Source: Fictibacillus terranigra (lineage in GTDB: Bacteria; Bacillota; Bacilli; Bacillales; Fictibacillaceae). From it: a DNA stretch of 64,000 nucleotides. This document shows positions 1-64,000 of the stretch, one piece after another (within the stretch, counting starts at the first letter, position 1; every line of letters begins with the position of its first letter). Below the pieces are notes generated by a model. It had not been told where the DNA came from and did no database searches. It was given only the letters and a program-made list of their open reading frames with translations. The translations under genes were made by a program, and so were the position numbers. The DNA lies in the NCBI RefSeq assembly GCF_030412265.1, contig NZ_JAUHLN010000001.1:434001-498000 (forward strand). Direction: 5' to 3'.

Positions 1-162
1 CAGATGGACAGAATGCTCGAAGAATTGCAGAACGCAGAGCCGGCTCCGGGATTCGAACGTGTATATGTGCCGGGAGAAATCGAACAGCTGCATGAGGAAC
101 GCAACCGGGTGGAAGGAATTACGATTGCAGAAAGTGTTTATGAATTTTTAAAAAGCAGGTGA
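1..162 (+). CDS. Ldh-family (YjmC-type) NAD(P)-dependent oxidoreductase, C-terminal end
   Basis: Only the last 53 codons are in the window; the start lies upstream. The tail '[12 protein letters not shown]' followed by a charged helix resembles the C-terminus of the malate/L-lactate/ureidoglycolate dehydrogenase (Ldh2) family, whose members reduce 2-keto acids with NAD(P)H. The following genes match the B. subtilis exu order yjmC-yjmD-uxuA-yjmF, which makes a yjmC-like identity likely. The stop codon lies 5 bases before the next ATG and the SD of the next gene (AGGTGA) overlaps it, so the two are co-transcribed. The substrate cannot be told from this fragment. Confidence 0.7.
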
Positions 163-167
163 GAAAA

Positions 168-1187
168 ATGAAAGCGGTTAAAGTTAGGAAAGCATTTGAC
201 CTTGTGACCGAGGAAGTGGAGAAGCCATCTATCGTTAACGCGGATGATGTTCTTGTAAAAGTAAAGCGGGTCGGAATCTGCGGATCCGATCTGCACATCT
301 ATCATGGGACCAATCCGCTGGCCACTCTCCCAAGGGTGATCGGCCATGAAGTCACTGGAGAAGTAGAAGAGATCGGTCCAAACGTGCACCATCTCCGGGC
401 TGGCGACCATGTTGTAGTAGAACCTATCCGTTATTGCGGCACATGTTATGCGTGCCGAAAGGGCCGTCCCAATGTTTGTTCCTCTCTTTCCGTTTTTGGG
501 GTCCATGAGGATGGCGGTATGAGGGAATGGATTGTATTGCCGGAAAAACAGCTGCATGCGGTTGACGCAGCATTGCCATGGGAAGAGACCGTTATGGCAG
601 AGCCCTACACGATCGGTGCCCAGGCGGTCTGGAGAGGCCAGGTTGAAAAAGGCGATACGGTTTTGATCCAGGGCGCAGGCCCGATCGGCATCTGTATTTT
701 AAAGATGGCCAAACTGCTTGGGGCCGCTGTTTTGATCACTGATTTAAACGAAGAGCGATTGGCCTTCGCAAAGGAAAATGGCGCAGATCACGTTGTAAAT
801 CCACAAAAAGAGGATGTCATGCAGCAGGTGAAGGCTTGGACGGACGGTGAGGGTGCAAATGTCGTCATTGATGCCGTCTGTCTTCCATCGACCTTTGAAC
901 TTTCCATTGAAGCGGTATCCACGGCGGGGAATGTGGTCGTGCTCGGTTTTGATGAAAAAACGTCTGCGATCTCCCAGCTGCCTATTACAAAAAAAGAAGT
1001 AACCGTAACAGGATCCAGGCTGCAAACGTACCAGTTTCCTAAAGTAGTAGATTTATTGAACAAAGGAAAATTAACGCATGGCGGCCTGGTGACTCATTCA
1101 TTTTCACTTGCAGATGTGCAGGATGCTTTCCGGTTTGTAGAAGAACACCCTGATCAGGTTCGAAAAGCGGTTATAACATTTGATTAA
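168..1187 (+). CDS. Zinc-dependent medium-chain alcohol/polyol dehydrogenase (YjmD-like)
   Basis: A 339-residue MDR enzyme predicted to oxidise a sugar alcohol or sugar acid with NAD(P). Catalytic zinc ligands are visible at Cys38 (GICGSD), His60-Glu61 (GHE) and Glu147. Structural zinc cysteines are Cys90, 93, 96 and 104 (C-x2-C-x2-C-x7-C). The nucleotide-binding GAGPIG lies at 171-176. ATG at 168 is preferred over an in-frame GTG at 159 because AGGTGA sits 6 bases upstream. Its place between the Ldh-family gene and the KDPG aldolase/mannonate dehydratase genes matches B. subtilis yjmD and, more loosely, E. coli rspB/lgoD. A role in hexuronate or hexonate oxidation is inferred from this context. 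Confidence 0.85.
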
Positions 1188-1200
1188 AGGAGGAGAGAAG

Positions 1201-1836
1201 ATGCTTCCGAAATACTCGGTTTTACACAAGCTGCTGGAATCACGGGTTGTGGCTGTGATCCGCGGCAAGGACAGGCATGAAGCAGCAGAAGTGTCCAAAG
1301 CAGCCGTCGAAGGGGGAATTACAGCGATAGAGCTGACTTATACAACCCCTCAGGTGGAGGATGTATTCAAGGAATTGAGGCAACTGAACGTTCTCTTGGG
1401 CGCAGGCTCGGTCATGGATTCAGAAACGGCCCGCCATGCGATTCTAGCCGGAGCAAAATTCATCGTCAGTTCCCATTTTGTAAAAGAGATTGCCGCACTC
1501 TGCAACCGGTACAGTGTCCCTTATCTGCCGGGCTGTATGAACATCAGCGATATGGCAATCGCGCTTGAGGCCGGGTGTGATGTACTGAAGCTGTTCCCGG
1601 CAAATACCTTTGATCCTTCATTTATCCGTTCTGTCAACGGTCCTCTGCCGAACGTGCGAATTATGCCTACGGGAGGAATCTCTTTGAACAACATGAACGA
1701 ATGGCTAGCAGCAGGAGCTGTTGCTGTCGGTGTCGGAAGTGATCTTACGAAAACCTATCAAAAGGGCGGTTATGAAGAAGCTGTCTCGTTAAGCAGAAAA
1801 TATATGAATACTTTGAACCAATATTCGGAGGTGTAA
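1201..1836 (+). CDS. kdgA: 2-keto-3-deoxy-6-phosphogluconate (KDPG/KHG) aldolase
   Basis: A class I aldolase of 211 residues that splits KDPG to pyruvate and glyceraldehyde 3-phosphate in the lower hexuronate/Entner-Doudoroff route. It has the general base Glu44 in IELTYTTP, the phosphate-site GAGSV near 68-71, the Schiff-base Lys130 in DVLKLFPA and the MPTGGIS loop near 165. ATG at 1201 follows AAAGGAGGAGAG; an in-frame upstream start overlapping the previous gene has no better SD. It is the third gene of the hexuronate operon. In B. subtilis kdgA sits in a separate kdg operon, so this insertion between yjmD- and uxuA-like genes is a local rearrangement. No KDG kinase gene is visible in the window. 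Confidence 0.9.
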   Translation: MLPKYSVLHKLLESRVVAVIRGKDRHEAAEVSKAAVEGGITAIELTYTTPQVEDVFKELRQLNVLLGAGSVMDSETARHAILAGAKFIVSSHFVKEIAALCNRYSVPYLPGCMNISDMAIALEAGCDVLKLFPANTFDPSFIRSVNGPLPNVRIMPTGGISLNNMNEWLAAGAVAVGVGSDLTKTYQKGGYEEAVSLSRKYMNTLNQYSEV

Positions 1837-1837
1837 G

Positions 1838-2929
1838 ATGAATATCACATTTCGATGGTACGGACGTGGAAACGATACCGTCACGCTGGATCACGTCAAA
1901 CAAATTCCGGGAGTGAAGGGAATCGTTTGGGCGCTGCACGAAAAGCCGGTCGGAGCAGTATGGGAAAAGGAAGAAATAAAAGCTGAAGTGGAATACATTC
2001 AATCCAACGGCTTTCATGCAGAGGTCGTAGAAAGCGTGAACGTCCATGAAGCGATCAAGCTCGGCAATGAAGAACGCGGACATTATATCGAAAATTATAA
2101 GCAGACGATCCGCAATCTTTCCGAATTTGGCGTAAAGGTCATCTGCTACAACTTTATGCCGGTCTTTGACTGGACAAGAACAGATATGTTTCACCCATTG
2201 GAAGACGGTTCCACTGCTCTGTTTTTTGAAAAAGCCAAAGTGGAGAACCTCGATCCCCAAGAGCTGATCCGTACGGTGGCAGAAGCCTCTGACCTGACCC
2301 TGCCCGGCTGGGAGCCTGAAAAAATGGCGAGGATCAAGGAGCTTTTTGAGGCTTACAAGGAGGTCGACGAAGAGAAGCTTTGGGCGAACCTTCAAGTCTT
2401 TTTGGATGAAATCCTGCCCGTGGCAGAAGCGTGCGGCATCAAAATGGCCATCCATCCTGACGATCCGCCCTGGCCGATCTTCGGCTTGCCTCGCATCATA
2501 ACAGGTGAGAAGAGCTACGAGAAATTGCGCGCGATCTCAGATTCACCGTCCAACAGCATTACGATGTGTACGGGTTCAATGGGTGCCAACCCTGCCAATG
2601 ATATGGTGGAGATCGCCAGAAAATATGCAGGCAGCGCTCCGTTTTCCCATATCCGGAATGTCAAAATCCATGACAATGGTGACTTTGTAGAAACCTCCCA
2701 CTTGACTCAGGATGGCTCGATTAATATCAAGGGTGTTGTAGAGGAGCTTCACAAACAGCAATACGAAGGATATGTGAGACCCGATCATGGGCGCCATATC
2801 TGGGGTGAACAGTGCCGCCCGGGATACGGGCTCTATGACCGTGCGCTTGGGATCATGTATTTGAACGGTCTATGGGATGCCTATCAGTCCATCGCAAAAA
2901 AGGAGTTGGCCTATGATTCCCGTGCATGA
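1838..2929 (+). CDS. uxuA: D-mannonate dehydratase
   Basis: A 363-residue xylose-isomerase-like TIM barrel of the UxuA family. It dehydrates D-mannonate to 2-keto-3-deoxy-D-gluconate in glucuronate degradation. The N-terminus (FRWYGRGNDTVTL, IPGVKGIVWALH), the central metal-site segments 'MAIHPDDPPWPIFGLPRI' and 'CTGSMGANP', and the C-terminal DHGRHIWGE are all characteristic. Length agrees with family members (about 360-395). ATG 1838 follows an excellent GGAGG seven bases upstream, directly behind kdgA. The next gene begins inside its last 17 bases, implying translational coupling. Confidence 0.95.
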   Translation: MNITFRWYGRGNDTVTLDHVKQIPGVKGIVWALHEKPVGAVWEKEEIKAEVEYIQSNGFHAEVVESVNVHEAIKLGNEERGHYIENYKQTIRNLSEFGVKVICYNFMPVFDWTRTDMFHPLEDGSTALFFEKAKVENLDPQELIRTVAEASDLTLPGWEPEKMARIKELFEAYKEVDEEKLWANLQVFLDEILPVAEACGIKMAIHPDDPPWPIFGLPRIITGEKSYEKLRAISDSPSNSITMCTGSMGANPANDMVEIARKYAGSAPFSHIRNVKIHDNGDFVETSHLTQDGSINIKGVVEELHKQQYEGYVRPDHGRHIWGEQCRPGYGLYDRALGIMYLNGLWDAYQSIAKKELAYDSRA

Positions 2930-3749
2930 AAACTTAAACCGTAAAACAGCTGTCATCACCGGCGGCAGCGGGGTCCTTTGTTCCGAGATGGCCCGTGAGC
3001 TCGCCCGCCACGGCATGAAGGTGGCCGTTCTGAACCGAACCGCTGAAAAAGGGCAAAAGGTCGTCGATGAGATCCGGCAGTCTGGCGGCACCGCCCTTTC
3101 TGTTTCTACCGATGTATTAAACCGGAATTCGCTTGAAAAGGCAAAGGAGGAGATTTTGGAAACGTTCGGCTCCATTGATCTTTTGATCAACGGGGCTGGA
3201 GGTAACCATCCCGATGCGATCACCGATTTTGAGACGTACGACGCAGACGCTTCAGGAAAATCATTCTTTGATATGGATGAGAACGGATTTTCTACTGTGT
3301 TCTCTACCAACTTTACCGGCTCTTTTCTTGCGTCTCAAGTGTTCGGTAGGGCCTTGCTGCAGGCAGAATCACCAGCAATCATCAACATTTCATCCATGAG
3401 TGCCTATTCCCCAATGACAAAGGTACCGGCTTACAGTGCGGCAAAAGCATCGATCAATAACTTTACCATGTGGATGGCCGTCCATTTTGCTGAAACCGGC
3501 TTGCGTGTGAATGCCATCGCTCCGGGGTTCTTTTTAACGGCGCAAAACCGGGGATTGCTCTTGAAGAAGGATGGAAGTTATACCGATCGGTCCAAAAAAA
3601 TAATTTCCGGCACCCCTATGAAGCGGTTTGGGAAGCCGGAGGATCTGCTCGGGACACTGCTCTGGCTAGCGGATGAATCCTGTTCAGGTTTCGTTACTGG
3701 CATCACGGTTCCTGTTGACGGAGGCTTCATGGCCTATTCCGGAGTATAG
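2913..3749 (+). CDS. SDR-family D-mannonate oxidoreductase (fructuronate reductase, YjmF/UxuB-type)
   Basis: A 278-residue short-chain dehydrogenase. The Rossmann TGGSGVLC motif is at 17-24, the NGAG motif near 93-96 and the catalytic Ser-Tyr-Lys with Tyr174-x3-Lys178 (YSAAK). It has the long insertion typical of the YjmF branch between the NAG motif and the active site. It should reduce D-fructuronate to D-mannonate, giving the substrate of the preceding uxuA. ATG 2913 is chosen because AAAAGGAG lies just upstream; the start lies within the uxuA 3' end. It is the last gene of the first block, followed by a promoter for the LacI regulator. Confidence 0.85.
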   Translation: MIPVHENLNRKTAVITGGSGVLCSEMARELARHGMKVAVLNRTAEKGQKVVDEIRQSGGTALSVSTDVLNRNSLEKAKEEILETFGSIDLLINGAGGNHPDAITDFETYDADASGKSFFDMDENGFSTVFSTNFTGSFLASQVFGRALLQAESPAIINISSMSAYSPMTKVPAYSAAKASINNFTMWMAVHFAETGLRVNAIAPGFFLTAQNRGLLLKKDGSYTDRSKKIISGTPMKRFGKPEDLLGTLLWLADESCSGFVTGITVPVDGGFMAYSGV

Positions 3750-3761
3750 CAAAGTCCCCGA

Positions 3762-3790
3762 TTGTAAAGCACTTTCAGGTATCTTATAAT
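3762..3790 (+). promoter_or_regulatory. Sigma-A promoter of the LacI-type regulator gene
   Basis: TTGTAA at 3762-3767, a 17-base spacer and a perfect TATAAT at 3785-3790 give a near-consensus vegetative promoter. It lies between the end of the SDR gene (3749) and the regulator start at 3826, leaving a leader of about 30 bases. It allows the regulator and the genes to 8099 to be transcribed separately from the upstream operon. Confidence 0.8.
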
Positions 3791-3825
3791 GTTTGAATGG
3801 AATGAATTGGACGGGGATGATGCAC

Positions 3826-4830
3826 ATGAAAAACATTACGATAGCTGATGTAGCCAAACATGCAAAGGTTTCAAAAAGTACGGTATCTCAGTTTTTAAAC
3901 AAGCGGTTTGATTATATGAGCGAAAAGACGAAGAAAAAAATAGAAGAAACCATCAAAGAACTGAATTACCAGCCAAATATTGTGGCCCGCAGCTTAAAAC
4001 AAAAAGCAACGTTTACAGTTGGAGTAGTGGTCGCCAATATTCTTCACACCTTTTCCACTCAGATTATAAGGGCAATGGAAGATGCGTTTCATGAACAAGG
4101 CTATCAGATTATTGTGTGCAATGCAGACGATGAGCCGGAAAAAGAAAAGAAGTATATTGAAATGCTGCTGGCCAAGCAAGTTGATGGAATCATGATTTTT
4201 CCGACGGGCTGTAACCTTGATCTTTATGAACGAATGAAGCGCCAGCAGTTTCCGGTCGTGTTTATTGACCGAACGATTAAGGACCTGAATATAGCCACCG
4301 TCATGCTGGACAACCAGATGGCAGCAAAACTGGCCGTTTCTCAGTTTGTAAAAAATGGCCGCAAACGGATTGCACTGATTACAACTTCGATCATCCGAAA
4401 CATCAGCCCCCGGGTGGAACGTCTGGAAGGTTTTAAGAACGCTCTGGCCGATCATGGTCTGCCAGTTAATAAAGCATACTTGAAGAGTGCATCTGCCGAT
4501 CAGCTGCCGGCCGTGCTTGAGGAAATGTTTAACCTGCCGGCACCGCCGGATGCCCTATTGGCAGGGAATGATATTGTCCTTTATGAAGTGCTGAGATTCA
4601 TGAAGAAACGGAATTTAACGATTCCTGGCGACGCAGCAGTGATCGGGATCGATGATGTGCCGTTTGCGAGCTTTTTTACTCCGCCGATTTCGACTGTTGC
4701 TCAGCCGGTGGCTGAAATGGCGGAAAAAGCTGTCGAGCTGCTGCTGTTCCAGATTAAAAACAAAGAAGATAGAGAGTTTGAGGACATCTTTCGCTATAAA
4801 CCAAGTCTTATTGAAAGAGATTCAGATTAA
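3826..4830 (+). CDS. LacI-family transcriptional regulator
   Basis: A 334-residue repressor. The N-terminal helix-turn-helix (ITIADVAKHAKVSKSTVSQFL) includes the canonical hinge 'NYQPNIVARSL', followed by a periplasmic-binding-protein-like sensor with the usual 'AVIGIDDVPFAS' and 'PISTVAQP' segments near the C-terminus. ATG 3826 follows GGGGATGATGCAC; earlier in-frame ATGs at 3793 and 3817 would lengthen the N-terminus beyond the family norm. It lies between two sugar-acid blocks, so it probably senses a hexuronate-pathway intermediate (KdgR- or ExuR-like). A palindrome with the LacI-type central CG is found at 8122-8133. Confidence 0.9.
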   Translation: MKNITIADVAKHAKVSKSTVSQFLNKRFDYMSEKTKKKIEETIKELNYQPNIVARSLKQKATFTVGVVVANILHTFSTQIIRAMEDAFHEQGYQIIVCNADDEPEKEKKYIEMLLAKQVDGIMIFPTGCNLDLYERMKRQQFPVVFIDRTIKDLNIATVMLDNQMAAKLAVSQFVKNGRKRIALITTSIIRNISPRVERLEGFKNALADHGLPVNKAYLKSASADQLPAVLEEMFNLPAPPDALLAGNDIVLYEVLRFMKKRNLTIPGDAAVIGIDDVPFASFFTPPISTVAQPVAEMAEKAVELLLFQIKNKEDREFEDIFRYKPSLIERDSD

Positions 4831-4854
4831 TACTGTTAAGCATGGGGGAGTAAT

Positions 4855-5613
4855 ATGCAGCCTATTTTTATTACTTTAAATTCCTTTCAGTCAAAAGAAG
4901 TACAGGAGAAAGGCCAGGGGCATTTTTTTCCGCTTATTGCCCATGCCGGGGCACAGGGTGCAGAGATCAGAAGAGAGCTTTTTAGTGAGGAGGGAGGTTC
5001 TTTGCAAGACCTGCGCACCCAGTTGGAGGAAGCACATTTAACCTCCGTTTATTCGGCGCCTGTAGATTTGTTTAACGTTTTAGGATCATTAAATAAAGAG
5101 GCAGCTGCATTGACTGTTATGGAAGCGATTACACTTGGTGCTTCCCTTGTCAAGTTTTCACTCGGCCACTATAACATGCAGCGATCAAGCGTTACGGAAT
5201 TAAAAGAATGGCTGGCTTCACTAAGCCCTAACGATCATAATTTGCAGATCACGATTGAAAATGACCAGACAAACCATGGCGGTTCCCTTGAAAAGATTCA
5301 TCATTTCCTTAAGGAAGCCAAGGAGCAGCATGTACCTGTAAAGATGACGTTCGATATTGGAAATTGGTCATTTACCGGGGAAGACGTGTTCTCGGCGGCA
5401 AAAGTACTTTCAGAATATGTGGTTTATCTGCATTTCAAGCACATCGAACAACAGAACGGCAGGCTGGTCACCTTGCCTCTGCCTGCAGGTGAAACTTCCG
5501 AATGGAGGGAACTTGTTTCCCATTTTTCAAATGATATTCCGAGGGCTATTGAATTTCCCATATCCGACGGTAATGAAGCGTGCAGTTATACAGCGCTTCT
5601 TGCAAACGCGTAA
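4855..5613 (+). CDS. Sugar phosphate isomerase/epimerase-like TIM-barrel protein
   Basis: A 252-residue protein of the xylose-isomerase-like TIM-barrel superfamily. Candidate metal ligands appear in the right order: Glu in ITIENDQ, Asp in TFDIGNW, His in LHFKH and Glu in AIEFP. Such enzymes move keto or hydroxyl groups on sugars or sugar phosphates; the exact substrate is not readable. It follows the LacI gene by 24 bases with a GGGGGAG SD and precedes an MFS porter and an HPS/PHI pair. By analogy with UlaE next to the KGPDC UlaD, it may be a 3-epimerase or isomerase on a phosphorylated keto-sugar (inference). Confidence 0.7.
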   Translation: MQPIFITLNSFQSKEVQEKGQGHFFPLIAHAGAQGAEIRRELFSEEGGSLQDLRTQLEEAHLTSVYSAPVDLFNVLGSLNKEAAALTVMEAITLGASLVKFSLGHYNMQRSSVTELKEWLASLSPNDHNLQITIENDQTNHGGSLEKIHHFLKEAKEQHVPVKMTFDIGNWSFTGEDVFSAAKVLSEYVVYLHFKHIEQQNGRLVTLPLPAGETSEWRELVSHFSNDIPRAIEFPISDGNEACSYTALLANA

Positions 5614-5642
5614 CATCACAAAATAAAGGAGTGGTTACTGTC

Positions 5643-6929
5643 ATGAAGAACATTGATCCATTAGCAAGCAAAAAGCGCTGGATGATCTTGATTCCAATTG
5701 CTTTTATTACGTACAGCCTGGCGTATCTTGATCGTGCGAATTATGGTTTCGGTGTTGCCGGTGGAATGGGTGAAGACTTAAAAATTACAGCATCTGTTTC
5801 TTCCCTCCTGGCTTCTTTATTCTTTTTAGGTTATTTCTTTTTTCAGATTCCTGGAGCGATCTATGCTGAAAAGAAGAGTGCAAAGAAGCTCGTCTTCTGG
5901 TCATTAATTCTTTGGGGAGGACTTGCAACGGCTACCGGTTTTGCGACCAATGTCGCCTGGCTTTATCCGATTCGTTTTTTTCTTGGAGTTGTTGAAAGCG
6001 CTGTTATGCCCGCGATGCTCGTTTTCTTAAGCGGCTGGTTTTTAAAGACTGAGCGTTCCCGTGCGAACACTTTCCTTATTTTAGGGAACCCTGTAACGGT
6101 TTTATGGATGTCTATTTTATCTGGCTATCTGTTGAAGGCTTTCGATTGGCGCATGATGTTTATCCTTGAAGGGGCACCTGCCGTTCTATGGGCTTTTATC
6201 TGGTGGAAGCTTGTGAATGACCGTCCAAAAGAAGCAAAATGGCTGACTGATGAGCAGAAAATGAATCTCGAAACGGAAATGAAAAAAGAACAATCAGGGA
6301 TGAGGCCTGTTAAAAATTATCGTGAAGCATTCAAATCCAAAAAGGTTATTTACCTTTGCTTTCAATACTTTTTCTGGAGTATTGGTGTATACGGTTTTGT
6401 CATGTGGCTTCCTTCCATTATTTCCAAGGCATCCAAAATGGACATCGTTGCCACAGGCTGGCTTTCTGCAGCGCCCTATGTCCTTGCGGTAATCGGGATG
6501 CTGCTCGTTTCCTATTACTCCGATAAAACACTCAATCGAAAAAGCTTTGTATGGGTTTCATTGCTGATCGGCGCCATTGCTTTTTATGGTTCCTATGCAG
6601 TGGGTACATCTGACTTTTGGGTATCGTTTGTTCTCTTAGTGATTGCAGGCGGGGCCATGTATGCACCTTACGGGCCGTTCTTTGCGATCATTCCGGAGAT
6701 TCTGCCGCGGAATGTTGCAGGCGGAGCAATGGCATTAATCAACAGTATGGGCGCTTTAGGATCATTCGTCGGTTCCTATTTTGTAGGGTACCTGAACGGA
6801 GTGACCGGCGGACCTAGTGCATCCTATATCTTTATGGCTGGTTCCCTGTTGCTGTCCGTCATCTTTACATTGCTTGTGAAAACAAAAGATGAGCATTCCG
6901 TTCAAAAAATGGAGGTTCAATCCCTGTGA
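5643..6929 (+). CDS. MFS transporter, anion:cation symporter (hexuronate/galactonate) type
   Basis: A 428-residue major facilitator with about 12 membrane segments. The N-terminal 'LAYLDRANYGFGVAGGM' signature is typical of the ACS family (ExuT, LgoT, GarP, phthalate porters), which import organic acid anions with protons. ATG 5643 follows AAAGGAG; an upstream extension overlaps the previous gene without SD support. Its GTGA junction with the next gene shows translational coupling. The likely cargo is a sugar acid processed by this operon, but the compound is unknown. Confidence 0.8.
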   Translation: MKNIDPLASKKRWMILIPIAFITYSLAYLDRANYGFGVAGGMGEDLKITASVSSLLASLFFLGYFFFQIPGAIYAEKKSAKKLVFWSLILWGGLATATGFATNVAWLYPIRFFLGVVESAVMPAMLVFLSGWFLKTERSRANTFLILGNPVTVLWMSILSGYLLKAFDWRMMFILEGAPAVLWAFIWWKLVNDRPKEAKWLTDEQKMNLETEMKKEQSGMRPVKNYREAFKSKKVIYLCFQYFFWSIGVYGFVMWLPSIISKASKMDIVATGWLSAAPYVLAVIGMLLVSYYSDKTLNRKSFVWVSLLIGAIAFYGSYAVGTSDFWVSFVLLVIAGGAMYAPYGPFFAIIPEILPRNVAGGAMALINSMGALGSFVGSYFVGYLNGVTGGPSASYIFMAGSLLLSVIFTLLVKTKDEHSVQKMEVQSL

Positions 6930-7558
6930 ATATTCAACTTGCTTTAGACCGGCTATCGATTGAAGAAGCGCTGTCCATTGCTGATCGAGTGGAGCCATAC
7001 ATTGACTGGATCGAAGTAGGGACTTCATTGATTAAGGAATTCGGCATGGAAAGCGTGCGCCTTTTAAAAGAAGCGTTTCCTCATATAATGATCGTGGCAG
7101 ACTGTAAGACGTTTGATAACGCAGTGTATGAATTTGAGCTTTGTTTTTCGGCGGGTGCCGATGTGGCAACAGTGCTGGGAACTGCTCCAGCCGTATCCAT
7201 TGAAGCTTGTATGGAGACCGCTAAAAAGCATGGCAAGCAAGTCATGGTTGATCTGCTGAATGCATCCGAAGAACAAATCCAAATGTGCAGCCAATTTGAA
7301 GAGGCGATTCTTTGTTCACATGTAAGTAAAGATGAGCAGGAAATGAGAGGGCAAAAAGGGCGCCTGCATATCCCTTCTTTTTCAAACAGGTTAGCCATGG
7401 CTGGGGGTATATCGATAGATTCCTTTTGTGAAATTAAAAAACACAGCCCATATGTTGCCATAATCGGGTCAAGCATTACAAAGGCGGATGATCCCGCGTT
7501 GGCTGCTAAAACCTTTTATGAGATGGCAAAACAGCAGAAGGAGAAGGCTTGTGAATGA
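6926..7558 (+). CDS. 3-hexulose-6-phosphate synthase / 3-keto-L-gulonate-6-P decarboxylase-like protein
   Basis: A 210-residue (beta/alpha)8 protein of the OMP-decarboxylase superfamily. Asp8 (LALD), the D59-x-K61-x-x-D64 catalytic motif (ADCKTFD) and the C-terminal AGGIS are present. HPS condenses ribulose 5-phosphate with formaldehyde; the sister KGPDC decarboxylates 3-keto-L-gulonate 6-P. Two parts deviate from canonical HPS: the usual VHTG-like strand reads 'LCSHVSKDE', and the phosphate-gripping GGG/GRxI loop reads 'IGSSITKADD'. GTG 6926 follows GGAGG and overlaps the porter stop (GTGA). The following isomerase gene favours HPS-type chemistry, but a sugar-acid decarboxylase is equally conceivable in this setting. 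Confidence 0.7.
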   Translation: MNIQLALDRLSIEEALSIADRVEPYIDWIEVGTSLIKEFGMESVRLLKEAFPHIMIVADCKTFDNAVYEFELCFSAGADVATVLGTAPAVSIEACMETAKKHGKQVMVDLLNASEEQIQMCSQFEEAILCSHVSKDEQEMRGQKGRLHIPSFSNRLAMAGGISIDSFCEIKKHSPYVAIIGSSITKADDPALAAKTFYEMAKQQKEKACE

Positions 7559-8099
7559 TATGAACACCATTTTGCAGGAGATTCAGGGTGTTGTTGATCA
7601 GATTGATCCCGGTTTAGTAGAAGCTGTAACGGAACATGTGCAGTCGGGAAAACGGATCTTTGTCGTTGGTGAAGGCAGGTCTGGATTCATGGCGAAATCA
7701 TTTGCCATGCGATTAATGCATTTGGGGGCAACTGTCTTCGTAGTAGGGGAAACCATTACTCCCGCCTTGAAATCTGGGGACGTGGTGGCAGCGGTGTCTG
7801 GTTCAGGAACGACAAAAAGTGTAGTGAATACGGCAAAAAAAGCCAGAGAGCTTGAATGCCGGGTCATTGCGATTACGACGAGGACGGATTCAGAGCTGGC
7901 AGATTACTCGACCCTAGTGGCACACCTTCCTGCAGCAACAAAATATAGAGGGGAAGACGAAGCAGCTAGCGTTCAGCCATTGGGCTCCCTTTTTGATCAA
8001 TGTGTACATGTCTTTTGTGACGCGGTGTGCTTGAGCTATGGTGCAAAGCAAACTGAAAATAATGAATCCGCTTTTATGCGTCACAGTAACTTGGAGTAG
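7551..8099 (+). CDS. 6-phospho-3-hexuloisomerase-like SIS-domain protein
   Basis: A 182-residue single SIS-domain protein. It has the GEGRSGFMAKSFAMRL signature near 40-55, the SGSGTT phosphate loop near 85-90 and the tail 'PLGSLFDQ' typical of PHI/HxlB. PHI converts 3-hexulose 6-phosphate to fructose 6-phosphate. GTG 7551 is chosen because GGAGAAGG lies just upstream; it overlaps the preceding gene by 8 bases. In B. subtilis hxlAB is controlled by HxlR for formaldehyde detoxification. Here the pair sits behind a LacI regulator, a TIM-barrel isomerase and an organic-acid porter, suggesting a sugar rather than formaldehyde route. Confidence 0.8.
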   Translation: MNDMNTILQEIQGVVDQIDPGLVEAVTEHVQSGKRIFVVGEGRSGFMAKSFAMRLMHLGATVFVVGETITPALKSGDVVAAVSGSGTTKSVVNTAKKARELECRVIAITTRTDSELADYSTLVAHLPAATKYRGEDEAASVQPLGSLFDQCVHVFCDAVCLSYGAKQTENNESAFMRHSNLE

Positions 8100-8121
8100 A
8101 TCAAATTCTGCACTCCATTAC

Positions 8122-8133
8122 TAAACCGGTTTA
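8122..8133 (+). promoter_or_regulatory. Palindromic LacI-type operator candidate
   Basis: TAAACCGGTTTA is a perfect 12-bp palindrome with the central CG usual for LacI-family operators. A second half-site (CCGGTT) follows at 8137-8142. It lies between the isomerase gene and the second MFS gene (start 8189), so it could give that porter separate control by the LacI regulator at 3826. No other copy was noticed in the first 10 kb; the main operon promoter is upstream of the window. Confidence 0.5.
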
Positions 8134-8188
8134 TATCCGGTTCGCCTAAAAATATCAGAATATTTCAAATGTATAGGGAGGGATTGCC

Positions 8189-9457
8189 ATGTTTTCAAAA
8201 GGTAAACTGCCAATTATTATCATGTTGTTTCTTGCGGGCGTTATCAACTATTTGGACCGTTCGGCACTTTCGATCGCAGCCCCATTTATTCAGGATGATT
8301 TAACATTATCTGCTACACAAATGGGTCTGATTTTCAGCAGCTTCTCCGTCGGCTACGCCATCTTTAACTTTTTGGGAGGAATGGCATCGGACCGCTATGG
8401 AGCGAAGTTAACATTGTTTGTCGCCATGGTTGTCTGGTCCTTATTCAGTGGTGCGATCGCACTCGCCGTAGGCTTTGTAAGCTTAATGGTCATTCGTGTA
8501 TTGTTTGGAATGGGAGAAGGGCCTCTTTCAGCCACGATCAACAAAATGGTCAATAACTGGTTCCCGCCGACACAAAGAGCTTCAGCCATCGGAGTCACAA
8601 ATAGCGGAACGCCATTAGGAGGAGCGATCTCGGGACCAATCGTCGGCATGATCGCAGTGGCGTTCAGCTGGAAGGTGTCCTTCATTCTGATCATGATCAT
8701 CGGGTTGGTATGGGCAGTATGCTGGTTTAAATTTGTAAAAGAAAAACCGGCCAAACCAATGGGGGAGGCACCGGCAGTCAAAGTGGATGTTGCGCCTCAA
8801 GAGAAAATTCCACTGACGTTTTACTTGAAACAAAAAACGGTGCTGTTTACCGCCTTTGCCTTTTTTGCTTACAACTACATCTTGTTCTTCTTCCTGACGT
8901 GGTTCCCGAGCTATCTCGTAAAAGAACGCGGTTTGAGTGTGGAATCTATGAGCGTCATCACGGTCATTCCATGGATTTTGGGCTTTATCGGTCTTGCAGC
9001 CGGCGGCTTTGTTTCAGATTATGTATTTAAAAAGGCAGCCAAAAAAGGCGTGCTGTTCTCACGTAAAGTAGTGCTTGTTACCTGCCTGCTTGCTTCTGCA
9101 ATCTGCATCGGGGTTGCCGGACTGGTAACAACAACTGTAAGTGCGGTTATTCTCGTGGCATTATCCGTATTCTTCCTGTATCTAACGGGAGCCATCTATT
9201 GGGCCATTGTCCAGGACGTGGTCGATCAGAACAATGTAGGATCGGTTGGGGGATTCATGCATTTCCTGGCCAACACAGCGGGTATTATCGGGCCTGCGTT
9301 AACAGGTTTTATCGTCGATAAGACGGGGACGTTCTCAGGTGCCTTCCTTCTCGCGGGCGGTCTGGCCGTATTTGCTTCCCTCACTGTCATCCGTTTCGTC
9401 CGTCCGATCATCAGCGGAACAAAAGATCGTTCAGTCAACGATTCTGTTTCTTTTTAA
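8189..9457 (+). CDS. MFS transporter, hexuronate (ExuT/GudP-like) type
   Basis: A 422-residue porter with about 12 membrane helices. 'NYLDRSALSIAAPFI' early in the chain and 'LFGMGEGPLSATINKMVNNWFPPTQRA' after helix 4 are hallmarks of the ACS family of hexuronate, glucarate and galactonate:H+ symporters. It is the second ACS-type porter in 9 kb and is only distantly like the first (5643-6929), so the two probably carry different acids. GGGAGGG precedes the ATG. A palindromic operator lies in the 89-base gap upstream and a terminator follows, so it can be a separate unit. Confidence 0.85.
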   Translation: MFSKGKLPIIIMLFLAGVINYLDRSALSIAAPFIQDDLTLSATQMGLIFSSFSVGYAIFNFLGGMASDRYGAKLTLFVAMVVWSLFSGAIALAVGFVSLMVIRVLFGMGEGPLSATINKMVNNWFPPTQRASAIGVTNSGTPLGGAISGPIVGMIAVAFSWKVSFILIMIIGLVWAVCWFKFVKEKPAKPMGEAPAVKVDVAPQEKIPLTFYLKQKTVLFTAFAFFAYNYILFFFLTWFPSYLVKERGLSVESMSVITVIPWILGFIGLAAGGFVSDYVFKKAAKKGVLFSRKVVLVTCLLASAICIGVAGLVTTTVSAVILVALSVFFLYLTGAIYWAIVQDVVDQNNVGSVGGFMHFLANTAGIIGPALTGFIVDKTGTFSGAFLLAGGLAVFASLTVIRFVRPIISGTKDRSVNDSVSF

Positions 9458-9471
9458 GGAAATGGAGAGAT

Positions 9472-9506
9472 AAACCCCGAAGCCTTGTTGGCTTTGGGTT
9501 TTTTCT
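9472..9506 (+). terminator. Intrinsic terminator after the MFS gene
   Basis: AAACCCCGAAGCC pairs with GGCTTTGGGTTT around a short loop and is followed by a T-run. It closes the sugar-acid block. Confidence 0.8.
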
Positions 9507-9683
9507 TTTATCTCCTCGGACCTAATGGCGTATGGCGGTTTAAAGATGGGGCATTAACGCTTTGTGCATTATTTTTATTTAGTGCTGGGAGCGGGGTCTT
9601 TTTTTTTTATAAAAACATTATTCATTGGGCGAATAGGACAAATTTGGTACCGGGGAGACTGAAAATAAAGGAGGCGATGTTCA

Positions 9684-9776
9684 ATGAACACATTCGAAGT
9701 CATCTCGTTGATGCTTAGTTTTGGAATGTTTGTGATCGCTGTTCTCGATTTTCATAACCATGACAAGAAGTCCTAG
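9684..9776 (+). CDS. Holin-like type I toxin candidate (Hol_Tox/TxpA-BsrG type), 30 aa
   Basis: A 30-codon gene with a near-perfect SD (AAAGGAGGCGATG) encodes one hydrophobic helix, 'MNTFEVISLMLSFGMFVIAV', ending in a charged HDKKS tail. This M-x-T-(F/Y)-E-x-(I/L)-x-L-M pattern is typical of the putative holin-like toxins and the TxpA/BsrG membrane toxins of Bacillus. A strong terminator follows 22 bases after the stop. Type I toxins of this group are silenced by an antisense RNA over the 3' end; no antisense promoter could be fixed with confidence here. A longer overlapping frame from 9485 begins inside the terminator and is judged spurious. Confidence 0.65.
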   Translation: MNTFEVISLMLSFGMFVIAVLDFHNHDKKS

Positions 9777-9798
9777 GAGACAGGAGTTACCCTTCTAC

Positions 9799-9827
9799 CC
9801 ATACGGCTGTGGCCGTGTGGTTTTTTT
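9799..9827 (+). terminator. Terminator of the small toxin-like gene
   Basis: CCATACGGC and GCCGTGTGG pair over a four-base loop, followed by seven T. In type I modules the antisense RNA usually overlaps such a hairpin. Confidence 0.85.
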
Positions 9828-10036
9828 GATGCAGGGCAATCACACACATATTACAAACCTATACTCCCTGTCTCGAAAAACCCTCCTTTTGGCCTAGGAA
9901 TTTATTCCATCAAGTGATTGTAATACTTTTTCATTAAATATATCATTATGTTTAATATATTGTTAGAAAATTCAATTTATTGAAAAGAGGTGTAACTATT
10001 TGTCAGAAACGGCGCTCTGAACCTGAAGGAACGGCA

Positions 10037-10666
10037 ATGGCCTCGCAAGACGCCTTACTTTCCCTATCCAACCTCTCACCTAGAATCGACGTCTATCCTT
10101 ACTATTACCACATGACTCTGCCCGGAGCAGAAAACGATTGTTTTTTGCGAAAGGGCACGGTAGAAAAACTGATCAAAGCAGCCAATTACTTACCTCAAAA
10201 TTTAAAGCTGGTCATCTTCGACGGCTGGAGGTCCTATGAAACTCAGTTCGCGATCTATGAAGCCATTAAAGCACACCTCGAAACCCGAAACCTCACCAAG
10301 GAAAAAATGCAGGAAGAAATCTCTAAATATGTGGCGATTCCGACCCGCGATCTGAATAAGCCTGCACCGCACCTTACCGGTGGAGCGGTGGATTTGACGA
10401 TCGCGGACGAGAACGGATGGCTCGACATGGGGACAGACTTTGATGATTTTACCGAAAAGGCACAGCTTGAGTGGTACGAGAAAAAGCACCAGCTGACCCG
10501 CCAGGAAGAAGCCATTCGGGACAATCGCCGGCTGTTGCGAAAGGTGATGGAGGGAGCAGGATTTGTCTCCAACTCCGAGGAGTGGTGGCATTATGACTAC
10601 GGAAATCGGAGGTGGGCGAACGCAACAGGAAACAGCATTATTTATTTCGGTATTCAAAAAAATTAA
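10037..10666 (+). CDS. ddpX: D-alanyl-D-alanine dipeptidase (VanX/DdpX family)
   Basis: A zinc dipeptidase of 209 residues that hydrolyses D-Ala-D-Ala. Zinc ligands His112 and Asp119 (PHLTGGAVD) and His185, general base Glu182 (EEWWHYD) and the oxyanion Arg65 (DGWRSYE) all match VanX spacing. No signal peptide is seen, so it acts in the cytoplasm. ATG 10037 with AAGGA six bases upstream gives a family-typical length; a TTG start at 9980 with a longer N-terminus is possible. It is followed after 19 bases by a complete dipeptide ABC importer, as in E. coli ddpXABCDF. This indicates uptake and reuse of cell-wall D-Ala-D-Ala rather than vancomycin resistance, since no vanH or vanA is present. Confidence 0.9.
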   Translation: MASQDALLSLSNLSPRIDVYPYYYHMTLPGAENDCFLRKGTVEKLIKAANYLPQNLKLVIFDGWRSYETQFAIYEAIKAHLETRNLTKEKMQEEISKYVAIPTRDLNKPAPHLTGGAVDLTIADENGWLDMGTDFDDFTEKAQLEWYEKKHQLTRQEEAIRDNRRLLRKVMEGAGFVSNSEEWWHYDYGNRRWANATGNSIIYFGIQKN

Positions 10667-10685
10667 AACGTGATGGAGGAGAATG

Positions 10686-12275
10686 ATGAAAAGAAAACTT
10701 AGCCTTCTGCTCGTTGCAGTGATGATTCTTGCTTTGTTATCGGCCTGTGTGAAGAATTCAAACGCTACACCATCCAGTAGCGAAGGTACAAAGGGCTCAA
10801 ATGCGTCAAATGGAAAGGATGTCCTGACAATTGCCACGACTGCGGATCAGGGGACGCTTGACCCGGCGGTGACGATGGATAATTCCGCATGGAAACTTAC
10901 ATATCCGGCCTATGAGCGCCTTGTGGAATATGACGGAGGAAGCACAAAAGTAAAGCCTGGTCTCGCAAAGGAATGGAAAGTAAGCAAAGACGGCAAGACG
11001 TGGACGTTCACCCTGAACGAAGGCCATAAATTTGCCGATGGAACCCCAGTGGACGCACAAGCGGTCCAAAAAAGCTTTGAGCGCCTCAAGAAAGTCGCCA
11101 AAGGCCCCTCGGAAGTATACAGCCTCGTTTCCGAAATCAAGGCTGAGAATCCAACAACCATCACGTTTAAACTCAAAGAAAATTTTCCGCCCTTTTTATC
11201 CACACTGGCTGCCAACTACGGCAGCATCGTAAACCCGAAAGTCATGGATCATGAACAGAATGGTGACGCAGGACAAAACTATCTGGCGACCACGACCATG
11301 GGAAGCGGCCCTTATAAACTCGCAAAATGGAAAAAAGGCGAGTATGTGAGACTCGATCAGAATAAATATGCGGCCAAAAAGCCCGCGTTCAAAAAGGTAT
11401 ATTTTAAAATTGTAGCCGATCCTTCTGCACAGCGCCTCCAGCTGGAAAAAGGCGAGATTGACATCGCGGAAGGCATTCCGGTCGATCAAATCAACAGCGT
11501 GAAAAAGATGAAAAACGCCACGATTCTCCAGGAGCCGAGCCTTCTCGTGGAATATGTATATGTTAACTCCAGCAAAGGCAATAAAGCCCTTCAGAACAAG
11601 AAGGTACGCCAGGCTTTGAACTACGCCATCGACTACGACAAGCTGATCGACGCGGTACAGCAAGGATACGGAACACAGATGCGCGGCCCGATCCCGAAAG
11701 GATTGTGGGGCCATGACGGTCAAGCACAGCAGTACAAGTATGACAAGGCAAAAGCGAAATCGCTGTTAAAAGAAGCGGGAGTGTCGAACTTGAGCTTAGA
11801 CCTTCTGTATTCTGACAACAAAACCTGGTGGGAGACGGAAGCATTGACGATTCAGTCGAACCTGAAGGACATTGGAATAAAGGTCAACCTGAAAAAAGTA
11901 GCCTATGCCACCTCAAGGGAAATGATTGATAAAGGTGATTTTGACTTGGCGCTTGGAATGTGGAGCCCTGACTTCGGGGATCCGTATGCGTTCATGAACT
12001 ACTGGTTCGATTCCAAGAACTTCGGGCTTGCCGGTAACCGTGCGTTCTATAAAAACAACACCGTCGATCAGAAGCTGAGAAAAGCAGCGACATTAAACGA
12101 TGAGAAAAAACGTGAAGCACTTTACCAGGAGGCTCAGCGTATGGTCATTGATGACGCGCCGTACATTCTCTTGTATCAGAAAGACTTCTTGCTGCCAATG
12201 AGTAAAGGTGTCAAAGGATTTGTGTACAATCCGATGCTCGAGAGCATGTACAACCTTGGAGATATGTCCAAATAA
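10686..12275 (+). CDS. Dipeptide/oligopeptide ABC transporter substrate-binding lipoprotein
   Basis: A 529-residue family 5 extracellular solute-binding protein. The signal peptide ends in a lipobox LLSAC near residue 21, so the mature protein is lipid-anchored outside the membrane. The signature 'YPAYERLVEYDGGSTKVKPGLAKEW', the VRQALNYAIDYDKLI helix and the C-terminal 'DDAPYILLYQKDF' are typical of DppA/DdpA/OppA. Of two adjacent ATGs (10683, 10686) the second has better spacing from GGAGGA. Linkage to the VanX-type dipeptidase suggests D-Ala-D-Ala as a ligand. Confidence 0.9.
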   Translation: MKRKLSLLLVAVMILALLSACVKNSNATPSSSEGTKGSNASNGKDVLTIATTADQGTLDPAVTMDNSAWKLTYPAYERLVEYDGGSTKVKPGLAKEWKVSKDGKTWTFTLNEGHKFADGTPVDAQAVQKSFERLKKVAKGPSEVYSLVSEIKAENPTTITFKLKENFPPFLSTLAANYGSIVNPKVMDHEQNGDAGQNYLATTTMGSGPYKLAKWKKGEYVRLDQNKYAAKKPAFKKVYFKIVADPSAQRLQLEKGEIDIAEGIPVDQINSVKKMKNATILQEPSLLVEYVYVNSSKGNKALQNKKVRQALNYAIDYDKLIDAVQQGYGTQMRGPIPKGLWGHDGQAQQYKYDKAKAKSLLKEAGVSNLSLDLLYSDNKTWWETEALTIQSNLKDIGIKVNLKKVAYATSREMIDKGDFDLALGMWSPDFGDPYAFMNYWFDSKNFGLAGNRAFYKNNTVDQKLRKAATLNDEKKREALYQEAQRMVIDDAPYILLYQKDFLLPMSKGVKGFVYNPMLESMYNLGDMSK

Positions 12276-12297
12276 CAGAGAATCGGAGTGTTGAACG

Positions 12298-13302
12298 ATG
12301 AAGAAGATGATCTTAAACCGTATGGGCCTCCTTCTCTTCGTAGTGTTTGGCGTCACTTTGGTCTCCTTTTTGCTGTCACACGTCATTCCGGGCGATCCAG
12401 CCCGGATGATGGTAGGGCAGCGGGCAAATGAGGAAACACTGCAGCAAGTACGCCAGCAGCTCGGTTTGGACCAGTCCCTTTGGGTTCAATATGAAACCTA
12501 TATGAAAGGGATATTAAGCGGGGACCTCGGTACGTCGATCCGTACGCAAAAACCGGTCCTGGATGATCTGGAAGCCTTTTTCCCTGCCACGATGGAACTG
12601 GCAGTGATTGCATTTATCTTTGCTTTAGGCATCGGCATTCCTCTTGGTGTGCTGGCGGCTGTCAAAAAGAACAGCATATGGGATCATGCGAGCCGGATCT
12701 TTTCTATCAGCGGTGTCTCGACACCGGTGTTTTGGAGCGGTCTTGTTGTCATTTTGTTTTTTTACGGGTATCTTGGATGGTTTCCAGCGAACGGGCGCTT
12801 GGACATCAGCATCCATCCGCCGACTCGCATTACAGGTTTTTATATTTTGGACAGCCTCTTGAGCGGGGATATGGTCGCACTGAAAAGCAGCCTTCATCAT
12901 ATTCTTCTGCCGGCCATCGTGCTGTCCTATGCGCAATTAGCGGTCATCACCCGCCAGGTGCGGGCCAGCATGCTCGAGATCATGGAGCAGGAGTACATCC
13001 GTACGGCGATCGCCAACGGTATTCATGGGCCATTCCTGTTCTTCCGTTATGCCCTAAGGAATGCCTTGATCCCCACGATAACGGTCGTTGGAATTTCCTT
13101 TGGCTCCTTGCTGGGAGGGGCAGTAGTAACAGAGACGATCTTCGGGTGGCCGGGAATGGGAAAATACGTGGTCGACTCCATTGCTTATCTTGATTTTCCG
13201 GCCATGATGGGCTTTACGCTGCTGATCGCCGTCGGATACGTCATCATCAATCTTATCGTGGATCTTACGTATTACGTGCTTGATCCACAGATTAAAGGAT
13301 AG
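12298..13302 (+). CDS. Dipeptide ABC transporter permease (DppB type)
   Basis: A 334-residue inner-membrane permease with six membrane helices and the usual 'HVIPGDPARMMVG' segment after helix 1. The EAA-loop region 'YIRTAIANGIHGPFLFFRYALRNALIP' contacts the ATPases. Length and domain order match DppB/OppB. It lies 22 bases after the binding protein and immediately before the second permease, in one operon. Confidence 0.9.
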   Translation: MKKMILNRMGLLLFVVFGVTLVSFLLSHVIPGDPARMMVGQRANEETLQQVRQQLGLDQSLWVQYETYMKGILSGDLGTSIRTQKPVLDDLEAFFPATMELAVIAFIFALGIGIPLGVLAAVKKNSIWDHASRIFSISGVSTPVFWSGLVVILFFYGYLGWFPANGRLDISIHPPTRITGFYILDSLLSGDMVALKSSLHHILLPAIVLSYAQLAVITRQVRASMLEIMEQEYIRTAIANGIHGPFLFFRYALRNALIPTITVVGISFGSLLGGAVVTETIFGWPGMGKYVVDSIAYLDFPAMMGFTLLIAVGYVIINLIVDLTYYVLDPQIKG

Positions 13303-13312
13303 GAGGGAGGAC

Positions 13313-14194
13313 ATGGAAACACCTCTGCACAGAGAAACAAGCCAGCCCAAGCCGATTAAGGCTGTTCACCCTTTCTGGTACAAGCTGAAACAAAATCGGA
13401 TGACGTGGGTGGGGTTAGGCATCCTGGCGTTTATCGTAATCTGCTCCTTGTTCGCGCCTGTCCTGACCTCCTACAACCCAACGCAGATTGATATCTCGCA
13501 AAAGTTTCAGGCGCCATCCATGCATCACTGGTTTGGTACGGATGAAGTAGGAAGAGATATTTTAACAAGGATCTTGTACGGAGCAAGGATTTCACTTGGC
13601 GTAGGGATCACCGTCATCATTATTGCAAGTATCATTGGAATTCTGATCGGGACCGTTTCCGGTTATTTTGGCGGGATCATGGATTTGGTCATCATGCGGA
13701 TCATGGATATGGTCATGGCCTTTCCGACCCTCATTCTCGCAATGGCTCTTGCTGCCGCTTTAGGACCGAGTCTGCAAAACGCGATGCTTGCCATTGCGAT
13801 TGTCAAGATACCGGTCTATGTCCGGCTGGCGCGGGGTGAGTCGCTTGTCATCAAGGAAAAGCTTTTCGTCAAATCTGCAGAGTCATTCGGAATCAATCCA
13901 TGGCGGATCATCGTCAAACACATCGTTCCAAACTCGGTATCACCGGTCATCATTCAGGCCACACTTGATGTGGGCGACGCGATCCTCATGATTGCCACGC
14001 TCGGTTTCCTTGGATTGGGAGCACAGCCGCCGGCACCTGAATGGGGGGCCATGATCAGCATCGGCTGGAAGTACTTGCTGGATTACTGGTGGTATCCGGC
14101 GTTTCCAGGACTATTTCTCTTCCTGTCTGCAGGTTCTTTAAATTTAATCGGTGACGGGATCCGCGACATTCTGGATCCAAAAGCCGGGCGCTAG
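13313..14194 (+). CDS. Dipeptide ABC transporter permease (DppC type)
   Basis: A 293-residue permease with the OppC-type N-terminal extension, 'HWFGTDEVGRDILTRILYGARISL' and the EAA loop 'FVKSAESFGINPWRIIVKHIVPN'. ATG 13313 follows GGAGGGAGG; the in-frame start at 13280 would overlap the preceding permease. It pairs with the DppB-type protein to form the membrane channel. Confidence 0.9.
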   Translation: METPLHRETSQPKPIKAVHPFWYKLKQNRMTWVGLGILAFIVICSLFAPVLTSYNPTQIDISQKFQAPSMHHWFGTDEVGRDILTRILYGARISLGVGITVIIIASIIGILIGTVSGYFGGIMDLVIMRIMDMVMAFPTLILAMALAAALGPSLQNAMLAIAIVKIPVYVRLARGESLVIKEKLFVKSAESFGINPWRIIVKHIVPNSVSPVIIQATLDVGDAILMIATLGFLGLGAQPPAPEWGAMISIGWKYLLDYWWYPAFPGLFLFLSAGSLNLIGDGIRDILDPKAGR

Positions 14195-14206
14195 GAGGGC
14201 CGCATC

Positions 14207-15172
14207 ATGGTATTGGAGATGAAAGATTTATGCGTCGATTTTACAGGTATGAGAGGGAAGGTGCAGGCTCTCCGCAATGTCAGCCTTTCGATTCATAAAG
14301 GAGAAATATTAGGAGTAGTAGGCGAGTCGGGATCAGGAAAATCGGTCACTGCTTTATCCATTCTTGGTCTGCTCGGCTCCAATGCCCATATCTCAAAAGG
14401 AGAGATCTCCTATTTGGGCAGAGATCTTCTTAGCCTTGGTAAAAAGGAAATGCAGAGCCTCCGGGGCAAAAAAATCGGCATGGTGTTCCAGGAGCCGATG
14501 ACCGCCCTGCATCCGACGATGAAGGTAGGGAATCAGCTCGCGGAAGTGATCAAACGGCACAGGGAGGTTTCAAAAAGAGAAGCAAACCTGCTTGCCGTTC
14601 AAGCGTTAAGGGAGGTGCACATCCATGATCCGGAGCTTGTGGCGAAAAAGTATCCGTTTGAACTGAGCGGCGGCATGCGCCAGCGGATCGTGATCGCCCT
14701 TGCGATGTCCGCGCCTCCTGACCTGCTGATTGCGGATGAACCGACGACCGCTCTGGATGTGACTATTCAGCAGGAGATATTACAATTGATCAAAGAGCTG
14801 AACTCGAAAAGAGGGACGTCTGTCCTTTTGATCACACACGATCTGGGCGTTGTGTCCAAGGTGTGCGATCGGGTGATGGTCATGTACGCGGGTGAAGTGG
14901 TGGAGGAAGGGAAGACGGAAGCGGTCCTGAACGCACCCTCTCATCCGTATACAGAAGCCCTACTGCACGCACTTCCTGATCGGGCGGATCCCGGACAGCC
15001 GTTACAAGCGATTCCAGGTGAGGTTCCGGATCTGCAAAACCGTCCCGTCGGCTGTGCCTTTGCCTCCAGATGCAGCAAAGCCATGGATATATGCAGTGTT
15101 TCTGCACCAGCGCTTGAGCCGGTATCCGGCAACCGTTCAGCCGCCTGCTGGCTAAGGGGGACAAGACATTGA
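14207..15172 (+). CDS. Dipeptide ABC transporter ATP-binding protein (DppD type)
   Basis: A 321-residue ATPase. Walker A GESGSGKS is near 40-47, the signature LSGGMRQR near 155-162, Walker B 'LLIADEPTTALDVT' after it, and the OppD/DppD C-terminal domain with its cysteine cluster (CAFASRC...MDIC). It provides one of the two ATPase subunits. Start ATG 14207 follows GGAGGGCCGC. It overlaps the next gene by 4 bases. Confidence 0.92.
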   Translation: MVLEMKDLCVDFTGMRGKVQALRNVSLSIHKGEILGVVGESGSGKSVTALSILGLLGSNAHISKGEISYLGRDLLSLGKKEMQSLRGKKIGMVFQEPMTALHPTMKVGNQLAEVIKRHREVSKREANLLAVQALREVHIHDPELVAKKYPFELSGGMRQRIVIALAMSAPPDLLIADEPTTALDVTIQQEILQLIKELNSKRGTSVLLITHDLGVVSKVCDRVMVMYAGEVVEEGKTEAVLNAPSHPYTEALLHALPDRADPGQPLQAIPGEVPDLQNRPVGCAFASRCSKAMDICSVSAPALEPVSGNRSAACWLRGTRH

Positions 15173-16110
15173 GCACACTCATTCAATTCGAAAAAGTGGA
15201 GAAGTCGTTTTCTAAAGGACAACATGTGATACGGGCGGTCAGTAACGCGAATTTTTCTGTTAAAAAGGGCAGTGTTCTCGGACTGGTCGGTGAATCCGGT
15301 TCGGGTAAGAGCACACTGGGCAAGATGCTCATCGGCTTGGAAATGCCATCAGAAGGAATGATCCATTATCAAGGAAATCCGTTATGGAAGAAGAACAAAT
15401 TTAAACGCCCCCGTCCAGGTGAAATCCAGACCGTGTTTCAGGATCCGCAGTCTTCGCTTGATCCGAGGATGCGCGTAAAAGATATTATCCTCGAGCCGCT
15501 GCTGGCACTGGACAACAAGCAGAGAGAGGAGAAAGGTGAAAGCCTGCGCCTTATTTCTCTCGTGAAGAGGGTTGGATTAAAAGCCGAACACCTTGACAGG
15601 TATCCGCATGAGTTCAGCGGAGGCCAGCGGCAGCGGATTGCCATTGCCCGTGCGCTCATCACTGATCCTGCGTTTATCGTGCTGGACGAACCGACCTCCG
15701 CACTGGACGTATCGGTGCAGGCACAAGTGCTGAATCTGCTAAAAGATCTGAAGAAAGAACGAGGGCTGACGTATCTCTTTATTTCACATAACATGTCGGT
15801 CATCCGGTACATGTGCGATCAAATTGCCGTCATGTACAAAGGGCGGATCGTGGAGATGGGGCCATCCGCGGAGCTTTTCGAGCGGCCGCGTCATCCTTAT
15901 ACGAAAATTTTGCTCTCTTCTTTGCCTGGTCTGTTTGAGTCAGCGGATGAAGGAAAATTGGGTTTTGCAAACCCTTCAGAGGTAAAACCGGGTCATGAAG
16001 CCTGTGTGTTCTATGATCGGTGTCCTTACCGTATGGAGGCCTGCCTTAAGGCACCTGCTTATCGAAACGAAACGGACGAGCATGGATTTGCCTGTCATCT
16101 GAAAAAGTAG
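15169..16110 (+). CDS. Dipeptide ABC transporter ATP-binding protein (DppF type)
   Basis: A 313-residue partner ATPase with Walker A GESGSGKS, signature FSGGQRQRIAIARAL, Walker B 'IVLDEPTSALDVS' and the C-terminal OppF cysteine motif (CVFYDRCPYRMEAC). TTG 15169 is used: AAGGGGG lies upstream and the TTG overlaps the preceding TGA, coupling translation. It completes a five-component importer. Confidence 0.92.
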   Translation: MSTLIQFEKVEKSFSKGQHVIRAVSNANFSVKKGSVLGLVGESGSGKSTLGKMLIGLEMPSEGMIHYQGNPLWKKNKFKRPRPGEIQTVFQDPQSSLDPRMRVKDIILEPLLALDNKQREEKGESLRLISLVKRVGLKAEHLDRYPHEFSGGQRQRIAIARALITDPAFIVLDEPTSALDVSVQAQVLNLLKDLKKERGLTYLFISHNMSVIRYMCDQIAVMYKGRIVEMGPSAELFERPRHPYTKILLSSLPGLFESADEGKLGFANPSEVKPGHEACVFYDRCPYRMEACLKAPAYRNETDEHGFACHLKK

Positions 16111-16123
16111 AGGAGGGGTGTCT

Positions 16124-16657
16124 TTGATTCAGGGAGAACGGCTACGAGAATTACGAAAGCAGCGCAACTTTACACTGCAGGAATTTGCGGTGCAAACCGG
16201 ATTAAGCTCCAGTCTGCTGTCCCAGATTGAGCGGGGGCTTGTAGACCCCACGGTCAGTACGTTTTGGAAGATCTGCAGCAGTCTGAGCGTCCCTCTTCAT
16301 TATTTTTTTCAAGGTGCAGAAGAAGATGAGCTTGTTGTAAGGAAAAATCAGCGGCGATTGATTCAGTTGTCTGATGAAAAGGTACGATACCATGAACTGA
16401 CGCCCAATCGCGGCGGAAAACTGGATTTCCTGATGGTCGAGATCGAGCCGGGGGAAATGAACGAAGCAGAGCTTGTTTCACACCAGGGCCACGAATGCGG
16501 AATCGTGCTGAAGGGGGAACTGAAGGTGATTTTAGGAGAAAAAGAGATTCATCTTCATGAAGGAGACAGTATTCACTTCCCGAGTATAACGCCTCACCGT
16601 TATATCAACCCCGGGGAGAGAATGTCAGTGTCCATTTGGGCGATGACGACGGTATAG
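16124..16657 (+). CDS. XRE-family regulator with C-terminal cupin domain
   Basis: A 177-residue protein. The N-terminal lambda-repressor-like HTH (LRELRKQRNFTLQEFAVQTG) occupies residues 6-60 and a cupin-2 beta-barrel residues 105-175 ('HQGHECGIVLKGELKVILGEKEIHLHEGDSIHFPS'). Such proteins bind small ligands in the cupin and regulate adjacent amino-acid or peptide genes. TTG 16124 is preferred over GTG 16118 because AGGAGG (16111-16116) is then seven bases away. As last gene of the ddp-like operon it is a likely local autoregulator. Confidence 0.85.
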   Translation: MIQGERLRELRKQRNFTLQEFAVQTGLSSSLLSQIERGLVDPTVSTFWKICSSLSVPLHYFFQGAEEDELVVRKNQRRLIQLSDEKVRYHELTPNRGGKLDFLMVEIEPGEMNEAELVSHQGHECGIVLKGELKVILGEKEIHLHEGDSIHFPSITPHRYINPGERMSVSIWAMTTV

Positions 16658-16667
16658 AAGAATAAAT

Positions 16668-16701
16668 GAACGGCCGCTTGTTAACCAGCGGCCGTTCTTT
16701 A
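16668..16701 (+). terminator. Strong intrinsic terminator after the ddp-like operon
   Basis: GAACGGCCGCT and AGCGGCCGTTC form a perfect 11-bp stem with an 8-base loop, followed by TTTAA. Confidence 0.85.
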
Positions 16702-16825
16702 ACGTAAATGTACTGCAGTTGTTTCTTTATATCTTTTTTGGTGATCAGCAAGCCTGATTGACCCAGAAAACTTGCAGGCAGCTTAAATAGTAATCATCCG
16801 ATGACAGTACCCAAGATGTTCATTA

Positions 16826-17103
16826 TTAAATCGTCAATATCACAGGCTCTGTAATTATAGCCCCGTAAAAACCAGCTATAGCTTGGATGATTTCTATAGA
16901 CAAACTTATGGCCGGACCAGAAAGAATGACTTTCAAGTTCACTTTCTCGCCCTCAATGAGATGGTCGATGACTTCATCCGCATTCCATGTTCCTTCGCCT
17001 TCATTGCATTTCAGCCAGCAAAACGATAGCCGGATAAAAAGTGTTCGAGCGTTTGCGGGGTACGCTCCAGGACCTCAATTGCTTCCTTCATCGTAAAATT
17101 CAT
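16826..17103 (-). pseudogene. Decayed DinB/YfiT-family gene
   Basis: Reading leftwards from ATG at 17103 (SD AAAGGAGT) the frame gives MNFTMKEAIEVLERTPQTLE and stops after 31 codons. A shift near 17010 continues as 'WLKCNEGEGTWNADEVIDHL' and then loses similarity, stopping at 16826. These segments are the typical start of DinB-like metal-dependent proteins, which are normally about 165 residues, so this is a frameshifted and truncated remnant. The stretch 16702-16825 holds nothing recognisable. Confidence 0.65.
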
Positions 17104-17170
17104 GCCGCCACTCCTTTCTGTCATCGACATTAAACGGAACGAGCAAAAACTTCTCCATCCAAAAACGAGT

Positions 17171-17215
17171 AAAAACCCCACTCCCTGCTAGCAAACTAGC
17201 AAAAGGGCGGGGTTT
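17171..17215 (-). terminator. Terminator of the gab-type operon (minus strand)
   Basis: On the minus strand AAACCCC and GGGGTTTTTA flank an inner TTGCTAG/CTAGCAG hairpin. It lies just beyond the permease stop at 17221. Confidence 0.75.
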
Positions 17216-17220
17216 ATCAT

Positions 17221-18618
17221 TCAATCCATCATAGGGCTTGCTGACTTCTCCTCATATTTGCTTCTGATCGCATCATTTCTTCTTTTCAATAAAAAATAGG
17301 ATGCGATGACCAATGCGGTTACGAGCAATGTGAGCAGCAGCTGTGAGCGCATGGAACTGATCAGCGCCATGGACACGAGGATAACGGTAATACTAAGGAT
17401 GACAAAATAGGACAAGCCTGGAAAAAGCCACATTTTAAGTTCGAGGTCTTCACCGTTCGCTTCCGCCCGCCGCCGGATCACGATGTGAGAGATGGCGATG
17501 GCCAGATACACGATCAGCGCGATGGCGCCGGATGCGTTAACAAGAAACTGGAAAAGCTTGTCCGGTGATACAAAGTTAAAGATGGCGGCGATAAATGCAA
17601 CGATGGTTCCTGCCCATACCGCCCGGACCGGAACGCCTTGCTTGCTCAGCTTGAGGAATCCTTTTGGCGCATCTCCCCGCTGTGCAAGAGAATAGATCAT
17701 ACGTGAGTTCGTATAGAGCGCCGAGTTCAAACACGATAGCACCGACGTGAGGACGACAATGTTCATGATGAGTCCTGCACCCGGGATGTTGACCATCTTC
17801 AGCATCGTTACATATGGGCTTTCCAGCGCGGTTGTGGAGTTCCACGGCAGAAGGGTGACGAGTATGGCCACGGAACCGATATAGAAAATAAGAATACGCC
17901 AGACCACGCTTTTGATGGCGATTTGGATCGTCTTTTTTGGATCTTTTGACTCGCCAGCCGCAATGGCCGCGATCTCAGCTCCAAAGTAGGCGAAGATCAC
18001 CGTCGCTACACCAAGGAAGATCGAGCTTAAACCGTTTGGCGCAAAGCCGCCTCTTCCGAACAAGTTTTCTGTGCCCGGAGACTTGATGCCCGGGAACAAA
18101 TGAAAGATGATGGCTAGGCCGATCCCCATGAAGAGCGAGATCGCGACGATTTTAATCAGTGCAAACCAGTATTCGAATTCACCGAACGATTTGACGGAAA
18201 AGATGTTCGTCATGGTGAGCAGTACGGTTAGAACAAGGCTCCATGTCCAGATCGGAATAGAAGGGATCCATCCGTGAACGATCGCTCCGCCGGCTACAGC
18301 CTCGATGGCGATGACGATGACCCAGAAGAACCAGTAGAGCCAGCCGATGGTGTATCCTGCCCAAGGGCCGATGGCTTCCCGGGAGTAGGTGGCAAATGAA
18401 CCGCTGTCCGGATTGCGGGCAGCCATCTCGCCAAGCATACGCATGAGGAACACGACGAGTATGCCGGCAAATGCATAAGACATGACGGCTGCAGGTCCGG
18501 TAGCGTTGATGACGGAGCCTGCGCCGACAAAAAGCCCGGCTCCGATAATGCCTCCTAAGGAGATCATCGTGATGTGCCTTGTTTTCAGTTGTTGCTGCAG
18601 TCCTTCTTTATTCTTCAA
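17221..18618 (-). CDS. Amino-acid permease, GABA permease-like (APC superfamily)
   Basis: A 465-residue transporter with 12 predicted helices and the APC start 'MISLGGIIGAGLFVGAGSVI'. 'GEMAARNPDSGSFATYSREAIGPWAGYTIGWLYWFFW' is characteristic of the GabP/AAT group. TTG 18618 follows GGGAGG. It is the third gene of the leftward operon with an aldehyde dehydrogenase and a class III aminotransferase, so GABA, beta-alanine or a related omega-amino acid is the likely cargo (inference). Confidence 0.85.
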   Translation of the reverse strand: MKNKEGLQQQLKTRHITMISLGGIIGAGLFVGAGSVINATGPAAVMSYAFAGILVVFLMRMLGEMAARNPDSGSFATYSREAIGPWAGYTIGWLYWFFWVIVIAIEAVAGGAIVHGWIPSIPIWTWSLVLTVLLTMTNIFSVKSFGEFEYWFALIKIVAISLFMGIGLAIIFHLFPGIKSPGTENLFGRGGFAPNGLSSIFLGVATVIFAYFGAEIAAIAAGESKDPKKTIQIAIKSVVWRILIFYIGSVAILVTLLPWNSTTALESPYVTMLKMVNIPGAGLIMNIVVLTSVLSCLNSALYTNSRMIYSLAQRGDAPKGFLKLSKQGVPVRAVWAGTIVAFIAAIFNFVSPDKLFQFLVNASGAIALIVYLAIAISHIVIRRRAEANGEDLELKMWLFPGLSYFVILSITVILVSMALISSMRSQLLLTLLVTALVIASYFLLKRRNDAIRSKYEEKSASPMMD

Positions 18619-18663
18619 TCCTTTTCGCCTCCCTGTCTTTATCGTGATACGAGGTTCTAACTG

Positions 18664-20040
18664 CTATAAGCCAATGGAAACGTATTTCACTTCCAGATAT
18701 TCTTCGATTCCAAAATGGCCGCCTTCCCGGCCCAATCCGCTCTGCTTTGTTCCACTGAACGGTGCTTGAGCGACAGACGGCAGTGCATCGTTCAAACCGA
18801 TGATGCCGTAGTCGAGCTCTTCGGAAAGGGTAAGGGCTTGACTCAAGTTCTCAGTATAAACATAGGCTGCCAGGCCATAAGGTGTATTGTTGGCGCGCCC
18901 GATCGCCTCTTCAGCCGTTTTGAACGTGGCGATCGGTGCCAGCGGTCCGAATGTTTCTTCCTTCATACAGAGCATGTCATCGGTAGCGCCCGTGATGACG
19001 GTCGGCTCCATGAACAGGGATCCGGCTGGAGCATCGCCCCCGCAAGCGAGCGTTCCGCCTTTTTCTATTGCGTCCCGCGTGTGCTGTTTTACTTTTTCAA
19101 CCGCTTTTTGATCAATTAACGGCCCGATATCCGTTCCGTCTTCCAACCCATCTCCTATTTTTAACTCAGCGACCGCTTCTACAAAAGCAGTACTGAATTC
19201 GTCGGCGATCGATTCCTGAACGTACACGCGGTTCGTGCAGACACATGTCTGGCCGGCATTGCGGTACTTGGAGGCCACCAATCCCTGCACGGCCTTTTCG
19301 ATGTTGGCGTCTTCCATTACGATAAAAGGAGCGTGTCCGCCAAGTTCAAGCGAGATCTTTTTTACAGTATCGGCGGCTTTGCGCATGAGCAGTTTGCCGA
19401 TTTCAGTCGACCCTGTAAACGAGATCTTCCTCACGCGTGTGTCCTCCATCCAGGCGTCTGAAATTTCAGCTGCGTCGCCGGTTACGACCTGAAGCACGCC
19501 TTTTGGAATGCCCGCCTTCTCTGCAAGTTCCGCCAAGCGGATGGCCGTTAACGGTGTTTGTTCCGCTGGCTTGACGACGGCCGTACATCCGGCAGCAAGT
19601 GCGGGCGCCACCTTTCTTGTAATCATAGCCGCCGGGAAATTCCATGGCGTAATCGCGGCGATGACACCAACGGGCTGCTTCTGCACGAGGATCCGCTTGT
19701 CAGGATGGGAAGCGGGGATCGTTTGCCCATACACCCGCTTGCCTTCTTCCGCATACCAGGAAATGAAGCTGTTGGCGTACGTAATCTCGCCTGCCGCTTC
19801 TTTTAGCGGTTTTCCTTGTTCCTTTGTCATAAGGGCGGCCAGTTCCTGTTTGGATTCCTCAATGAGCTGGTACCATTTCATGAGCAGCTCCCCACGGTCT
19901 TCAGCCGTCCGCTTCGACCAGCTTTTGAATGCCTCATAAGCGGCATCTGCTGCGGCAAGAGCTTCTTTTCGTCCTCCGTTCGGCACGGTATCGACGACGG
20001 CGTTTGTTGCCGGGTTGGTTACTTCGATCAGTGATTGCAT
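18664..20040 (-). CDS. gabD: NAD(P)-dependent succinate-semialdehyde dehydrogenase
   Basis: A 458-residue aldehyde dehydrogenase. 'ITPWNFPAAMITRKVAPALAAGC' binds the cofactor, LELGGHAPFIV carries the general-base Glu and GQTCVCTNR the nucleophilic Cys. The paired Cys-x-Cys in this motif is typical of GabD. It oxidises succinate semialdehyde (or malonate semialdehyde) made by the adjacent aminotransferase. ATG 20040 follows AGGAGGAA. It lies 24 bases after the aminotransferase gene. Confidence 0.88.
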   Translation of the reverse strand: MQSLIEVTNPATNAVVDTVPNGGRKEALAAADAAYEAFKSWSKRTAEDRGELLMKWYQLIEESKQELAALMTKEQGKPLKEAAGEITYANSFISWYAEEGKRVYGQTIPASHPDKRILVQKQPVGVIAAITPWNFPAAMITRKVAPALAAGCTAVVKPAEQTPLTAIRLAELAEKAGIPKGVLQVVTGDAAEISDAWMEDTRVRKISFTGSTEIGKLLMRKAADTVKKISLELGGHAPFIVMEDANIEKAVQGLVASKYRNAGQTCVCTNRVYVQESIADEFSTAFVEAVAELKIGDGLEDGTDIGPLIDQKAVEKVKQHTRDAIEKGGTLACGGDAPAGSLFMEPTVITGATDDMLCMKEETFGPLAPIATFKTAEEAIGRANNTPYGLAAYVYTENLSQALTLSEELDYGIIGLNDALPSVAQAPFSGTKQSGLGREGGHFGIEEYLEVKYVSIGL

Positions 20041-20064
20041 GAAATGAAATTCCTCCTGTCGTGT

Positions 20065-21405
20065 CTAGTTGGATGCAGAAACGGCTTTGCTTTCAACCGC
20101 TTCGATCGCCTCATCTAAAATCTGAATGAGCTCACCGATTTCCTGCTTATTGATGATCAGCGGCGGGGCGAAGACGAGCGTATCCTGGTTATCAAACACA
20201 ACAGAACGCATGATGAGTCCGCGTTTCGCCGCTTCGGCCAATACTTTCGGCGCGAGGGGCTCAGGGAATCGTTCGTTTGTGTATTTGCTCTTGACGAGTT
20301 CAACCGCCCCAATGAGTCCGAGGGCTCTGACGTCACCGACGATCGAACGTTCAGACTGGATCTGTTTAAAGCCTTTCAGCAGTTCTTCACCCATGACTCG
20401 GGCATTATCGATTAAGTTCTCCCGTTCGAGGATCTCAAGGTTCTTCAATGCGACCGCACAAGCCATCGGATGTCCGCTGTACGTGTAGCCATGAAGAAGC
20501 GTTCCTTCTGACAGTTCGATGAAATCTTTGTGCATCGTTTCCGAGATCATGACACCGCCAAGCTGGGCATAACCGCTTGTGATTCCTTTCGCGAAGCACA
20601 TCATGTCAGGTGCAACGTCATAGTGGTCGATTCCGAAATACGTGCCTGTGCGGCCGAACGCGGTGATGACTTCGTCCGTGATAAATAGGATGCCGAACTC
20701 GTCACAGATGCTTCTGATTTCTTTAAAATAGCCGTCCGGTGCGATGTGCACGCCGCCAGCTCCCTGAACCGGTTCCGCGATATACGCAGCGATCGTTTCC
20801 GGTCCTTCTTCCTGAATTTTGTCGCGGAGTGCCTGTGGTGAAAAATGATCGACATAATGAAAGTCGGGTGCGAGCGAATTTGTGAAATCACGGAATGGCT
20901 TAAGGCCTGTGGCGCTTGTTGCTCCCATCGCCACTCCATGATAGGACTGTGAGCGGGAGATGATCTTCTTGCGTTTCGGCTGCCCTTTTAAAATCCAGTA
21001 GTGGCGGGCGAGTTTATAAGCTGAATCGTTGGATTCGGAACCGCCTGATGTGAAGAAGGTAGCGGTTAAGTTTCCTGGTGCAATTTCAGCCAGTTTTGCT
21101 GCAAGTTTGATCGCCGGCTCGTTGCTGAAGGTCGCAAAGCAAGAGCTGTAGCCGAGTGTTTTCATCTGCTCGAAGGCGACTTGAGCGATTTCTTCGCGTC
21201 CGTGTCCGATGTTCACGTTCCAAAGGGAAGAGAGGCCGTCGATGGCAGATCTCCCTTTTAAGTCATACAATCGGACACCTTCACCTTTCGTTAAAATAAA
21301 ATCAGGGCCGCTGGCCTGCTGTTGCTTGATTGAAGTCGTCGGATGCAAAAAATGCTTTTTATCAAGTTCTGCCAATTGTTCATAGGATTTTTGATTATCC
21401 ATCAT
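20065..21405 (-). CDS. Class III omega-aminotransferase (GABA/beta-alanine:pyruvate type)
   Basis: A 446-residue PLP enzyme. 'TFFTSGGSESNDSAYKLARHYW' is the class III signature, 'FITDEVITAFGRTG' holds the PLP-contacting Asp and 'CFAKGITSGYAQLGG' the Schiff-base Lys. It would transfer the amino group of an omega-amino acid to pyruvate or 2-oxoglutarate, producing the semialdehyde for GabD. ATG 21405 is used because AAAGGGTGG lies just upstream; an upstream in-frame start at 21432 is only about 23 bases from the promoter. It is the first gene behind the sigma-54 promoter. Confidence 0.85.
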   Translation of the reverse strand: MMDNQKSYEQLAELDKKHFLHPTTSIKQQQASGPDFILTKGEGVRLYDLKGRSAIDGLSSLWNVNIGHGREEIAQVAFEQMKTLGYSSCFATFSNEPAIKLAAKLAEIAPGNLTATFFTSGGSESNDSAYKLARHYWILKGQPKRKKIISRSQSYHGVAMGATSATGLKPFRDFTNSLAPDFHYVDHFSPQALRDKIQEEGPETIAAYIAEPVQGAGGVHIAPDGYFKEIRSICDEFGILFITDEVITAFGRTGTYFGIDHYDVAPDMMCFAKGITSGYAQLGGVMISETMHKDFIELSEGTLLHGYTYSGHPMACAVALKNLEILERENLIDNARVMGEELLKGFKQIQSERSIVGDVRALGLIGAVELVKSKYTNERFPEPLAPKVLAEAAKRGLIMRSVVFDNQDTLVFAPPLIINKQEIGELIQILDEAIEAVESKAVSASN

Positions 21406-21440
21406 AACCACCCTTTGCCAGTTAATTCGCACTTTTCTGA

Positions 21441-21454
21441 TTTATAAGCGCTTT
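21441..21454 (-). promoter_or_regulatory. Imperfect cre-like site near the start of the gab-type operon
   Basis: On the minus strand CGAAAGCGCTTATA matches the CcpA consensus TGWAANCGNTNWCA except at two positions. It lies at the predicted transcription start of the sigma-54 promoter. Carbon-catabolite control is plausible but weakly supported. Confidence 0.3.
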
Positions 21455-21465
21455 CGAAATATAGT

Positions 21466-21481
21466 TGCAAGTTTCGTGCCA
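21466..21481 (-). promoter_or_regulatory. Sigma-54 (SigL) -24/-12 promoter
   Basis: The minus strand reads TGGCACGAAACTTGCA, a perfect match to TGGCAC-N5-TTGCA with the invariant GG and GC ten bases apart. The predicted start is near 21455, about 50 bases before the aminotransferase ATG. The gene immediately upstream encodes a sigma-54 activator. Confidence 0.92.
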
Positions 21482-21510
21482 AACGGTTTGACGGGGGTTT
21501 GCGTGGATCT

Positions 21511-21576
21511 GATTCAATTATGAATGAAATAATCGTAATGTTGATTCGTTTTTGAATTATTGATTCGTTTTTGAAT
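21511..21576 (-). promoter_or_regulatory. Upstream activator sites: three GATTC-N6-GAAT elements
   Basis: Copies lie at 21511-21525, 21543-21557 and 21562-21576; the last two are part of a 19-bp tandem duplication (21541-21578). They sit about 30-95 bases upstream of the -24 box, the usual place for enhancer-like sites of RocR/BkdR-type activators. The third copy lies inside the 3' end of the activator gene and encodes its last residues. Confidence 0.7.
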
Positions 21577-22954
21577 CGATGTTGTATTTTTTAAGACGAC
21601 GGACGACAGTGGGCTGGCTTATCCCCAAATACTCCGCCATCTCATACGTGGATTTGCATTCCCTGTATGCCTGAAGCAGCCAGCTTCTTTCTACATGTTC
21701 CAATGATTCCTGAAGGGATGTGCCATGCGTCTCGAACTTCTCTATGGATTTTTCCTCAGCTTTTTCGGTAAACGGAAGATGGTCCGGCAAGATGACTTTA
21801 TTTTCAAGCGTAACGGCAAGACGTTCTATCAGGTTCTCGAGCTCCCTCACGTTCCCTGGCCAATCATACTGCCAGAACGCTTTCAGAGCGGATGGGTGCA
21901 TCGTTTTATCGGTATCGTATTTCTCGTTGAATTTTTGCAAAAACGCTTCCGTCAGCTGATGGATATCTTCCTTTCGTTCACGGAGCGCGGGAATGCTGAT
22001 CGGCACGACATTCAGACGGTAAAAAAGGTCATCCCGGAAGGTCCTTGTCTTTACCATCGCCTGCAGATCACGGTTTGTTGCTGCGACAAGCCGGAAGTTG
22101 ACCGTGCGGCTCTTCGTGCTTCCCATTCGTGTTACTTTCTTTTCCTGAAGCACCTTCAGTAATTTGACCTGAATCGATAGAGGAAGTTCACCGACCTCAT
22201 CGAGAAAAAGAGTCCCCTGGTCGGCAAGCTCGATAAGGCCCATCTTTCCACGGCTCGCCGCTCCGGTAAATGCTCCGGCCTCGTAACCGAACATCTCCGA
22301 TTCAAACAGGCTCTCAGGGATGGCCCCGCAGTTTACTTCGATCATCGGCTTGCCTTTTCGGTGACTGCCGTTATGAAGGGCCTTCGCGAAAACGGTTTTT
22401 CCAACGCCTGATTCCCCTTGAAGAACAACGGTCGCTTCGCTTTTTGCCACCTTATTCACGAGGCTCCATACGGTCTGCATCGCCTTGCTGTTGATAAAAA
22501 CTTCAGAAGGAAGCCGTTCACGTTCACGCAGCTGCTCGATTTCTGTCTCGTACTGTTCCATCTTTTGCTGCAGTTTTTCGTATTTGCCCTTCAGCTCTTC
22601 AATCTCCGTCATATCATGCGAAAAGCTGATGACCCTCGTAATCTTTTTTTCTTCATTAAAAATGGGCACGCCGCGGGTCATGATGATTTTCCCCGTCGCT
22701 GTTTTTTGCATAAAAGTAACGGGTGCTTTCTGCTGCAGCACACTGAGTGTTACAGACGGACTAAAAATCTTTTTCTGTTCCAGTTCTTTAACAGATGATC
22801 CAACCAGCTCTTCCGAAGCGATGCCGTACATCTCTTCGCTGTTTTTTACGGCACGCAAAATAATGCCCTCGCTGTCGGTAATGATGATGTTTTCCCCTGA
22901 TTCGTTGATGATTCCTTCGATTTCGAGCTCCAGCAGCCTTAGCTTCTCACTCAT
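21557..22954 (-). CDS. PAS-domain sigma-54-dependent transcriptional activator
   Basis: A 465-residue enhancer-binding protein. A PAS sensor spans about 12-115, a coiled coil 118-148 and the AAA+ domain about 152-390, with Walker A GESGVGKT (180-187), the sigma-54 contact GAFTGA (227-232) and Walker B LFLDEV (249-254). A C-terminal Fis-type HTH reads 'STYEMAEYLGISQPTVVRRL'. It resembles the SigL-dependent GabR-type activators described for gab operons in the B. cereus group. ATG 22954 follows GGGAGAGATAAGGT. It is transcribed in the same direction as its target operon and is separate from it by the sigma-54 promoter. Confidence 0.92.
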   Translation of the reverse strand: MSEKLRLLELEIEGIINESGENIIITDSEGIILRAVKNSEEMYGIASEELVGSSVKELEQKKIFSPSVTLSVLQQKAPVTFMQKTATGKIIMTRGVPIFNEEKKITRVISFSHDMTEIEELKGKYEKLQQKMEQYETEIEQLRERERLPSEVFINSKAMQTVWSLVNKVAKSEATVVLQGESGVGKTVFAKALHNGSHRKGKPMIEVNCGAIPESLFESEMFGYEAGAFTGAASRGKMGLIELADQGTLFLDEVGELPLSIQVKLLKVLQEKKVTRMGSTKSRTVNFRLVAATNRDLQAMVKTRTFRDDLFYRLNVVPISIPALRERKEDIHQLTEAFLQKFNEKYDTDKTMHPSALKAFWQYDWPGNVRELENLIERLAVTLENKVILPDHLPFTEKAEEKSIEKFETHGTSLQESLEHVERSWLLQAYRECKSTYEMAEYLGISQPTVVRRLKKYNIDSKTNQ

Positions 22955-23030
22955 ACCTTATCTCTCCCTGACCAAATGCATCATTATTCTGATAAATTTT
23001 TAATTAGGATAACATAGATTACGAGTGACC

Positions 23031-23080
23031 TTTATGAAAATGCGGTGTTTGGCGAGTAATCCTTGTCGAATCGATCGTAA
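23031..23080 (+). repeat. Intergenic 21-bp phased repeat, copy A (2 units)
   Basis: The head TTTATGAAAATG followed by GGTGTTTG is followed by GCGAGTAA at 23052 and a degenerate GATCGTAA at 23073, exactly 21 bp apart; the head begins 21 bp before the first unit. It lies between the divergently read activator and HAD genes. The same head and period recur at 28926-29060 and 52191-52324. Confidence 0.8.
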
Positions 23081-23217
23081 CCTCACATAGCCAAGCATAC
23101 ATATCAATGAAGAATGTATTTCTGGCTTTTTTCATAGCGTAGTAAGGTCAAAGATAAGAAAAAATAAAGATATTGTGCTAACCTGTGGGTAGCGAAACGA
23201 AGAAAGGGATGTTATGA

Positions 23218-23961
23218 GTGGGAGTGGAACAAAAAGAAATAAAGCTGATTGCCCTGGATATGGACGGAACGTTGTTGAATGATGAGCAGGAGATTTCAGA
23301 AGGGAACCGGATGGCCATACGGGAGGCGCAGGCGGAGGGCGTCCATGTGGTCCTCAGTACAGGCCGGTCGCTCATGACGTGCCGTGATTATGCTAAATCA
23401 TTGGAACTGAATTCATATCTTGTGACGGTGAACGGCAGTGAGGTATGGGACAGCAACGGAAACCTTATTGAACGAACGCTGCTTCATAACGATCATATCG
23501 AGGCGATGATGGAGCTAACGAAAAAGCACAGCGCACAGTTCTGGGCGGTTTCGACCGATAAAGTGTGGCGTGAAACCTTTCCGGAAAACTGCGCAGAGAT
23601 GGAATGGCTGAAATTCGGCTTCAACATTGCTGATGACGAGGTTCGTAAACTCGTTCTCGAAGAACTGGCGAAAAACAAGGAGCTCGAGATCAGCAATTCC
23701 AGCCTGACGAACATCGAAGTCAATGCAGTCGGAATCAACAAGGCGAGGGCTCTCGACCGTGTGTGCCGGGATCTTGGCATCACGATGGACCATGTCATTG
23801 CGATGGGAGACAGCCTGAACGATATCGCGATGATTACAGAAGCTGGGATTGGCGTGGCGATGGGCAATGCGCAGGATGTTGTAAAAGACGCTGCCGACTG
23901 GGTGACAGGCACCAACGTGGAAGATGGTGTCGCTCAGGCGATCCGGCATTGGGTGCTTTAA
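23218..23961 (+). CDS. Cof-type HAD-IIB family phosphatase
   Basis: A 247-residue hydrolase with motif I LDMDGTLLN (nucleophile Asp near residue 13), motif II STGR near 58-61 and motif III/IV GDSLNDIAMI near 197. It has the C2-type cap of Cof/YxeH-like sugar-phosphate phosphatases; length is slightly short for the family (about 260-290). GTG 23218 follows AGAAAGGGA; a nearby ATG is out of frame. It is monocistronic, with a terminator right behind it. The substrate is unknown. Confidence 0.85.
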   Translation: MGVEQKEIKLIALDMDGTLLNDEQEISEGNRMAIREAQAEGVHVVLSTGRSLMTCRDYAKSLELNSYLVTVNGSEVWDSNGNLIERTLLHNDHIEAMMELTKKHSAQFWAVSTDKVWRETFPENCAEMEWLKFGFNIADDEVRKLVLEELAKNKELEISNSSLTNIEVNAVGINKARALDRVCRDLGITMDHVIAMGDSLNDIAMITEAGIGVAMGNAQDVVKDAADWVTGTNVEDGVAQAIRHWVL

Positions 23962-23967
23962 AATGGG

Positions 23968-24003
23968 AAAACCATTCAGACGTTGTCTGGATGGTTTTTT
24001 TTA
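23968..24003 (+). terminator. Intrinsic terminator after the HAD gene
   Basis: AAACCATTCAGAC and GTCTGGATGGTTT form a 13-bp stem with one G-T pair, followed by a run of T. Confidence 0.85.
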
Positions 24004-24140
24004 CGGCTGCCAGTCGGTAATTGCAGCGAAATACGCCTTAAGTCTTATTTGGAAATACAGCCAGGGTACATTACAGAAAACCGGGCAGGCCAGTAAGATA
24101 GGATTATGAAAAATTTTACAGGAATATTTACTTTTTTTGG

Positions 24141-24169
24141 TTTATATATCCTTAAAATGTAAGTATACT
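24141..24169 (+). promoter_or_regulatory. Candidate sigma-A promoter of the RND pump
   Basis: TTTATA at 24141-24146 and TATACT at 24164-24169 have a 17-base spacing. This leaves a leader of about 135 bases before the ATG at 24311. The gap 24004-24310 holds no convincing gene. Confidence 0.45.
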
Positions 24170-24310
24170 GTATATGGGCTTTTAGTCTGCCTTAAATTTC
24201 GAACAAAAGCAGCAGACAGTCCGTCATACATATGGGGAGGAAGGTGCAAACCAGGGTTTGTTTGTTCTGACAGCTCTATACTAATCAAAATGGGGAATGG
24301 TGGGAAACGT

Positions 24311-27300
24311 ATGCAGTTTATAACAAATTGGGCTTTTCGCAATAAAGCGCCGGTCACACTGTTGGTCATTATTGCGCTTATTATGGGTGTGGTCAGCTAT
24401 TTCCGCTTACCGATGGAATTTTTGCCGGAAGCGGACAATCCACAGGTGAGTGTCGTGACGCTCGCACAAGGATATGACGCAGGATCCATGACAGACAAAG
24501 TGACCGAACCGGTGGAACAGGCTGTTGCAGGTGTTAAAGGCAAGTCTTCGGTCCTGTCATCAACTGGTGATGGATATTCTCAGATTACGATTAATTTTGA
24601 TTCAAAAACAAACATGAAGGATGCAAAACGAGAGGTTTCTGAAGCCGTCAGCTCTCTCCAGTTTCCTGAAACCGTCGGGAAACCGCAGGTGTCTCAGCTG
24701 AACACCTCCATGATTCCGATCGGCCAGGTTTCCTTTACCTTTGATGATGGTCTGACAAAGGCCAATATGGAAAAGGCGAAAAAGAATCTGCTTCCGCTTT
24801 TCGAAAATAAGAAAAGCCTTGCCCAAGCCAGTATTTTTGGTGAGAGCACACCGAGTGTGGAAGTGAAGCTGGATACGAAGAAAATGAAAGAAAAGAAGGT
24901 TCCCGTCAACAGTGTGATGACCGTTCTTCAAGGGCAGAATGCTTCAGTTACTGCCGGCGGGGCGACGATTGACGGGAAGAAAAGCACGATCAATGTGACG
25001 GATAATCTAACATCCATCAGTGCGCTGGAAAAACTGGCCGTTCCGGTTCAATCCATGAATCCGACAGCACCAGTCGTTCAATTAAAAGATATCGCAACGC
25101 TTGAACGCAAAAACACTGAAAATACGGTGCTGCGCATCAATGGAAAAGAAAGCATGGCTGTCACCGTATTTAAAGAAAACCGTTCAAGTGCGGTGACCGC
25201 CAGTAAAGATGTGAAGGCTGTCGTAAAGGAAATCAACAAAGACTACCCTGGTGTCAAAGCAGATACTGTTTTTACAACGGGTGACATGGTTGAAAACTCT
25301 GTAAACAGCATGATGAAGGAAGTGCTTCTTGGTGCTCTTTTTGCGACGATCGTTATTCTTGTCTTCTTGCGCAGGGTAAAGCCTACATTAGTGACCATCG
25401 TGTCCATCCCGCTTTCTCTTGCCATCACGCTCTTGCTGCTCTGGCTGTCAGGCGTTACGCTGAACATCCTGACGCTTGGAGGAGTGGCGGTAGCAGTTGG
25501 ACGCCTTGTCGATGACAGCATCGTTGTCGTCGAAAATATTTTCAGGCGAAGCCAGAACAAAGCCTTTACAAAAGAAAATGTTCTGGAGGCTACTGCAGAA
25601 GTATCACGTGCGATTACGTCGTCGACTCTGATCACCGTAGCAGTGTTCCTGCCAATGGGGCTTGTCAACGGTTCACTGAAAGAGTTCTTATTGCCGTTCG
25701 GCCTCACGGTGACATATTCACTTCTTGCTTCACTTTTAGTTGCATTGGCCGTCGTTCCGTTATTGAGCCAGGGCATGCTGAAGAACATGAAGCTTCCTGC
25801 CCACTCTGAACCAAAACGCTATTTGAATCTATTAAAATGGTCGCTGAATCATAAGTACGTCCCGATCATTGTTGCTGTGGCCGTGCTTGTAGGTTCCATC
25901 GGCTTGTACATTTCCCTGCCGAAGGGGGCCATCAGTGCGAAGGATGCCAGTATGGTTTCCGTAAAAATGGAGTTCCCGAGCAACGCGCCTGAAGAAACCA
26001 TTAAACAGCGTATGCTTGCCTTTGAAGATAAGCTGTCGGCTATTAAGGGATATGATTATTTGATCACCCAGTACGGAGCCAGTGAAGATGAAGCGAAATA
26101 CGGCAGCGTCAGCAATCCGGATACCGTTACTTTCACAGTCGTCATGAAAGAAGATGCAAACGCTGATACCTTTATTAAGAGTGTAAATAAAGCGAAGAAA
26201 GAAGAGAATGGAGTAAACATTACGGCTTCTGCCGGTTCCATGTTCGGAGGGGGTTCCGGAGGTTCTGAAATCACCTACGACATCAGCGGAAACGATCCTG
26301 ATGAGCTTCTAAGCACCTCTAAAGAACTGATGAGCAAAATAAAAGAAGTGGACGGAGTGAAGGAGGTCTCAAGCAACCAGGATAAGACCGCTCCTGTCTA
26401 TACAGTTAAAGTGAACACCGAGAAAATGAACACGGAGCAAGCGGCACATCAGGTCGCTTCACTCATCCAGCCGATGCCGATCGGTTCCATCACCCTTGAT
26501 GGGAAAACAACGCCAATCATGCTGGATTCAGGGATCAATCCATCCAAGGCGTCTGATCTGAAGGATCTTTCCATCCAGACAGCGCAAGGCATTGTGCCGC
26601 TTTCCAAAGTGGCTCAGATTACTGTGGAAGACAAACCGAGCACGGAGCTTCATAAAGACGGCAAACCTTACATCCGCATCTCTGCAGAAGTAAAGCCTGA
26701 GAAGCTGTCCGCCTTGTCAGCTGCTATCGATAAAAAAGTGAAAAAGGTCGATCTGCCAAAAGGCGTGAGCATGGAGCAGGGCGGAGCTGCACAGCAGCAA
26801 TCCAGCGATTTTGCTGACCTTGGTCTCACGATGCTTGCTTCCATTTTAATCGTGTACCTGATTATGGTGATCACGTTTAAAACGTTCCGCGCGCCGCTCG
26901 CTATTTTAATGACACTGCCGCTGGCTTCCATCGGCGCGGTTCTCGGATTGCTGATTTCAGGAGTACCGGCTGATCCGACTGCATTGATCGGCGGACTCAT
27001 GCTGATAGGTATCGTCATCACAAACGCGATCGTACTGATCGACCGAGTGAAGCAGAACGAAGAAACAATGATCATTCGGGACGCGATCATCGAAGCGTGC
27101 GGTACACGTCTCCGCCCGGTCATCATGACAGCGGTCGCTACCATTTTCGCCATGCTTCCGCTTCTGTTCGCTCATTCCGAGGACGGCAGCCTTGTCTCCA
27201 AGTCACTGGCCGTCGTTGTTATTGGAGGGCTCACAGGCGCAACTATTTTAACGCTTGTTATCGTTCCAGTCTTCTACGAGCTGCTTCATTTTAGAAAGTC

Positions 27301-27358
27301 AAAACGCCAACGCATCAAAATATCCCAAGAAACTCAGCCGTTGAAGGAGAGCATGTAA
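24311..27358 (+). CDS. RND-family efflux pump (SwrC/AcrB-like)
   Basis: A 1015-residue inner-membrane exporter with the RND layout: one N-terminal helix (9-30), a large extracellular loop, helices 2-6, a second loop and a final helix group. 'GRLVDDSIVVVENIFRR' is the conserved helix-4 proton-relay region with its Asp pair; 'RPVIMTAVATIFAMLPLL' marks the end. B. subtilis SwrC, which exports surfactin and other amphiphiles, is a comparable stand-alone Gram-positive member. ATG 24311 gives the family-typical start (MQFITNWAFRNKAPVTLL); an extension to 24137 is possible but unlike the family. No adaptor or outer-membrane partner gene is nearby. Confidence 0.9.
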   Translation: MQFITNWAFRNKAPVTLLVIIALIMGVVSYFRLPMEFLPEADNPQVSVVTLAQGYDAGSMTDKVTEPVEQAVAGVKGKSSVLSSTGDGYSQITINFDSKTNMKDAKREVSEAVSSLQFPETVGKPQVSQLNTSMIPIGQVSFTFDDGLTKANMEKAKKNLLPLFENKKSLAQASIFGESTPSVEVKLDTKKMKEKKVPVNSVMTVLQGQNASVTAGGATIDGKKSTINVTDNLTSISALEKLAVPVQSMNPTAPVVQLKDIATLERKNTENTVLRINGKESMAVTVFKENRSSAVTASKDVKAVVKEINKDYPGVKADTVFTTGDMVENSVNSMMKEVLLGALFATIVILVFLRRVKPTLVTIVSIPLSLAITLLLLWLSGVTLNILTLGGVAVAVGRLVDDSIVVVENIFRRSQNKAFTKENVLEATAEVSRAITSSTLITVAVFLPMGLVNGSLKEFLLPFGLTVTYSLLASLLVALAVVPLLSQGMLKNMKLPAHSEPKRYLNLLKWSLNHKYVPIIVAVAVLVGSIGLYISLPKGAISAKDASMVSVKMEFPSNAPEETIKQRMLAFEDKLSAIKGYDYLITQYGASEDEAKYGSVSNPDTVTFTVVMKEDANADTFIKSVNKAKKEENGVNITASAGSMFGGGSGGSEITYDISGNDPDELLSTSKELMSKIKEVDGVKEVSSNQDKTAPVYTVKVNTEKMNTEQAAHQVASLIQPMPIGSITLDGKTTPIMLDSGINPSKASDLKDLSIQTAQGIVPLSKVAQITVEDKPSTELHKDGKPYIRISAEVKPEKLSALSAAIDKKVKKVDLPKGVSMEQGGAAQQQSSDFADLGLTMLASILIVYLIMVITFKTFRAPLAILMTLPLASIGAVLGLLISGVPADPTALIGGLMLIGIVITNAIVLIDRVKQNEETMIIRDAIIEACGTRLRPVIMTAVATIFAMLPLLFAHSEDGSLVSKSLAVVVIGGLTGATILTLVIVPVFYELLHFRKSKRQRIKISQETQPLKESM

Positions 27359-27369
27359 TCTTGATAAAG

Positions 27370-27398
27370 GCCAGTGCCGATCGGGCACTGGCTTTTTC
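27370..27398 (+). terminator. Intrinsic terminator after the RND gene
   Basis: GCCAGTGCC and GGCACTGGC pair over a GATCG loop, followed by five T. Confidence 0.9.
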
Positions 27399-27415
27399 CT
27401 TTCGACAGGAAGCCA

Positions 27416-27601
27416 TTACTTGTAGATATTGGCGATGACCATACCAAGCACAGCAAGAATGAGAAACACAAAAGCCATCCCCGGGGCCTTGGCTCTGTAA
27501 TATAAAAAACCGGCATATACGAACACGAGTGATACCCCAATGATAAGGATGGGGAAATGAGGCAGGACGTACCGGTCAAATGAATCAAAGGAAGACACCA
27601 A
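27416..27601 (-). CDS. Small two-helix membrane protein, 61 aa
   Basis: Two hydrophobic segments (about 17-34 and 40-58) separated by a short positive loop (YRAKAPG). TTG 27601 is preceded by AAGAGGCGAT; GTG 27598 is an alternative. The high hydrophobicity and usable SD suggest a real gene, but no family is recognised. It sits convergently between the RND pump and the leftward Bax-inhibitor gene, in its own unit. Confidence 0.5.
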   Translation of the reverse strand: MVSSFDSFDRYVLPHFPILIIGVSLVFVYAGFLYYRAKAPGMAFVFLILAVLGMVIANIYK

Positions 27602-27723
27602 AAATATCGCCTCTTTTCTGTAGGGGTTGTCTTATAACTATATAATACCAATCATTGTCTTTGCTGCAATGAAGGGATGAAGAGGGACTCGATAGCTGTT
27701 CAATCAGAACTCAAGCAAGATAA

Positions 27724-27753
27724 CAAAAAAACCTGCCGCAGCAGGTTTTTTTA
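27724..27753. terminator. Bidirectional terminator below the Bax-inhibitor-1 gene
   Basis: AACCTGC and GCAGGTT pair around CGCA with an A-run on the left and a T-run on the right, so it can act on both strands. Confidence 0.85.
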
Positions 27754-28479
27754 ATTTCTGATTTTGGAAAGCAGGCGGAGCATTTCGAGATATAGCCAGA
27801 CGAGTGTAAGCATCAATCCGAATCCTGCGTACCATTCCATATATTTTGGCGCCCTCTGTTCCACGCCTCTTTCAATAAAATCAAAATCAAGCACGAGGTT
27901 GAGAGCGGCTACCCCCACAATGACGAGACTGATGATAATGCCGACTACACCGGTTTCATGGATAAATGGAACATGCAGTCCGAAAAATCGAAGAACAAAA
28001 TCAACCAGATAAACGATGAAAATACCGAGAGTCGCCGCCATGACGCCAAGCCTGAAATTTTTTGTAACTTTAATCAAGCCCAATTTGTACACGATCAAAA
28101 GCGCAAAGAGCACGCTGAACGTGAGCAGAACCGCTTGCGTCGTAATGCCTGATAATTTTGCTTCATACATGGCACTGATGCCGCCGAGGGCAAGACCCTC
28201 CAGCATGGCATACAGAGGTGCTAAAAACGGTGATGCTTTTGGAACAAAAATGGTGATCAACGAAACGATGAAAGCTCCAATGACTCCTGCGAGCAGAAGC
28301 GGCGCCACTTGTTTTCCATCAAAATATTGATTCCACGTGTAAAAGGCTGTGGCACATAACAAAACGAGCAGGATGAACGTTTTATTCACCGTTCCCTGAA
28401 GTGTCATAGGATGATCCATCCCCTGGCCTTTTAGCTTGGAAAACGCGGAGTCTTTTAAACTAGGATTAGAACTCCTCAT
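27751..28479 (-). CDS. Bax inhibitor-1/YccA-family membrane protein
   Basis: A 242-residue protein with seven predicted helices after a soluble N-terminus (SNPSLKDSAF...). 'FLAPLYAMLEGLALGGISAMYEA' and 'VAALNLVLDFDFIERGVEQRAPKYMEWYAGFGLMLTLVWLYLE' are hallmarks of the actinobacterial/firmicute BI-1-like group; the conserved Asp pair near the end is the pH/Ca2+ sensor in the related YetJ. ATG 28479 has seven-base spacing to AAAGGAGG; a GTG at 28482 is too close. It is transcribed alone. Confidence 0.88.
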   Translation of the reverse strand: MRSSNPSLKDSAFSKLKGQGMDHPMTLQGTVNKTFILLVLLCATAFYTWNQYFDGKQVAPLLLAGVIGAFIVSLITIFVPKASPFLAPLYAMLEGLALGGISAMYEAKLSGITTQAVLLTFSVLFALLIVYKLGLIKVTKNFRLGVMAATLGIFIVYLVDFVLRFFGLHVPFIHETGVVGIIISLVIVGVAALNLVLDFDFIERGVEQRAPKYMEWYAGFGLMLTLVWLYLEMLRLLSKIRN

Positions 28480-28719
28480 CACTTAACCTCCTTTTACTAA
28501 ACTATACTATAGACGTGCTTCTTTTAAACCTTTCTTAGCAAAAGAAAGGTGTTTGGGGGCTTTTTTATGGGCTTTTTGAGAAGAAAGTAAATGATATTGA
28601 GTAAATTTCACGAGACAGAACCGGAAACGCGGGTTTTTTTAGCCGGTTCCAGTTGATAGGTTTGGAATGGGGGTGCGAAAGCTGCTCATTTTAGGTGTTG
28701 GACCGTTGCTTAGTTGTTT

Positions 28720-28800
28720 TTAGGTTCGATTTTTTAGGTTAATCGTTCAAAAATACCGATTTATGTTCAAAATCCATTCATTTTTGTTCAAATCCTAATG
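28720..28800 (+). repeat. Degenerate ~21-bp array (GTTC-type) next to repeat B
   Basis: GTTC-starting units begin at 28724, 28745, 28765 and 28786 (spacing 21, 20, 21); the last three start with GTTCAAA. The array lies between the Bax-inhibitor and ligase genes, upstream of the main 21-bp repeat. The stretch 28500-28720 carries only weak hairpins (28530-28553; 28613-28648). Confidence 0.5.
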
Positions 28801-28925
28801 TGCAAGGCCTGAGAGGTGAGAGAGCTTGTAATGAAATTGAAGGCAAGCACTTAGCGGTCGGGGAAAACCATCCAGTAGAACTCGGTGGTTTTTTGTATGG
28901 TTTGCCGGTGCAGGTTCGGAGACGC

Positions 28926-29060
28926 TTTAATGAAAATGGTGTGTTCTGCAAGTAAACCCTGTCGAATCGCAAGTAAAAGGCATATTTTCGCAAGTAAACT
29001 TTGTCGAACCGCAAGTAACAGCCCCGTTTCCGCAAGTAATTCATGTCGAACCGCAAGTAA
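28926..29060 (+). repeat. Intergenic 21-bp phased repeat, copy B (6 units)
   Basis: After the head TTTAATGAAAATGG and GTGTTCT, the octamer GCAAGTAA occurs at 28948, 28969, 28990, 29011, 29032 and 29053, always exactly 21 bp apart. Every other linker carries GTCGAA(T/C)C, giving a 42-bp higher-order period. Read on the minus strand the array happens to be open and gives a YLRFD-type heptad, but no SD or gene-like start was seen. The head is shared with the copies at 23031 and 52191. Confidence 0.9.
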
Positions 29061-29106
29061 CGCGTCTTCCCTAGACTCAAAGGGCGGATTGCCAGGATAA
29101 CCTATT

Positions 29107-29132
29107 TGTTATATAACAGACTGTGATATAAT
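29107..29132 (+). promoter_or_regulatory. Extended -10 promoter with palindrome for the acyl-CoA ligase gene
   Basis: TGATATAAT (TG at 29124, TATAAT 29127-29132) is an extended -10. The perfect palindrome TGTTATATAACA (29107-29118) covers the -35 region and could be a repressor site. The regulator is unknown. Confidence 0.55.
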
Positions 29133-29177
29133 TAGACTAAACTTTCTAATTATTTGATTTGTGGAGGGGATCAGTCG

Positions 29178-30770
29178 ATGAATGTGCCAATGCTTTTGCC
29201 TCAATTTCTTGATCGCGCGGTAAAGTTGTATGGAAAAAAAACTGCAATCATTGGAGAAAAGCACTCCTATACCTATTATGAGGTGAATCAACGGGTCAAC
29301 CAGCTCTCACGGGGGCTGCAGGAAGCTGGCATTGAAAAAGGAGATCGCGTGGGTTACCTTGCTCCGAACACGTCTGAGATGTATGAAGGATTTTACGGCG
29401 TACTGCAGCTGGGAGCGGTGATGGTCCCGCTCAATACGAGGCTTACTCCGGAGGATTATTTATACATACTGAATCACAGTGGAACAAAAGTGCTCTTTGT
29501 TCATCATGAGCTGGTGAACCAGATCGAGCCGGTGCGTAATCAGTTAACTGCAGTGGAGGAGATCATTGTTCACGGTCTTGAACAGGATAAGGATGGGCTG
29601 ATCGCCTATGAGAAATGGCTGGACCAGTTCGATACCGCAGCGGTGGATCGTCCGGAGATGGATGAGAACGACCTGGCGACGCTTTTGTATACGAGCGGAA
29701 CGACTGGCAAGCCGAAGGGTGTAATGCTGTCTCATCGCAGCAATTTTCTGCATGCGCTTACATCCATGCATCACCTGCGTGTTTCTGACCGTGATGTCCT
29801 GCTGCATGTGCTTCCGATGTTCCATGTCAACGGCTGGGGCTCTCCTTTTTACTATACGGCGAACGGGGCCACACAGGTTTTCTTGAATAAAGTAATGCCT
29901 GCAGAGATTTTTAGAAAAATGAAGGAGCATGGCGTTTCGGTGATGCACATGGCACCGACCGTTCTGAACAGCCTTTTGCAATATGCAGCAAATGAGGAGG
30001 AAGCTGTAAAAACGGCACAGGAGCTGCGGATTGTCATTGCCGGTTCCGCACCGCCGCCAGCCTTTGTGAAGCGGGTGGAGGAAGAGTTGAATTGGGAATT
30101 TATCCAGGTGTATGGCATGACAGAAACTTCTCCACTGATTACGACCTCCATGATCCGGGACACGCAGGCTCATTTGCCGAACGAAGAGAAGTACCGTTTA
30201 AAAGCGAAAGCGGGATACGAATTTATTGGGAGTGAAGTAAAGGTCGTCAACGAAAACGGAGATGAAGTGGCCCACGACAGCAGGGAGATCGGTGAGATCG
30301 TCGTCAGAAGCAATACGGTCATGGAAGGTTACTGGAACAACCCGGAAGAAACGAGCCATGCGATCCGAAACGGGTGGTACCATACGGGGGATATGGCGGT
30401 CGTGGATGAGGAAGGCAACATTGAGATTGCCGACCGGAAAAAAGACATTATTATTTCAGGCGGGGAAAATATTTCGTCCATTGAAGTCGAGGGTGTTCTG
30501 TATGACCATCCTGCGGTTCTTGAAGCAGCAGTGATCGCAGTGCCGCATGAAAAATGGGGAGAAACCCCGCAAGCGGTCGTTGTCCTCCGTGAAGGGCATG
30601 AGGCGAGTGAGGACGAACTGATCACGTTCGCCCGCAGCCGTCTGGCTCACTTTAAGGCGCCGACGATCATCGTTTTTGCGGATGAACTGCCAAAGACCGG
30701 TTCTGGCAAAATACAGAAGGTGCATCTGAGGAAAGAGTACTGGAAGGATAAGGGACGGCTCGTTAACTAG
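29178..30770 (+). CDS. AMP-forming acyl-CoA synthetase (fatty-acid ligase family)
   Basis: A 530-residue ANL-superfamily enzyme. The P-loop 'LLYTSGTTGKPKGVMLSH' is near 174-191, YGMTETSP near 321, YHTGDMA near 402, the hinge DRKKDIIISGGENIS near 424 and the C-terminal catalytic Lys in PKTGSGKIQK near 514. It activates a carboxylic acid with ATP and CoA; motif wording is that of medium/long-chain fatty-acyl-CoA synthetases of Bacillus. ATG 29178 follows GGAGGGG. It stands alone between intergenic repeat B and a permease gene with its own promoter region. Confidence 0.9.
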   Translation: MNVPMLLPQFLDRAVKLYGKKTAIIGEKHSYTYYEVNQRVNQLSRGLQEAGIEKGDRVGYLAPNTSEMYEGFYGVLQLGAVMVPLNTRLTPEDYLYILNHSGTKVLFVHHELVNQIEPVRNQLTAVEEIIVHGLEQDKDGLIAYEKWLDQFDTAAVDRPEMDENDLATLLYTSGTTGKPKGVMLSHRSNFLHALTSMHHLRVSDRDVLLHVLPMFHVNGWGSPFYYTANGATQVFLNKVMPAEIFRKMKEHGVSVMHMAPTVLNSLLQYAANEEEAVKTAQELRIVIAGSAPPPAFVKRVEEELNWEFIQVYGMTETSPLITTSMIRDTQAHLPNEEKYRLKAKAGYEFIGSEVKVVNENGDEVAHDSREIGEIVVRSNTVMEGYWNNPEETSHAIRNGWYHTGDMAVVDEEGNIEIADRKKDIIISGGENISSIEVEGVLYDHPAVLEAAVIAVPHEKWGETPQAVVVLREGHEASEDELITFARSRLAHFKAPTIIVFADELPKTGSGKIQKVHLRKEYWKDKGRLVN

Positions 30771-30842
30771 CAGGTTTTGATCGTGACTGGTTATAAATAC
30801 AAATGGTGTATTTCTCTGAAAATATGTATAATGGCACTTTAA

Positions 30843-30853
30843 GCGTTTAACGC
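30843..30853 (+). promoter_or_regulatory. Palindrome upstream of the amino-acid permease
   Basis: GCGTTTAACGC is a perfect 11-bp palindrome 12 bases downstream of a TATAAT (30825-30830) with no good -35. It may be an operator for the permease gene at 30894. Confidence 0.4.
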
Positions 30854-30893
30854 GTTTCATGGTAATTCAATGCTAGAGGAAGGCAGGGGCAGC

Positions 30894-32246
30894 ATGAAAA
30901 AAGATCATCAGGATTTAAAAAAGGGGTTATTGCCGCGTCACGTTCAATTTATCGCGTTAGCAGGGATGATAGGAACGGGTATTTTCAAAGGGAGCTCAGA
31001 CACGCTTAGTTTGGCAGGGCCGAGTGTCGCATTAGCTTATCTATTAGGCGGGGCATTATTATTCATCGTTATGACGGCATTGGCTGAAATGGCCATTGTC
31101 TATCCTAATTTAAATGTTCAGAATCTCGTTTACAAAGCCTTTGGCCATCGGGTTTCATTTATTGTTGGCTGGCTTTACTGGGTCAACTGGGGCATTGTAA
31201 CGGTTGTTGAAATATTGGCTGCGGGAAGCTTTTTGAAGTATTGGTTTTCCTCAGTGCCGTTATGGCTGTTAAGCTTGTTCTGCGCAGTCTTTATTATTGG
31301 AATCAATTTATTTCAAGTAAAATATTATGGTGAGATTGAGTTTTGGTTTGCGGGAATTAAGATCGTTGCGCTTACAGCTTTTATCATCTTAGGGGCATGT
31401 ATCCTGTTTGGACTGATTCCCAGCTCTATTGATCAGCCTTTGAGCAACTATACCGATTATGGCGGTTTCTTTCCTAACGGGATCGGCGGTATGTTGAGCG
31501 CGTTCTTAATCGTCATGTTCTCCTATGGAGGGGCAGAGCTGATTGGGGTAGCAGTGACCGAAACGAAGGATGCACAAAAAGTGCTGCCGAGAGTGATTAA
31601 GGGGACAGTGGGAAGAGTTGTGATTTTTTATATTCTCCCCATTTTGATCATCTGTGGTTTAATGCCGTGGAACAAGGTATCCCTCGCTGAAAGTCCGTTC
31701 GTTCAGGTTTTCGATATTACAGGAATCCCTGGAGCAGGGCACATCATGAACTTTGTTCTTTTAACTGCCGTTTTATCAGCAGCAAACTCAGGGATCTATG
31801 CAACTTCCAGAACACTTTTTTCAATGGCACAGAGCGGTGAAGCGCCTAAAAAGCTGCTGAAGGTGTCCAAAACGGGTATTCCGATCAACGGCATTATTAT
31901 TACATCCATCTGTATTCTAATCGGGGTCTTTCTCGCGTATATGACACCTGAAAAGATTATTGGCTATTTGATGACCATTCCTGGATTCACCATTCTTCTG
32001 ATCTGGATTGCGATCTGTCTGGCACAGTTAAAGCTGCGCCGGCATTATGAGGAAAGGCCATTTTTCCAGGTGAGAGGCTTTCCTTTTACGACGATTCTCG
32101 GTGCTGTGCTATTATCGGTCATTTTTATTTTCTTCCTGTTCAATAAAGATAACATTATCGGTACAACGGTCTGTCTTATCATTGTGGCCGTTATTACTTT
32201 ACTCGCTTTCTTACGTAAAGGTTCCAAAAAAGAGTCGATCGATTAA
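30894..32246 (+). CDS. APC-superfamily amino-acid permease
   Basis: A 450-residue transporter with 12 predicted helices and the AAT-family start 'HVQFIALAGMIGTGIFKGSSD'. It has the family's 'SYGGAELIGVAVTETKDAQKVLPRVIKGTVGRVVIFYI' loop and 'SAANSGIYATSRTLFSMAQSGEAPK'. It is related in layout to the GABA permease at 17221 but clearly distinct. ATG 30894 follows AGGCAGGGG; ATG 30870 lacks an SD. Its cargo cannot be named; it is monocistronic with a terminator behind it. Confidence 0.85.
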   Translation: MKKDHQDLKKGLLPRHVQFIALAGMIGTGIFKGSSDTLSLAGPSVALAYLLGGALLFIVMTALAEMAIVYPNLNVQNLVYKAFGHRVSFIVGWLYWVNWGIVTVVEILAAGSFLKYWFSSVPLWLLSLFCAVFIIGINLFQVKYYGEIEFWFAGIKIVALTAFIILGACILFGLIPSSIDQPLSNYTDYGGFFPNGIGGMLSAFLIVMFSYGGAELIGVAVTETKDAQKVLPRVIKGTVGRVVIFYILPILIICGLMPWNKVSLAESPFVQVFDITGIPGAGHIMNFVLLTAVLSAANSGIYATSRTLFSMAQSGEAPKKLLKVSKTGIPINGIIITSICILIGVFLAYMTPEKIIGYLMTIPGFTILLIWIAICLAQLKLRRHYEERPFFQVRGFPFTTILGAVLLSVIFIFFLFNKDNIIGTTVCLIIVAVITLLAFLRKGSKKESID

Positions 32247-32256
32247 TACAAAAAGA

Positions 32257-32291
32257 AGCAGCTGGCCTTGCAGCCGGCTGCTTTTTTTTAT
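32257..32291 (+). terminator. Intrinsic terminator after the permease gene
   Basis: AGCAGC-T-GGC and GCC-G-GCTGCT pair over a CTTGCA loop, followed by eight T. Confidence 0.85.
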
Positions 32292-32616
32292 CCTGAATGA
32301 AAAAGGAAACACTCGAAAATCTGAATTTGACCCATAAAAAGAAGGTTTTCTATCATTATGGGGAACCTTTTTTTTAAACACTAAAATGAAACTGTACTTT
32401 TCTGCTGTAAAATTTCTCTATGGAACAGTTGATGCAGAACAATTTTTATCGGTTGAATGCTAGGAAATTTGGAAGGGCGGCAGCTAATTCTTTTATCATG
32501 AATTCAACGGTTATTATAAATTTCAGTAATTTAAAATTTAACAGAGCTAAGTTTGTCAAAAAGCATATCTCGTGTTCCAATATTTGGTTATAATGGAATG
32601 GCAGGGGGGGTGTCAT
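32292..32616. other. AT-rich intergenic gap without a recognisable gene
   Basis: A second short hairpin (AAAAAGAAGG.../...GGAACCTTTTTTT, about 32335-32377) may be a further terminator. A TATAAT at 32590-32595 probably belongs to the promoter of the next gene, but no convincing -35 box is seen. Confidence 0.4.
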
Positions 32617-32931
32617 ATGAGAAGAAAGTTTTATTTATGGGCATTGTTCTTAATCGTTCTTTTATTCGTTATTCCTCCATTACTGGCTCCCGCCATCCAC
32701 AACGACACTCATCAAAAATCTGCGATACGAAAATATTTGGTGAAGGAGGGCCATCCCTATCAGAGTTTCGTTGCAAGAATGACGAGCAGGGGAAGGGATC
32801 AAGACCATGGTGAGAGGTATGAAGTCACTTGGCATGATTTTAGTAGTGATTCCGGAATGACCCCTGCCATTTTCTATGTGAAGAAGAATAAAAAGGGCTA
32901 TTATGTCGAATCAGCAGGAACCGGCCCCTGA
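32617..32931 (+). CDS. Small membrane-anchored exported protein, 104 aa, unknown function
   Basis: The protein begins MRRKFYLWALFLIVLLFVIP, a single N-terminal membrane anchor or uncleaved signal, followed by a polar extracytoplasmic domain with 'YLVKEGHPYQSF', 'RYEVTWHDF' and a C-terminal 'FYVKKNKKGYYVESAGTGP' that looks like paired beta-strands. ATG 32617 follows a G-rich SD (GGGGGGTG); a longer in-frame start lacks an SD. No known family is recognised. Confidence 0.6.
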   Translation: MRRKFYLWALFLIVLLFVIPPLLAPAIHNDTHQKSAIRKYLVKEGHPYQSFVARMTSRGRDQDHGERYEVTWHDFSSDSGMTPAIFYVKKNKKGYYVESAGTGP

Positions 32932-32956
32932 AGATCGCAAGCCTGATCACGAAAAA

Positions 32957-32980
32957 AGCAGCGGACACTTGTCAGCTGCT
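32957..32980 (-). terminator. Terminator overlapping the rap stop codon (minus strand)
   Basis: On the minus strand AGCAGCTGAC and GTCCGCTGCT form a hairpin followed by six T; the hairpin includes the stop codon of the rap gene. Confidence 0.75.
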
Positions 32981-34078
32981 TGTCTCATGCAGTAATTTTT
33001 GTTTGGCTGTATAAGCCATGTGGAAGTATTTGCTCGCCTTCTTATCGTTTTCAGAGTTGTAGTACTCGGAGGCGAGCTTTTCGGCGTAATCCTGGACATA
33101 TCCCCATAGCTGGACGGATTCAAAATAGGGAAAGGCTGCAGCGGCCGTCTGTTCCAGCTGCTCAGCAGAGGAGGACTGGTTGTATTCGCTCAGGATGGAG
33201 AAATGGTGGATGTACTCCTCGTTTTGAGCATCACGGGCCATTTTCAGCCCTCGGATGATCCAGTCATCGGCAATGTCATGGTTTCTGAGTTTCACATGTT
33301 CCCGTGCGATCAGGAAGGTCGTCTTGTAGTCGGTCTCTTTGTCTTCAAATACCTCGGTCAATAGGGCGATCGCTTTTACAGAAAGATTTTGCTCTGCATA
33401 TAAAAGGCCGAGGTTGTAGCGGATCTTGAGCTCGAACGGTTCTTTTTTCAGGCTGTATGCACGAAGGATATCCAACGCAGATAGAAAATGGTGCTCGGCT
33501 TCCCGAAACTGTTTTAAAGAGGTTGAGGCGAGACCGATCACATTTTCGCTGCCGGCGAGTTTCACTTCATAGCCGGATTTGTTCTCAAAGTATTCTTTTG
33601 CCTTGATGGCGTGGCGGACGGCGAGCAGTGGCTGACGGATGTGATAATAAAAGGTAGCGACTTTGTAGTTGAATTCCGCTTTTTCGATCTCATCAGGAAA
33701 CTGGTTTAACATCTTTTCAGCCAGCTGATAGTGCAGCTTGGCTTCGAGATAGTTCCCGGTGTCTGTCGCATAGATCGCTTTGAAGAAGTGAAAGTAATAG
33801 GATAAAAAATCGTCTGTTTCCCTTTTTTTCTCTTCAACCAGTTTGTTCAAGGTATACCGCGCTTCCCAAAGATCATTGACCAGAAGCTGATACCTGAAGC
33901 TTAACAAAGAGTAGTAGATAAAGAGGGTCTGTGTAGGATCGATTTCCATGTTCTCAATCTTTTCGTCAATTTCCAACTTCAATCTGCGGGATTCTACGAG
34001 GTTTTGTGAGAGAATTTCACGATACCAGCTGTTTAACAGCTGAGTCATCCGTTCCGTACTCGTCAGCTCTACTTCCAT
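32972..34078 (-). CDS. Rap-family response regulator aspartate phosphatase / TPR protein
   Basis: A 368-residue protein with the Rap layout: an N-terminal three-helix bundle ('MTQLLNSWYREILSQNLVESRRLKLEIDEKIENMEIDPTQTLFIYYSLLSFRYQLLV') followed by six or seven TPR repeats. Rap proteins dephosphorylate phosphorelay regulators such as Spo0F or block DNA-binding of ComA, and are inhibited by imported Phr pentapeptides. ATG 34078 follows AAAGGGTGGGG. A Phr-like gene lies upstream at 34320-34451 on the same strand, the reverse of the usual rap-phr order. The target pathway is unknown. Confidence 0.85.
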   Translation of the reverse strand: MEVELTSTERMTQLLNSWYREILSQNLVESRRLKLEIDEKIENMEIDPTQTLFIYYSLLSFRYQLLVNDLWEARYTLNKLVEEKKRETDDFLSYYFHFFKAIYATDTGNYLEAKLHYQLAEKMLNQFPDEIEKAEFNYKVATFYYHIRQPLLAVRHAIKAKEYFENKSGYEVKLAGSENVIGLASTSLKQFREAEHHFLSALDILRAYSLKKEPFELKIRYNLGLLYAEQNLSVKAIALLTEVFEDKETDYKTTFLIAREHVKLRNHDIADDWIIRGLKMARDAQNEEYIHHFSILSEYNQSSSAEQLEQTAAAAFPYFESVQLWGYVQDYAEKLASEYYNSENDKKASKYFHMAYTAKQKLLHETSS

Positions 34079-34089
34079 AGCGTACGCCC

Positions 34090-34205
34090 CACCCTTTAGC
34101 ATAAATTTACAATTTAACACAATCTTAGCATAATCGTTATCTTTCCGATTGAGTAAATTGTCGTAATTAACTGAAAATTTTAACCTAACTTTTCTCCTAA
34201 TTTTT
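34090..34205 (-). promoter_or_regulatory. rap promoter region with boxes shared with the phr-like promoter
   Basis: Reading leftwards, ACGACAATTTACTCAAT is followed by an extended -10 TGCTAAGAT (around 34123-34131) and a TTAAATTGTAA segment. The same order occurs before the phr-like gene. AATTAACTGAAAATT at 34165-34179 matches the CodY box AATTTTCWGAAAATT at 13 of 15 positions. Confidence 0.5.
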
Positions 34206-34240
34206 TACTAGACAAGGGAGATTGGTCGGCAAGTCATAAA

Positions 34241-34272
34241 AAAGAGGGAAGGAGATCGCTCTCTTTCCCTCT
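34241..34272 (-). terminator. Terminator of the phr-like gene (minus strand)
   Basis: AAGAGGGAA(A)GAGA and TCTC(C)TTCCCTCTT form a long stem, followed on the minus strand by six T. It separates the phr-like gene from rap. Confidence 0.88.
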
Positions 34273-34319
34273 TGCTGTTTTATGTTAAGGCCTGGGTGTG
34301 CAAACCTGCAACTCGAAAG

Positions 34320-34451
34320 TTACCCATTTGTCGTAGAAAATGTCTTACCGTGTTCCGCATTCGTAACTGCTGAATGATCCGCGATATAGCCACCAATCAA
34401 TAAAGCACCAGCCAATGCAATACCTACAAGAGCACTTGTCATTTTCTTCAT
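34320..34451 (-). CDS. Phr-like secreted signalling pre-peptide, 43 aa
   Basis: The peptide has a Lys-rich start, one hydrophobic export segment (TSALVGIALAGALLIGGY) and a short polar tail 'AEHGKTFSTTNG'. This is the architecture of Phr precursors; B. subtilis PhrA likewise has GKTF shortly before its active C-terminal peptide. ATG 34451 follows GAGGGGTG; a longer in-frame start exists but would hide the signal peptide. It has its own promoter and terminator upstream of rap. If it is a Phr, the active peptide should lie in the last 5-6 residues. It could also be an unrelated small exported peptide. Confidence 0.6.
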   Translation of the reverse strand: MKKMTSALVGIALAGALLIGGYIADHSAVTNAEHGKTFSTTNG

Positions 34452-34559
34452 ATTGACACCCCTCAATATTATTTGTTTTGTTTGTTCTGCTGAAGATTCC
34501 TCGGTACAGGATTTCAAAATCGAACGCTCCCGGCCTCCTTTGTCTTCAACAATATCTTA

Positions 34560-34655
34560 CAATTTACAACAATAATAGCAAAGATTTTTAAATTTGCATT
34601 GGGTAAAATGTCGCAATTTACAAAATTTTCTTATATAACTTTTTTACTAATTTTT
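34560..34655 (-). promoter_or_regulatory. phr-like gene promoter region, look-alike of the rap promoter
   Basis: Reading leftwards, GCGACATTTTACCCAAT is followed by an extended -10 TGCTATTAT and by GTTGTAAATTGTAAG. Block order and spacing resemble the rap upstream region, suggesting common control by duplication. Confidence 0.5.
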
Positions 34656-34712
34656 CCTTTGTTCTTGTTCCCAAGCGGCGAGGTTAAAAAAATAACCAAA
34701 AAGATAGTCTCA

Positions 34713-34729
34713 TAGTGGTATAGACAACC
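34713..34729 (+). promoter_or_regulatory. NagR/DasR-type (dre) operator candidate
   Basis: AGTGGTATAGACAACCT matches the imperfect palindrome (A)NTGGTNTAGACCANT recognised by GntR-family DasR/NagR (YvoA), which respond to GlcN-6-P or GlcNAc-6-P. It lies 73 bases before the EEP-nagZ pair, consistent with amino-sugar control. Confidence 0.6.
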
Positions 34730-34801
34730 TTTCAGCAGAGGAATACCCTTTAAATGACATCTTAGGAAAGGAAAGGAATGAAAAAGAAAGGAGGAATAAA
34801 C

Positions 34802-35665
34802 ATGAAAAAGTTAGCAGCCTGTATGCTGCTGGTTATTCTCTTCGCCGGGATCACTGCCCCATTGGCCGTCAGTGCGTCCAGCGAACACAGCGTGAAAATC
34901 CGTGTGATGAGCTATAACCTGCACTACGGAAACAGCATGGGGAATGTATATGATTTGAACGCCCAGGCTGAAGTGATCCGCCAGTCGGGGGCGGAGATCA
35001 TCGGGCTTCAGGAAGTCGATGTTCATTGGGGCAGCCGGAGTTTGTTTGAAGACGATATGAAACTCCTTGCTGAAAAGCTTCATATGCATTACTTTTTCGC
35101 ACCCATTTATGATCTGCCGCCGCTCAATGCCGGAGAGCCAAACCGCCAGTTTGGGGTAGGCGTATTGAGCAAGTATCCCATTGTGAGGGCAGTGAACCGG
35201 GAGATTACAAGACTGTCTACGCAAGTCCCCAACCCAGTTCCAGCTCCTGCACCTGGCTTTGCCCAAACCTTGATCAATGTTAAAGGGATCAAGCTCCATG
35301 TCTACTCTACACACCTCGATTACCGTGCGGATCCAGCCGTACGGGCTATGCAAGTGAACGATATGCTTTCCATATTGAAGGAGAGCTCCCGCCAGAAAAT
35401 TTTATTCGGAGACATGAACGCTCAGCCGAATGCGCCCGAACTAAAGCCCCTTTTCAGCACTCTTCATGATACATGGAACAGCACAGAACTCGGGCTGACT
35501 TTTCCGGCGAACCATCCTTCATCCAAGATCGACTACATCCTAACCTCAACGCGTATCCGCTCAAGTTCTTCGTATATTACCAGCACACTTGCATCTGACC
35601 ACCGTCCCATTATTGCTGATCTAGCCATACCGCGGCCGTTAAAATATAAGGAGGGAGTAAGATGA
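34802..35665 (+). CDS. Secreted endonuclease/exonuclease/phosphatase (EEP) fold hydrolase
   Basis: A 287-residue protein with a cleavable signal peptide (MKKLAACMLLVILFAGITAP...SAS) and the DNase I-like metal-dependent fold: MSYNLHYG near 34, catalytic Glu in GLQEVDVHWG, His in YSTHLDYR, GDMNAQPN and C-terminal SDHRPI. The family includes phosphodiesterases, sphingomyelinases and nucleases; the substrate is not evident. ATG 34802 follows AAAGGAGGAATAA. Its stop overlaps the start of nagZ (ATGA), and a NagR-like box precedes it, which suggests work on a cell-wall or amino-sugar polymer outside the cell (inference). Confidence 0.8.
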   Translation: MKKLAACMLLVILFAGITAPLAVSASSEHSVKIRVMSYNLHYGNSMGNVYDLNAQAEVIRQSGAEIIGLQEVDVHWGSRSLFEDDMKLLAEKLHMHYFFAPIYDLPPLNAGEPNRQFGVGVLSKYPIVRAVNREITRLSTQVPNPVPAPAPGFAQTLINVKGIKLHVYSTHLDYRADPAVRAMQVNDMLSILKESSRQKILFGDMNAQPNAPELKPLFSTLHDTWNSTELGLTFPANHPSSKIDYILTSTRIRSSSSYITSTLASDHRPIIADLAIPRPLKYKEGVR

Positions 35666-37419
35666 CCAGCAAGTTCGTTCGTGTTTTATTCATTGTTCTG
35701 GCCTTCATGATGGCTTTTCCAAGCCAGTCACTCGGCGCTTCAAGCCCGGGGAAGCATGGAAAAGGAGAGGGCTGGATCAAACGTATCGTGAAGCACATGA
35801 CGGTGGAGGAGAAGGTAGGCCAGGTCTTTATCATTCATGTGTATGGCAAAACGGCTGAGGACCCGGCCTATGAACAAACCAACATCAAACAGAAACGCGG
35901 AGCGAAAAACTTCGTGGAAGCAATTGGGAAGTATCATCTGGGAGGCGTCATTTATTTCAACTGGACGGATAATATCGGCATCCCGGTGGATAAGGCCCAA
36001 GTGAACAAGCTGTCCAATGATATTCAAAAAGCAGCGATGAAACAAAGGATGCCGATTCCGCTGTTCGTTTCCACTGACCAGGAGGGTGGAGTTGTGGCGC
36101 GTGTAACGGAGCCTGGCACCGTTTTCCCTGGGAACATGGCACTGGCTGCTGCTCAATCCGCAGACTATGCCAAACAGTCCGCCAGCATCATGGGTCTTGA
36201 ACTGAAAAGCCTTGGCATTAACTTGAATTTTGCTCCGGATCTGGATGTGAACGTGAATCCCAACAATCCGGTTATCGGTGTTCGTTCGTTTTCTGAAAAC
36301 CCGGACGTTGTTTCCCGTTTGGGTGTCGCCCAGGTGAAAGGATATCAGGAGCAGAACATGATGGCGACCGCCAAGCATTTTCCGGGCCACGGTGACACCG
36401 ATGTAGATTCCCATTCCGGTCTGCCCATCATCAACCACGATTTGAAGACACTGAATGAAGTTGACTTGAAGCCGTTTAAAGCTGCCATCCACTCAGGGAT
36501 TGATGCGATCATGACCGGACATCTTGTTGTACCGGCGCTCGATGATTCCGGAATGCCCGCTACGTTATCCAAGCCGATTCTGACTGGAGTGCTTCGTGAA
36601 AAGATGAAATTCAAGGGACTGATTATCACCGACAGCCTTGGCATGTCAGGAGCGAATATTGTGCCGCCTGACCGTGTCCCGGTGGAAGCGTTTAAAGCGG
36701 GTGCAGACATTCTATTAAATCCGCCGGATGTTGATGTTGCCTACAGCGGGCTGTTGAATGCGGTGAAGAGCGGAGAGATTTCCGAAAAACGCCTGGATCA
36801 GTCGGTGGCCCGCATTCTAAAAGCGAAGATGAAGCGTGGGTTGTTCCACCAACCGTATGTGAAGCCGGATGCGCTCAGCCAAATCGGTTTGCCTGAAAAT
36901 CTTCAGAAAGCGGAGAACATGACGGATCAATCGATTACGATGATCAAAAATGAGAACCATACCCTGCCGATTCAGCAGGGAGATAAGGTGCTTGTGACCG
37001 GACCGTCCCTCGGCAAACCATTGGAACTGGCGTCAGCCTTGAAGGAGAAAGGATTAACGGCGAGCGGGTTTGCAACCGCAGCCAGTCCGACTGCAGCCGA
37101 GATCGCGAGTGCAGTGAATCAAATGGCCGGCAAGGATCTCGTCGTAGTCACCGCTTATACAGCTAACACGAACAGTGCTCAGCAGAACCTTGTAAAAGCT
37201 CTGCAAGCAGCGGGTAAGCCGGTTGTCCTCGCCTCCATGCGAAATCCGTACGACATTATGGCGCTGCCGGACGTTACGGCCAATATCTTAACCTATGGAA
37301 ATCAAAATGTATCGGTGAGGTCCCTTGCGAAAGCCTTGGCTGGAGAAATCAGTCCAGGCGGCAAGCTGCCGATAACGATTCCAGGGAAATATCCATTCGG
37401 TTTTGGATTAAGCTACTGA
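35662..37419 (+). CDS. nagZ: Secreted beta-N-acetylglucosaminidase, glycoside hydrolase family 3
   Basis: A 585-residue GH3 enzyme with an N-terminal export signal (FVRVLFIVLAFMMAFPSQSLGA). 'KHFPGHGDTDVDSHSGLP' contains the Asp-His acid/base dyad typical of NagZ and 'IITDSLGMSG' the nucleophile Asp. A C-terminal alpha/beta domain follows (about 420-585). It matches the two-domain B. subtilis NagZ (YbbD) and should release GlcNAc from muropeptides outside the cell. Start ATG 35662 has AAGGAGGG upstream and overlaps the EEP stop. Here it is paired with an EEP hydrolase rather than with murQ/murP/amiE. Confidence 0.9.
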   Translation: MTSKFVRVLFIVLAFMMAFPSQSLGASSPGKHGKGEGWIKRIVKHMTVEEKVGQVFIIHVYGKTAEDPAYEQTNIKQKRGAKNFVEAIGKYHLGGVIYFNWTDNIGIPVDKAQVNKLSNDIQKAAMKQRMPIPLFVSTDQEGGVVARVTEPGTVFPGNMALAAAQSADYAKQSASIMGLELKSLGINLNFAPDLDVNVNPNNPVIGVRSFSENPDVVSRLGVAQVKGYQEQNMMATAKHFPGHGDTDVDSHSGLPIINHDLKTLNEVDLKPFKAAIHSGIDAIMTGHLVVPALDDSGMPATLSKPILTGVLREKMKFKGLIITDSLGMSGANIVPPDRVPVEAFKAGADILLNPPDVDVAYSGLLNAVKSGEISEKRLDQSVARILKAKMKRGLFHQPYVKPDALSQIGLPENLQKAENMTDQSITMIKNENHTLPIQQGDKVLVTGPSLGKPLELASALKEKGLTASGFATAASPTAAEIASAVNQMAGKDLVVVTAYTANTNSAQQNLVKALQAAGKPVVLASMRNPYDIMALPDVTANILTYGNQNVSVRSLAKALAGEISPGGKLPITIPGKYPFGFGLSY

Positions 37420-37421
37420 TT

Positions 37422-37472
37422 AAATGAAGCGAAAAGAGCTTGGGATGCAGGGTTTCCAAGCTCTTTTCATTT
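37422..37472. terminator. Bidirectional terminator between nagZ and the leftward gene
   Basis: GAAAAGAGCTTGG and CCAAGCTCTTTTC form a perfect 13-bp stem flanked by AAATG and CATTT, serving the convergent genes. Confidence 0.85.
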
Positions 37473-37482
37473 GAACGATTGT

Positions 37483-38001
37483 TTAATTTTTAGCGATATA
37501 GCCTTCCACTTTATTGACTCCGCCGCCGAACCAGCGTTTGCCTGTTCCCGTGTAGGTGTACCCGAAGCTGTCTTTTTGTTTGTAGTGATTGACCGCTTTA
37601 TCAAGGTCATGAAAGACCCGATGAAGATAGACAAGCGCTGTTCTGTCCTTGGATAATGTCACCTCTTGTGCCAGGTCTTTGGCATTGTGCAGGTCCTTTT
37701 CTATATTTTTATTTTTCACGTGCAGGGTTTTGATGCTGCTTACGAGCTGGCGTGCATGTTCTTGCTGATCACGCCAGTTGATGCGGTGATCGGCATCATA
37801 GCAGAGGGTCTTGTTGTAGTATTGATGAAAAGAAGCAATGATTTGAGAGTAGGGTTCAGCGGAGGCTTGTCCTGTTCCGGCGGCTTCCACCCGTTCGGAA
37901 ACGGATGTGGCTGAGATATAGTACCAGGCCGATCCAGCGATGCTGAACAATAGAAGGGCAAGGACAGTGAATGTTTTCTTTTGCTTAACGAATAGGCTCA
38001 C
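37483..38001 (-). CDS. Membrane-anchored extracytoplasmic protein, 172 aa, unknown function
   Basis: An N-terminal hydrophobic helix (TFTVLALLLFSIAGSAWYYI) follows a basic start and is followed by a helical, charged domain rich in His, Lys and Gln with one Cys (LCYDADHRI). GTG 38001 follows GAAGGAAGTG. No family is recognised. It lies between the nagZ terminator and a divergent peptidoglycan-binding protein, so a cell-envelope role is possible but unproven. Confidence 0.6.
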   Translation of the reverse strand: MSLFVKQKKTFTVLALLLFSIAGSAWYYISATSVSERVEAAGTGQASAEPYSQIIASFHQYYNKTLCYDADHRINWRDQQEHARQLVSSIKTLHVKNKNIEKDLHNAKDLAQEVTLSKDRTALVYLHRVFHDLDKAVNHYKQKDSFGYTYTGTGKRWFGGGVNKVEGYIAKN

Positions 38002-38165
38002 GAAATCACTTCCTTCTAATTTTCTATTTATTCTGAATATTATACCATAATTTGGACTTAAAAATATTGTTTTCTTTGTAACTTCTGGTTTAAAGTGACG
38101 ACTAATGAAGTGTAAATCAAAAATGATTTATAAAAAAACGAGGGTCTAAAGGAGAGGGTCTTGTT

Positions 38166-38726
38166 ATGAAACCATGGAAAAAAATTACGGTATCAGTGTT
38201 GACGGCATCAGCTTTGCTAATGGGAGTGCCTTCTATAGCTGGAGCACAAGAAAAGCCCGATTATTCTATTTTTCAACTGCCTAAATCAGGTGTGCTGAAA
38301 GTGGGAGACAGAGGAGAAAACGTTAAAGTCTTGCAATGGGCGTTGAATAAAGTGGTGAATGCCGGGTTGAAAACTGACGGAATCTACGGTTCAAAAACAA
38401 AGAGTGCCGTTATCAAATTCCAAAAGAGTGCAAAATTAGTTGCAGACGGCATTTATGGAAAGAAAACGCATGCTGCCCTTTCGGAAAAAATCAATTCCTT
38501 CGGATTTCCGGAGATCGTTTTGAAGGAAGGCAGCAAGGGAGAAGCGGTGCGCATTCTTCAAAAAGGGCTTAATGAAATTGGATCTGGACTTACAGTTGAC
38601 GGAATTTACGGCCCCAAAACAAAAGCTGCGGTTCTCAAGTTCCAAAAGAAATATCCTGAGTTAAAAGATACCGGTATTTTTGATGCAGACACGAGAATCC
38701 TTCTTGATAAAGTGTTGCATGACTGA
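38166..38726 (+). CDS. Secreted protein with two peptidoglycan-binding domains
   Basis: A 186-residue exported protein with a signal peptide ending near AGA-QE. Two PG_binding_1 domains lie at about 38-100 and 118-182, each with the 'DGIYGxKTxxAVxxFQK' motif. Such domains anchor hydrolases or structural proteins to the wall; no catalytic domain is present. ATG 38166 follows AAAGGAGAGGG. A palindrome TAAATCA/TGATTTA (38115-38132) lies in the short upstream region. Confidence 0.88.
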   Translation: MKPWKKITVSVLTASALLMGVPSIAGAQEKPDYSIFQLPKSGVLKVGDRGENVKVLQWALNKVVNAGLKTDGIYGSKTKSAVIKFQKSAKLVADGIYGKKTHAALSEKINSFGFPEIVLKEGSKGEAVRILQKGLNEIGSGLTVDGIYGPKTKAAVLKFQKKYPELKDTGIFDADTRILLDKVLHD

Positions 38727-38759
38727 TTCCCATTCAAAAAAAGCTTGCAGTCTCGTTTA

Positions 38760-39310
38760 GAGGCCTGAGCCAACCTAAATAAGTGAGACAATATAAAACA
38801 CCTTCGAACTGGTACAATGAAAAAACAAGTACTATTATCGGAGGTGTTTTTGCATGGGCAAAAACAGATATTCAAGCGAGACCAAATGGGCTGTGGTCAA
38901 AGACAAACTCAGCGGTCAGTTCACGACGAAAGAAATTATGGAGAAATATGGAGTAAAAAATAGTACTCAGATTAAAACATGGATGAAATGGTACCGTGAA
39001 AATGAACTTCACAGGGTTGATCAACCGATTGGGAAACAGTATTCATATGGGCATGGACCGGAATCCGCAAGTGAAGAAGAGAAAAAAGAACGACAACATT
39101 CCCACTTGAAAATGGAGAACGAAATCTTAAAAAAGTACGTAGAAATGGTAGAGGAGTTGAAAAAAGAATAGTTCTTCAATTCAACCAAACCAGGAATCAT
39201 GGCCGTGTTCGTTGTGCTTACGTACTACATCGAGAAGTTCGCAACGAGATGGAGAGATACTGCCAAAGCATAACTAATTCGAGGGGCAGTGGTCCCTCGA
39301 ATTTTTGTGT
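38760..39310 (+). mobile_element. Remnant of an IS3-type insertion sequence
   Basis: Intact orfA is followed by a short unrelated-looking stub in the -1 frame (39160-39330) instead of the ~280-codon orfB. Terminal inverted repeats were not identified with confidence, so the borders are approximate. A perfect hairpin (ATTCGAGGG/CCCTCGAAT, 39277-39302) with a T-run lies at its right side. The element abuts the AT-rich urea island. Confidence 0.55.
38854..39171 (+). CDS. IS3-family transposase OrfA (HTH protein)
   Basis: A 105-residue protein with the Tnp_1-type HTH 'KWAVVKDKLSGQFTTKEIMEKYGVKNSTQIKTWMKWYREN' and a C-terminal leucine-zipper-like 'HLKMENEILKKYVEMVEEL'. It ends in an A6G slippery run (TTGAAAAAAG) as used for OrfA-OrfB frameshifting in IS3 elements. 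The -1 frame carries only about 50 codons before a stop, without the DDE catalytic domain. Confidence 0.8.
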   Translation: MGKNRYSSETKWAVVKDKLSGQFTTKEIMEKYGVKNSTQIKTWMKWYRENELHRVDQPIGKQYSYGHGPESASEEEKKERQHSHLKMENEILKKYVEMVEELKKE

Positions 39311-39445
39311 ATGGAACAGCAGTTAATAAGAAAATGAAATGTTTTGATGAAAGTATGTAAAAGTGATTCTAAATGATAAGCCATGATAAGGGTTATCCTG
39401 TCATCTGTTTCATATCGAATTTACGTAAGGCTACTTTTCAAAAAT

Positions 39446-39486
39446 AAAAAGAATCCTTTCCGTCAGTAAGTAAAGGATTCTTTTTA
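39446..39486. terminator. Bidirectional terminator below the urea-transport genes
   Basis: AAAGAATCCTTT and AAAGGATTCTTT pair over a 12-base loop with A/T runs on both sides; it ends the leftward symporter unit. Confidence 0.85.
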
Positions 39487-39530
39487 GATTTCTATTGTAC
39501 ACCTAAACAGACGTTGACTAAATTACTACG

Positions 39531-39758
39531 TTATTTTTTGTATTCTTTATATAACTCAATCATTGGCCGAATGGTAATGAAAAGTGCTCCTATAGTCAGC
39601 CAGACAAAGGCTAAACAAACCCACCCTTTAAAAAAAGTCACACTATACACATAGCCTGTTAAAAACATGATTCCTGGCAAAATGGCAATCAAGACTAGAC
39701 TTAAACCAATCGCCCAGCGAGTATACAATTTAGTGTCCCTAATTAATTGATCTTCCAT
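39531..39758 (-). CDS. Small membrane protein companion of the symporter, 75 aa
   Basis: Two hydrophobic helices (about 15-35 and 42-65) with a basic tail (ELYKEYKK). ATG 39758 is preceded by GGAGGAACTAGT, within the end of the symporter gene, and overlaps it by 16 bases, so both are translated from one message. Small two-helix partners of SSS-family transporters are known (for example YhdT with PanF); this one may play the same part but no family is certain. Confidence 0.7.
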   Translation of the reverse strand: MEDQLIRDTKLYTRWAIGLSLVLIAILPGIMFLTGYVYSVTFFKGWVCLAFVWLTIGALFITIRPMIELYKEYKK

Positions 39759-41314
39759 ACTAGTTCCTCCTCTGTAGCTTGACCTTGATCTTGACCTTTC
39801 TCTTCATCAAAGCTTTTAAATTTCTCTTTTAATGATTCAAAATCAAATTCCTCAGAAGATAGTAAACTATGACCGATTGAAATAATACCGCTAACAATAA
39901 AAACAGCTAAATTTCCAAATAGCATTGGATATAGTTGACCCAAAGACTCAATATTAACATGACCAGTTAATATGTAAGCAGAACTGACCCATACAAAGAC
40001 TCCTCCTATCATTCCTAATAAAGTGCCGTAAAAAGCTCCCTTGTTTGTTGCGCGTTTCCATGTCAATCCAAGTGTTATTGGAATAACCGCTGCACTGACA
40101 AATATACCCATTGCCATATAAACAAAGCCAAGACTTATTCCTAAATAGAAAAGTAGGATTGACAATAAACCCATTGCTAGGCCGAAACCTAGTGTAATAA
40201 AACGTGATACCTTTAATAATTTTTCACTACTGGCCGTCGGATGAATAGAATGACGATAAATATCAGTCACAATAATATTGGTTACTGCAGTAAGTTCGGC
40301 AGAACCAGCCGAAGTAACAGCCATAAATAACATGATGATAAACAAGAGAGAGCCTGCTGTACCTAACACATGAGATGCCATAACAGGAGCAACTGAATCA
40401 GGAGATGAAACAGCGATTCCCAAACCTGCTGCACTAACTCCTAGAATAGTAGCTATGGCAAATGGAATCGAAAACCATGCAAGTCCTCCATAAAGATATG
40501 CTTTAGAAGCAGCTTTATCCGTACTTGCAATGGCTCTTTGCCAATAAGCTTGATCCACAAAAACTGTCCCAAAATTCCCTACAATATTAATAATTCCAAA
40601 TAGTAGTCCAGGAACCGATGCCATGGTGAGCATTTGTTTCGACTCAGGTAAGTGACGTAAGCCTTCGTAAATATTTGTAATTCCAAATTTGTAATAGACA
40701 GCTACTCCAAAAATAGCAAGTACAATAAATAAAATGACAGTATGTAAGTAGTCGGCAATAAAAGAAGCTTTTAATCCACCGATCATGGTGTAGAAGGTAA
40801 AAGTTAATGGGATAAGAAAAGCAGCAAGATATAAATTCATTCCCGTTAATTGGTGTAGGGTAATAGCTCCACCTAGAATAATCATGGAGGTTACAATTAC
40901 ATTTGTCCCTAAGGCAAATACCAGCATTAATCGATGATTCTTTTTATCGAATCGTTGAGCGATAAACTCTAAAAATGTGTGAGCTTTTGGTGCTTTTCGT
41001 TTTAAATGAATCGTAAGAATTGCAAACAATAAAATTTGAATTGTAGCACCAGCAGCATACCAAAAAGGTCCACTAATTCCATATTGATATCCTGTTGAAG
41101 AAGACATCATAAGCGTAGCTGCCCAAGTCCAAGCGGCCACAATTGAGGCACTTGCCAATCCGACACCGACACTCCTGCCGGCTGTATTAAATTTTTCCGC
41201 TGTCATTTCATTCCCATGTCTTTTGGAATCCATTCTATGTATTAGAACTGTAATTCCGGTAAAGATAACACCAAAAATTAATAGAATAAGATAACCAGTC
41301 ATAGGTGTTAACAT
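39743..41314 (-). CDS. Sodium:solute symporter, DUR3-like urea transporter
   Basis: A 523-residue SSS-family protein with 13-15 helices. 'SIVAAWTWAATLMMSSSTGYQYGISGPFWYAAGATIQILLFAI' and 'RKAPKAHTFLEFIAQRF' closely follow the DUR3 urea symporter wording known from fungi and plants. It is divergent from ureABC, which supports urea import. ATG 41314 follows GGAGGGATAAGT. Codons are visibly richer in A/T than in neighbouring operons. Two TnrA/GlnR-like boxes stand just upstream. Confidence 0.8.
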   Translation of the reverse strand: MLTPMTGYLILLIFGVIFTGITVLIHRMDSKRHGNEMTAEKFNTAGRSVGVGLASASIVAAWTWAATLMMSSSTGYQYGISGPFWYAAGATIQILLFAILTIHLKRKAPKAHTFLEFIAQRFDKKNHRLMLVFALGTNVIVTSMIILGGAITLHQLTGMNLYLAAFLIPLTFTFYTMIGGLKASFIADYLHTVILFIVLAIFGVAVYYKFGITNIYEGLRHLPESKQMLTMASVPGLLFGIINIVGNFGTVFVDQAYWQRAIASTDKAASKAYLYGGLAWFSIPFAIATILGVSAAGLGIAVSSPDSVAPVMASHVLGTAGSLLFIIMLFMAVTSAGSAELTAVTNIIVTDIYRHSIHPTASSEKLLKVSRFITLGFGLAMGLLSILLFYLGISLGFVYMAMGIFVSAAVIPITLGLTWKRATNKGAFYGTLLGMIGGVFVWVSSAYILTGHVNIESLGQLYPMLFGNLAVFIVSGIISIGHSLLSSEEFDFESLKEKFKSFDEEKGQDQGQATEEELVWKIN

Positions 41315-41360
41315 ACTTATCCCTCCTCAAAATTGATTTAATATTCTTAAAATTACCACA

Positions 41361-41399
41361 TGTTCTTTAAACTAACAATACATGTTAAGAAAAATAACA
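41361..41399 (-). promoter_or_regulatory. Tandem TnrA/GlnR-like boxes upstream of the urea symporter
   Basis: TGTTAAGAAAAATAACA (41383-41399) keeps both conserved arms of TGTNA-N7-TNACA. TGTTCTTTAAACTAACA (41361-41377) keeps most of them. Their starts are 22 bp apart and they lie 47-85 bases before the symporter start, fitting nitrogen control. Confidence 0.6.
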
Positions 41400-41557
41400 T
41401 AAATATTTTTTTGAAGTTAATATTTATATATTCATGGTTTAATAATTTTCAAGTCTATACGTATGTTTTTTGAAAGAAAAGGTATATAAATAGCGTGTTT
41501 TAAGGGATTATTTTAGCTCGGGTATTATTTGAAATCGATTGGATTGTATGTTTTTTG

Positions 41558-41585
41558 TTGAAATAATCAGAATTTATACTATAAC
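41558..41585 (+). promoter_or_regulatory. Candidate sigma-A promoter of ureABC
   Basis: TTGAAA (41558-41563) and TATAAC (41580-41585) with a 16-base spacer lie about 60 bases before ureA. Confidence 0.6.
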
Positions 41586-41599
41586 TTAATCAACTGTTA

Positions 41600-41616
41600 T
41601 GTTATGTTTTATTACA
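41600..41616 (+). promoter_or_regulatory. TnrA/GlnR box in the ureABC leader
   Basis: TGTTATGTTTTATTACA agrees with TGTNANAWWWTNTNACA at all but one position. It lies just downstream of the predicted start point, a place suited to repression by GlnR or TnrA, as known for B. subtilis ureABC. Confidence 0.7.
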
Positions 41617-41641
41617 TAGAAGTTTGGAGGAGGTTTATAAA

Positions 41642-41959
41642 ATGAAATTAACAGAAGTAGAAAAAGAGAAATTGTTAATTGTTGTTGCTGGTCAACTTGC
41701 TAAAGATCGAAAAGAACGAGGGGTTTTACTTAATTACCCTGAAGCAACTGCATATTTAACATGTTTTGTTATCGAAAAAGCACGTGACGGTAAAAGTGTC
41801 GCAGAGATAATGGAAATGGGACGTCACGTACTTACAATGGGGGATTTAATGGAAGGTGTACCTGAAATGCTAGAAAGTATTCAAGTGGAAGCAACATTTC
41901 CTGACGGTGTAAAGCTTGTAACGATTCATCAACCAATATCAATGGAGGTAAAAGCATGA
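41642..41959 (+). CDS. ureA: Urease gamma subunit
   Basis: A 105-residue subunit starting [20 protein letters not shown] and holding '[25 protein letters not shown]' and the '[15 protein letters not shown]' region (here [17 protein letters not shown]). It is part of the (UreABC)3 nickel enzyme that hydrolyses urea to ammonia and carbamate. ATG 41642 follows AGGAGG. Its stop overlaps the ureB start (ATGA). Confidence 0.95.
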
Positions 41960-42333
41960 AACCAGGAGCATTTCAAATAGCAGAGGGTACAATTGAAATA
42001 AATCAAGGCAGAGATAGATGCGAATTAGTTGTTAAAAATACCGGTTCACGTTCCATTCAAGTAGGTTCACACTTTCATTTTGCAGAAGTGAATGGTGCTC
42101 TTTCATTTGATCGAGAAAAAGCAATTGGCATGCGTCTTGATATACCATCCGGTACAGCTGTTCGAATGGAACCGGGAGAAGAAAAAAAAGTAGGTTTAGT
42201 TACGTTTGGTGGTCGAAGGACTGTATATGGATTGAATGGCATGAGTGAAGGATTTATGGATGAACGAGGAAAGGAAAAGACTATTAAGAAACTTACAGAA
42301 GCTGGTTGGATTACAGAGGAGGTTTTATCGTGA
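41956..42333 (+). CDS. ureB: Urease beta subunit
   Basis: A 125-residue subunit beginning [16 protein letters not shown] with the conserved '[40 protein letters not shown]' and [11 protein letters not shown]. It overlaps ureA by four bases and the ureC GTG overlaps its own stop, so the three subunits are translated in a coupled way. Confidence 0.95.
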
Positions 42334-44039
42334 AGATATCTAAACAACAATACGCAGAACTCTTTGGACCGACTGTTGGAGATAAAGTACGCCTGGCGGA
42401 TACTGATTTGTGGATAGAAATAGAAAAGGATTGTACGGTTTACGGTGAAGAAGTTATTTTTGGCGGGGGAAAAACAATTCGTGATGGAATGGGACAAAAC
42501 GGAAGGATTACAGCTAAGGATGGTGCACTCGATTTAGTTATTACAAATGTGATTGTAGTAGACTATACAGGTATCATAAAAGCAGATGTTGGTGTAAAAG
42601 ATGGACGAATTGTAGGCGTCGGTAAAAGTGGCAATCCAGATATAATGGATAAAGTGGACCCTGACCTAGTGATAGGAGCTGGAACTGAAGTTATTTCAGG
42701 CGAAGGCAAAATTTTAACTACTGGTGGTGTTGATACACATATTCATTTTATTTGCCCGCAACAGATGGATGTTGCTCTGTCTTCAGGAGTAACAACATTA
42801 ATTGGTGGAGGAACTGGACCAGCTACCGGCAGTAAGGCTACAACGTGTACCTCAGGTCCATGGTATATGTCAAGAATGCTGGAAGCAGCTGAAGAATTTC
42901 CAGTTAACGTAGGATTTTTAGGAAAAGGAAATGCCTCCCATAAAGCTCCTTTAATTGAGCAGATAGAAGCAGGAGCAATAGGTCTTAAACTTCATGAAGA
43001 TTGGGGATCAACTCCTAGAGCGATTGAAACTTGTATGGAAGTAGTAGAGCAAGCTGATGTTCAAGTGGCGATACATACAGATACACTAAATGAAGCTGGC
43101 TATTTAGAGAATACACTTGAAGCAATTGGCGATCGTGTTATTCACACATATCATATTGAAGGAGCGGGTGGTGGACATGCTCCAGACATAATGAAATTAG
43201 CTTCCTATCCAAATATTTTACCGTCCTCTACAACACCGACAATGCCTTACACAACGAATACCATGGAAGAACATTTAGATATGATGATGGTATGCCACCA
43301 TTTAGATGCGAATGTTCCAGAGGATGTTGCTTTTAGTCGCTCACGTATTCGTGCAGCAACAATTGCTGCAGAAGATATCTTACATGATATGGGTGCTATT
43401 AGCATGATGTCTTCCGATTCTCAGGCAATGGGGCGTATTGGTGAGGTGATTATCCGTACATGGCAAACGGCTGATAAAATGAAAAAACAACGTGGTGCTG
43501 TTGCTGGTGAAAACGGAAATGATAATGAACGTGTAAAACGGTATGTTGCTAAATATACAATTAACCCAGCTATTACACATGGAATTAGTCATGAAGTAGG
43601 GTCAATTGAAAAAGGGAAATTGGCTGACCTTGTTTTATGGGACCCAATATTCTTTGGTGTAAAGCCAGAGCTTGTTTTAAAAGGCGGGATGATTGCACGT
43701 GCGCAAATGGGAGACCCTAATGCTTCGATCCCAACTCCAGAACCAGTGTTTATGCGTAGAATGTACGCTTCATATGGTAAGGCTAACCGTTCTACATCGA
43801 TCACATTTATGTCACCCGCAAGTATTGATCTTGGTGTTCCTCAAAAATTAGGTTTAACGAAAATGATTTCACCGGTTCGTAATATCCGAAATTTGAGCAA
43901 ATTAGATATGAAGTTAAACAATGCTTTACCTCACATTGAAATTAATCCAAAAACCTATCAAGTGTTTGCTGATGGAAAAGAGATTTCATGTCAACCTGTT
44001 AGCTATGTACCACTTGGACAACGTTACTTTTTATTCTAA
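42330..44039 (+). CDS. ureC: Urease alpha (catalytic) subunit
   Basis: A 569-residue amidohydrolase. The nickel-site His pair is in GGVDTHIHF, the carbamylated Lys in GLKLHEDWG, further ligands in HTDTLNEAG and [12 protein letters not shown], the flap His in [18 protein letters not shown] and the Asp in [11 protein letters not shown]. All key residues are present, so an active subunit is expected if nickel is inserted. GTG 42330 follows GGAGG. No ureEFGD/H accessory gene follows: a terminator comes next, as in B. subtilis where ureABC also stands alone. Confidence 0.97.
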
Positions 44040-44084
44040 CTTTGCTAACTAAAATCAACAAATTAGAAAAGTTTATGACTAAAT

Positions 44085-44110
44085 AAAGCCTATGGATTCC
44101 ATAGGCTTTT
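44085..44110 (+). terminator. Intrinsic terminator after ureC
   Basis: AAAGCCTATGGA and TCCATAGGCTTTT form a tight hairpin about 45 bases after the ureC stop. Confidence 0.88.
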
Positions 44111-44125
44111 ACGATGCGAAACCCA

Positions 44126-44138
44126 GGTGCCTGGCACC
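44126..44138. repeat. Palindrome GGTGCCTGGCACC
   Basis: A perfect 13-bp palindrome in the gap between ureC and the UspA gene. The same palindrome with central A occurs inside larE at 49925-49937. Its role is unknown. Confidence 0.5.
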
Positions 44139-44189
44139 ATTGCCCTGTCTCAAATCGCTAGGTCAGTCTAGCCGGCAAGCTTTTTTGTC

Positions 44190-44651
44190 CTATTTCGTTA
44201 CCAATACCGGGCAGCTGGCTTCGGACAGTACTCTTTGGCTGACACTGCCGAGAACCAAACGCTTGAAACCGCTGAGACCGCGGCTGCCCATAATAATCAG
44301 GTCCATGTCATGGGTGGTGGCATAGCTGCAGATGGAGCGTGCGGCTTCACCTTCGAGCAGTTTGGTTTTCACACTGATAAATGTCTCTGGAACAGCGTCT
44401 CTCGCTTTTGCCAACAGCTCCTCTCCATGGCTTTTCTCCATGGTGGCGGCCTGTCTGACTTCCTGTTCGATCGAATCCTGATAGGCTGCCATCGAATATC
44501 CTTCTCCATATAGCGGATAAGGCGTCTCGTTCAATACGTGGGCGAGAGTCAATTCAACACCCAGGTTCTTTGCCAGCTCGATTCCATGTTCCAGTGCCTG
44601 CTGGCTTCCTTCCGATCCATCGAGCGCCACAAGAATTTTTTCATACTTCAT
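44190..44651 (-). CDS. Universal stress protein (UspA family)
   Basis: A 153-residue single-domain Usp. It starts KILVALDGSEGSQQAL and ends with the ATP-binding motif MGSRG-x2-GFKRLVLGSVSQ, so it belongs to the nucleotide-binding group. ATG 44651 follows AAAGGAGGAGA; a longer frame without SD exists. It is monocistronic and convergent with ureC. Confidence 0.9.
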   Translation of the reverse strand: MKYEKILVALDGSEGSQQALEHGIELAKNLGVELTLAHVLNETPYPLYGEGYSMAAYQDSIEQEVRQAATMEKSHGEELLAKARDAVPETFISVKTKLLEGEAARSICSYATTHDMDLIIMGSRGLSGFKRLVLGSVSQRVLSEASCPVLVTK

Positions 44652-44839
44652 GATCGTTCTCCTCCTTTTTTCTAGTGAAAATAGCAGTGAGAAGCATTCG
44701 TGTATGTTTTTATCCAATGGCTTGGCGGTAAAAGAAATGTTTATACTTTTCCATTACCTAATCCGGCAGGTTTTAAACCCCTGCCTTAAGGTTCAAGGTG
44801 ACTCTTTATGCGGCTGCTTCAGCATGACATCGATTTCTT

Positions 44840-44878
44840 GAAAGAGAGGATGATTCAAACTTTGTGCCATCCTCCTTT
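44840..44878 (-). terminator. Candidate terminator of the CdaR gene (minus strand)
   Basis: On the minus strand AGGATG and CATCCT pair around an A/T-rich loop shortly after the stop at 44879, followed by CTCTTTC. Confidence 0.5.
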
Positions 44879-45985
44879 TTATGAAATATGAGCTCCCTTT
44901 TCCTTTTTTTCCAAGAGCCATATCGCCATTTGCAGCGTTAGGGCATCCCTAAAACTCCTGGGGTCATAACCAGTTTGTTCTTTAATTTTATTGAGCCTGT
45001 AAATCAATGTATTTCGGTGAATATGGAGGCAGTCTGCCGTTTTCTGCATGTTAAGGTGATGTTCAAAAAACACCTGAAGAGTTTCGATAAAAGGGCGCAG
45101 CGACCGGTGGAGCACGCGCTGGAGGAGCCTTGTTCCTGCTGCCGTTTCTGTCTGATAAATAAGAGCTTTTGCTTCAAGTTCGGCAAAAGAGACCACTTCC
45201 TGATTGCTATTGCTGATTTCAAGCGCAAGAGAGCAATCTTCATAGGAGCGGTGAAACATTTGAAGATCCGCATAAAGGGTACTGAAGGCCAGGCGGAAGG
45301 TCAGTTTAAGAAATTTCAGCACTTGATAAATTGCTTCTATTCTCTTGTGGACGATTTCATCTTTCATACCGGATAAGGCGATGCATAATCGGTTGGTGTT
45401 CACAAAGCCGATCAGGCAGCCGGCTGCACCGGCTGCTTTTTCAAGTTGTTGAAGAATGATCGTATCGGAAAGAGAACGGTCCTCCAGCTGAATGACCAGG
45501 GTATGATAGGGAGGAGCAAGTTTAATGTGAAGAAGGTTAAGCCGGCGCTCGATATGTTCCATAGCAGGATCTTCTTTAAGAAGGTTTTCGATGATCATTT
45601 CTTTCGTGCGCTGCTGCCACTCTGCCTGTGTAGCCATGTAGGCCTGTTTGATCAGAAGTTCGGTTGTCATTTTAACAAGTCCCCCAAAATCCCTCATTTC
45701 CTCAGGATCTCCAGTAATTCCGATCACACCGACAATTTTTTCATCAAAAATAATAGGGAGGTTAATGCCGGATTGTGCTCCTTTCCATTTTCCCTCATGA
45801 TCCGTCGGTATTGTGAAAGGCTGTTTGGTCTGCAACACCTCAAGTGCCCCTTCGTGCATGTGATAAAGGCGGGACGGGTCGCAGGAAGCAATGATAATTC
45901 CTTTGCTGCTCATAATATTGACGTTTCGGTTTAAACGGGCAGACGTTTCCTTGACGATCATCTCGGCAATTTCCGTTGTGAGCAT
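44879..45985 (-). CDS. cdaR: CdaR-family sugar-diacid/glycerate regulator
   Basis: A 368-residue activator. The N-terminal diacid-recognition domain (about 3-135, 'NVNIMSSKGIIIASCDPSRLYHMHEGA') is followed by a GGDEF-like middle and a C-terminal PucR-type HTH ('TADCLHIHRNTLIYRLNKIKEQTGYDPRSFRDAL'). CdaR controls glucarate, galactarate and glycerate genes in E. coli. ATG 45985 follows AAAGGAGGCTGTT. It is divergent from the glycerate kinase gene, 143 bases away, the common arrangement for this regulator and its target. Confidence 0.9.
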   Translation of the reverse strand: MLTTEIAEMIVKETSARLNRNVNIMSSKGIIIASCDPSRLYHMHEGALEVLQTKQPFTIPTDHEGKWKGAQSGINLPIIFDEKIVGVIGITGDPEEMRDFGGLVKMTTELLIKQAYMATQAEWQQRTKEMIIENLLKEDPAMEHIERRLNLLHIKLAPPYHTLVIQLEDRSLSDTIILQQLEKAAGAAGCLIGFVNTNRLCIALSGMKDEIVHKRIEAIYQVLKFLKLTFRLAFSTLYADLQMFHRSYEDCSLALEISNSNQEVVSFAELEAKALIYQTETAAGTRLLQRVLHRSLRPFIETLQVFFEHHLNMQKTADCLHIHRNTLIYRLNKIKEQTGYDPRSFRDALTLQMAIWLLEKKEKGAHIS

Positions 45986-46055
45986 AACAGCCTCCTTTGG
46001 TTGAATCATACAAAAGAATCAAATTTTAAACCTGTGTTTCTGGTTGTTTCGACCA

Positions 46056-46084
46056 TAGATTTCTAATATTCAGATAAGTATAAT
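46056..46084 (+). promoter_or_regulatory. Candidate promoter of the glycerate kinase operon
   Basis: TATAAT at 46079-46084 with a weak -35 (TAGATT, 46056-46061) at 17 bases. A weak -35 fits an activator-dependent (CdaR) promoter. Confidence 0.5.
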
Positions 46085-46100
46085 ATAAAAAAATGCAAAC

Positions 46101-46114
46101 TGAAAGCGTTTTCG
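46101..46114 (+). promoter_or_regulatory. cre site (CcpA) before the glycerate kinase gene
   Basis: TGAAAGCGTTTTCG fits TGWAANCGNTNWCA at 13 of 14 positions. It lies just downstream of the predicted start point, a classic position for catabolite repression. Confidence 0.7.
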
Positions 46115-46131
46115 AAGGAGGAGGTTTAATG

Positions 46132-47286
46132 ATGAAGATTGTGATCGCTCCCGATTCCTATAAAGGAAGCGTATCAGCGGTGGAGGCGGCAGAAGCTATT
46201 GAACGGGGGGTCAGGAATGCCGACCCTTCCATCCAAACGATCCTTGTTCCGGCGGCCGACGGTGGTGAAGGAACGCTGGACACATTGGTTTCAGCAACGG
46301 GAGGAAGGAAAAAAACAGTACGGGTAACGGGTCCGCTTCACAATGATCTGAATGCTGAATACGGCATTTTAGGAGATGAGAAGACATGTGTCATCGAGAT
46401 GGCTTCTGCCTCAGGCCTCTGTCTTGTTTCTCCTGAACACCTTAATCCGCTGACAGCGACGACATACGGTACAGGACAATTAATGAAACAGGCACTGGAT
46501 GACGGGTTTCGTTCCTTTGTGTTGGCCATAGGAGGCTCTGCTACAAATGACGGCGGAGCGGGAATGCTGCAGGCATTAGGTTTAAAGCTCCTGGATGAGA
46601 ACGGCAGCAGCATTCCATTCGGTGGCGGTGAGCTCCATAAAATAAAAAAAATAGATCTTTCCGGCTTCGATCAGCGGGTCAAAGAATGCTCTTTTCTCAT
46701 CGCCTCAGACGTGCAAAATCCGCTCGTCGGCAAGGAAGGCGCATCAGCCGTATTCGGCCCGCAAAAAGGGGCAACAGAAGAGATGGTGAAAATTCTCGAT
46801 GATAACCTTGTCCACTGGGCGGACCTGGTGGAGCAAGCGACAGGAGTCAGGCTTCACGATATGCCTGGTGCGGGAGCCGCAGGGGGCATCGGGGGTGCGT
46901 TTCAAGCGTTCTTTCCGGCACAGATGAAGCGGGGAGTGGATGTTGTCACCGAGTATGCCGGGCTGCCGCAGGCTTTGGACGGAGCCGACTTGGTCATCAC
47001 GGGTGAAGGAAGGGTCGATTACCAGACAGCTTCAGGAAAAACACCGATGGGGGTAGCGCAGCTGGCCAAAGAGAGTAATGTTCCAACCCTTATCCTTGCC
47101 GGATCCGTCGGAGAGGGTACAGAAGTTCTCTATCAATACGGAGTCATCAGTATCACAAGTATGATTCAGCAGCCATTAACACTCGGGGAGGCCATGAAGC
47201 GTGCGCCTCAATTGCTGGAGTATAGTGCAGAGCAGCTCGTAAGAACGTTTATTCAGCCAAACGGAAAGCGAGGGTCTAGACGATGA
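46132..47286 (+). CDS. garK: Glycerate 2-kinase (GarK/GlxK family)
   Basis: A 384-residue class I glycerate kinase with 'KIVIAPDSYKGSVSAVEAAEAIERGV' at the start, ADGGEGTLD near 42-50, 'LAIGGSATNDGGAGMLQALG' near 140 and GEGRVDYQTASGKTP near 300. It phosphorylates D-glycerate to 2-phosphoglycerate, the exit of sugar-diacid and KDG-type pathways to glycolysis. ATG 46132 is seven bases from AGGAGG; the adjacent ATG at 46129 is too close. It overlaps the next gene by four bases. Confidence 0.93.
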   Translation: MKIVIAPDSYKGSVSAVEAAEAIERGVRNADPSIQTILVPAADGGEGTLDTLVSATGGRKKTVRVTGPLHNDLNAEYGILGDEKTCVIEMASASGLCLVSPEHLNPLTATTYGTGQLMKQALDDGFRSFVLAIGGSATNDGGAGMLQALGLKLLDENGSSIPFGGGELHKIKKIDLSGFDQRVKECSFLIASDVQNPLVGKEGASAVFGPQKGATEEMVKILDDNLVHWADLVEQATGVRLHDMPGAGAAGGIGGAFQAFFPAQMKRGVDVVTEYAGLPQALDGADLVITGEGRVDYQTASGKTPMGVAQLAKESNVPTLILAGSVGEGTEVLYQYGVISITSMIQQPLTLGEAMKRAPQLLEYSAEQLVRTFIQPNGKRGSRR

Positions 47287-48413
47287 AGCTTAAACAAACG
47301 ATTGAAAGAGTGCCCGGCGGTCTCATGGTCGTGCCGTTATTGTTCGGTGCGCTGCTTAATACGATCGATCAGCTTCACCTTCCTCCTGTGATGAAATTTT
47401 TAGAGTCACTTGGTGTAGCAAAAACACCGGAAGGCTATTACGAGTTTTTGAGAATCGGCGGCTTCTCGCAGGAACTGTTTAAAGACAGTGCACTCGTACT
47501 GATCGCTCTGTTCCTTTTTTGTGCAGGAAGCCAGATGAATTTACGGGTTGGAGGAGCGGCTCTGAAAAAGGGAGTGCTCCTCGTTGTTTCCAAATATTTG
47601 ACGGGCCTCGTTATCGGTCTTCTGTTTGGCTGCTTTTTTAACCCGATGGACGGTCTCTTCGGGTTGTCCACAATGGCCATTATTGCTGCGATGACGAACG
47701 GAAACGGCGGAATGTATGCCGCGCTGACAGGCCAGTATGGAAATCGGTCCGACGTTGGGGCAGTAGCAGTTCTCTCCTTGAACGATGGCCCGTTTTTTAC
47801 GTTAATGTCATTGGGACTTCTGGGATCCAGCTTTCCGATCATCGCTTTCATTGCCGTTCTCTTGCCGATCGCGATCGGGATGATTCTCGGAAATTTGGAC
47901 GAAGATATTCGCGACTTTCTTAAAGCGGGAGAGATCCTGCCTGTTCCGTTCTTTGCCTTTGCTCTCGGAGCCGGTATGAACCTGGCTAGTTTCTTTAATC
48001 CTTCGGTCGTTACAGCGGGCCTTACGATCGGGGTCTTAACTACGGTTCTTACAGGATTCACAGGCATTCTCGTGTTTAAATTATTCAGGGAAAACAGCTA
48101 TATCGCACCGGTTTCTGAAGCTTCCACCGCCGGGAACGCCGCCGGCACGCCCGCTGCCATCGCCGCGGCAGCCTCCGTTGCAGCGGGATCTGGAATGATG
48201 AGTGCAGCAGAAGCACAGTCCTACAAGGAAATTGTCAACATAGCTACGGCACAGATCTCCATCGCCACGTTGACGACCGCTATTTTATGTCCGATCGCTG
48301 TCATTTTAATGGACAAGTATCAAAGAAGAAAAGGAATCAATGGCCGGCTGGAGAAGTTTGAATTGGAAAGCAGCTCCATCCAGAAGGAACGTGTTCCCCC
48401 GACCACAACCTGA
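47283..48413 (+). CDS. kdgT: 2-keto-3-deoxygluconate permease (KdgT family)
   Basis: A 376-residue membrane protein with about 10 helices. 'MKLKQTIERVPGGLMVVPLLFGALLNT', 'FKDSALVLIALFLFCAGSQMNLRVGG' and 'SEASTAGNAAGTPAAIAAAAS' are KdgT-family signatures. It imports 2-keto-3-deoxy-D-gluconate or a similar keto-deoxy acid with protons. It is coupled to garK by ATGA overlap and followed 28 bases later by larA. Confidence 0.88.
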   Translation: MKLKQTIERVPGGLMVVPLLFGALLNTIDQLHLPPVMKFLESLGVAKTPEGYYEFLRIGGFSQELFKDSALVLIALFLFCAGSQMNLRVGGAALKKGVLLVVSKYLTGLVIGLLFGCFFNPMDGLFGLSTMAIIAAMTNGNGGMYAALTGQYGNRSDVGAVAVLSLNDGPFFTLMSLGLLGSSFPIIAFIAVLLPIAIGMILGNLDEDIRDFLKAGEILPVPFFAFALGAGMNLASFFNPSVVTAGLTIGVLTTVLTGFTGILVFKLFRENSYIAPVSEASTAGNAAGTPAAIAAAASVAAGSGMMSAAEAQSYKEIVNIATAQISIATLTTAILCPIAVILMDKYQRRKGINGRLEKFELESSSIQKERVPPTTT

Positions 48414-48441
48414 TCAGCTTATTTAGAAGGAGAGAGCGTAA

Positions 48442-49728
48442 ATGGAAACGACCTTGTTATATGGAAAAGAAGGACTGAAGCTCCGTTTGCCTGAATCCGC
48501 TTTTATTGTGGAGCCAAACAACCTAGCTGGGCTTGAAGATGATGAACAGGCTCTGCTGGAATCATTGCGGAAACCAATCGGCACGCCGCCGCTGAAAGAA
48601 ATGGTCAAACCGACGGATCGGGTGGCGATTGTCATCAGTGACATTACAAGACCTACACCGAACGACAAGCTTGTTCCGCTGTTGATCAAGGAACTGGATC
48701 ACGTGCCGCTTCGGAATTTTGTCATCATTAACGGAACGGGCACCCACAGGGACCAGACGAGGGAAGAGTTCGTTCAGATGCTCGGCGAATGGGTCGTGGA
48801 CAATGTCAGGATCATCAATAACCAATGCCATGATAACGAATCCCTTGTGAATTTGGGAAGAAGCCGGTTCGGCTGTGATGTGTGTTTGAACAAGGAGTAT
48901 GTGGAGGCTGACTTCCGCATCGTTACCGGATTTATTGAACCACACTTTTTTGCCGGCTTTTCCGGCGGCCCTAAGGGAATCATGCCAGGCATTGCCGGAA
49001 TTGAGACCATCATGACGTTCCATAATGCGAGAATGATAGGAGATCCGCGTTCCACCTGGGGGAATATGGTGGATAATCCCGTTCAGGAGATGACCCGCGA
49101 GATCAATCAAATGTGCAAACCTCATTTCATGCTGAACGTGACCTTGAACCGGGAAAAAGAGATCACGAATGTGTTTGCCGGTGAATTGTATGAAGCCCAT
49201 GACAAAGGCTGCGCGTTTGTGAAAGAGCATGCCATGATTCAGTGCGAAGAACGGTTTGACGTCGTCATTACCTCAAATTCGGGTTATCCGCTTGACCAAA
49301 ATCTGTATCAGGCCGTCAAGGGGATGAGCGCCGCCCATAAGATCGTAAAAGAAGGGGGAACGATCATTATTGCTTCTGAGTGTTCAGACGGGCTGCCGGA
49401 TCACGGTAACTACTCAAAGATCTTTCAGTTTGCCCAAACACCTCAAGCTCTGCTTGATCTGATCAATGATCCGGAGTTTAAGATGTTCGATCAATGGCAG
49501 GTGCAAAAACAGGCGGTGACCCAGGTATGGGCGGATGTTTATGTATATTCAACACTCACAGATGAACAGGTGAGAGGAGCCATTCTTGAGCCCACTCATG
49601 ATATCGAGGGGACTCTTGAGGCGCTGAAAGAAAAGTACGGACCGGGCATGACGATTGCAGTATTGCCGCTAGGGCCCCTTACCATTCCTTATGTCGAAGA
49701 ACGGAGGGGTCACATTGCTGCACGCTAA
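48442..49728 (+). CDS. larA: Nickel-pincer-dependent LarA-family racemase/epimerase (first copy)
   Basis: A 428-residue LarA homologue. Catalytic and cofactor residues match L. plantarum LarA: His102 (GTGTHR), His168 (IEPHFFAGFSGG), Lys178 for the pincer nucleotide (GGPKGIMPG) and His194 (FHNARM). LarA interconverts D- and L-lactate by hydride transfer; homologues racemise other 2-hydroxy acids or epimerise aldonates. Here it follows garK and kdgT and precedes all three cofactor genes, so glycerate or a sugar acid is a likelier substrate than lactate (inference). SD AGAAGGAGAG precedes ATG 48442. Confidence 0.88.
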   Translation: METTLLYGKEGLKLRLPESAFIVEPNNLAGLEDDEQALLESLRKPIGTPPLKEMVKPTDRVAIVISDITRPTPNDKLVPLLIKELDHVPLRNFVIINGTGTHRDQTREEFVQMLGEWVVDNVRIINNQCHDNESLVNLGRSRFGCDVCLNKEYVEADFRIVTGFIEPHFFAGFSGGPKGIMPGIAGIETIMTFHNARMIGDPRSTWGNMVDNPVQEMTREINQMCKPHFMLNVTLNREKEITNVFAGELYEAHDKGCAFVKEHAMIQCEERFDVVITSNSGYPLDQNLYQAVKGMSAAHKIVKEGGTIIIASECSDGLPDHGNYSKIFQFAQTPQALLDLINDPEFKMFDQWQVQKQAVTQVWADVYVYSTLTDEQVRGAILEPTHDIEGTLEALKEKYGPGMTIAVLPLGPLTIPYVEERRGHIAAR

Positions 49729-50530
49729 GTTTGAGAGACTGGAAGAGATTTTACGTGAGATGAAGACGGTTGTTGTTGCTTTTTCAGGCGGGGTCGACAG
49801 TACCTTCCTGCTGAAGGTGGCCCTTGATACGCTTGGCAGGGACAACGTGCTGGCGGTGACCGCTGATAGCGAGACCTACCCTTTTGAAGAGCTGGAGGAG
49901 GCGAAACGGCTAGCATCCCTTCTCGGTGCCAGGCACCAGATCATTGAAACATCAGAACTGAGCATTCCAGGCTACTCCGAAAATACGTCCAACCGCTGTT
50001 ATTTTTGTAAAAAGAGCTTGTTTGAGCATCTCATACCGATCATGCAGGAGCACGGCTATGAAAACATGGTGTTTGGCCTTATTGCCGATGATATGGGAGA
50101 ACACCGGCCCGGCACAAAAGCAGCGAGGGAATATAACGTACGGGGTCCGATTCAGGAAGCGGATCTGTATAAGAGTGAAATCCGGGAGCTTTCTCAAGCC
50201 ATGGGTCTGCCTACGTGGGATAAGCCTTCTTTCGCGTGCCTCTCTTCACGGATTGCGTATGGCGAAGAGATCACCATTGAAAAGCTGCGGAAGATTGACC
50301 GTTCAGAACAGGCCATCCGCGCACTTGGCATCCGCCAGGTACGGGTGCGCACTCACGGGGATATGGCCCGGATTGAAGTGGAGCCCCAAGAGATGCCAAA
50401 GCTTCTTCATCATCATGAGGAAATCACCTCCAGGCTGCAGGAATTTGGCTATATGTACGTGACGATGGACCTTACCGGCTATAAGAGCGGAAGCATGAAC
50501 AAGGTCCTTGCCGAAGCAAAAACAACGTGA
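49715..50530 (+). CDS. larE: Pyridinium-3,5-bisthiocarboxylate synthase, sacrificial sulfur transferase LarE
   Basis: A 271-residue PP-loop ATP pyrophosphatase with [15 protein letters not shown] near 24-38 and the conserved '[12 protein letters not shown]' segment, whose Cys donates or carries the sulfur. It adenylates the carboxylates of the pincer precursor and turns them into thiocarboxylates. TTG 49715 follows GGAGGGG and overlaps the larA stop by 14 bases; an earlier frame start lacks SD. One GGTGCCAGGCACC palindrome lies within the gene. Confidence 0.92.
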
Positions 50531-50544
50531 GAGGGGCGGATCGG

Positions 50545-51240
50545 ATGAAAAAGTTTGAAGACTTGGGCTTCAGTAAAGTAGATCTGGATCGCGAGACGCG
50601 TACAGGCTATCCCGAGGTCATTTACGGAGAAGGGAAGACAGCGGGACAAATCGAGCAGATCATGGCGACGCTGATTGAAACCCATGGCAAGGTGATGGTT
50701 ACGAGGCTATCAGAAGAAAAGGCAGCTGTGTTAACGAAAGCTTATCCGGATGCACATTATCATGCGGTTTCACGGATTCTTCTATACGGTTCACCAAGGG
50801 ATAAATACGGCGGTGATGTAATGGTGCTATGTGCAGGCACATCAGATCTTCCTGTTGCCGAAGAGGCGGCAGTTACGGCGGATTGGATGGGCTGTAATGT
50901 AAACCGTCTGTATGATGTGGGTGTCGCAGGCATCGACCGTTTGCTTGCCTACCGTGAGGAAATCACAAAGGCCAGTGTGCTTATCGTCGTGGCCGGAATG
51001 GAAGGGGCATTGCCGAGTGTCGTAGGAGGCATGGTTCAGCGGCCCGTCATTGCGGTTCCGACTTCTGTCGGCTACGGGGCACATCTGCAAGGATTGACGC
51101 CGCTTCTCGCCATGCTCACTTCCTGTGCTTCAGGCATGAGCGTCGTAAATATTGATAACGGATTCGGGGCCGCCTACCAAGCGGCGCTGATTCTTAAACT
51201 TGCCACAGAGGGGGTCCAGCATGAAACAGCTCTATCTTGA
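50545..51240 (+). CDS. larB: Pyridinium-3,5-biscarboxylic acid mononucleotide synthase LarB
   Basis: A 231-residue protein whose C-terminal half resembles PurE ('[43 protein letters not shown]', '[31 protein letters not shown]'). LarB carboxylates and hydrolyses nicotinic acid adenine dinucleotide as the first step to the nickel-pincer cofactor. ATG 50545 follows GAGGGGCGG; a GTG at 50527 overlapping the larE stop is an alternative. Co-transcribed with larE and larC. Confidence 0.93.
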
Positions 51241-52159
51241 TTGCCAGTATGGGATATCGGGCGACATGACCTTGTCTGCGCTCATTGATTTAGGAGCAGA
51301 CCTTGCTTATATTACGGAGCATTTAAAAGAATTGCCGATCGATCCGTTTTCTATATCGGTGAAACGGGTCGATAAAAGAGGAATCTCCTCCAATCTGCTG
51401 GATCTTCAGTTCAGCGCGGCTGAATTGGTGGTGGCAGGTGTAAATGCAGATGCAGGACATCACCATGACCATGAAGAAGAAGGCCATTCCCACCATCATG
51501 CCCACTCTCATCAAGGGCATTCGCACAGCCAAGACCATTCTTCGCACAGCCACGGGCATTCGGACAGCGATGGGCATTCGCATGACCATGAGCATTCTTC
51601 GCACAGCCATGAACATTCGCATGACCATTTACATACCCATCATCACCACCACGAACATCGCAAAGCATCCACAATTTTAGAGATGATTCGAACGAGCGAT
51701 CTGCCTGCTAGGGTAAAAGACAGGAGTCAAAGGGTCTTTGAAGTGATCGCTGAGGCAGAAGGTAAAATTCACGGGATGGATCCAAAAGAGGTCCATTTCC
51801 ATGAAGTCGGGGCGATGGACTCCATCATTGATATTATTGGCGTCTGCCTGGCTCTTGAAAGTCTGGAGATTGATAGAATTACAGCCTCACCGGTGCCGAC
51901 AGGCCATGGGAAAGTCAAGATGGCTCACGGACTCTATCCGATTCCGGCTCCAGCAACTGCGGAAATCCTGAGAGGAGTTCCTCTTGAAGATTTTCATGTA
52001 AGAGGTGAATTAACGACGCCAACCGGGGCTGGCTTCCTAAAAGCTTTAGCGGATGATTATGGATACATGCCAGCGCGCGCCATCGACAGGATCGGCTACG
52101 GCGCCGGCCAGAAAGATTTTGAGCATCCGAATGTCCTTCGTGCTATTTTATTTGAATGA
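51221..52159 (+). CDS. larC: Nickel insertion protein LarC, N-terminal domain only, with His-rich insert
   Basis: A 312-residue protein. '[27 protein letters not shown]' and '[18 protein letters not shown]...[12 protein letters not shown]...[10 protein letters not shown]' identify LarC, the CTP-dependent cyclometallase that inserts Ni into the pincer nucleotide. Residues 80-146 are an insert with 32 His in 67 positions, probably a nickel store. The chain ends at '[11 protein letters not shown]', the border of the first domain; the C-terminal LarC2 domain (with the LETNLDD-type start) is missing and not found in another frame downstream, where 21-bp repeats begin. In L. plantarum the two parts are joined by programmed frameshifting. 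ATG 51221 follows GAGGGGG and overlaps larB. Confidence 0.88.
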
Positions 52160-52190
52160 TAGTTTACCTGATTTCGCTGATGGACGCCGT

Positions 52191-52324
52191 TTTATGAAAA
52201 TGATGTGTTCTGTGAGTAAATGGTGGAAAACGGGGAGTAAAGTAGGCAATTCCGTGAGTAAATGATCGAAAACGGTGAGTAAACTCTGACTTTCCGTGAG
52301 TAAGTCATGACGAACCGCAAGTAA
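52191..52324 (+). repeat. Intergenic 21-bp phased repeat, copy C (6 units)
   Basis: The head TTTATGAAAATGATGTGTTC is followed by GTGAGTAA-type units at 52212, 52233, 52254, 52275, 52296 and 52317 (the last GCAAGTAA), exactly 21 bp apart. The head starts 21 bp before the first unit. It begins 31 bases after the larC stop. Orientation is the same as in copies A and B. Confidence 0.9.
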
Positions 52325-52354
52325 CGCTGCAGGGCATAAGTGAGAATATTCAGA

Positions 52355-52432
52355 TCGGATCAATTATGGCTGGATTTGGCTCAATCATTCCCGGGTTTGG
52401 CTCAATCATTTCATTTTCCGCCCAATTAACGT
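52355..52432 (+). repeat. Second ~21-bp array (TTTGGCTCAATCATT type)
   Basis: TTTGGCTCAATCATT occurs at 52375 and 52396 (21 bp apart), flanked by degenerate units (TCAATTATG at 52360 and CCAATTAAC at 52422). The sequence is unlike copy C but has the same period and follows it directly. Confidence 0.6.
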
Positions 52433-52466
52433 TCAGTTTGACGACTCCATCCCAAAAACACCTCAC

Positions 52467-52500
52467 AAAAAGGAACCTCAGCCGTCTGAGGACCCTTTTT
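52467..52500. terminator. Symmetric terminator after the lar operon
   Basis: AAAAAGG(AA)CCTCAG and CTGAGG(AC)CCTTTTT form a hairpin over CCGT with A- and T-runs on either side. Confidence 0.85.
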
Positions 52501-52628
52501 CGGTACTCTATGAAGCTCTTATTTAGAAACGATCTTTCTCATCGACTCTGCAACGGATTCCTTCCGTTCTTACTTTTAAAATAAAAATAGTACATTATCT
52601 CTAGTTTTCAGAAAAGCAAAAAAACAAA

Positions 52629-52658
52629 TTGACACACTTTGACACGATGTACTATGAT
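52629..52658 (+). promoter_or_regulatory. Sigma-A promoter of the TRAP-transporter operon
   Basis: A consensus TTGACA (52629-52634) and TATGAT (52653-52658) with an 18-base spacer. The leader to the ATG at 52896 would be about 230 bases and contains the elements listed next. Confidence 0.7.
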
Positions 52659-52687
52659 TATCACAGAAAATGAAAACACAGAACTGA

Positions 52688-52809
52688 GTTTTATATTATA
52701 AAACAACCAAGGCATTGCACCCAGAGAAGAACGTCCAACGCACATTCTATTGAGGGAGCAATGCCTTTTCTTCGGAGAATAACGAAAACTTGGTTTTATA
52801 ATATAGAAC
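52688..52809 (+). promoter_or_regulatory. Two 17-bp palindromes flanking a hairpin in the TRAP operon leader
   Basis: GTTTTATATTATAAAAC (52688-52704, perfect around a central T) and GTTTTATAATATAGAAC (52793-52809, one mismatch) are 105 bp apart start to start, about ten helical turns. Between them AAGGCATTGC (52709-52718) pairs with GCAATGCCTT (52758-52767), which is followed by TTCTTC. The palindromes look like sites of an unknown repressor; the hairpin may be an attenuator or the trace of a small mobile sequence. Confidence 0.55.
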
Positions 52810-52853
52810 AAAATCACCTCAAGAAGTAAAAAACAAATTTTTTTGCGCAGAGA

Positions 52854-52867
52854 TGTTACCGCTTTCA
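52854..52867 (+). promoter_or_regulatory. cre site (CcpA) before dctP
   Basis: TGTTACCGCTTTCA matches the cre pattern TGWNANCGNTNWCA at every fixed position. It lies in the leader 29 bases before the dctP start. Confidence 0.6.
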
Positions 52868-52895
52868 AAAAAACAAAAAAGGATGGGTGAGCTCC

Positions 52896-53921
52896 ATGAA
52901 ATTGAAGAAAGGTTTAGGGGTTATGATGGTCGCGGCATTATTATCATCTCTTTTGTTATCAGGCTGTGGAAGCCAGTCTTCATCTTCCTCCTCAGGAGAA
53001 AAGACAAAGACGATCAAAATCGCCAACTACTTTGCTAAAGATCATCCACAGAACGTAGCACTCAGGGAGAAGTTCAAGCCGATGGTGGAAAAGGAATCGG
53101 GCGGTACGCTGAAGGTTCAGATCTACGATAACAGCACGCTCGGGGCGGAAAAGGAATTTTACGACGGGGTGCGAAACGGCACGATTGAAATGGGGATACC
53201 GGGGCTGATCATGCAGGCCGATATTGAAAAAATGGCGGTGCCGGAGTGGCCGTTTCTTTTTAAGGACTATGAACATGTGAAGAAGGTGCTGAACGGGCCG
53301 ATCGGCAAGGAGCTAACAGAAGACATGGAAAAGAAGCATGGAGTAAAGCCCCTGGCATGGAGCGCAAATGGGTTCAGGATGTTTTCGAGCAACAAAGCCC
53401 TTCAGGACATGAACGATCTTAAAGGGCTTCGGATGAGGATGCCAAATATCCCTAACTATATCAAGCTAGGGAAGCTGCTGGGGATGAATGTGACGCCGAT
53501 GCCGATTTCTGAAGTGTTTTCTGCTCTCGAACAAAAGGTGGTGGATGGCCAGGATAACCCTGTGGCTACTTTACGGGCGTCCGGCTGGTATGAGGTTCAG
53601 AGCAATGTACTGGAATCCAAGCATATGTTTAGTCCGAACATCTACATCATTAACAGCAAATTTTTCAATGGACTGTCCAAAAAACAGCAAAAAGTCATTG
53701 AAAAAGCATCCAAATCCGCTGCTGACTATGAATTTGGCCTGATGGAAAAAAGTTATGATGCTGATAAAAAATTCTTGTCAGGCAAAAACGTGAAATTTAC
53801 AACACCTGATGCAGCGTTCGAAAAGAAAATGGAAGATGCGGCACAGCCGATGTACGACGAATTCTACAAGCAATATGACTGGGCCGAGGATCTCGTTAAA
53901 AGGATAAAAGCTGAACAATAA
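52896..53921 (+). CDS. dctP: TRAP transporter solute-binding lipoprotein (DctP family)
   Basis: A 341-residue DctP-type protein with a lipoprotein signal (LLSSLLLSGC, Cys near 24). The family signatures 'RMPNIPNYIKLGKLLGMNVTPMPISEVFSALEQKVVDGQDNP' include the conserved Arg that binds the ligand carboxylate. TRAP systems import organic-acid anions with sodium. ATG 52896 and an in-frame GTG at 52887 are both possible; spacing to GGGTGAG favours the ATG. It heads the dctPQM operon in a sugar-acid region, so aldonates or uronates are likely ligands (inference). Confidence 0.92.
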   Translation: MKLKKGLGVMMVAALLSSLLLSGCGSQSSSSSSGEKTKTIKIANYFAKDHPQNVALREKFKPMVEKESGGTLKVQIYDNSTLGAEKEFYDGVRNGTIEMGIPGLIMQADIEKMAVPEWPFLFKDYEHVKKVLNGPIGKELTEDMEKKHGVKPLAWSANGFRMFSSNKALQDMNDLKGLRMRMPNIPNYIKLGKLLGMNVTPMPISEVFSALEQKVVDGQDNPVATLRASGWYEVQSNVLESKHMFSPNIYIINSKFFNGLSKKQQKVIEKASKSAADYEFGLMEKSYDADKKFLSGKNVKFTTPDAAFEKKMEDAAQPMYDEFYKQYDWAEDLVKRIKAEQ

Positions 53922-53946
53922 GATCGGGATGAAAGGAGGGAAAAAG

Positions 53947-54501
53947 ATGGAAAAGGTCTCAAAGTACTTAGAACGACTGCTGAATATATTTATGGCCGCA
54001 GCATTGGGGATGATGGTCATTCTTGTATTTGGAAACGTTGTATTGCGCTACCTTTTTAACTCAGGGATTACATGGTCGGAGGAAATGTCGCGGTATTTGT
54101 TCATATGGCTCACATTCCTCGGTGCGATCGGTGCCTTTAAAAGCAAGGAGCACCTGGGGGTAGACATGCTGGTCAGGCGGTTGCCCAAGAGAGCAAAGAA
54201 AGTAGTACTCGTAATCAGTGATCTGCTCATGCTGTTTGTTCTCTTCCTTGTTCTTGAAGGCAGCTGGAAAATGACCATGATCAACATGGACAGCAAAGCG
54301 CCTGCTACTGGCCTGCCTCTTTCCTTTGTTTATGGGACCGGAATTCTGGTCAGTGTGGCGATGGGGCTGATCCTTATCAACAATCTATACAAAGTGCTAT
54401 CCAACAAGCTGGAGGAAAAAGATCTCATCCTGATCAGCGATTCAGAAGAATTGATAGATTTTCAGGAAAATGAACTTGGGAAGGAGGAGAAACAAGCATG
54501 A
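53947..54501 (+). CDS. dctQ: TRAP transporter small permease (DctQ)
   Basis: A 184-residue protein with four membrane helices and the DctQ pattern 'VVLRYLFNSGITWSEEMSRYLFIWLTFLGAIGAFK'. It links the binding protein to the large permease. ATG 53947 follows AAAGGAGGG. The C-terminus is extended and acidic. The start of dctM overlaps its stop. Confidence 0.92.
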   Translation: MEKVSKYLERLLNIFMAAALGMMVILVFGNVVLRYLFNSGITWSEEMSRYLFIWLTFLGAIGAFKSKEHLGVDMLVRRLPKRAKKVVLVISDLLMLFVLFLVLEGSWKMTMINMDSKAPATGLPLSFVYGTGILVSVAMGLILINNLYKVLSNKLEEKDLILISDSEELIDFQENELGKEEKQA

Positions 54502-55772
54502 TTGGAGTGTTTATTGGTTCACTGCTCGGTACGATGGCACTTGGAATGCCTATAGCGTTTGCGCTGCTTTTAAGCGGTGTTGCACTTATGTTCTTTCTTG
54601 GCATCTTCGACAGCCAGATCATCGCTCAAAACTTAATTAACGGAGCTGACAACTTTCCCCTGATGGCCATTCCTTTCTTTATGCTGGCAGGTGAAGCCAT
54701 GAACGCCGGCGGCCTTTCTCAGCGCATCGTCCAGATGGCCATGTCGGTGGTCGGACATATCAGAGGCGGCCTCGGTTATGTGGCTATTATTGCAAGCGTT
54801 TTATTTGCCAGTCTGTCAGGTTCTGCTGTTGCTGATACCGCTGCATTGGGAGCAATCCTGATCCCGATGATGGTGAAGAGCGGCTACGATGTTAACCGTT
54901 CGAGCGGACTCATTGCCTCGGGGGGGATCATTGCACCGATCATCCCGCCAAGTATTGGTTTTATCATATTTGGAGTAACGAGCGGAGTATCCATCACCAA
55001 GCTTTTCATGGCTGGAATTGTGCCAGGAATGTTGCTGGCAGTTGGGCTTTGTGTGACATGGGCCATTGTCGCACACAAGGATAAGGTCAAAGTTCAGCCC
55101 CGTAAATCGATGAAAGAAATCCTGATCTCGGTGAGAAAAGGGTTTTGGGCGCTTCTATTGCCGGTCATTATTATCGGCGGCCTGCGCGGCGGTATTTTTA
55201 CACCGACTGAAGCAGCGGTTGTTGCGGCCGTATATGCTCTGTTCGTCGGACTGGTCATCTACCGTGAACTGAAAATTTCAGAGCTATACGGCATCTTGGT
55301 GCGGTCGGCAAAAATGACAAGTGTCGTTATGTTTCTTGTTGCCGCAGCGCTCGTATCCTCGTGGCTGATCACGGTAGCTAATCTGCCTGCTCAAGTCATC
55401 GGGCTGCTCGAGCCGCTCATGGACCATCCGCTGCTCATCCTATTAATGATCAACCTGCTAGTCATTCTGATTGGGACAGCGATGGACATGACCCCGACGA
55501 TTCTTATCCTTACCCCTGTTTTAATGCCTGTTATCCAGCAGGCGGGGATTGACCCTGTTTATTTCGGGGTTCTGTTTATTATTAATAATGCGATCGGCCT
55601 CCTGACTCCTCCGGTGGGTACAGTATTGAACGTTGTTTGCGGAATCAGCAAGATCAGTATGGAGGACATCATGAAAGGGATATGGCCGTTTCTTCTGGTG
55701 GAAGTGATCGTGCTGGTCCTGCTGATCTTATTCCCGTCCCTCGTTATGGTTCCGCTTGGATGGTTTACCTGA
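54498..55772 (+). CDS. dctM: TRAP transporter large permease (DctM)
   Basis: A 424-residue permease with about 12 helices. 'PLMAIPFFMLAGEAMNAGGLSQRIV', 'ASLSGSAVADTAALGAILIPMM' and 'GIIAPIIPPSIGFIIFG' are DctM/SiaT signatures forming the sodium and substrate pathway. ATGA overlap with dctQ shows coupled translation. Confidence 0.94.
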   Translation: MIGVFIGSLLGTMALGMPIAFALLLSGVALMFFLGIFDSQIIAQNLINGADNFPLMAIPFFMLAGEAMNAGGLSQRIVQMAMSVVGHIRGGLGYVAIIASVLFASLSGSAVADTAALGAILIPMMVKSGYDVNRSSGLIASGGIIAPIIPPSIGFIIFGVTSGVSITKLFMAGIVPGMLLAVGLCVTWAIVAHKDKVKVQPRKSMKEILISVRKGFWALLLPVIIIGGLRGGIFTPTEAAVVAAVYALFVGLVIYRELKISELYGILVRSAKMTSVVMFLVAAALVSSWLITVANLPAQVIGLLEPLMDHPLLILLMINLLVILIGTAMDMTPTILILTPVLMPVIQQAGIDPVYFGVLFIINNAIGLLTPPVGTVLNVVCGISKISMEDIMKGIWPFLLVEVIVLVLLILFPSLVMVPLGWFT

Positions 55773-55791
55773 TTAATAAGGAGTGAAAGTT

Positions 55792-56817
55792 ATGAGCAAG
55801 TTTAAAGTGGTAGTCACAGACTGGGAATATGATGATCTGCGGTATGAAGAAGCCGTTTTTCATCTCTATCCCGAAATTGAACTGGTTGCGGCACAATGCC
55901 GGACAGAAGAAGAGGTCATCGAGGCGTGCCGGGATGCGGACGCACTGGTGAATCAGTACGCTCCCATCAGCAAGCAGGTCATAGAGAAGCTGGAAAAGTG
56001 CAAAGTGATCACGCGTTACGGTGTCGGTGTAAACACGATTGATCTGGATGCTGCGACTGCAAAGGGAATCTGTGTCGCCAATGTCCCGGATTATTGTATG
56101 GACGAAGTGGCGGACCATGCGCTGGCTCTTCTGCTTTCTGCCAAACGAAAAGTCGTGGCCGCTAACCAAAACGTGAAGAAGGGTCTGTGGGATTTTAAAG
56201 TCACCCAGCCGATCCACCGTCTTCGCGGCCAGGTGCTCGGGCTTGTAGGCTTTGGCAAGATTCCGCAAAGCCTTGCTGAGAAGGCCAAGCCTCTCGGGTT
56301 TAAAGTGGTGGCTTTTGATCCGTATTTTTCAAAAGAAGATGCGCTGAAAAAAGGGGTCGAACTCGTCAGCCTTGAGGAGCTATGCCGTATATCAGACGTC
56401 ATTTCCGTACACGCTCCGTTAATGGATGGAACGAGAGGGATGATCAATGCCTCACTGTTTTCCGTGATGAAAGACACCGCTCTTCTCATCAACACTTCCA
56501 GGGGGCCGGTCGTGGATGAACAAGCCTTAATCGATGCATTGGAATCAGGAAAAATCGGAGGTGCGGCTCTGGACGTGATCGAAGAAGAACCCATCTCTGC
56601 CGGCCACCCGTTCCTCTCCATGGAAAACGTCATTTTAACACCGCATGTCGCGTGGTATTCCGAGGAGGCAGCAAAAGAGATGAGGACGAAAGCGGCGCTG
56701 GGAGCCGTCGATGTGCTGATGTGCAAGGAATATCCGAAGTATCTCGTCAACGTTCAAGTGAAAGAGCAATCACACCTTAAGTCCAGTCAGCCGGAAAGCC
56801 GTTATGTGATGAGTTAG
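55792..56817 (+). CDS. D-isomer-specific 2-hydroxyacid dehydrogenase (CtBP-like)
   Basis: A 341-residue NAD-dependent dehydrogenase. The nucleotide loop reads G-L-V-G-F-G-K-I-P (150-158) rather than the textbook GxGxxG ending in G, with Asp176 indicating NAD. Catalytic residues are Arg237 (NTSRG), Glu266 (VIEEEP) and His285 (TPHVAW). It interconverts a 2-hydroxy acid and its 2-keto acid, possibly glycerate/hydroxypyruvate or a longer sugar acid. ATG 55792 follows AAGGAGTGAAAG; the in-frame GTG at 55783 is too close to the SD. It lies within the TRAP/LarA operon. Confidence 0.88.
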   Translation: MSKFKVVVTDWEYDDLRYEEAVFHLYPEIELVAAQCRTEEEVIEACRDADALVNQYAPISKQVIEKLEKCKVITRYGVGVNTIDLDAATAKGICVANVPDYCMDEVADHALALLLSAKRKVVAANQNVKKGLWDFKVTQPIHRLRGQVLGLVGFGKIPQSLAEKAKPLGFKVVAFDPYFSKEDALKKGVELVSLEELCRISDVISVHAPLMDGTRGMINASLFSVMKDTALLINTSRGPVVDEQALIDALESGKIGGAALDVIEEEPISAGHPFLSMENVILTPHVAWYSEEAAKEMRTKAALGAVDVLMCKEYPKYLVNVQVKEQSHLKSSQPESRYVMS

Positions 56818-56843
56818 CCATTTCAATTCAAGGGGGAAATAAG

Positions 56844-57896
56844 ATGAATCATTGGGTGAAAAAGCTGGCATTGGGGATCGTCCTTCCAGGGATGCTGGTT
56901 CTTGGAGGCTGCGGCGCCAGCAAGTCTGGAGGATCCGCTTCAGGATCAGGAAAGAGTGGAATTCAACAACGAACGATCAAAGCAGGAATCGGGTTGAATG
57001 AAGACCATCCTGAAGGACAGGGAATGATCAAGTTCAAAGAGCTGGTGGAGAAGAAGAGCGGCGGGAAAATGAAAGTCCAAAACTTCTTCAGTGCCACTCT
57101 TGGTGATGATCAGAAGATGACAGAAGCACTGCAGGGCGGGCTTCAGGAGGTGACGGTTCCTTCTACATCTCCTCTTGTTGGAATGATCAAGGAATACGGT
57201 ATTTTTGATTTTCCTTTCGTCTTCAATACCGAGGAAGAGGCTTATGCGGTACTGGACGGAAAAGTGGGACAGGAGCTTTTGAAGAAACTGCCTGAGCACA
57301 ATCTGATAGGACTCGGATATTGGGAGAACGGCTTCCGTAACCTGACGAACAGTAAACATCCAGTAAAAACGGCGGAAGATTTTAAAGGGCTGAAGATCAG
57401 AACGATGCAAAACGAGGTTCATCTGGATGCCTTTAAAAAGCTGGGGGCCAATCCTTCACCGATGGCTTTTTCAGAAGTATTTACCGCTTTGGAAGGGAAA
57501 ACGGTAGATGGCCAGGAAAACCCGCTCGCAACCATTAAATCAAGCAAATACGATGAAGTTCAGTCTTACTTAAGCATGACAAAGCACGTCTACACGCCGT
57601 TTGTTTTTCTCGTCAGCAAAAAATTCTGGGACGGGCTTTCTGAAGAAGAGCAGAAGATTATGAAAGATTCCGCGGTGGAAGCCGGTAAATACCAGCGCGA
57701 CTTAAACCGCAAAGAAAATGAAAAAGCGCTGAAGGATCTTGAAAAGGCAGGCATGAAGGTCAATGAAGTATCTGATGCGGAAAAAGAAAAGATGAAAGAG
57801 ATCATCAAGCCGGTGACCGATAAATACGCCAAGAAGTTTGGAGAAGACCTGGTCAATCAAATGATGGATGAAGTAGATAAAGCAAGAAACCAATAA
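56844..57896 (+). CDS. Second TRAP solute-binding lipoprotein (DctP family), orphan
   Basis: A 350-residue DctP-type lipoprotein with lipobox LVLGGC (Cys near 23) and 'KTAEDFKGLKIRTMQNEVHLDAFKKLGANPSPMAFSEVFTALEGKTVDGQENP', including the ligand Arg. It is clearly different from the first binding protein (52896). No second DctQ/DctM pair is present, so it may share the membrane subunits and widen the substrate range, or act as a ligand sensor. SD AAGGGGGAAA precedes ATG 56844. Confidence 0.9.
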   Translation: MNHWVKKLALGIVLPGMLVLGGCGASKSGGSASGSGKSGIQQRTIKAGIGLNEDHPEGQGMIKFKELVEKKSGGKMKVQNFFSATLGDDQKMTEALQGGLQEVTVPSTSPLVGMIKEYGIFDFPFVFNTEEEAYAVLDGKVGQELLKKLPEHNLIGLGYWENGFRNLTNSKHPVKTAEDFKGLKIRTMQNEVHLDAFKKLGANPSPMAFSEVFTALEGKTVDGQENPLATIKSSKYDEVQSYLSMTKHVYTPFVFLVSKKFWDGLSEEEQKIMKDSAVEAGKYQRDLNRKENEKALKDLEKAGMKVNEVSDAEKEKMKEIIKPVTDKYAKKFGEDLVNQMMDEVDKARNQ

Positions 57897-57925
57897 AGAG
57901 AAGCACCATTTGAGGAGGAAGATGG

Positions 57926-59188
57926 ATGGAAATCATATCACAGCTTCTTCATGACATACCCCTTCCAAAAATGTTGAGAGTTAAGCAGGTCTTCCATGCT
58001 CCAATGCTTGAGGACACAGCAGAGGAGGTTCGGAAAACCCTTAAGGATACCGGCCTTTTATCCAGAGTATCTCCTGGAGACCGGGTGGCCATTGCGGTTG
58101 GAAGCCGGGGGGTCGCCGACCTTCCTATCCTGGTCAGGGAAACTGCAGCTGCTGTTGAATCAGCCGGAGGGTCGCCTTTCATCGTTCCTGCCATGGGAAG
58201 CCATGGCGGAGCGACGGCAGAAGGCCAGCGGGAGGTGCTGGAACAGCTTGGTGTTACTGAGGCATCCGTGGGTGCGCCCATCCTTTCGAGCATGGAGGTC
58301 GTGCAGACTGGCATGCTGCCAAACGGCCTTCCGGTGTATACCGATAAACATGCGTATGAAGCGGATAAGGTCATCGTTATTAACCGGATCAAGCCGCATA
58401 CCGCGTTTCGCGGTCCTGTCGAGAGCGGATTGATGAAGATGATTACGATCGGCCTTGGAAAGCAAAAAGGAGCAGAAGCTGCCCATGCCTACAGTTTTAA
58501 ACACATGGCCGAGCATGTTCCGGAGATGGCTAAGATCGTTCTCTCCAAGGTTCCAATTATTTTTGGACTGGGATCCATTGAGAACGCTTATGACCGGCCG
58601 GCCAAAATCGTGGCGGTTCCGGCAGAAGAACTGGAACAGAGAGAGCCTGGCCTTCTGCTGGAAGCGAAGCAGCTTATGCCAAAAATCATGTTTGATCCGA
58701 TCGATGTGCTGATCGTCGACGAGATCGGAAAAGATATTTCGGGCGACGGAATGGACCCGAACATTACAGGCAGGTATGCTACCCCGTATGCGTTTGGCGG
58801 GCCTAAAGTGTCACGGATTGCCGTACTCGGCCTGACCGGGAAGACACATGGAAACGCAAACGGAATCGGCATGGCGGACATGACGACAAGGGCATTGGTT
58901 GACAGCATCCATTGGGAAAAAGGGTATGCCAACGCCTTGACGAGTACGGTCACCGACGTCATCAGAGTGCCGATGGTTCTCGAAAGTGAGGAAATGGCTG
59001 TTAAAGCGGCGATCAAAACCTGCAATGCGTACGATCTTACAAAAGCCAGGGTCGTCCGAATAAAAAATACACTGGAGTTGGAGCATATCTGGATCTCGGA
59101 AAGCCTGATGGAGGAAGCGGCGGGACAAAAGGAAATCGAAGTGCTGTCCGAACCGGCAGCCATTCATTTAGCTGGCGAAAAAGGGTGA
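57926..59188 (+). CDS. Second, divergent LarA-family (Lar_N/DUF2088) protein
   Basis: A 420-residue LarA homologue of another branch. It keeps His93 (MGSHGGAT), His158 (RIKPHTAF), lysines at 171, 179 and 181 in 'GLMKMITIGLGKQKGA' for the pincer nucleotide and His187. The N-terminal 'KMLRVKQVFHAPMLEDTAEEV' and the central DEIGKDISGDGMDPN are unlike the first LarA (48442). Characterised LarA homologues include malate racemases and a gluconate 2-epimerase. Placed between an orphan TRAP binding protein and aldonate dehydratases, it may epimerise C2 of an aldonate (inference). ATG 57926 follows GAGGAGGAAG. Confidence 0.8.
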   Translation: MEIISQLLHDIPLPKMLRVKQVFHAPMLEDTAEEVRKTLKDTGLLSRVSPGDRVAIAVGSRGVADLPILVRETAAAVESAGGSPFIVPAMGSHGGATAEGQREVLEQLGVTEASVGAPILSSMEVVQTGMLPNGLPVYTDKHAYEADKVIVINRIKPHTAFRGPVESGLMKMITIGLGKQKGAEAAHAYSFKHMAEHVPEMAKIVLSKVPIIFGLGSIENAYDRPAKIVAVPAEELEQREPGLLLEAKQLMPKIMFDPIDVLIVDEIGKDISGDGMDPNITGRYATPYAFGGPKVSRIAVLGLTGKTHGNANGIGMADMTTRALVDSIHWEKGYANALTSTVTDVIRVPMVLESEEMAVKAAIKTCNAYDLTKARVVRIKNTLELEHIWISESLMEEAAGQKEIEVLSEPAAIHLAGEKG

Positions 59189-60531
59189 TATTACTCGCTG
59201 TTTACAGCATGATGGTTCTTTCCTATACGGTGAACCTGTTTTTGGACAGCATCATGCTTGATGAAGTGACGGGGATCCTTGCCCTGCTTTCTCTTATTCT
59301 TTCCTTTCCGAAGGCATCAGGCTTGTACAAAACCACCGGCACGGTTTTCATGGTGATCGGCTTCTCTCTGTATCTCTATTTGCAGAAGCCGCTGCTTGAG
59401 CTTCCGCATTACATGAATTCAACGGTGGTCCTGCTCGTGATCTTCTATGTTCTTCCTTTTATCAACAGCATTATCATCGTCGGGCGGTACGATAAGAGTG
59501 TCAATAAACTGCTCAAGCGGCGCGCCGGCCATCTTGGGCAGCTCTATTACAGAAGCTCTCTTGCCAGTTTTCTGCTCGGCTCTTTTTTAAATATAGCGAC
59601 CATTCCGCTCGTAGAATCGGTGCTGCGCCGCAATCTACATAAGGTGGAAGACCGTGTACGAGATCTTTTCATCAGCCGGGCGATGCTCAGGGGATATGCC
59701 CTTTGCCTGGCATGGAGCCCGATGGAAATCCTGGTGGCGATCAGTGTGGATATCACACACTCTGACTATGTTCGCTTGCTGCCGTGGCTTTTCTTGTTTT
59801 CTATGATTCTCTTAATGATTGACTGGCTGATTGGCCTGCGCTACCGGAGATACAGGATTGAGCAGTCTGCCGCGATGGAGGATGTGCCGCTTGATCCGGG
59901 AACACTCAATAAAGCAGCCATCCTTCTTGTGTATCTGAGTGTGTTTATCATCACTGTAATTGCAGCCAAAAGGTGGCTCGAAGTAAATTTTCTCATGTCC
60001 GTTGCCCTTGTCATCATCCCGTATTCGATTATCTGGGCGCTGCTCATTAAGAGGATTAAATCGTTTGGTTCTTATAGTTTAAGAGAATGGCGGAGGAGAG
60101 CCGGTTCGCAGCAAAATTATATGGTTCTGTTTTTGGCCGCCGGTTTTATGATAAGTACGCTGAAAGAAACATCCTTCTTGGACTATTTGCAGCAGCCGTT
60201 TGCTTCTGTTCAGCATGTGCCCTTTTATCTGTTTCTGATGATTCAGGTCATCTTTCTGGGGCTTGCCATGATTGGGTTTCATCCGCTCGTAACGATCAGC
60301 ATTCTCGGTGAAGTCATTCAGCCTCTGCTGGGGCAGATCAATCCGCTTAGCTTTGCGATCGTCCTGATCTCTTCCGGTCTTTCCACCGTTATGGCAGGAC
60401 CTTATAACATTACCGTTTCGTTAACTGGAAGTTTGCTGCATCAGAATCCATACCGCATTTCATTCTGGAACATTGGCTTTGCCTTTCTATACAGCAGTGC
60501 AGGAACCATCATCGCCCTGCTGCTCTTGTGA
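59185..60531 (+). CDS. Polytopic membrane protein of unknown family (putative transporter)
   Basis: A 448-residue protein with 11-12 predicted helices. The C-terminal half 'GFHPLVTISILGEVIQPL' and 'SSGLSTVMAGPYNITVSLTGSLL' recalls the repeat layout of ion-transporter-superfamily carboxylate porters, with a charged middle loop (about 225-250, RYRRYRIEQSAAMED). I do not recognise the family. Its GTG overlaps the stop of the LarA-like gene (GTGA) and its own stop overlaps the region before dgoD, so it belongs to the operon; export or import of a sugar acid is a guess. Confidence 0.7.
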   Translation: MILLAVYSMMVLSYTVNLFLDSIMLDEVTGILALLSLILSFPKASGLYKTTGTVFMVIGFSLYLYLQKPLLELPHYMNSTVVLLVIFYVLPFINSIIIVGRYDKSVNKLLKRRAGHLGQLYYRSSLASFLLGSFLNIATIPLVESVLRRNLHKVEDRVRDLFISRAMLRGYALCLAWSPMEILVAISVDITHSDYVRLLPWLFLFSMILLMIDWLIGLRYRRYRIEQSAAMEDVPLDPGTLNKAAILLVYLSVFIITVIAAKRWLEVNFLMSVALVIIPYSIIWALLIKRIKSFGSYSLREWRRRAGSQQNYMVLFLAAGFMISTLKETSFLDYLQQPFASVQHVPFYLFLMIQVIFLGLAMIGFHPLVTISILGEVIQPLLGQINPLSFAIVLISSGLSTVMAGPYNITVSLTGSLLHQNPYRISFWNIGFAFLYSSAGTIIALLLL

Positions 60532-60566
60532 AATGGAAATGTGGCATTGCCAAAAAAGGAGGCCAA

Positions 60567-61718
60567 ATGACAAAGATCACGGGTTTTCAGCTCTTTAAAG
60601 TAGCTCCCCGGTGGCTGTTTTTAAAAATTGAAACAGACGAAGGCATCTCGGGATGGGGAGAACCGATTGTAGAAGGCAAAGCGAGTACAGTGGAAACATG
60701 TGTGAATGAACTGAGCCACTATTTTTTAGGAAAGGATCCGCGCTGTATAGAGGATCATTGGCAGGTCATGTACCGCGGGGGATTCTATCGGGGAGGGCCG
60801 GTTTTTATGAGTGCCATCTCCGGAATCGAGCAGGCGTTATGGGACATCAAGGGCAAATTATATAATATGCCTGTTTATGAAATGCTGGGAGGCAAGGCCC
60901 GTGAAAAGATCAGAGTGTATTCATGGATCGGCGGTGACAGGCCGAGTGATGTCGCGGCTGAAGCAAAAATAAAATCAGAGCAGGGCTTCACCGCTGTAAA
61001 AATGAATGCAACAGAAGAAATGGACTATATTGATTCTTTTTCAAAGGTTGAAGACGCCATTAACCGAATAGGGGCCGTCCGTGATGCAGTAGGGAAGGAT
61101 TTTGGAATCGGGATTGACTTTCATGGGAGAGTCCACAAGTCTATGGCTAAGATTCTGGCCAAAGAACTGGAGCCCTACCGTCCGATGTTTATTGAAGAGC
61201 CGGTGCTGCCTGAAAACAACGAAGCATTGAGGGAAATTGCCAGATACACTACCGTTCCTATCGCGACAGGAGAGAGGCAGTACACAAGATGGGGGTTCAA
61301 GCAGCTGCTGGCAGACGGATATGTTGACATCATTCAGCCAGACCTTTCCCATGCCGGCGGTATTCTGGAATGTAAAAAGATAGCAGCCATGGCTGAAGCA
61401 TACGACGTTTCGGTTGCTCCTCATTGTCCGCTTGGGCCTATTGCATTGGCTTCTTCATTACAGCTCGATGCCTGTACGCCTAACGCGATCATTCAGGAGC
61501 AGAGCCTCGGCATTCATTACAACGAGGGCAGCGATTTACTGGATTATCTTGTGGATGCCTCTGATTTTAAATACGACGAGGGTTTTGTCGAGATTCCTCA
61601 AGGAGCCGGCCTTGGCATTGAAGTAAATGAGGAACGTGTGAAAGAGGCTTCTGAACGGGGCCATGAGTGGAGAAATCCTGTATGGAGAAATACAGACGGC
61701 AGTGTAGCTGAGTGGTAA
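60567..61718 (+). CDS. dgoD: D-galactonate dehydratase (enolase superfamily)
   Basis: A 383-residue enzyme very close to E. coli DgoD. Metal ligands Asp184, Glu210 and Glu236 and catalytic His186 (DFHGRVH) and His286 (APHCPLGPIALA) are at E. coli positions plus one. The N-terminal PRWLFLKIETDEGISGWGEP and the C-terminal WRNPVWRNTDGSVAEW also match. It dehydrates D-galactonate to 2-keto-3-deoxy-D-galactonate. ATG 60567 follows AAAAGGAGG; the longer frame from 60528 overlaps the membrane protein. Confidence 0.93.
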   Translation: MTKITGFQLFKVAPRWLFLKIETDEGISGWGEPIVEGKASTVETCVNELSHYFLGKDPRCIEDHWQVMYRGGFYRGGPVFMSAISGIEQALWDIKGKLYNMPVYEMLGGKAREKIRVYSWIGGDRPSDVAAEAKIKSEQGFTAVKMNATEEMDYIDSFSKVEDAINRIGAVRDAVGKDFGIGIDFHGRVHKSMAKILAKELEPYRPMFIEEPVLPENNEALREIARYTTVPIATGERQYTRWGFKQLLADGYVDIIQPDLSHAGGILECKKIAAMAEAYDVSVAPHCPLGPIALASSLQLDACTPNAIIQEQSLGIHYNEGSDLLDYLVDASDFKYDEGFVEIPQGAGLGIEVNEERVKEASERGHEWRNPVWRNTDGSVAEW

Positions 61719-61742
61719 AAGAAAAAGAGGCGGTGAAAGAAC

Positions 61743-63932
61743 ATGGAGTACCCCTATATTCAGAACACCTATAACCCGTATCGTGACAATGTTCAGGGAA
61801 AGGCCAATGAACCGATCTGTGTCGCTGGCCTCCTGGACCGGTCAAAGCAGATCGTCGGACACGCCTACGAAGGAGAAGCGCCGGATTGGACACTGGAGGA
61901 GATCTACAATCGGCTTCATGAGAATGCGCCGAGGATCGCTATCATCGGAGGTTCGCCTGACCATCCGGCACATATCATGGATTTTCAGACGTCTGCCAGA
62001 GCTGCTTTGCGGATATGGCAGAACGGCGGTGTTCCCTTTTATTTCTCAACGCCTGTCATGTGTGATGGGACAGCTCAAAGCAACCAGGGGATGAGCTATT
62101 CGCTTCAAAGCAGAAACGCGGTGGCGGAAATGGTGGTGAATCAGATCGAAGCTCATAGTTATCATGGCGCTTTCGTCATTCAAGGCTGTGATAAACAGCC
62201 TCTTGGCGTTGTAAGCGCCCTGGCTCATCTGGACCGCGTCCGCAATTACAGGGGGGAGGCACCTTTTTTTGCGACATTCGCACCAGCACACGTCTTGCAG
62301 GGAGGTACCATTCCTGCAGATTTATTCGAAGAGCTTGAGGCCGTAGCGAAAGCTGCAGAAGACGGAGGTGCTGAGGATATTGCCTTTGATCTTCGCGATG
62401 CCATGGCCTACATCCTTCAATGCTCTTCCAACACTGCTTTTCAGGGGGTGCTGCAGCGGGCAAAAGAAAGAGGATTCATCACCCAGGCCGCACATGATGA
62501 CTATGAAAAACGCCTTGCAGTCAATACGTGTGACGGGCTTGGCGGTGTATGCGCCTTTAATGGAACAGGCAACAGTTCCCGTCATCTGGTAGCGGGAATG
62601 GGGCTCGTCCATCCTGAACTGGAGCTCCTTACGGATCCGCCAGCACAGGAGCAGATCAATAAGGCACTCGATTCACTGTCTGTCATGATTAATCAGCCGG
62701 CCTTTGGCGTTTCGAATATCATGGCGTCAAATATCAAGAATGCGATCCGGATCCACAGCGCTTCAGGAGGATCGACCAACTTGATGATGCATATAGTGGC
62801 GGGCATGCTGTATGGCGGCTACACGTTCAGCCTTCATGAACTCGACCGCATTCATCATGAGGTGCCGGTGCCCGATTTGTTCGATTACAGTTTGACCCAG
62901 GGCAGGGATATTTTTGCCTTGGCCATGCAGTGCTGCTCAGGCAACAGCCGGGGCATGGAGTCACTGTTTTATGAACTGATCCAGAACGGAGTTCCGATGG
63001 ATGTGGATGCACCGACCGTAACCGGAACAAGCTGGCGGGACCGGCTGGAGAAGGATGGAAAGAGTCCCATCGAAAGGATTGCACAGAACCCCGTCATCCT
63101 TTCAAAGCCGAGGCGGCCATACAGTGGAGTGGATGTACTGACGGGGAATTTTTTCGAGAGTGCTGTCGTGAAAATCAGCGGGATGACCACCCGGCAGCTT
63201 GATGAGTTTGATAAGAAGGCAGCCTTTGTCCTTTATTATGAAAATGAAGAGGATGCGAATGAAGGCTTGCTTGATGCCAATCTGTTGGAGAAGCTGAAAA
63301 ATGATCGTCAGTTCTCTCAAAAGAATCTTCTTGCGGCTCTGAAGCAGAATGCGCCCGAACAGTATTCGGCGTATGCTGAACTTGCCTATGACCCGTTGTT
63401 CGAGGCGATGGTGGAGGAAAGTATTCTAAAAATAGCCGTAGTGGTATCGGGGCAAGGACCTGCAGCGTTTGGCATGCCTGAAATGTTTACCCCGATGCAG
63501 CATATCAATGCCAGCCGTAAGCTGAAAAAACTGGCCACTCTCATCAGTGATGGACGCTATTCAGGCGTAACGTACGGAGCGGCTGTCGGCCACATGACGC
63601 CTGAAGCGAAGGAAGACGGCGGGATTCTCTACCTTCAGACAGGTGATGTTTTGTTCCTTGATTTTAGGGAGCGTTCGATTCAGTTCATGGAAGAAGATTC
63701 TTTTCAAAAAGGCGAGCAGGTCTTTGCGTTTGATCATATACGGCAGCAGCGGAAAGCCCTGGCAGAAAGACGGATGAAGACGATCCGCAAGCGTCAGCGG
63801 TCGGTGGCAGCGAGCAACCGTTTGACCAGCCATACCGATGCGGCGCACGGAGTTGTCCCGCTGCAAGTGTTTGAAGAAGCTGATCTCGATTATAGAAAAG
63901 ATATCGCTTCCCTGAAATTGGCTGAACGTTAA
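61743..63932 (+). CDS. IlvD/Edd-family aldonate dehydratase (YjhG/YagF-type D-xylonate dehydratase)
   Basis: A 729-residue Fe-S dehydratase. Cluster and metal-site segments are VMCDGTAQSNQG near 105, QGCDKQPLG near 150, NTCDGLGGVC near 260 and 'SASGGSTNLMMHIVAGM' near 345; the C-terminal GRYSGVTYGAAVGHMTPEA completes the site. The wording fits the YjhG/YagF branch (about 655 residues), with a longer C-terminal tail here. It removes water from D-xylonate or a similar aldonate to give a 2-keto-3-deoxy acid. GAGGCGG precedes ATG 61743. It follows dgoD in the same operon. Confidence 0.88.
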   Translation: MEYPYIQNTYNPYRDNVQGKANEPICVAGLLDRSKQIVGHAYEGEAPDWTLEEIYNRLHENAPRIAIIGGSPDHPAHIMDFQTSARAALRIWQNGGVPFYFSTPVMCDGTAQSNQGMSYSLQSRNAVAEMVVNQIEAHSYHGAFVIQGCDKQPLGVVSALAHLDRVRNYRGEAPFFATFAPAHVLQGGTIPADLFEELEAVAKAAEDGGAEDIAFDLRDAMAYILQCSSNTAFQGVLQRAKERGFITQAAHDDYEKRLAVNTCDGLGGVCAFNGTGNSSRHLVAGMGLVHPELELLTDPPAQEQINKALDSLSVMINQPAFGVSNIMASNIKNAIRIHSASGGSTNLMMHIVAGMLYGGYTFSLHELDRIHHEVPVPDLFDYSLTQGRDIFALAMQCCSGNSRGMESLFYELIQNGVPMDVDAPTVTGTSWRDRLEKDGKSPIERIAQNPVILSKPRRPYSGVDVLTGNFFESAVVKISGMTTRQLDEFDKKAAFVLYYENEEDANEGLLDANLLEKLKNDRQFSQKNLLAALKQNAPEQYSAYAELAYDPLFEAMVEESILKIAVVVSGQGPAAFGMPEMFTPMQHINASRKLKKLATLISDGRYSGVTYGAAVGHMTPEAKEDGGILYLQTGDVLFLDFRERSIQFMEEDSFQKGEQVFAFDHIRQQRKALAERRMKTIRKRQRSVAASNRLTSHTDAAHGVVPLQVFEEADLDYRKDIASLKLAER

Positions 63933-63962
63933 GTAATCAAAAACGGAAAGGTGGAATGGAAG

Positions 63963-64000
63963 TTGGAACAGACAAGAAACGCGATTGAGAAACTGGGGTT
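63963..64000 (+). CDS. Start of a further gene, cut by the window end
   Basis: TTG 63963 is preceded by AAAGGTGGAATGG and opens a frame reading MEQTRNAIEKLG up to the window end. A nearby ATG at 63957 is in another frame and stops after ten codons. It is too short to identify; from context an aldolase, keto-acid dehydrogenase or regulator of the same operon is likely. Confidence 0.4.
   Translation, partial: MEQTRNAIEKLG

Follow-up and report, generated by a model that had tools for sequence, protein, structure and literature searches.

The window, a 64,000-nt stretch of the Fictibacillus terranigra genome, carries at ~46.1-63.9 kb a run of plus-strand genes whose positions, order and strand, as established from ORFs and family profile tests, agree with the gene list of the original prediction, with families supported by profile scores. 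The run opens with a glycerate kinase gene (46132..47286; TIGR00045 483 bits, cut-off 168); its ORF opens at 46093, with 46132 the likely start, and the TIGR00045 match runs from residue 15 of the long ORF. It is followed by genes for a KdgT-family sugar-acid permease (47283..48413; PF03812 291 bits, cut-off 25; kdgT equivalog 167 bits, under the 453.8 cut-off) and for LarA of the LAR group (48442..49728; NF033504 547.9 bits, cut-off 460), a proposed glycerate racemase. Divergent from these genes, on the minus strand, is the gene for a CdaR-like regulator (44879..46009) with Diacid_rec and PucR HTH domains (PF05651 160 bits, PF13556 75 bits), which scored 161 bits against the CdaR equivalog, under the 612 cut-off. 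Downstream of larA are the cofactor genes for the sulfur transferase LarE (49691..50530; TIGR00268 366 bits, cut-off 150), LarB (50527..51240; NF033503 297 bits, cut-off 175) and LarC1 (51221..52159; TIGR00299 224 bits, cut-off 90), the last being the N-terminal part only of the nickel insertase (PF01969 positions 1-234 of 375).

The genes that follow, also on the plus strand, begin with a TRAP importer made up of the binding protein DctP 1 (52887..53921; PF03480 264 bits; TIGR00787 208 bits, cut-off 175), the small permease DctQ (53929..54501; PF04290 122 bits) and a YiaN-like large permease, DctM (54498..55772; PF06808 446 bits; YiaN equivalog 568 bits, under the 800 cut-off). A D-2-hydroxyacid dehydrogenase gene (55783..56817; PF02826 203 bits, no NCBIfam cut-off reached), possibly for a 2-ketoaldonate or hydroxypyruvate reductase, precedes that for a second binding protein, DctP 2 (56844..57896; PF03480 330 bits). 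Next are a member of LarAH group 22, here LarAH22 (57926..59188; NF052515 567.3 bits, cut-off 400), a proposed aldonate C2-epimerase; a membrane protein and putative porter (59185..60531) with no family match above cut-off, relatives of which lie near TRAP genes at several other loci; the enolase-superfamily D-galactonate dehydratase DgoD (60528..61718; PRK14017 679 bits, cut-off 311; closest solved chain 3rr1, 519 bits); and a divergent IlvD/Edd-family dehydratase of 729 aa (61743..63932; PF00920 117 bits, PF24877 94 bits). The best NCBIfam score of this last protein was 186 bits, under every cut-off, so the predicted "aldonate dehydratase" stands as a family-level name, with a role as a sugar-acid dehydratase proposed from context.

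The gene set had been taken to end at 63,932 but continues for ~10 kb beyond the window, with genes for a PfkB kinase, an Eda-family aldolase, an IclR-type regulator, two FAH-family proteins, a SAF and GarD-type dehydratase pair, a ketoglutarate-semialdehyde dehydrogenase (KGSADH; NF042993 891 bits, cut-off 770), a membrane protein (weak NicO match, under cut-off) and LarC2. The two dehydratases of the original prediction, DgoD and the IlvD/Edd-type protein, are thus joined by a third outside the window. FAH1 is, at family level, a likely 2-keto-3-deoxypentonate dehydratase (KdaD-like), with its best match to 2q18, a 2-keto-3-deoxy-D-arabinonate dehydratase (9e-72, 245 bits; next match 1e-21, 81 bits). 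The GarD-like protein, PfkB kinase and IclR regulator scored under functional NCBIfam cut-offs; for the GD_AH protein the only NCBIfam match was galactarate dehydratase, at 253 bits (cut-off 731).

LarC2 (contig 507522-508004, minus strand) matches the rest of the LarC profile, so that both profile parts are present. Of the predicted larE-B-C set, larE and larB held, while larC proved to be the LarC1 half, the gene for LarC2 being 21 kb further downstream, past the end of the window and in the opposite orientation. Papers on Lactobacillus and on Anaerobutyricum also name larC1 and larC2 as a pair of genes; in Anaerobutyricum their locus numbers are consecutive, in contrast to the distant halves seen here. 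Elsewhere LarC was mostly one full frame among the matches listed. In F. terranigra LarC would act as two separately encoded proteins.

Two copies of a palindromic operator, GTTTTATATTATAAAAC (52688..52704) and GTTTTATAATATAGAAC (52793..52809), were found in the window, the first of them kept upstream of the TRAP operon (operon limits here are predicted) in 5/5 other clusters of the genus. Genome-wide there are four operator places, three in the cluster, with two before the TRAP-lar22 genes and one before fah1 (contig 501431); the fourth precedes genes for an MFS protein of the D-galactonate transporter family and a GhrB-like protein. Because the two copies in the window served to define the search pattern, the independent evidence is the third copy and the relatives. 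By sequence, the operator appears to tie LarAH22 to the KdaD-like ketodeoxypentonate dehydratase, the UxaA/GarD-type dehydratase and KGSADH, and the GTTTTATAWTATAAAAC operators are probably bound by the product of the IclR-type regulator gene, a putative pairing. Of the two groups of genes, only the second has the operator, and the single system originally proposed is best read as two modules, for glycerate and sugar-acid degradation, both containing a member of the nickel lactate racemase family and served by one common cofactor supply.

We compared 70 LarAH22 loci, left after one lost in ORF picking and one from the same genus were dropped, with 52 LAR-type LarA loci, left after removal of one with no LarA recovered (of 53 fetched) and of those of the genus of the window. 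Aldonate genes lay within 6 kb at 55/70 LarAH22 loci compared with 2/52 LAR-type loci, with the caveat that the 70 are neither random nor independent, 49 being close relatives found by sequence, many from Gracilibacillus and Oceanobacillus; at the other 21 (20 from high scorers and one second copy in the genus of the window) such genes were present in 12. In 27 of 33 genomes searched (33 of 51 loci) Lar_N had no match other than LarAH22, an indirect sign that this protein may bind the nickel-pincer cofactor, and by hand count larB, larE or larC matches were present at 22 of these 27 loci. The group is common in Bacillota, above the family cut-off in 85/398 genomes. At most of the Bacillaceae loci the partner of LarAH22 is gluconokinase, a C6 enzyme, and we take the LarAH22-SDR-gluconokinase arrangement to resemble an SDR-GntE-gluconokinase cassette of T. 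maritima. This cassette did not appear in passages of PMC3750489. None of the 13 homologs assayed in PMC7583248 belonged to group 22; Table S1 of that paper gives gene contexts for all 25 groups and may include that of group 22; in several cases of that study, gene context failed to predict activity.

In the genus, LarAH22 is held by 6/7 genomes searched, including that of F. terranigra, and cluster order is kept in stretches from the other five, indicating that the arrangement is not due to chance. In 3/6 of these genomes the cluster lacks the galactonate gene (dgoD), kdgK and eda but keeps LarAH22 together with the IlvD/Edd, FAH1, GarD-like and KGSADH genes. Galactonate is therefore not the core substrate and its genes are a variable addition; the kept core, with a KdaD-like FAH enzyme and KGSADH, points to C5 acids. 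These observations bear on the possibility that LarAH22 acts on hexonates only (talonate/galactonate or mannonate/gluconate), with the pentonate genes forming a separate branch under a common regulator. Gluconokinase at 38/70 and eda at 7/70 LarAH22 loci, as well as dgoD two genes downstream of LarAH22 here, are in keeping with such a restriction, which we nevertheless regard as rather unlikely given the three clusters that lack dgoD, kdgK and eda and the operators that link LarAH22 to the pentonate genes.

The four D-pentonates differ at C2 and C3 only, and their dehydration gives one common ketodeoxypentonate; a C2-epimerase would therefore double the range of each dehydratase. In the pathway we propose, the TRAP importer, by its predicted specificity, would take up aldonates and LarAH22 would invert C2, opening the pairs ribonate to arabinonate, lyxonate to xylonate and talonate to galactonate. 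Three stereospecific dehydratases (IlvD/Edd-type, two-gene UxaA/GarD-type and DgoD) would then yield 2-keto-3-deoxy acids, with C5 products converted to 2-oxoglutarate by the KdaD-like FAH enzyme and KGSADH in a Weimberg-type route and C6 products passing to the PfkB kinase and Eda-family aldolase. The UxaA/GarD family includes a D-arabinonate dehydratase (PMC6336799), and the proposed route shares with the non-phosphorylative Route II clusters of Herbaspirillum huttiense a UxaA/GarD-type dehydratase, an FAH-type ketodeoxypentonate dehydratase and KGSADH (PMC6336799). It differs in that it also includes a nickel-pincer family protein, extra dehydratases and uptake by a TRAP importer, and in having the SAF and GD_AH parts as separate genes. 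The cluster proteins that we scanned included no aldose or pentose dehydrogenase and no lactonase, and the acids may be imported ready-made. An intact SDR gene for a Route III enzyme was also considered and discarded, as just a decayed remnant is present, which was not seen in the five relatives examined.

For LarA of the first module, alignment with LarA chain 8ezf showed D72, R75, H108, H174, K184, H200 and K298 (numbered after PMC7583248) all to be kept. Residues 175, 176, 358 and 359 are F, F, W and Q, with Q replacing T359, matching the LAR group signature F,F,W,E/Q (PMC11770544). The same F,F,W,Q signature, with Q359, is found in the glycerate-preferring LarAH43, a member of the same NF033504 family with the same catalytic residues, for which racemisation of glycerate has been demonstrated, with kcat/KM values of 1.1e5 for glycerate and 0.8e5 for L-lactate; its in vivo role was left open (PMC11770544). 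LarA here differs from LarAH43 in having a glycerate kinase and a CdaR-like regulator as neighbours. Among the 52 LAR-type loci, 11/23 with E359 had lactate permease or Etf genes compared with 1/23 with Q359 (Fisher p 0.0017; E 11/21, Q 1/23 and p 0.0005 without three loci under the NF033504 cut-off), a comparison that ignores kinship among loci and in which each neighbour cluster took its name from a single member. An FAD-oxidase neighbour, taken as a marker, gave E 13/23, Q 3/23 and T 1/2. Q359, seen at 23/52 loci in many contexts, was not diagnostic of glycerate kinase neighbours, given that glycerate kinase lay near 1/52 loci, or 0/52 at a stricter setting.

LarA might instead be an ordinary lactate racemase with unrelated neighbours: it scores above the lactate racemase cut-off of NF033504 (548 vs 460), and LAR-group enzymes accept both lactate and glycerate (PMC11770544). 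In line with this, its closest relatives from outside the genus (64-68%) have E at site 359, although no lactate permease or Etf genes were seen near them. We consider it improbable that LarA is such an enzyme, since its gene adjoins those for glycerate kinase, for a sugar-acid permease and for a diacid-type regulator, since its operon contains no lactate genes, and since lactate permease or Etf genes accompany only one of the 23 Q359 loci. The prediction that LarA acts on glycerate is thus upheld as far as sequence and neighbourhood go. LarA would interconvert L- and D-glycerate, with glycerate kinase then phosphorylating the D form, the KdgT-family permease importing a small sugar acid and the CdaR-like regulator probably sensing glycerate. 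We did not retain a more specific assignment of KdgT as a glycerate permease, as 12/25 KdgT loci adjoin GarD-type genes and one adjoins a LarA other than that of the window.

We also considered that LarAH22 might act on aldarates or uronate-derived acids such as glucarate, with its products passing to the GarD-like enzyme and KGSADH. The sole NCBIfam match of the GD_AH protein is galactarate dehydratase and KGSADH serves aldarate routes too (PMC6336799), but the 253-bit score is far under the 731 cut-off, FAH1 is closest to ketodeoxypentonate dehydratase and the cluster proteins scanned did not include a 5-keto-4-deoxyglucarate dehydratase, making this very unlikely.

LarAH22 itself is a distant relative of the LAR group (hhalign E 1.3e-6). 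A PDB profile search gave one match, judged to be chance, and we therefore used a profile alignment with LAR proteins to map the LarAH22 residues. R61, H93, H158, K171 and H187, invariant in 41 aligned sequences, align to LAR R75, H108, H174, K184 and H200, with gaps before R61 and K171. LarA D72 faces a gap, and K298 lies beyond the end of the alignment; R283, close to that position, is conserved in at least 90% of sequences. Close kinship with the putative hexonate group 18 was rejected, as that group (hhalign E 0.021) is farther from LarAH22 than LAR is and its model NF052594 was absent from the LarAH22 matches at 0.001; group 18 compared with LAR gave E 1.7e-15. LarAH22 resembles the D-gluconate 2-epimerases GntE (LarAH groups 19 and 20) in proposed reaction type and sugar-acid context, but group 22 is separate and distant and has T159-A160 in place of E,V/S after the second histidine. 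Use of the cofactor for another hydride transfer instead of C2 inversion, as suggested for groups without catalytic residues (PMC7583248) and compatible with the lack of a D72 counterpart and of a certain K298 one, is hard to credit given the invariance of R61, K171, H187 and both catalytic histidine positions, H93 and H158.

Collectively, these data lead us to favour, by a modest degree, a locus of two modules with one cofactor supply, in which LarA would be a glycerate racemase and LarAH22 an aldonate C2-epimerase in a Weimberg-type pentonate route. The proposal that LarA proteins epimerise C2 of glycerate and aldonates is consistent with sequence and context for both enzymes, including the 55/70 compared with 2/52 loci for the second; neither a single system nor galactonate as the core substrate is. 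Glycerate racemisation and gluconate C2-epimerisation by LarA-family enzymes were published previously (PMC7583248, PMC11770544). More tentatively, and with less than even confidence, we suggest that group 22 is an aldonate C2-epimerase family that would bring a nickel-pincer enzyme into a Weimberg-type pathway for the first time, where stereospecific dehydratases would drain all four D-pentonates into one ketodeoxypentonate and the cofactor would be finished by a LarC of two proteins encoded far apart. Many groups of the LarA superfamily have no known substrate, and the contexts described here narrow that of group 22 to a short list of aldonate pairs. The first module suggests what glycerate racemisation may do physiologically, and the wide separation of LarC1 and LarC2 provides a chance to test action in trans. 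If our reading is true, LarA-family enzymes, each inverting one carbon, would probably make the mirror forms of a food acid all usable.

All of the genes named in the original prediction were confirmed at family level by profile scores, and the likely start of the glycerate kinase gene is likewise at 46132. The observation was right, but its real extent is larger. The larC gene in the window is only part of a gene (PF01969 positions 1-234), and the gene run goes past the window's end. In the continuing stretch (L003; position + 62000 gives the window coordinate), we found genes for a marginal U32-match protein of 320 aa (1951-2913; 23.1 bits over 22.4), a PfkB kinase (2901-3839; KDG/KDGal kinase model 248, below 400), an Eda-family aldolase (3820-4533; TIGR01182 191 over 156), an IclR-type regulator (4602-5381; KdgR model 211, below 275), FAH1 (5463-6365), a SAF protein (6835-7137), a GD_AH protein (7121-8299), KGSADH (8423-9889), FAH2 (9965-10855) and a NicO-like membrane protein (10880-11506; NicO 26.3 bits, just under the 27.7 cut-off; DsbD_2 29.8 over 24.9). 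The missing part of LarC (PF01969 238-375) is a separate gene, larC2, on the opposite, minus strand (L003 11522-12004, contig 507522-508004; NF052512 140 over 50). Between fah1 and the SAF gene, translation revealed a decayed remnant of an SDR gene (L003:6405-6776, window-equivalent 68405-68776), which was not seen in the five relatives looked at. The porter (window 59185-60531) is a membrane protein without a family match over a cut-off in the profile search; its relatives adjoin TRAP genes in several Oceanobacillus-type loci. Just upstream of the nickel-pincer system lie putative urease genes (window 41956-44039; UreB- and UreC-like as read from their translations), which would give a further nickel enzyme.

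C2 epimerisation of glycerate and of aldonates, as originally predicted, is the kind of reaction that sequence and context suggest for the two LarA proteins. The prediction had, however, taken two modules for one and missed a pentonate core. In the first module, D-glycerate is the substrate of glycerate kinases of this class, and CdaR of E. coli responds to glycerate; given the glycerate kinase, permease and CdaR-like regulator as neighbours, a glycerate enzyme is still the best reading for LarA. With 548 bits, the protein passes the cut-off of the LAR model (460); its scores against the MAR and LarAH10 models are lower. Alignment to LarA structures indicated that it retains D72, R75, H108, H174, K184, H200 and K298, with F, F, W and Q at positions 175, 176, 358 and 359. 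According to the available text of PMC11770544, F, F, W and E/Q are usual in LAR-group enzymes, and LarAH43, with Q359, had its highest activity on glycerate, its in vivo role being left open by the authors. To test whether residue 359 tracks gene context, we surveyed 52 LAR-type loci of Bacillota genomes. A lactate permease or an EtfA/EtfB-type protein was encoded nearby at 11/23 loci with E, 1/23 with Q, 0/4 with C and 0/2 with T (E versus Q, p 0.0017, a statistic that ignores kinship), so Q-type LarA is seldom linked to lactate oxidation. No association was detected between the Q type and glycerate kinase, the kinase lying near 1/52 of these loci in one count and 0/52 in another, and the nearest LarA relatives outside the genus, among them L160 and L163 at 67-68% identity, have E at 359. 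One neighbour of LarA in L160 has Diacid_rec and chemoreceptor signalling domains.

The second LarA belongs to LarAH group 22 (567 bits over 400), which NCBIfam labels only 'isomerase, group 22'. Among 41 aligned LarAH22 sequences, R61, H93, H158, K171 and H187 are invariant, and profile comparison (E 1.3e-6) aligned them with the LAR counterparts of R75, H108, H174, K184 and H200. D72 fell opposite a gap, and the alignment stopped before K298, with R283 nearby conserved in at least 90%. LarAH22 is probably the user of the nickel-pincer cofactor, since it was the sole Lar_N match in 27/33 genomes searched (threshold 0.001; more distant family members could escape), and 22 of those 27 had larB, larE or larC matches in the fetched locus by hand count. 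We also scored neighbours within 6 kb on the same strand, counting loci with a relative of dgoD, garD-type, eda, kdgK, IlvD/Edd, gluconokinase or fah1. Such an aldonate-type neighbour occurred at 55/70 LarAH22 loci (43/49 close relatives found by sequence and 12/21 other loci), compared with 2/52 LAR-type loci; for lactate permease or EtfA, the counts were 1/70 and 12/52. Gluconokinase was the commonest of these genes (38/70), with an SDR alongside (47/70), mainly in Gracilibacillus, Oceanobacillus and kin. The 13 homologs assayed in PMC7583248 include no member of group 22; according to that paper, its Table S1 covers the gene contexts of the groups.

In the proposed pentonate core, the closest solved chain to FAH1 is 2-keto-3-deoxy-D-arabinonate dehydratase (245 bits; next 81). 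KGSADH exceeds the GucD cut-off, and the SAF and GD_AH genes would make up a two-piece UxaA/GarD-type dehydratase. DgoD is securely identified. The IlvD/Edd protein has diverged too far for a more specific name. By established chemistry, dehydration at C2-C3 of all D-pentonates gives one ketodeoxypentonate because C4 is common to them, and LarAH22 acting as a C2-epimerase could allow each dehydratase to drain two acids. A D-arabinonate dehydratase of the UxaA/GarD family and FAH-type KDP dehydratases are shown in PMC6336799, which also refers to unpublished work on a heteromeric L-fuconate dehydratase from the UxaA/GarD family.

Two copies of GTTTTATAWTATARAAC precede the TRAP genes (window 52688 and 52793). 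Since the pattern was derived from these copies, finding it so seldom in shuffles (0.02 expected) does not count as independent evidence. Independent support comes from the other sites in the genome and from the relatives. Allowing one mismatch, only two further places in the genome matched, contig 501431, just before fah1 (start 501463), and contig 315441; the reversed pattern gave one match per strand. Copies before the TRAP genes and fah1 recur in 5/5 other genus clusters with 0 or 1 mismatch. Anaerobacillus has copies in front of lar22 (two mismatches) and fah1 (one); Brevibacillus has 3-mismatch matches before dctP1 and fah1. No operator was found before the glycerate kinase operon in the one-mismatch genome search. 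This placement suggests a single regulon of the lar22 and fah1 genes, separate from the first module, and we infer that the IclR-type protein binds the operator. After the fourth site, at contig 315441, come a D-galactonate-transporter-family MFS gene, which directly follows the operator and appears here as two ORFs (L212:5041-6386, contig 314041-315386), and a GhrB-like gene, both with scores below cut-off.

LarAH22 is present in 6/7 genus genomes searched, including our own (95% identity in G401). With tblastn on fetched stretches, the order TRAP-hadh-dctP2-lar22-porter-IlvD/Edd-U32-IclR-FAH1-GarD-KGSADH-FAH2-NicO-like-LarC2 was retained in 5/5 other genus genomes, and the NicO-like gene adjoins LarC2 in 6/6 genomes. 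The genes glxK, kdgT, larA, larE and larB were found in the window's genome (G000), G401, G399 and G403, the stretches of G402 and G398 stopping short of that region. Within the fetched stretches, dgoD, kdgK and eda were in the clusters of G000, G401 and G402 and not in those of G398, G399 and G403. Anaerobacillus (L038) and Brevibacillus (L039) retain a related gene set with LarAH22 at 68% identity, lacking dgoD, kdgK and eda in the L038 stretch and kdgK and eda in the L039 stretch. The U32-match protein is encoded downstream of the IlvD/Edd gene in all eight clusters (our own, five of the genus, L038 and L039) and had no relative among solved structures. A second group-22 LarA, at 47% identity, occurs in one genus genome (L124, G398:C3), where a GarD-type gene and a 2-hydroxyacid dehydrogenase accompany it.

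Across 80 loci examined, LarC1 and LarC2 matches were 4.7 to 11.8 kb apart in eight Bacillaceae loci (L048, L051, L054, L055, L063, L074, L076, L077); the spacing was 0.9 kb in L061, and the two adjoin in L039 and L105. LarC matched in 165/299 genomes of a phylum sample; among the matches listed, most are one full-length frame and a few end near position 235-245. Two larC genes as such are not new, as they are described for Lactobacillus and Anaerobutyricum in published text available to us; the available portions of PMC7583248, PMC11770544, PMC11796402, PMC12611868, PMC7702098 and PMC3496567 hold no mention of halves far apart. Taken as a whole, the system is a variation on known chemistry, and it gives a directly testable substrate list for the unassigned LarAH group 22.
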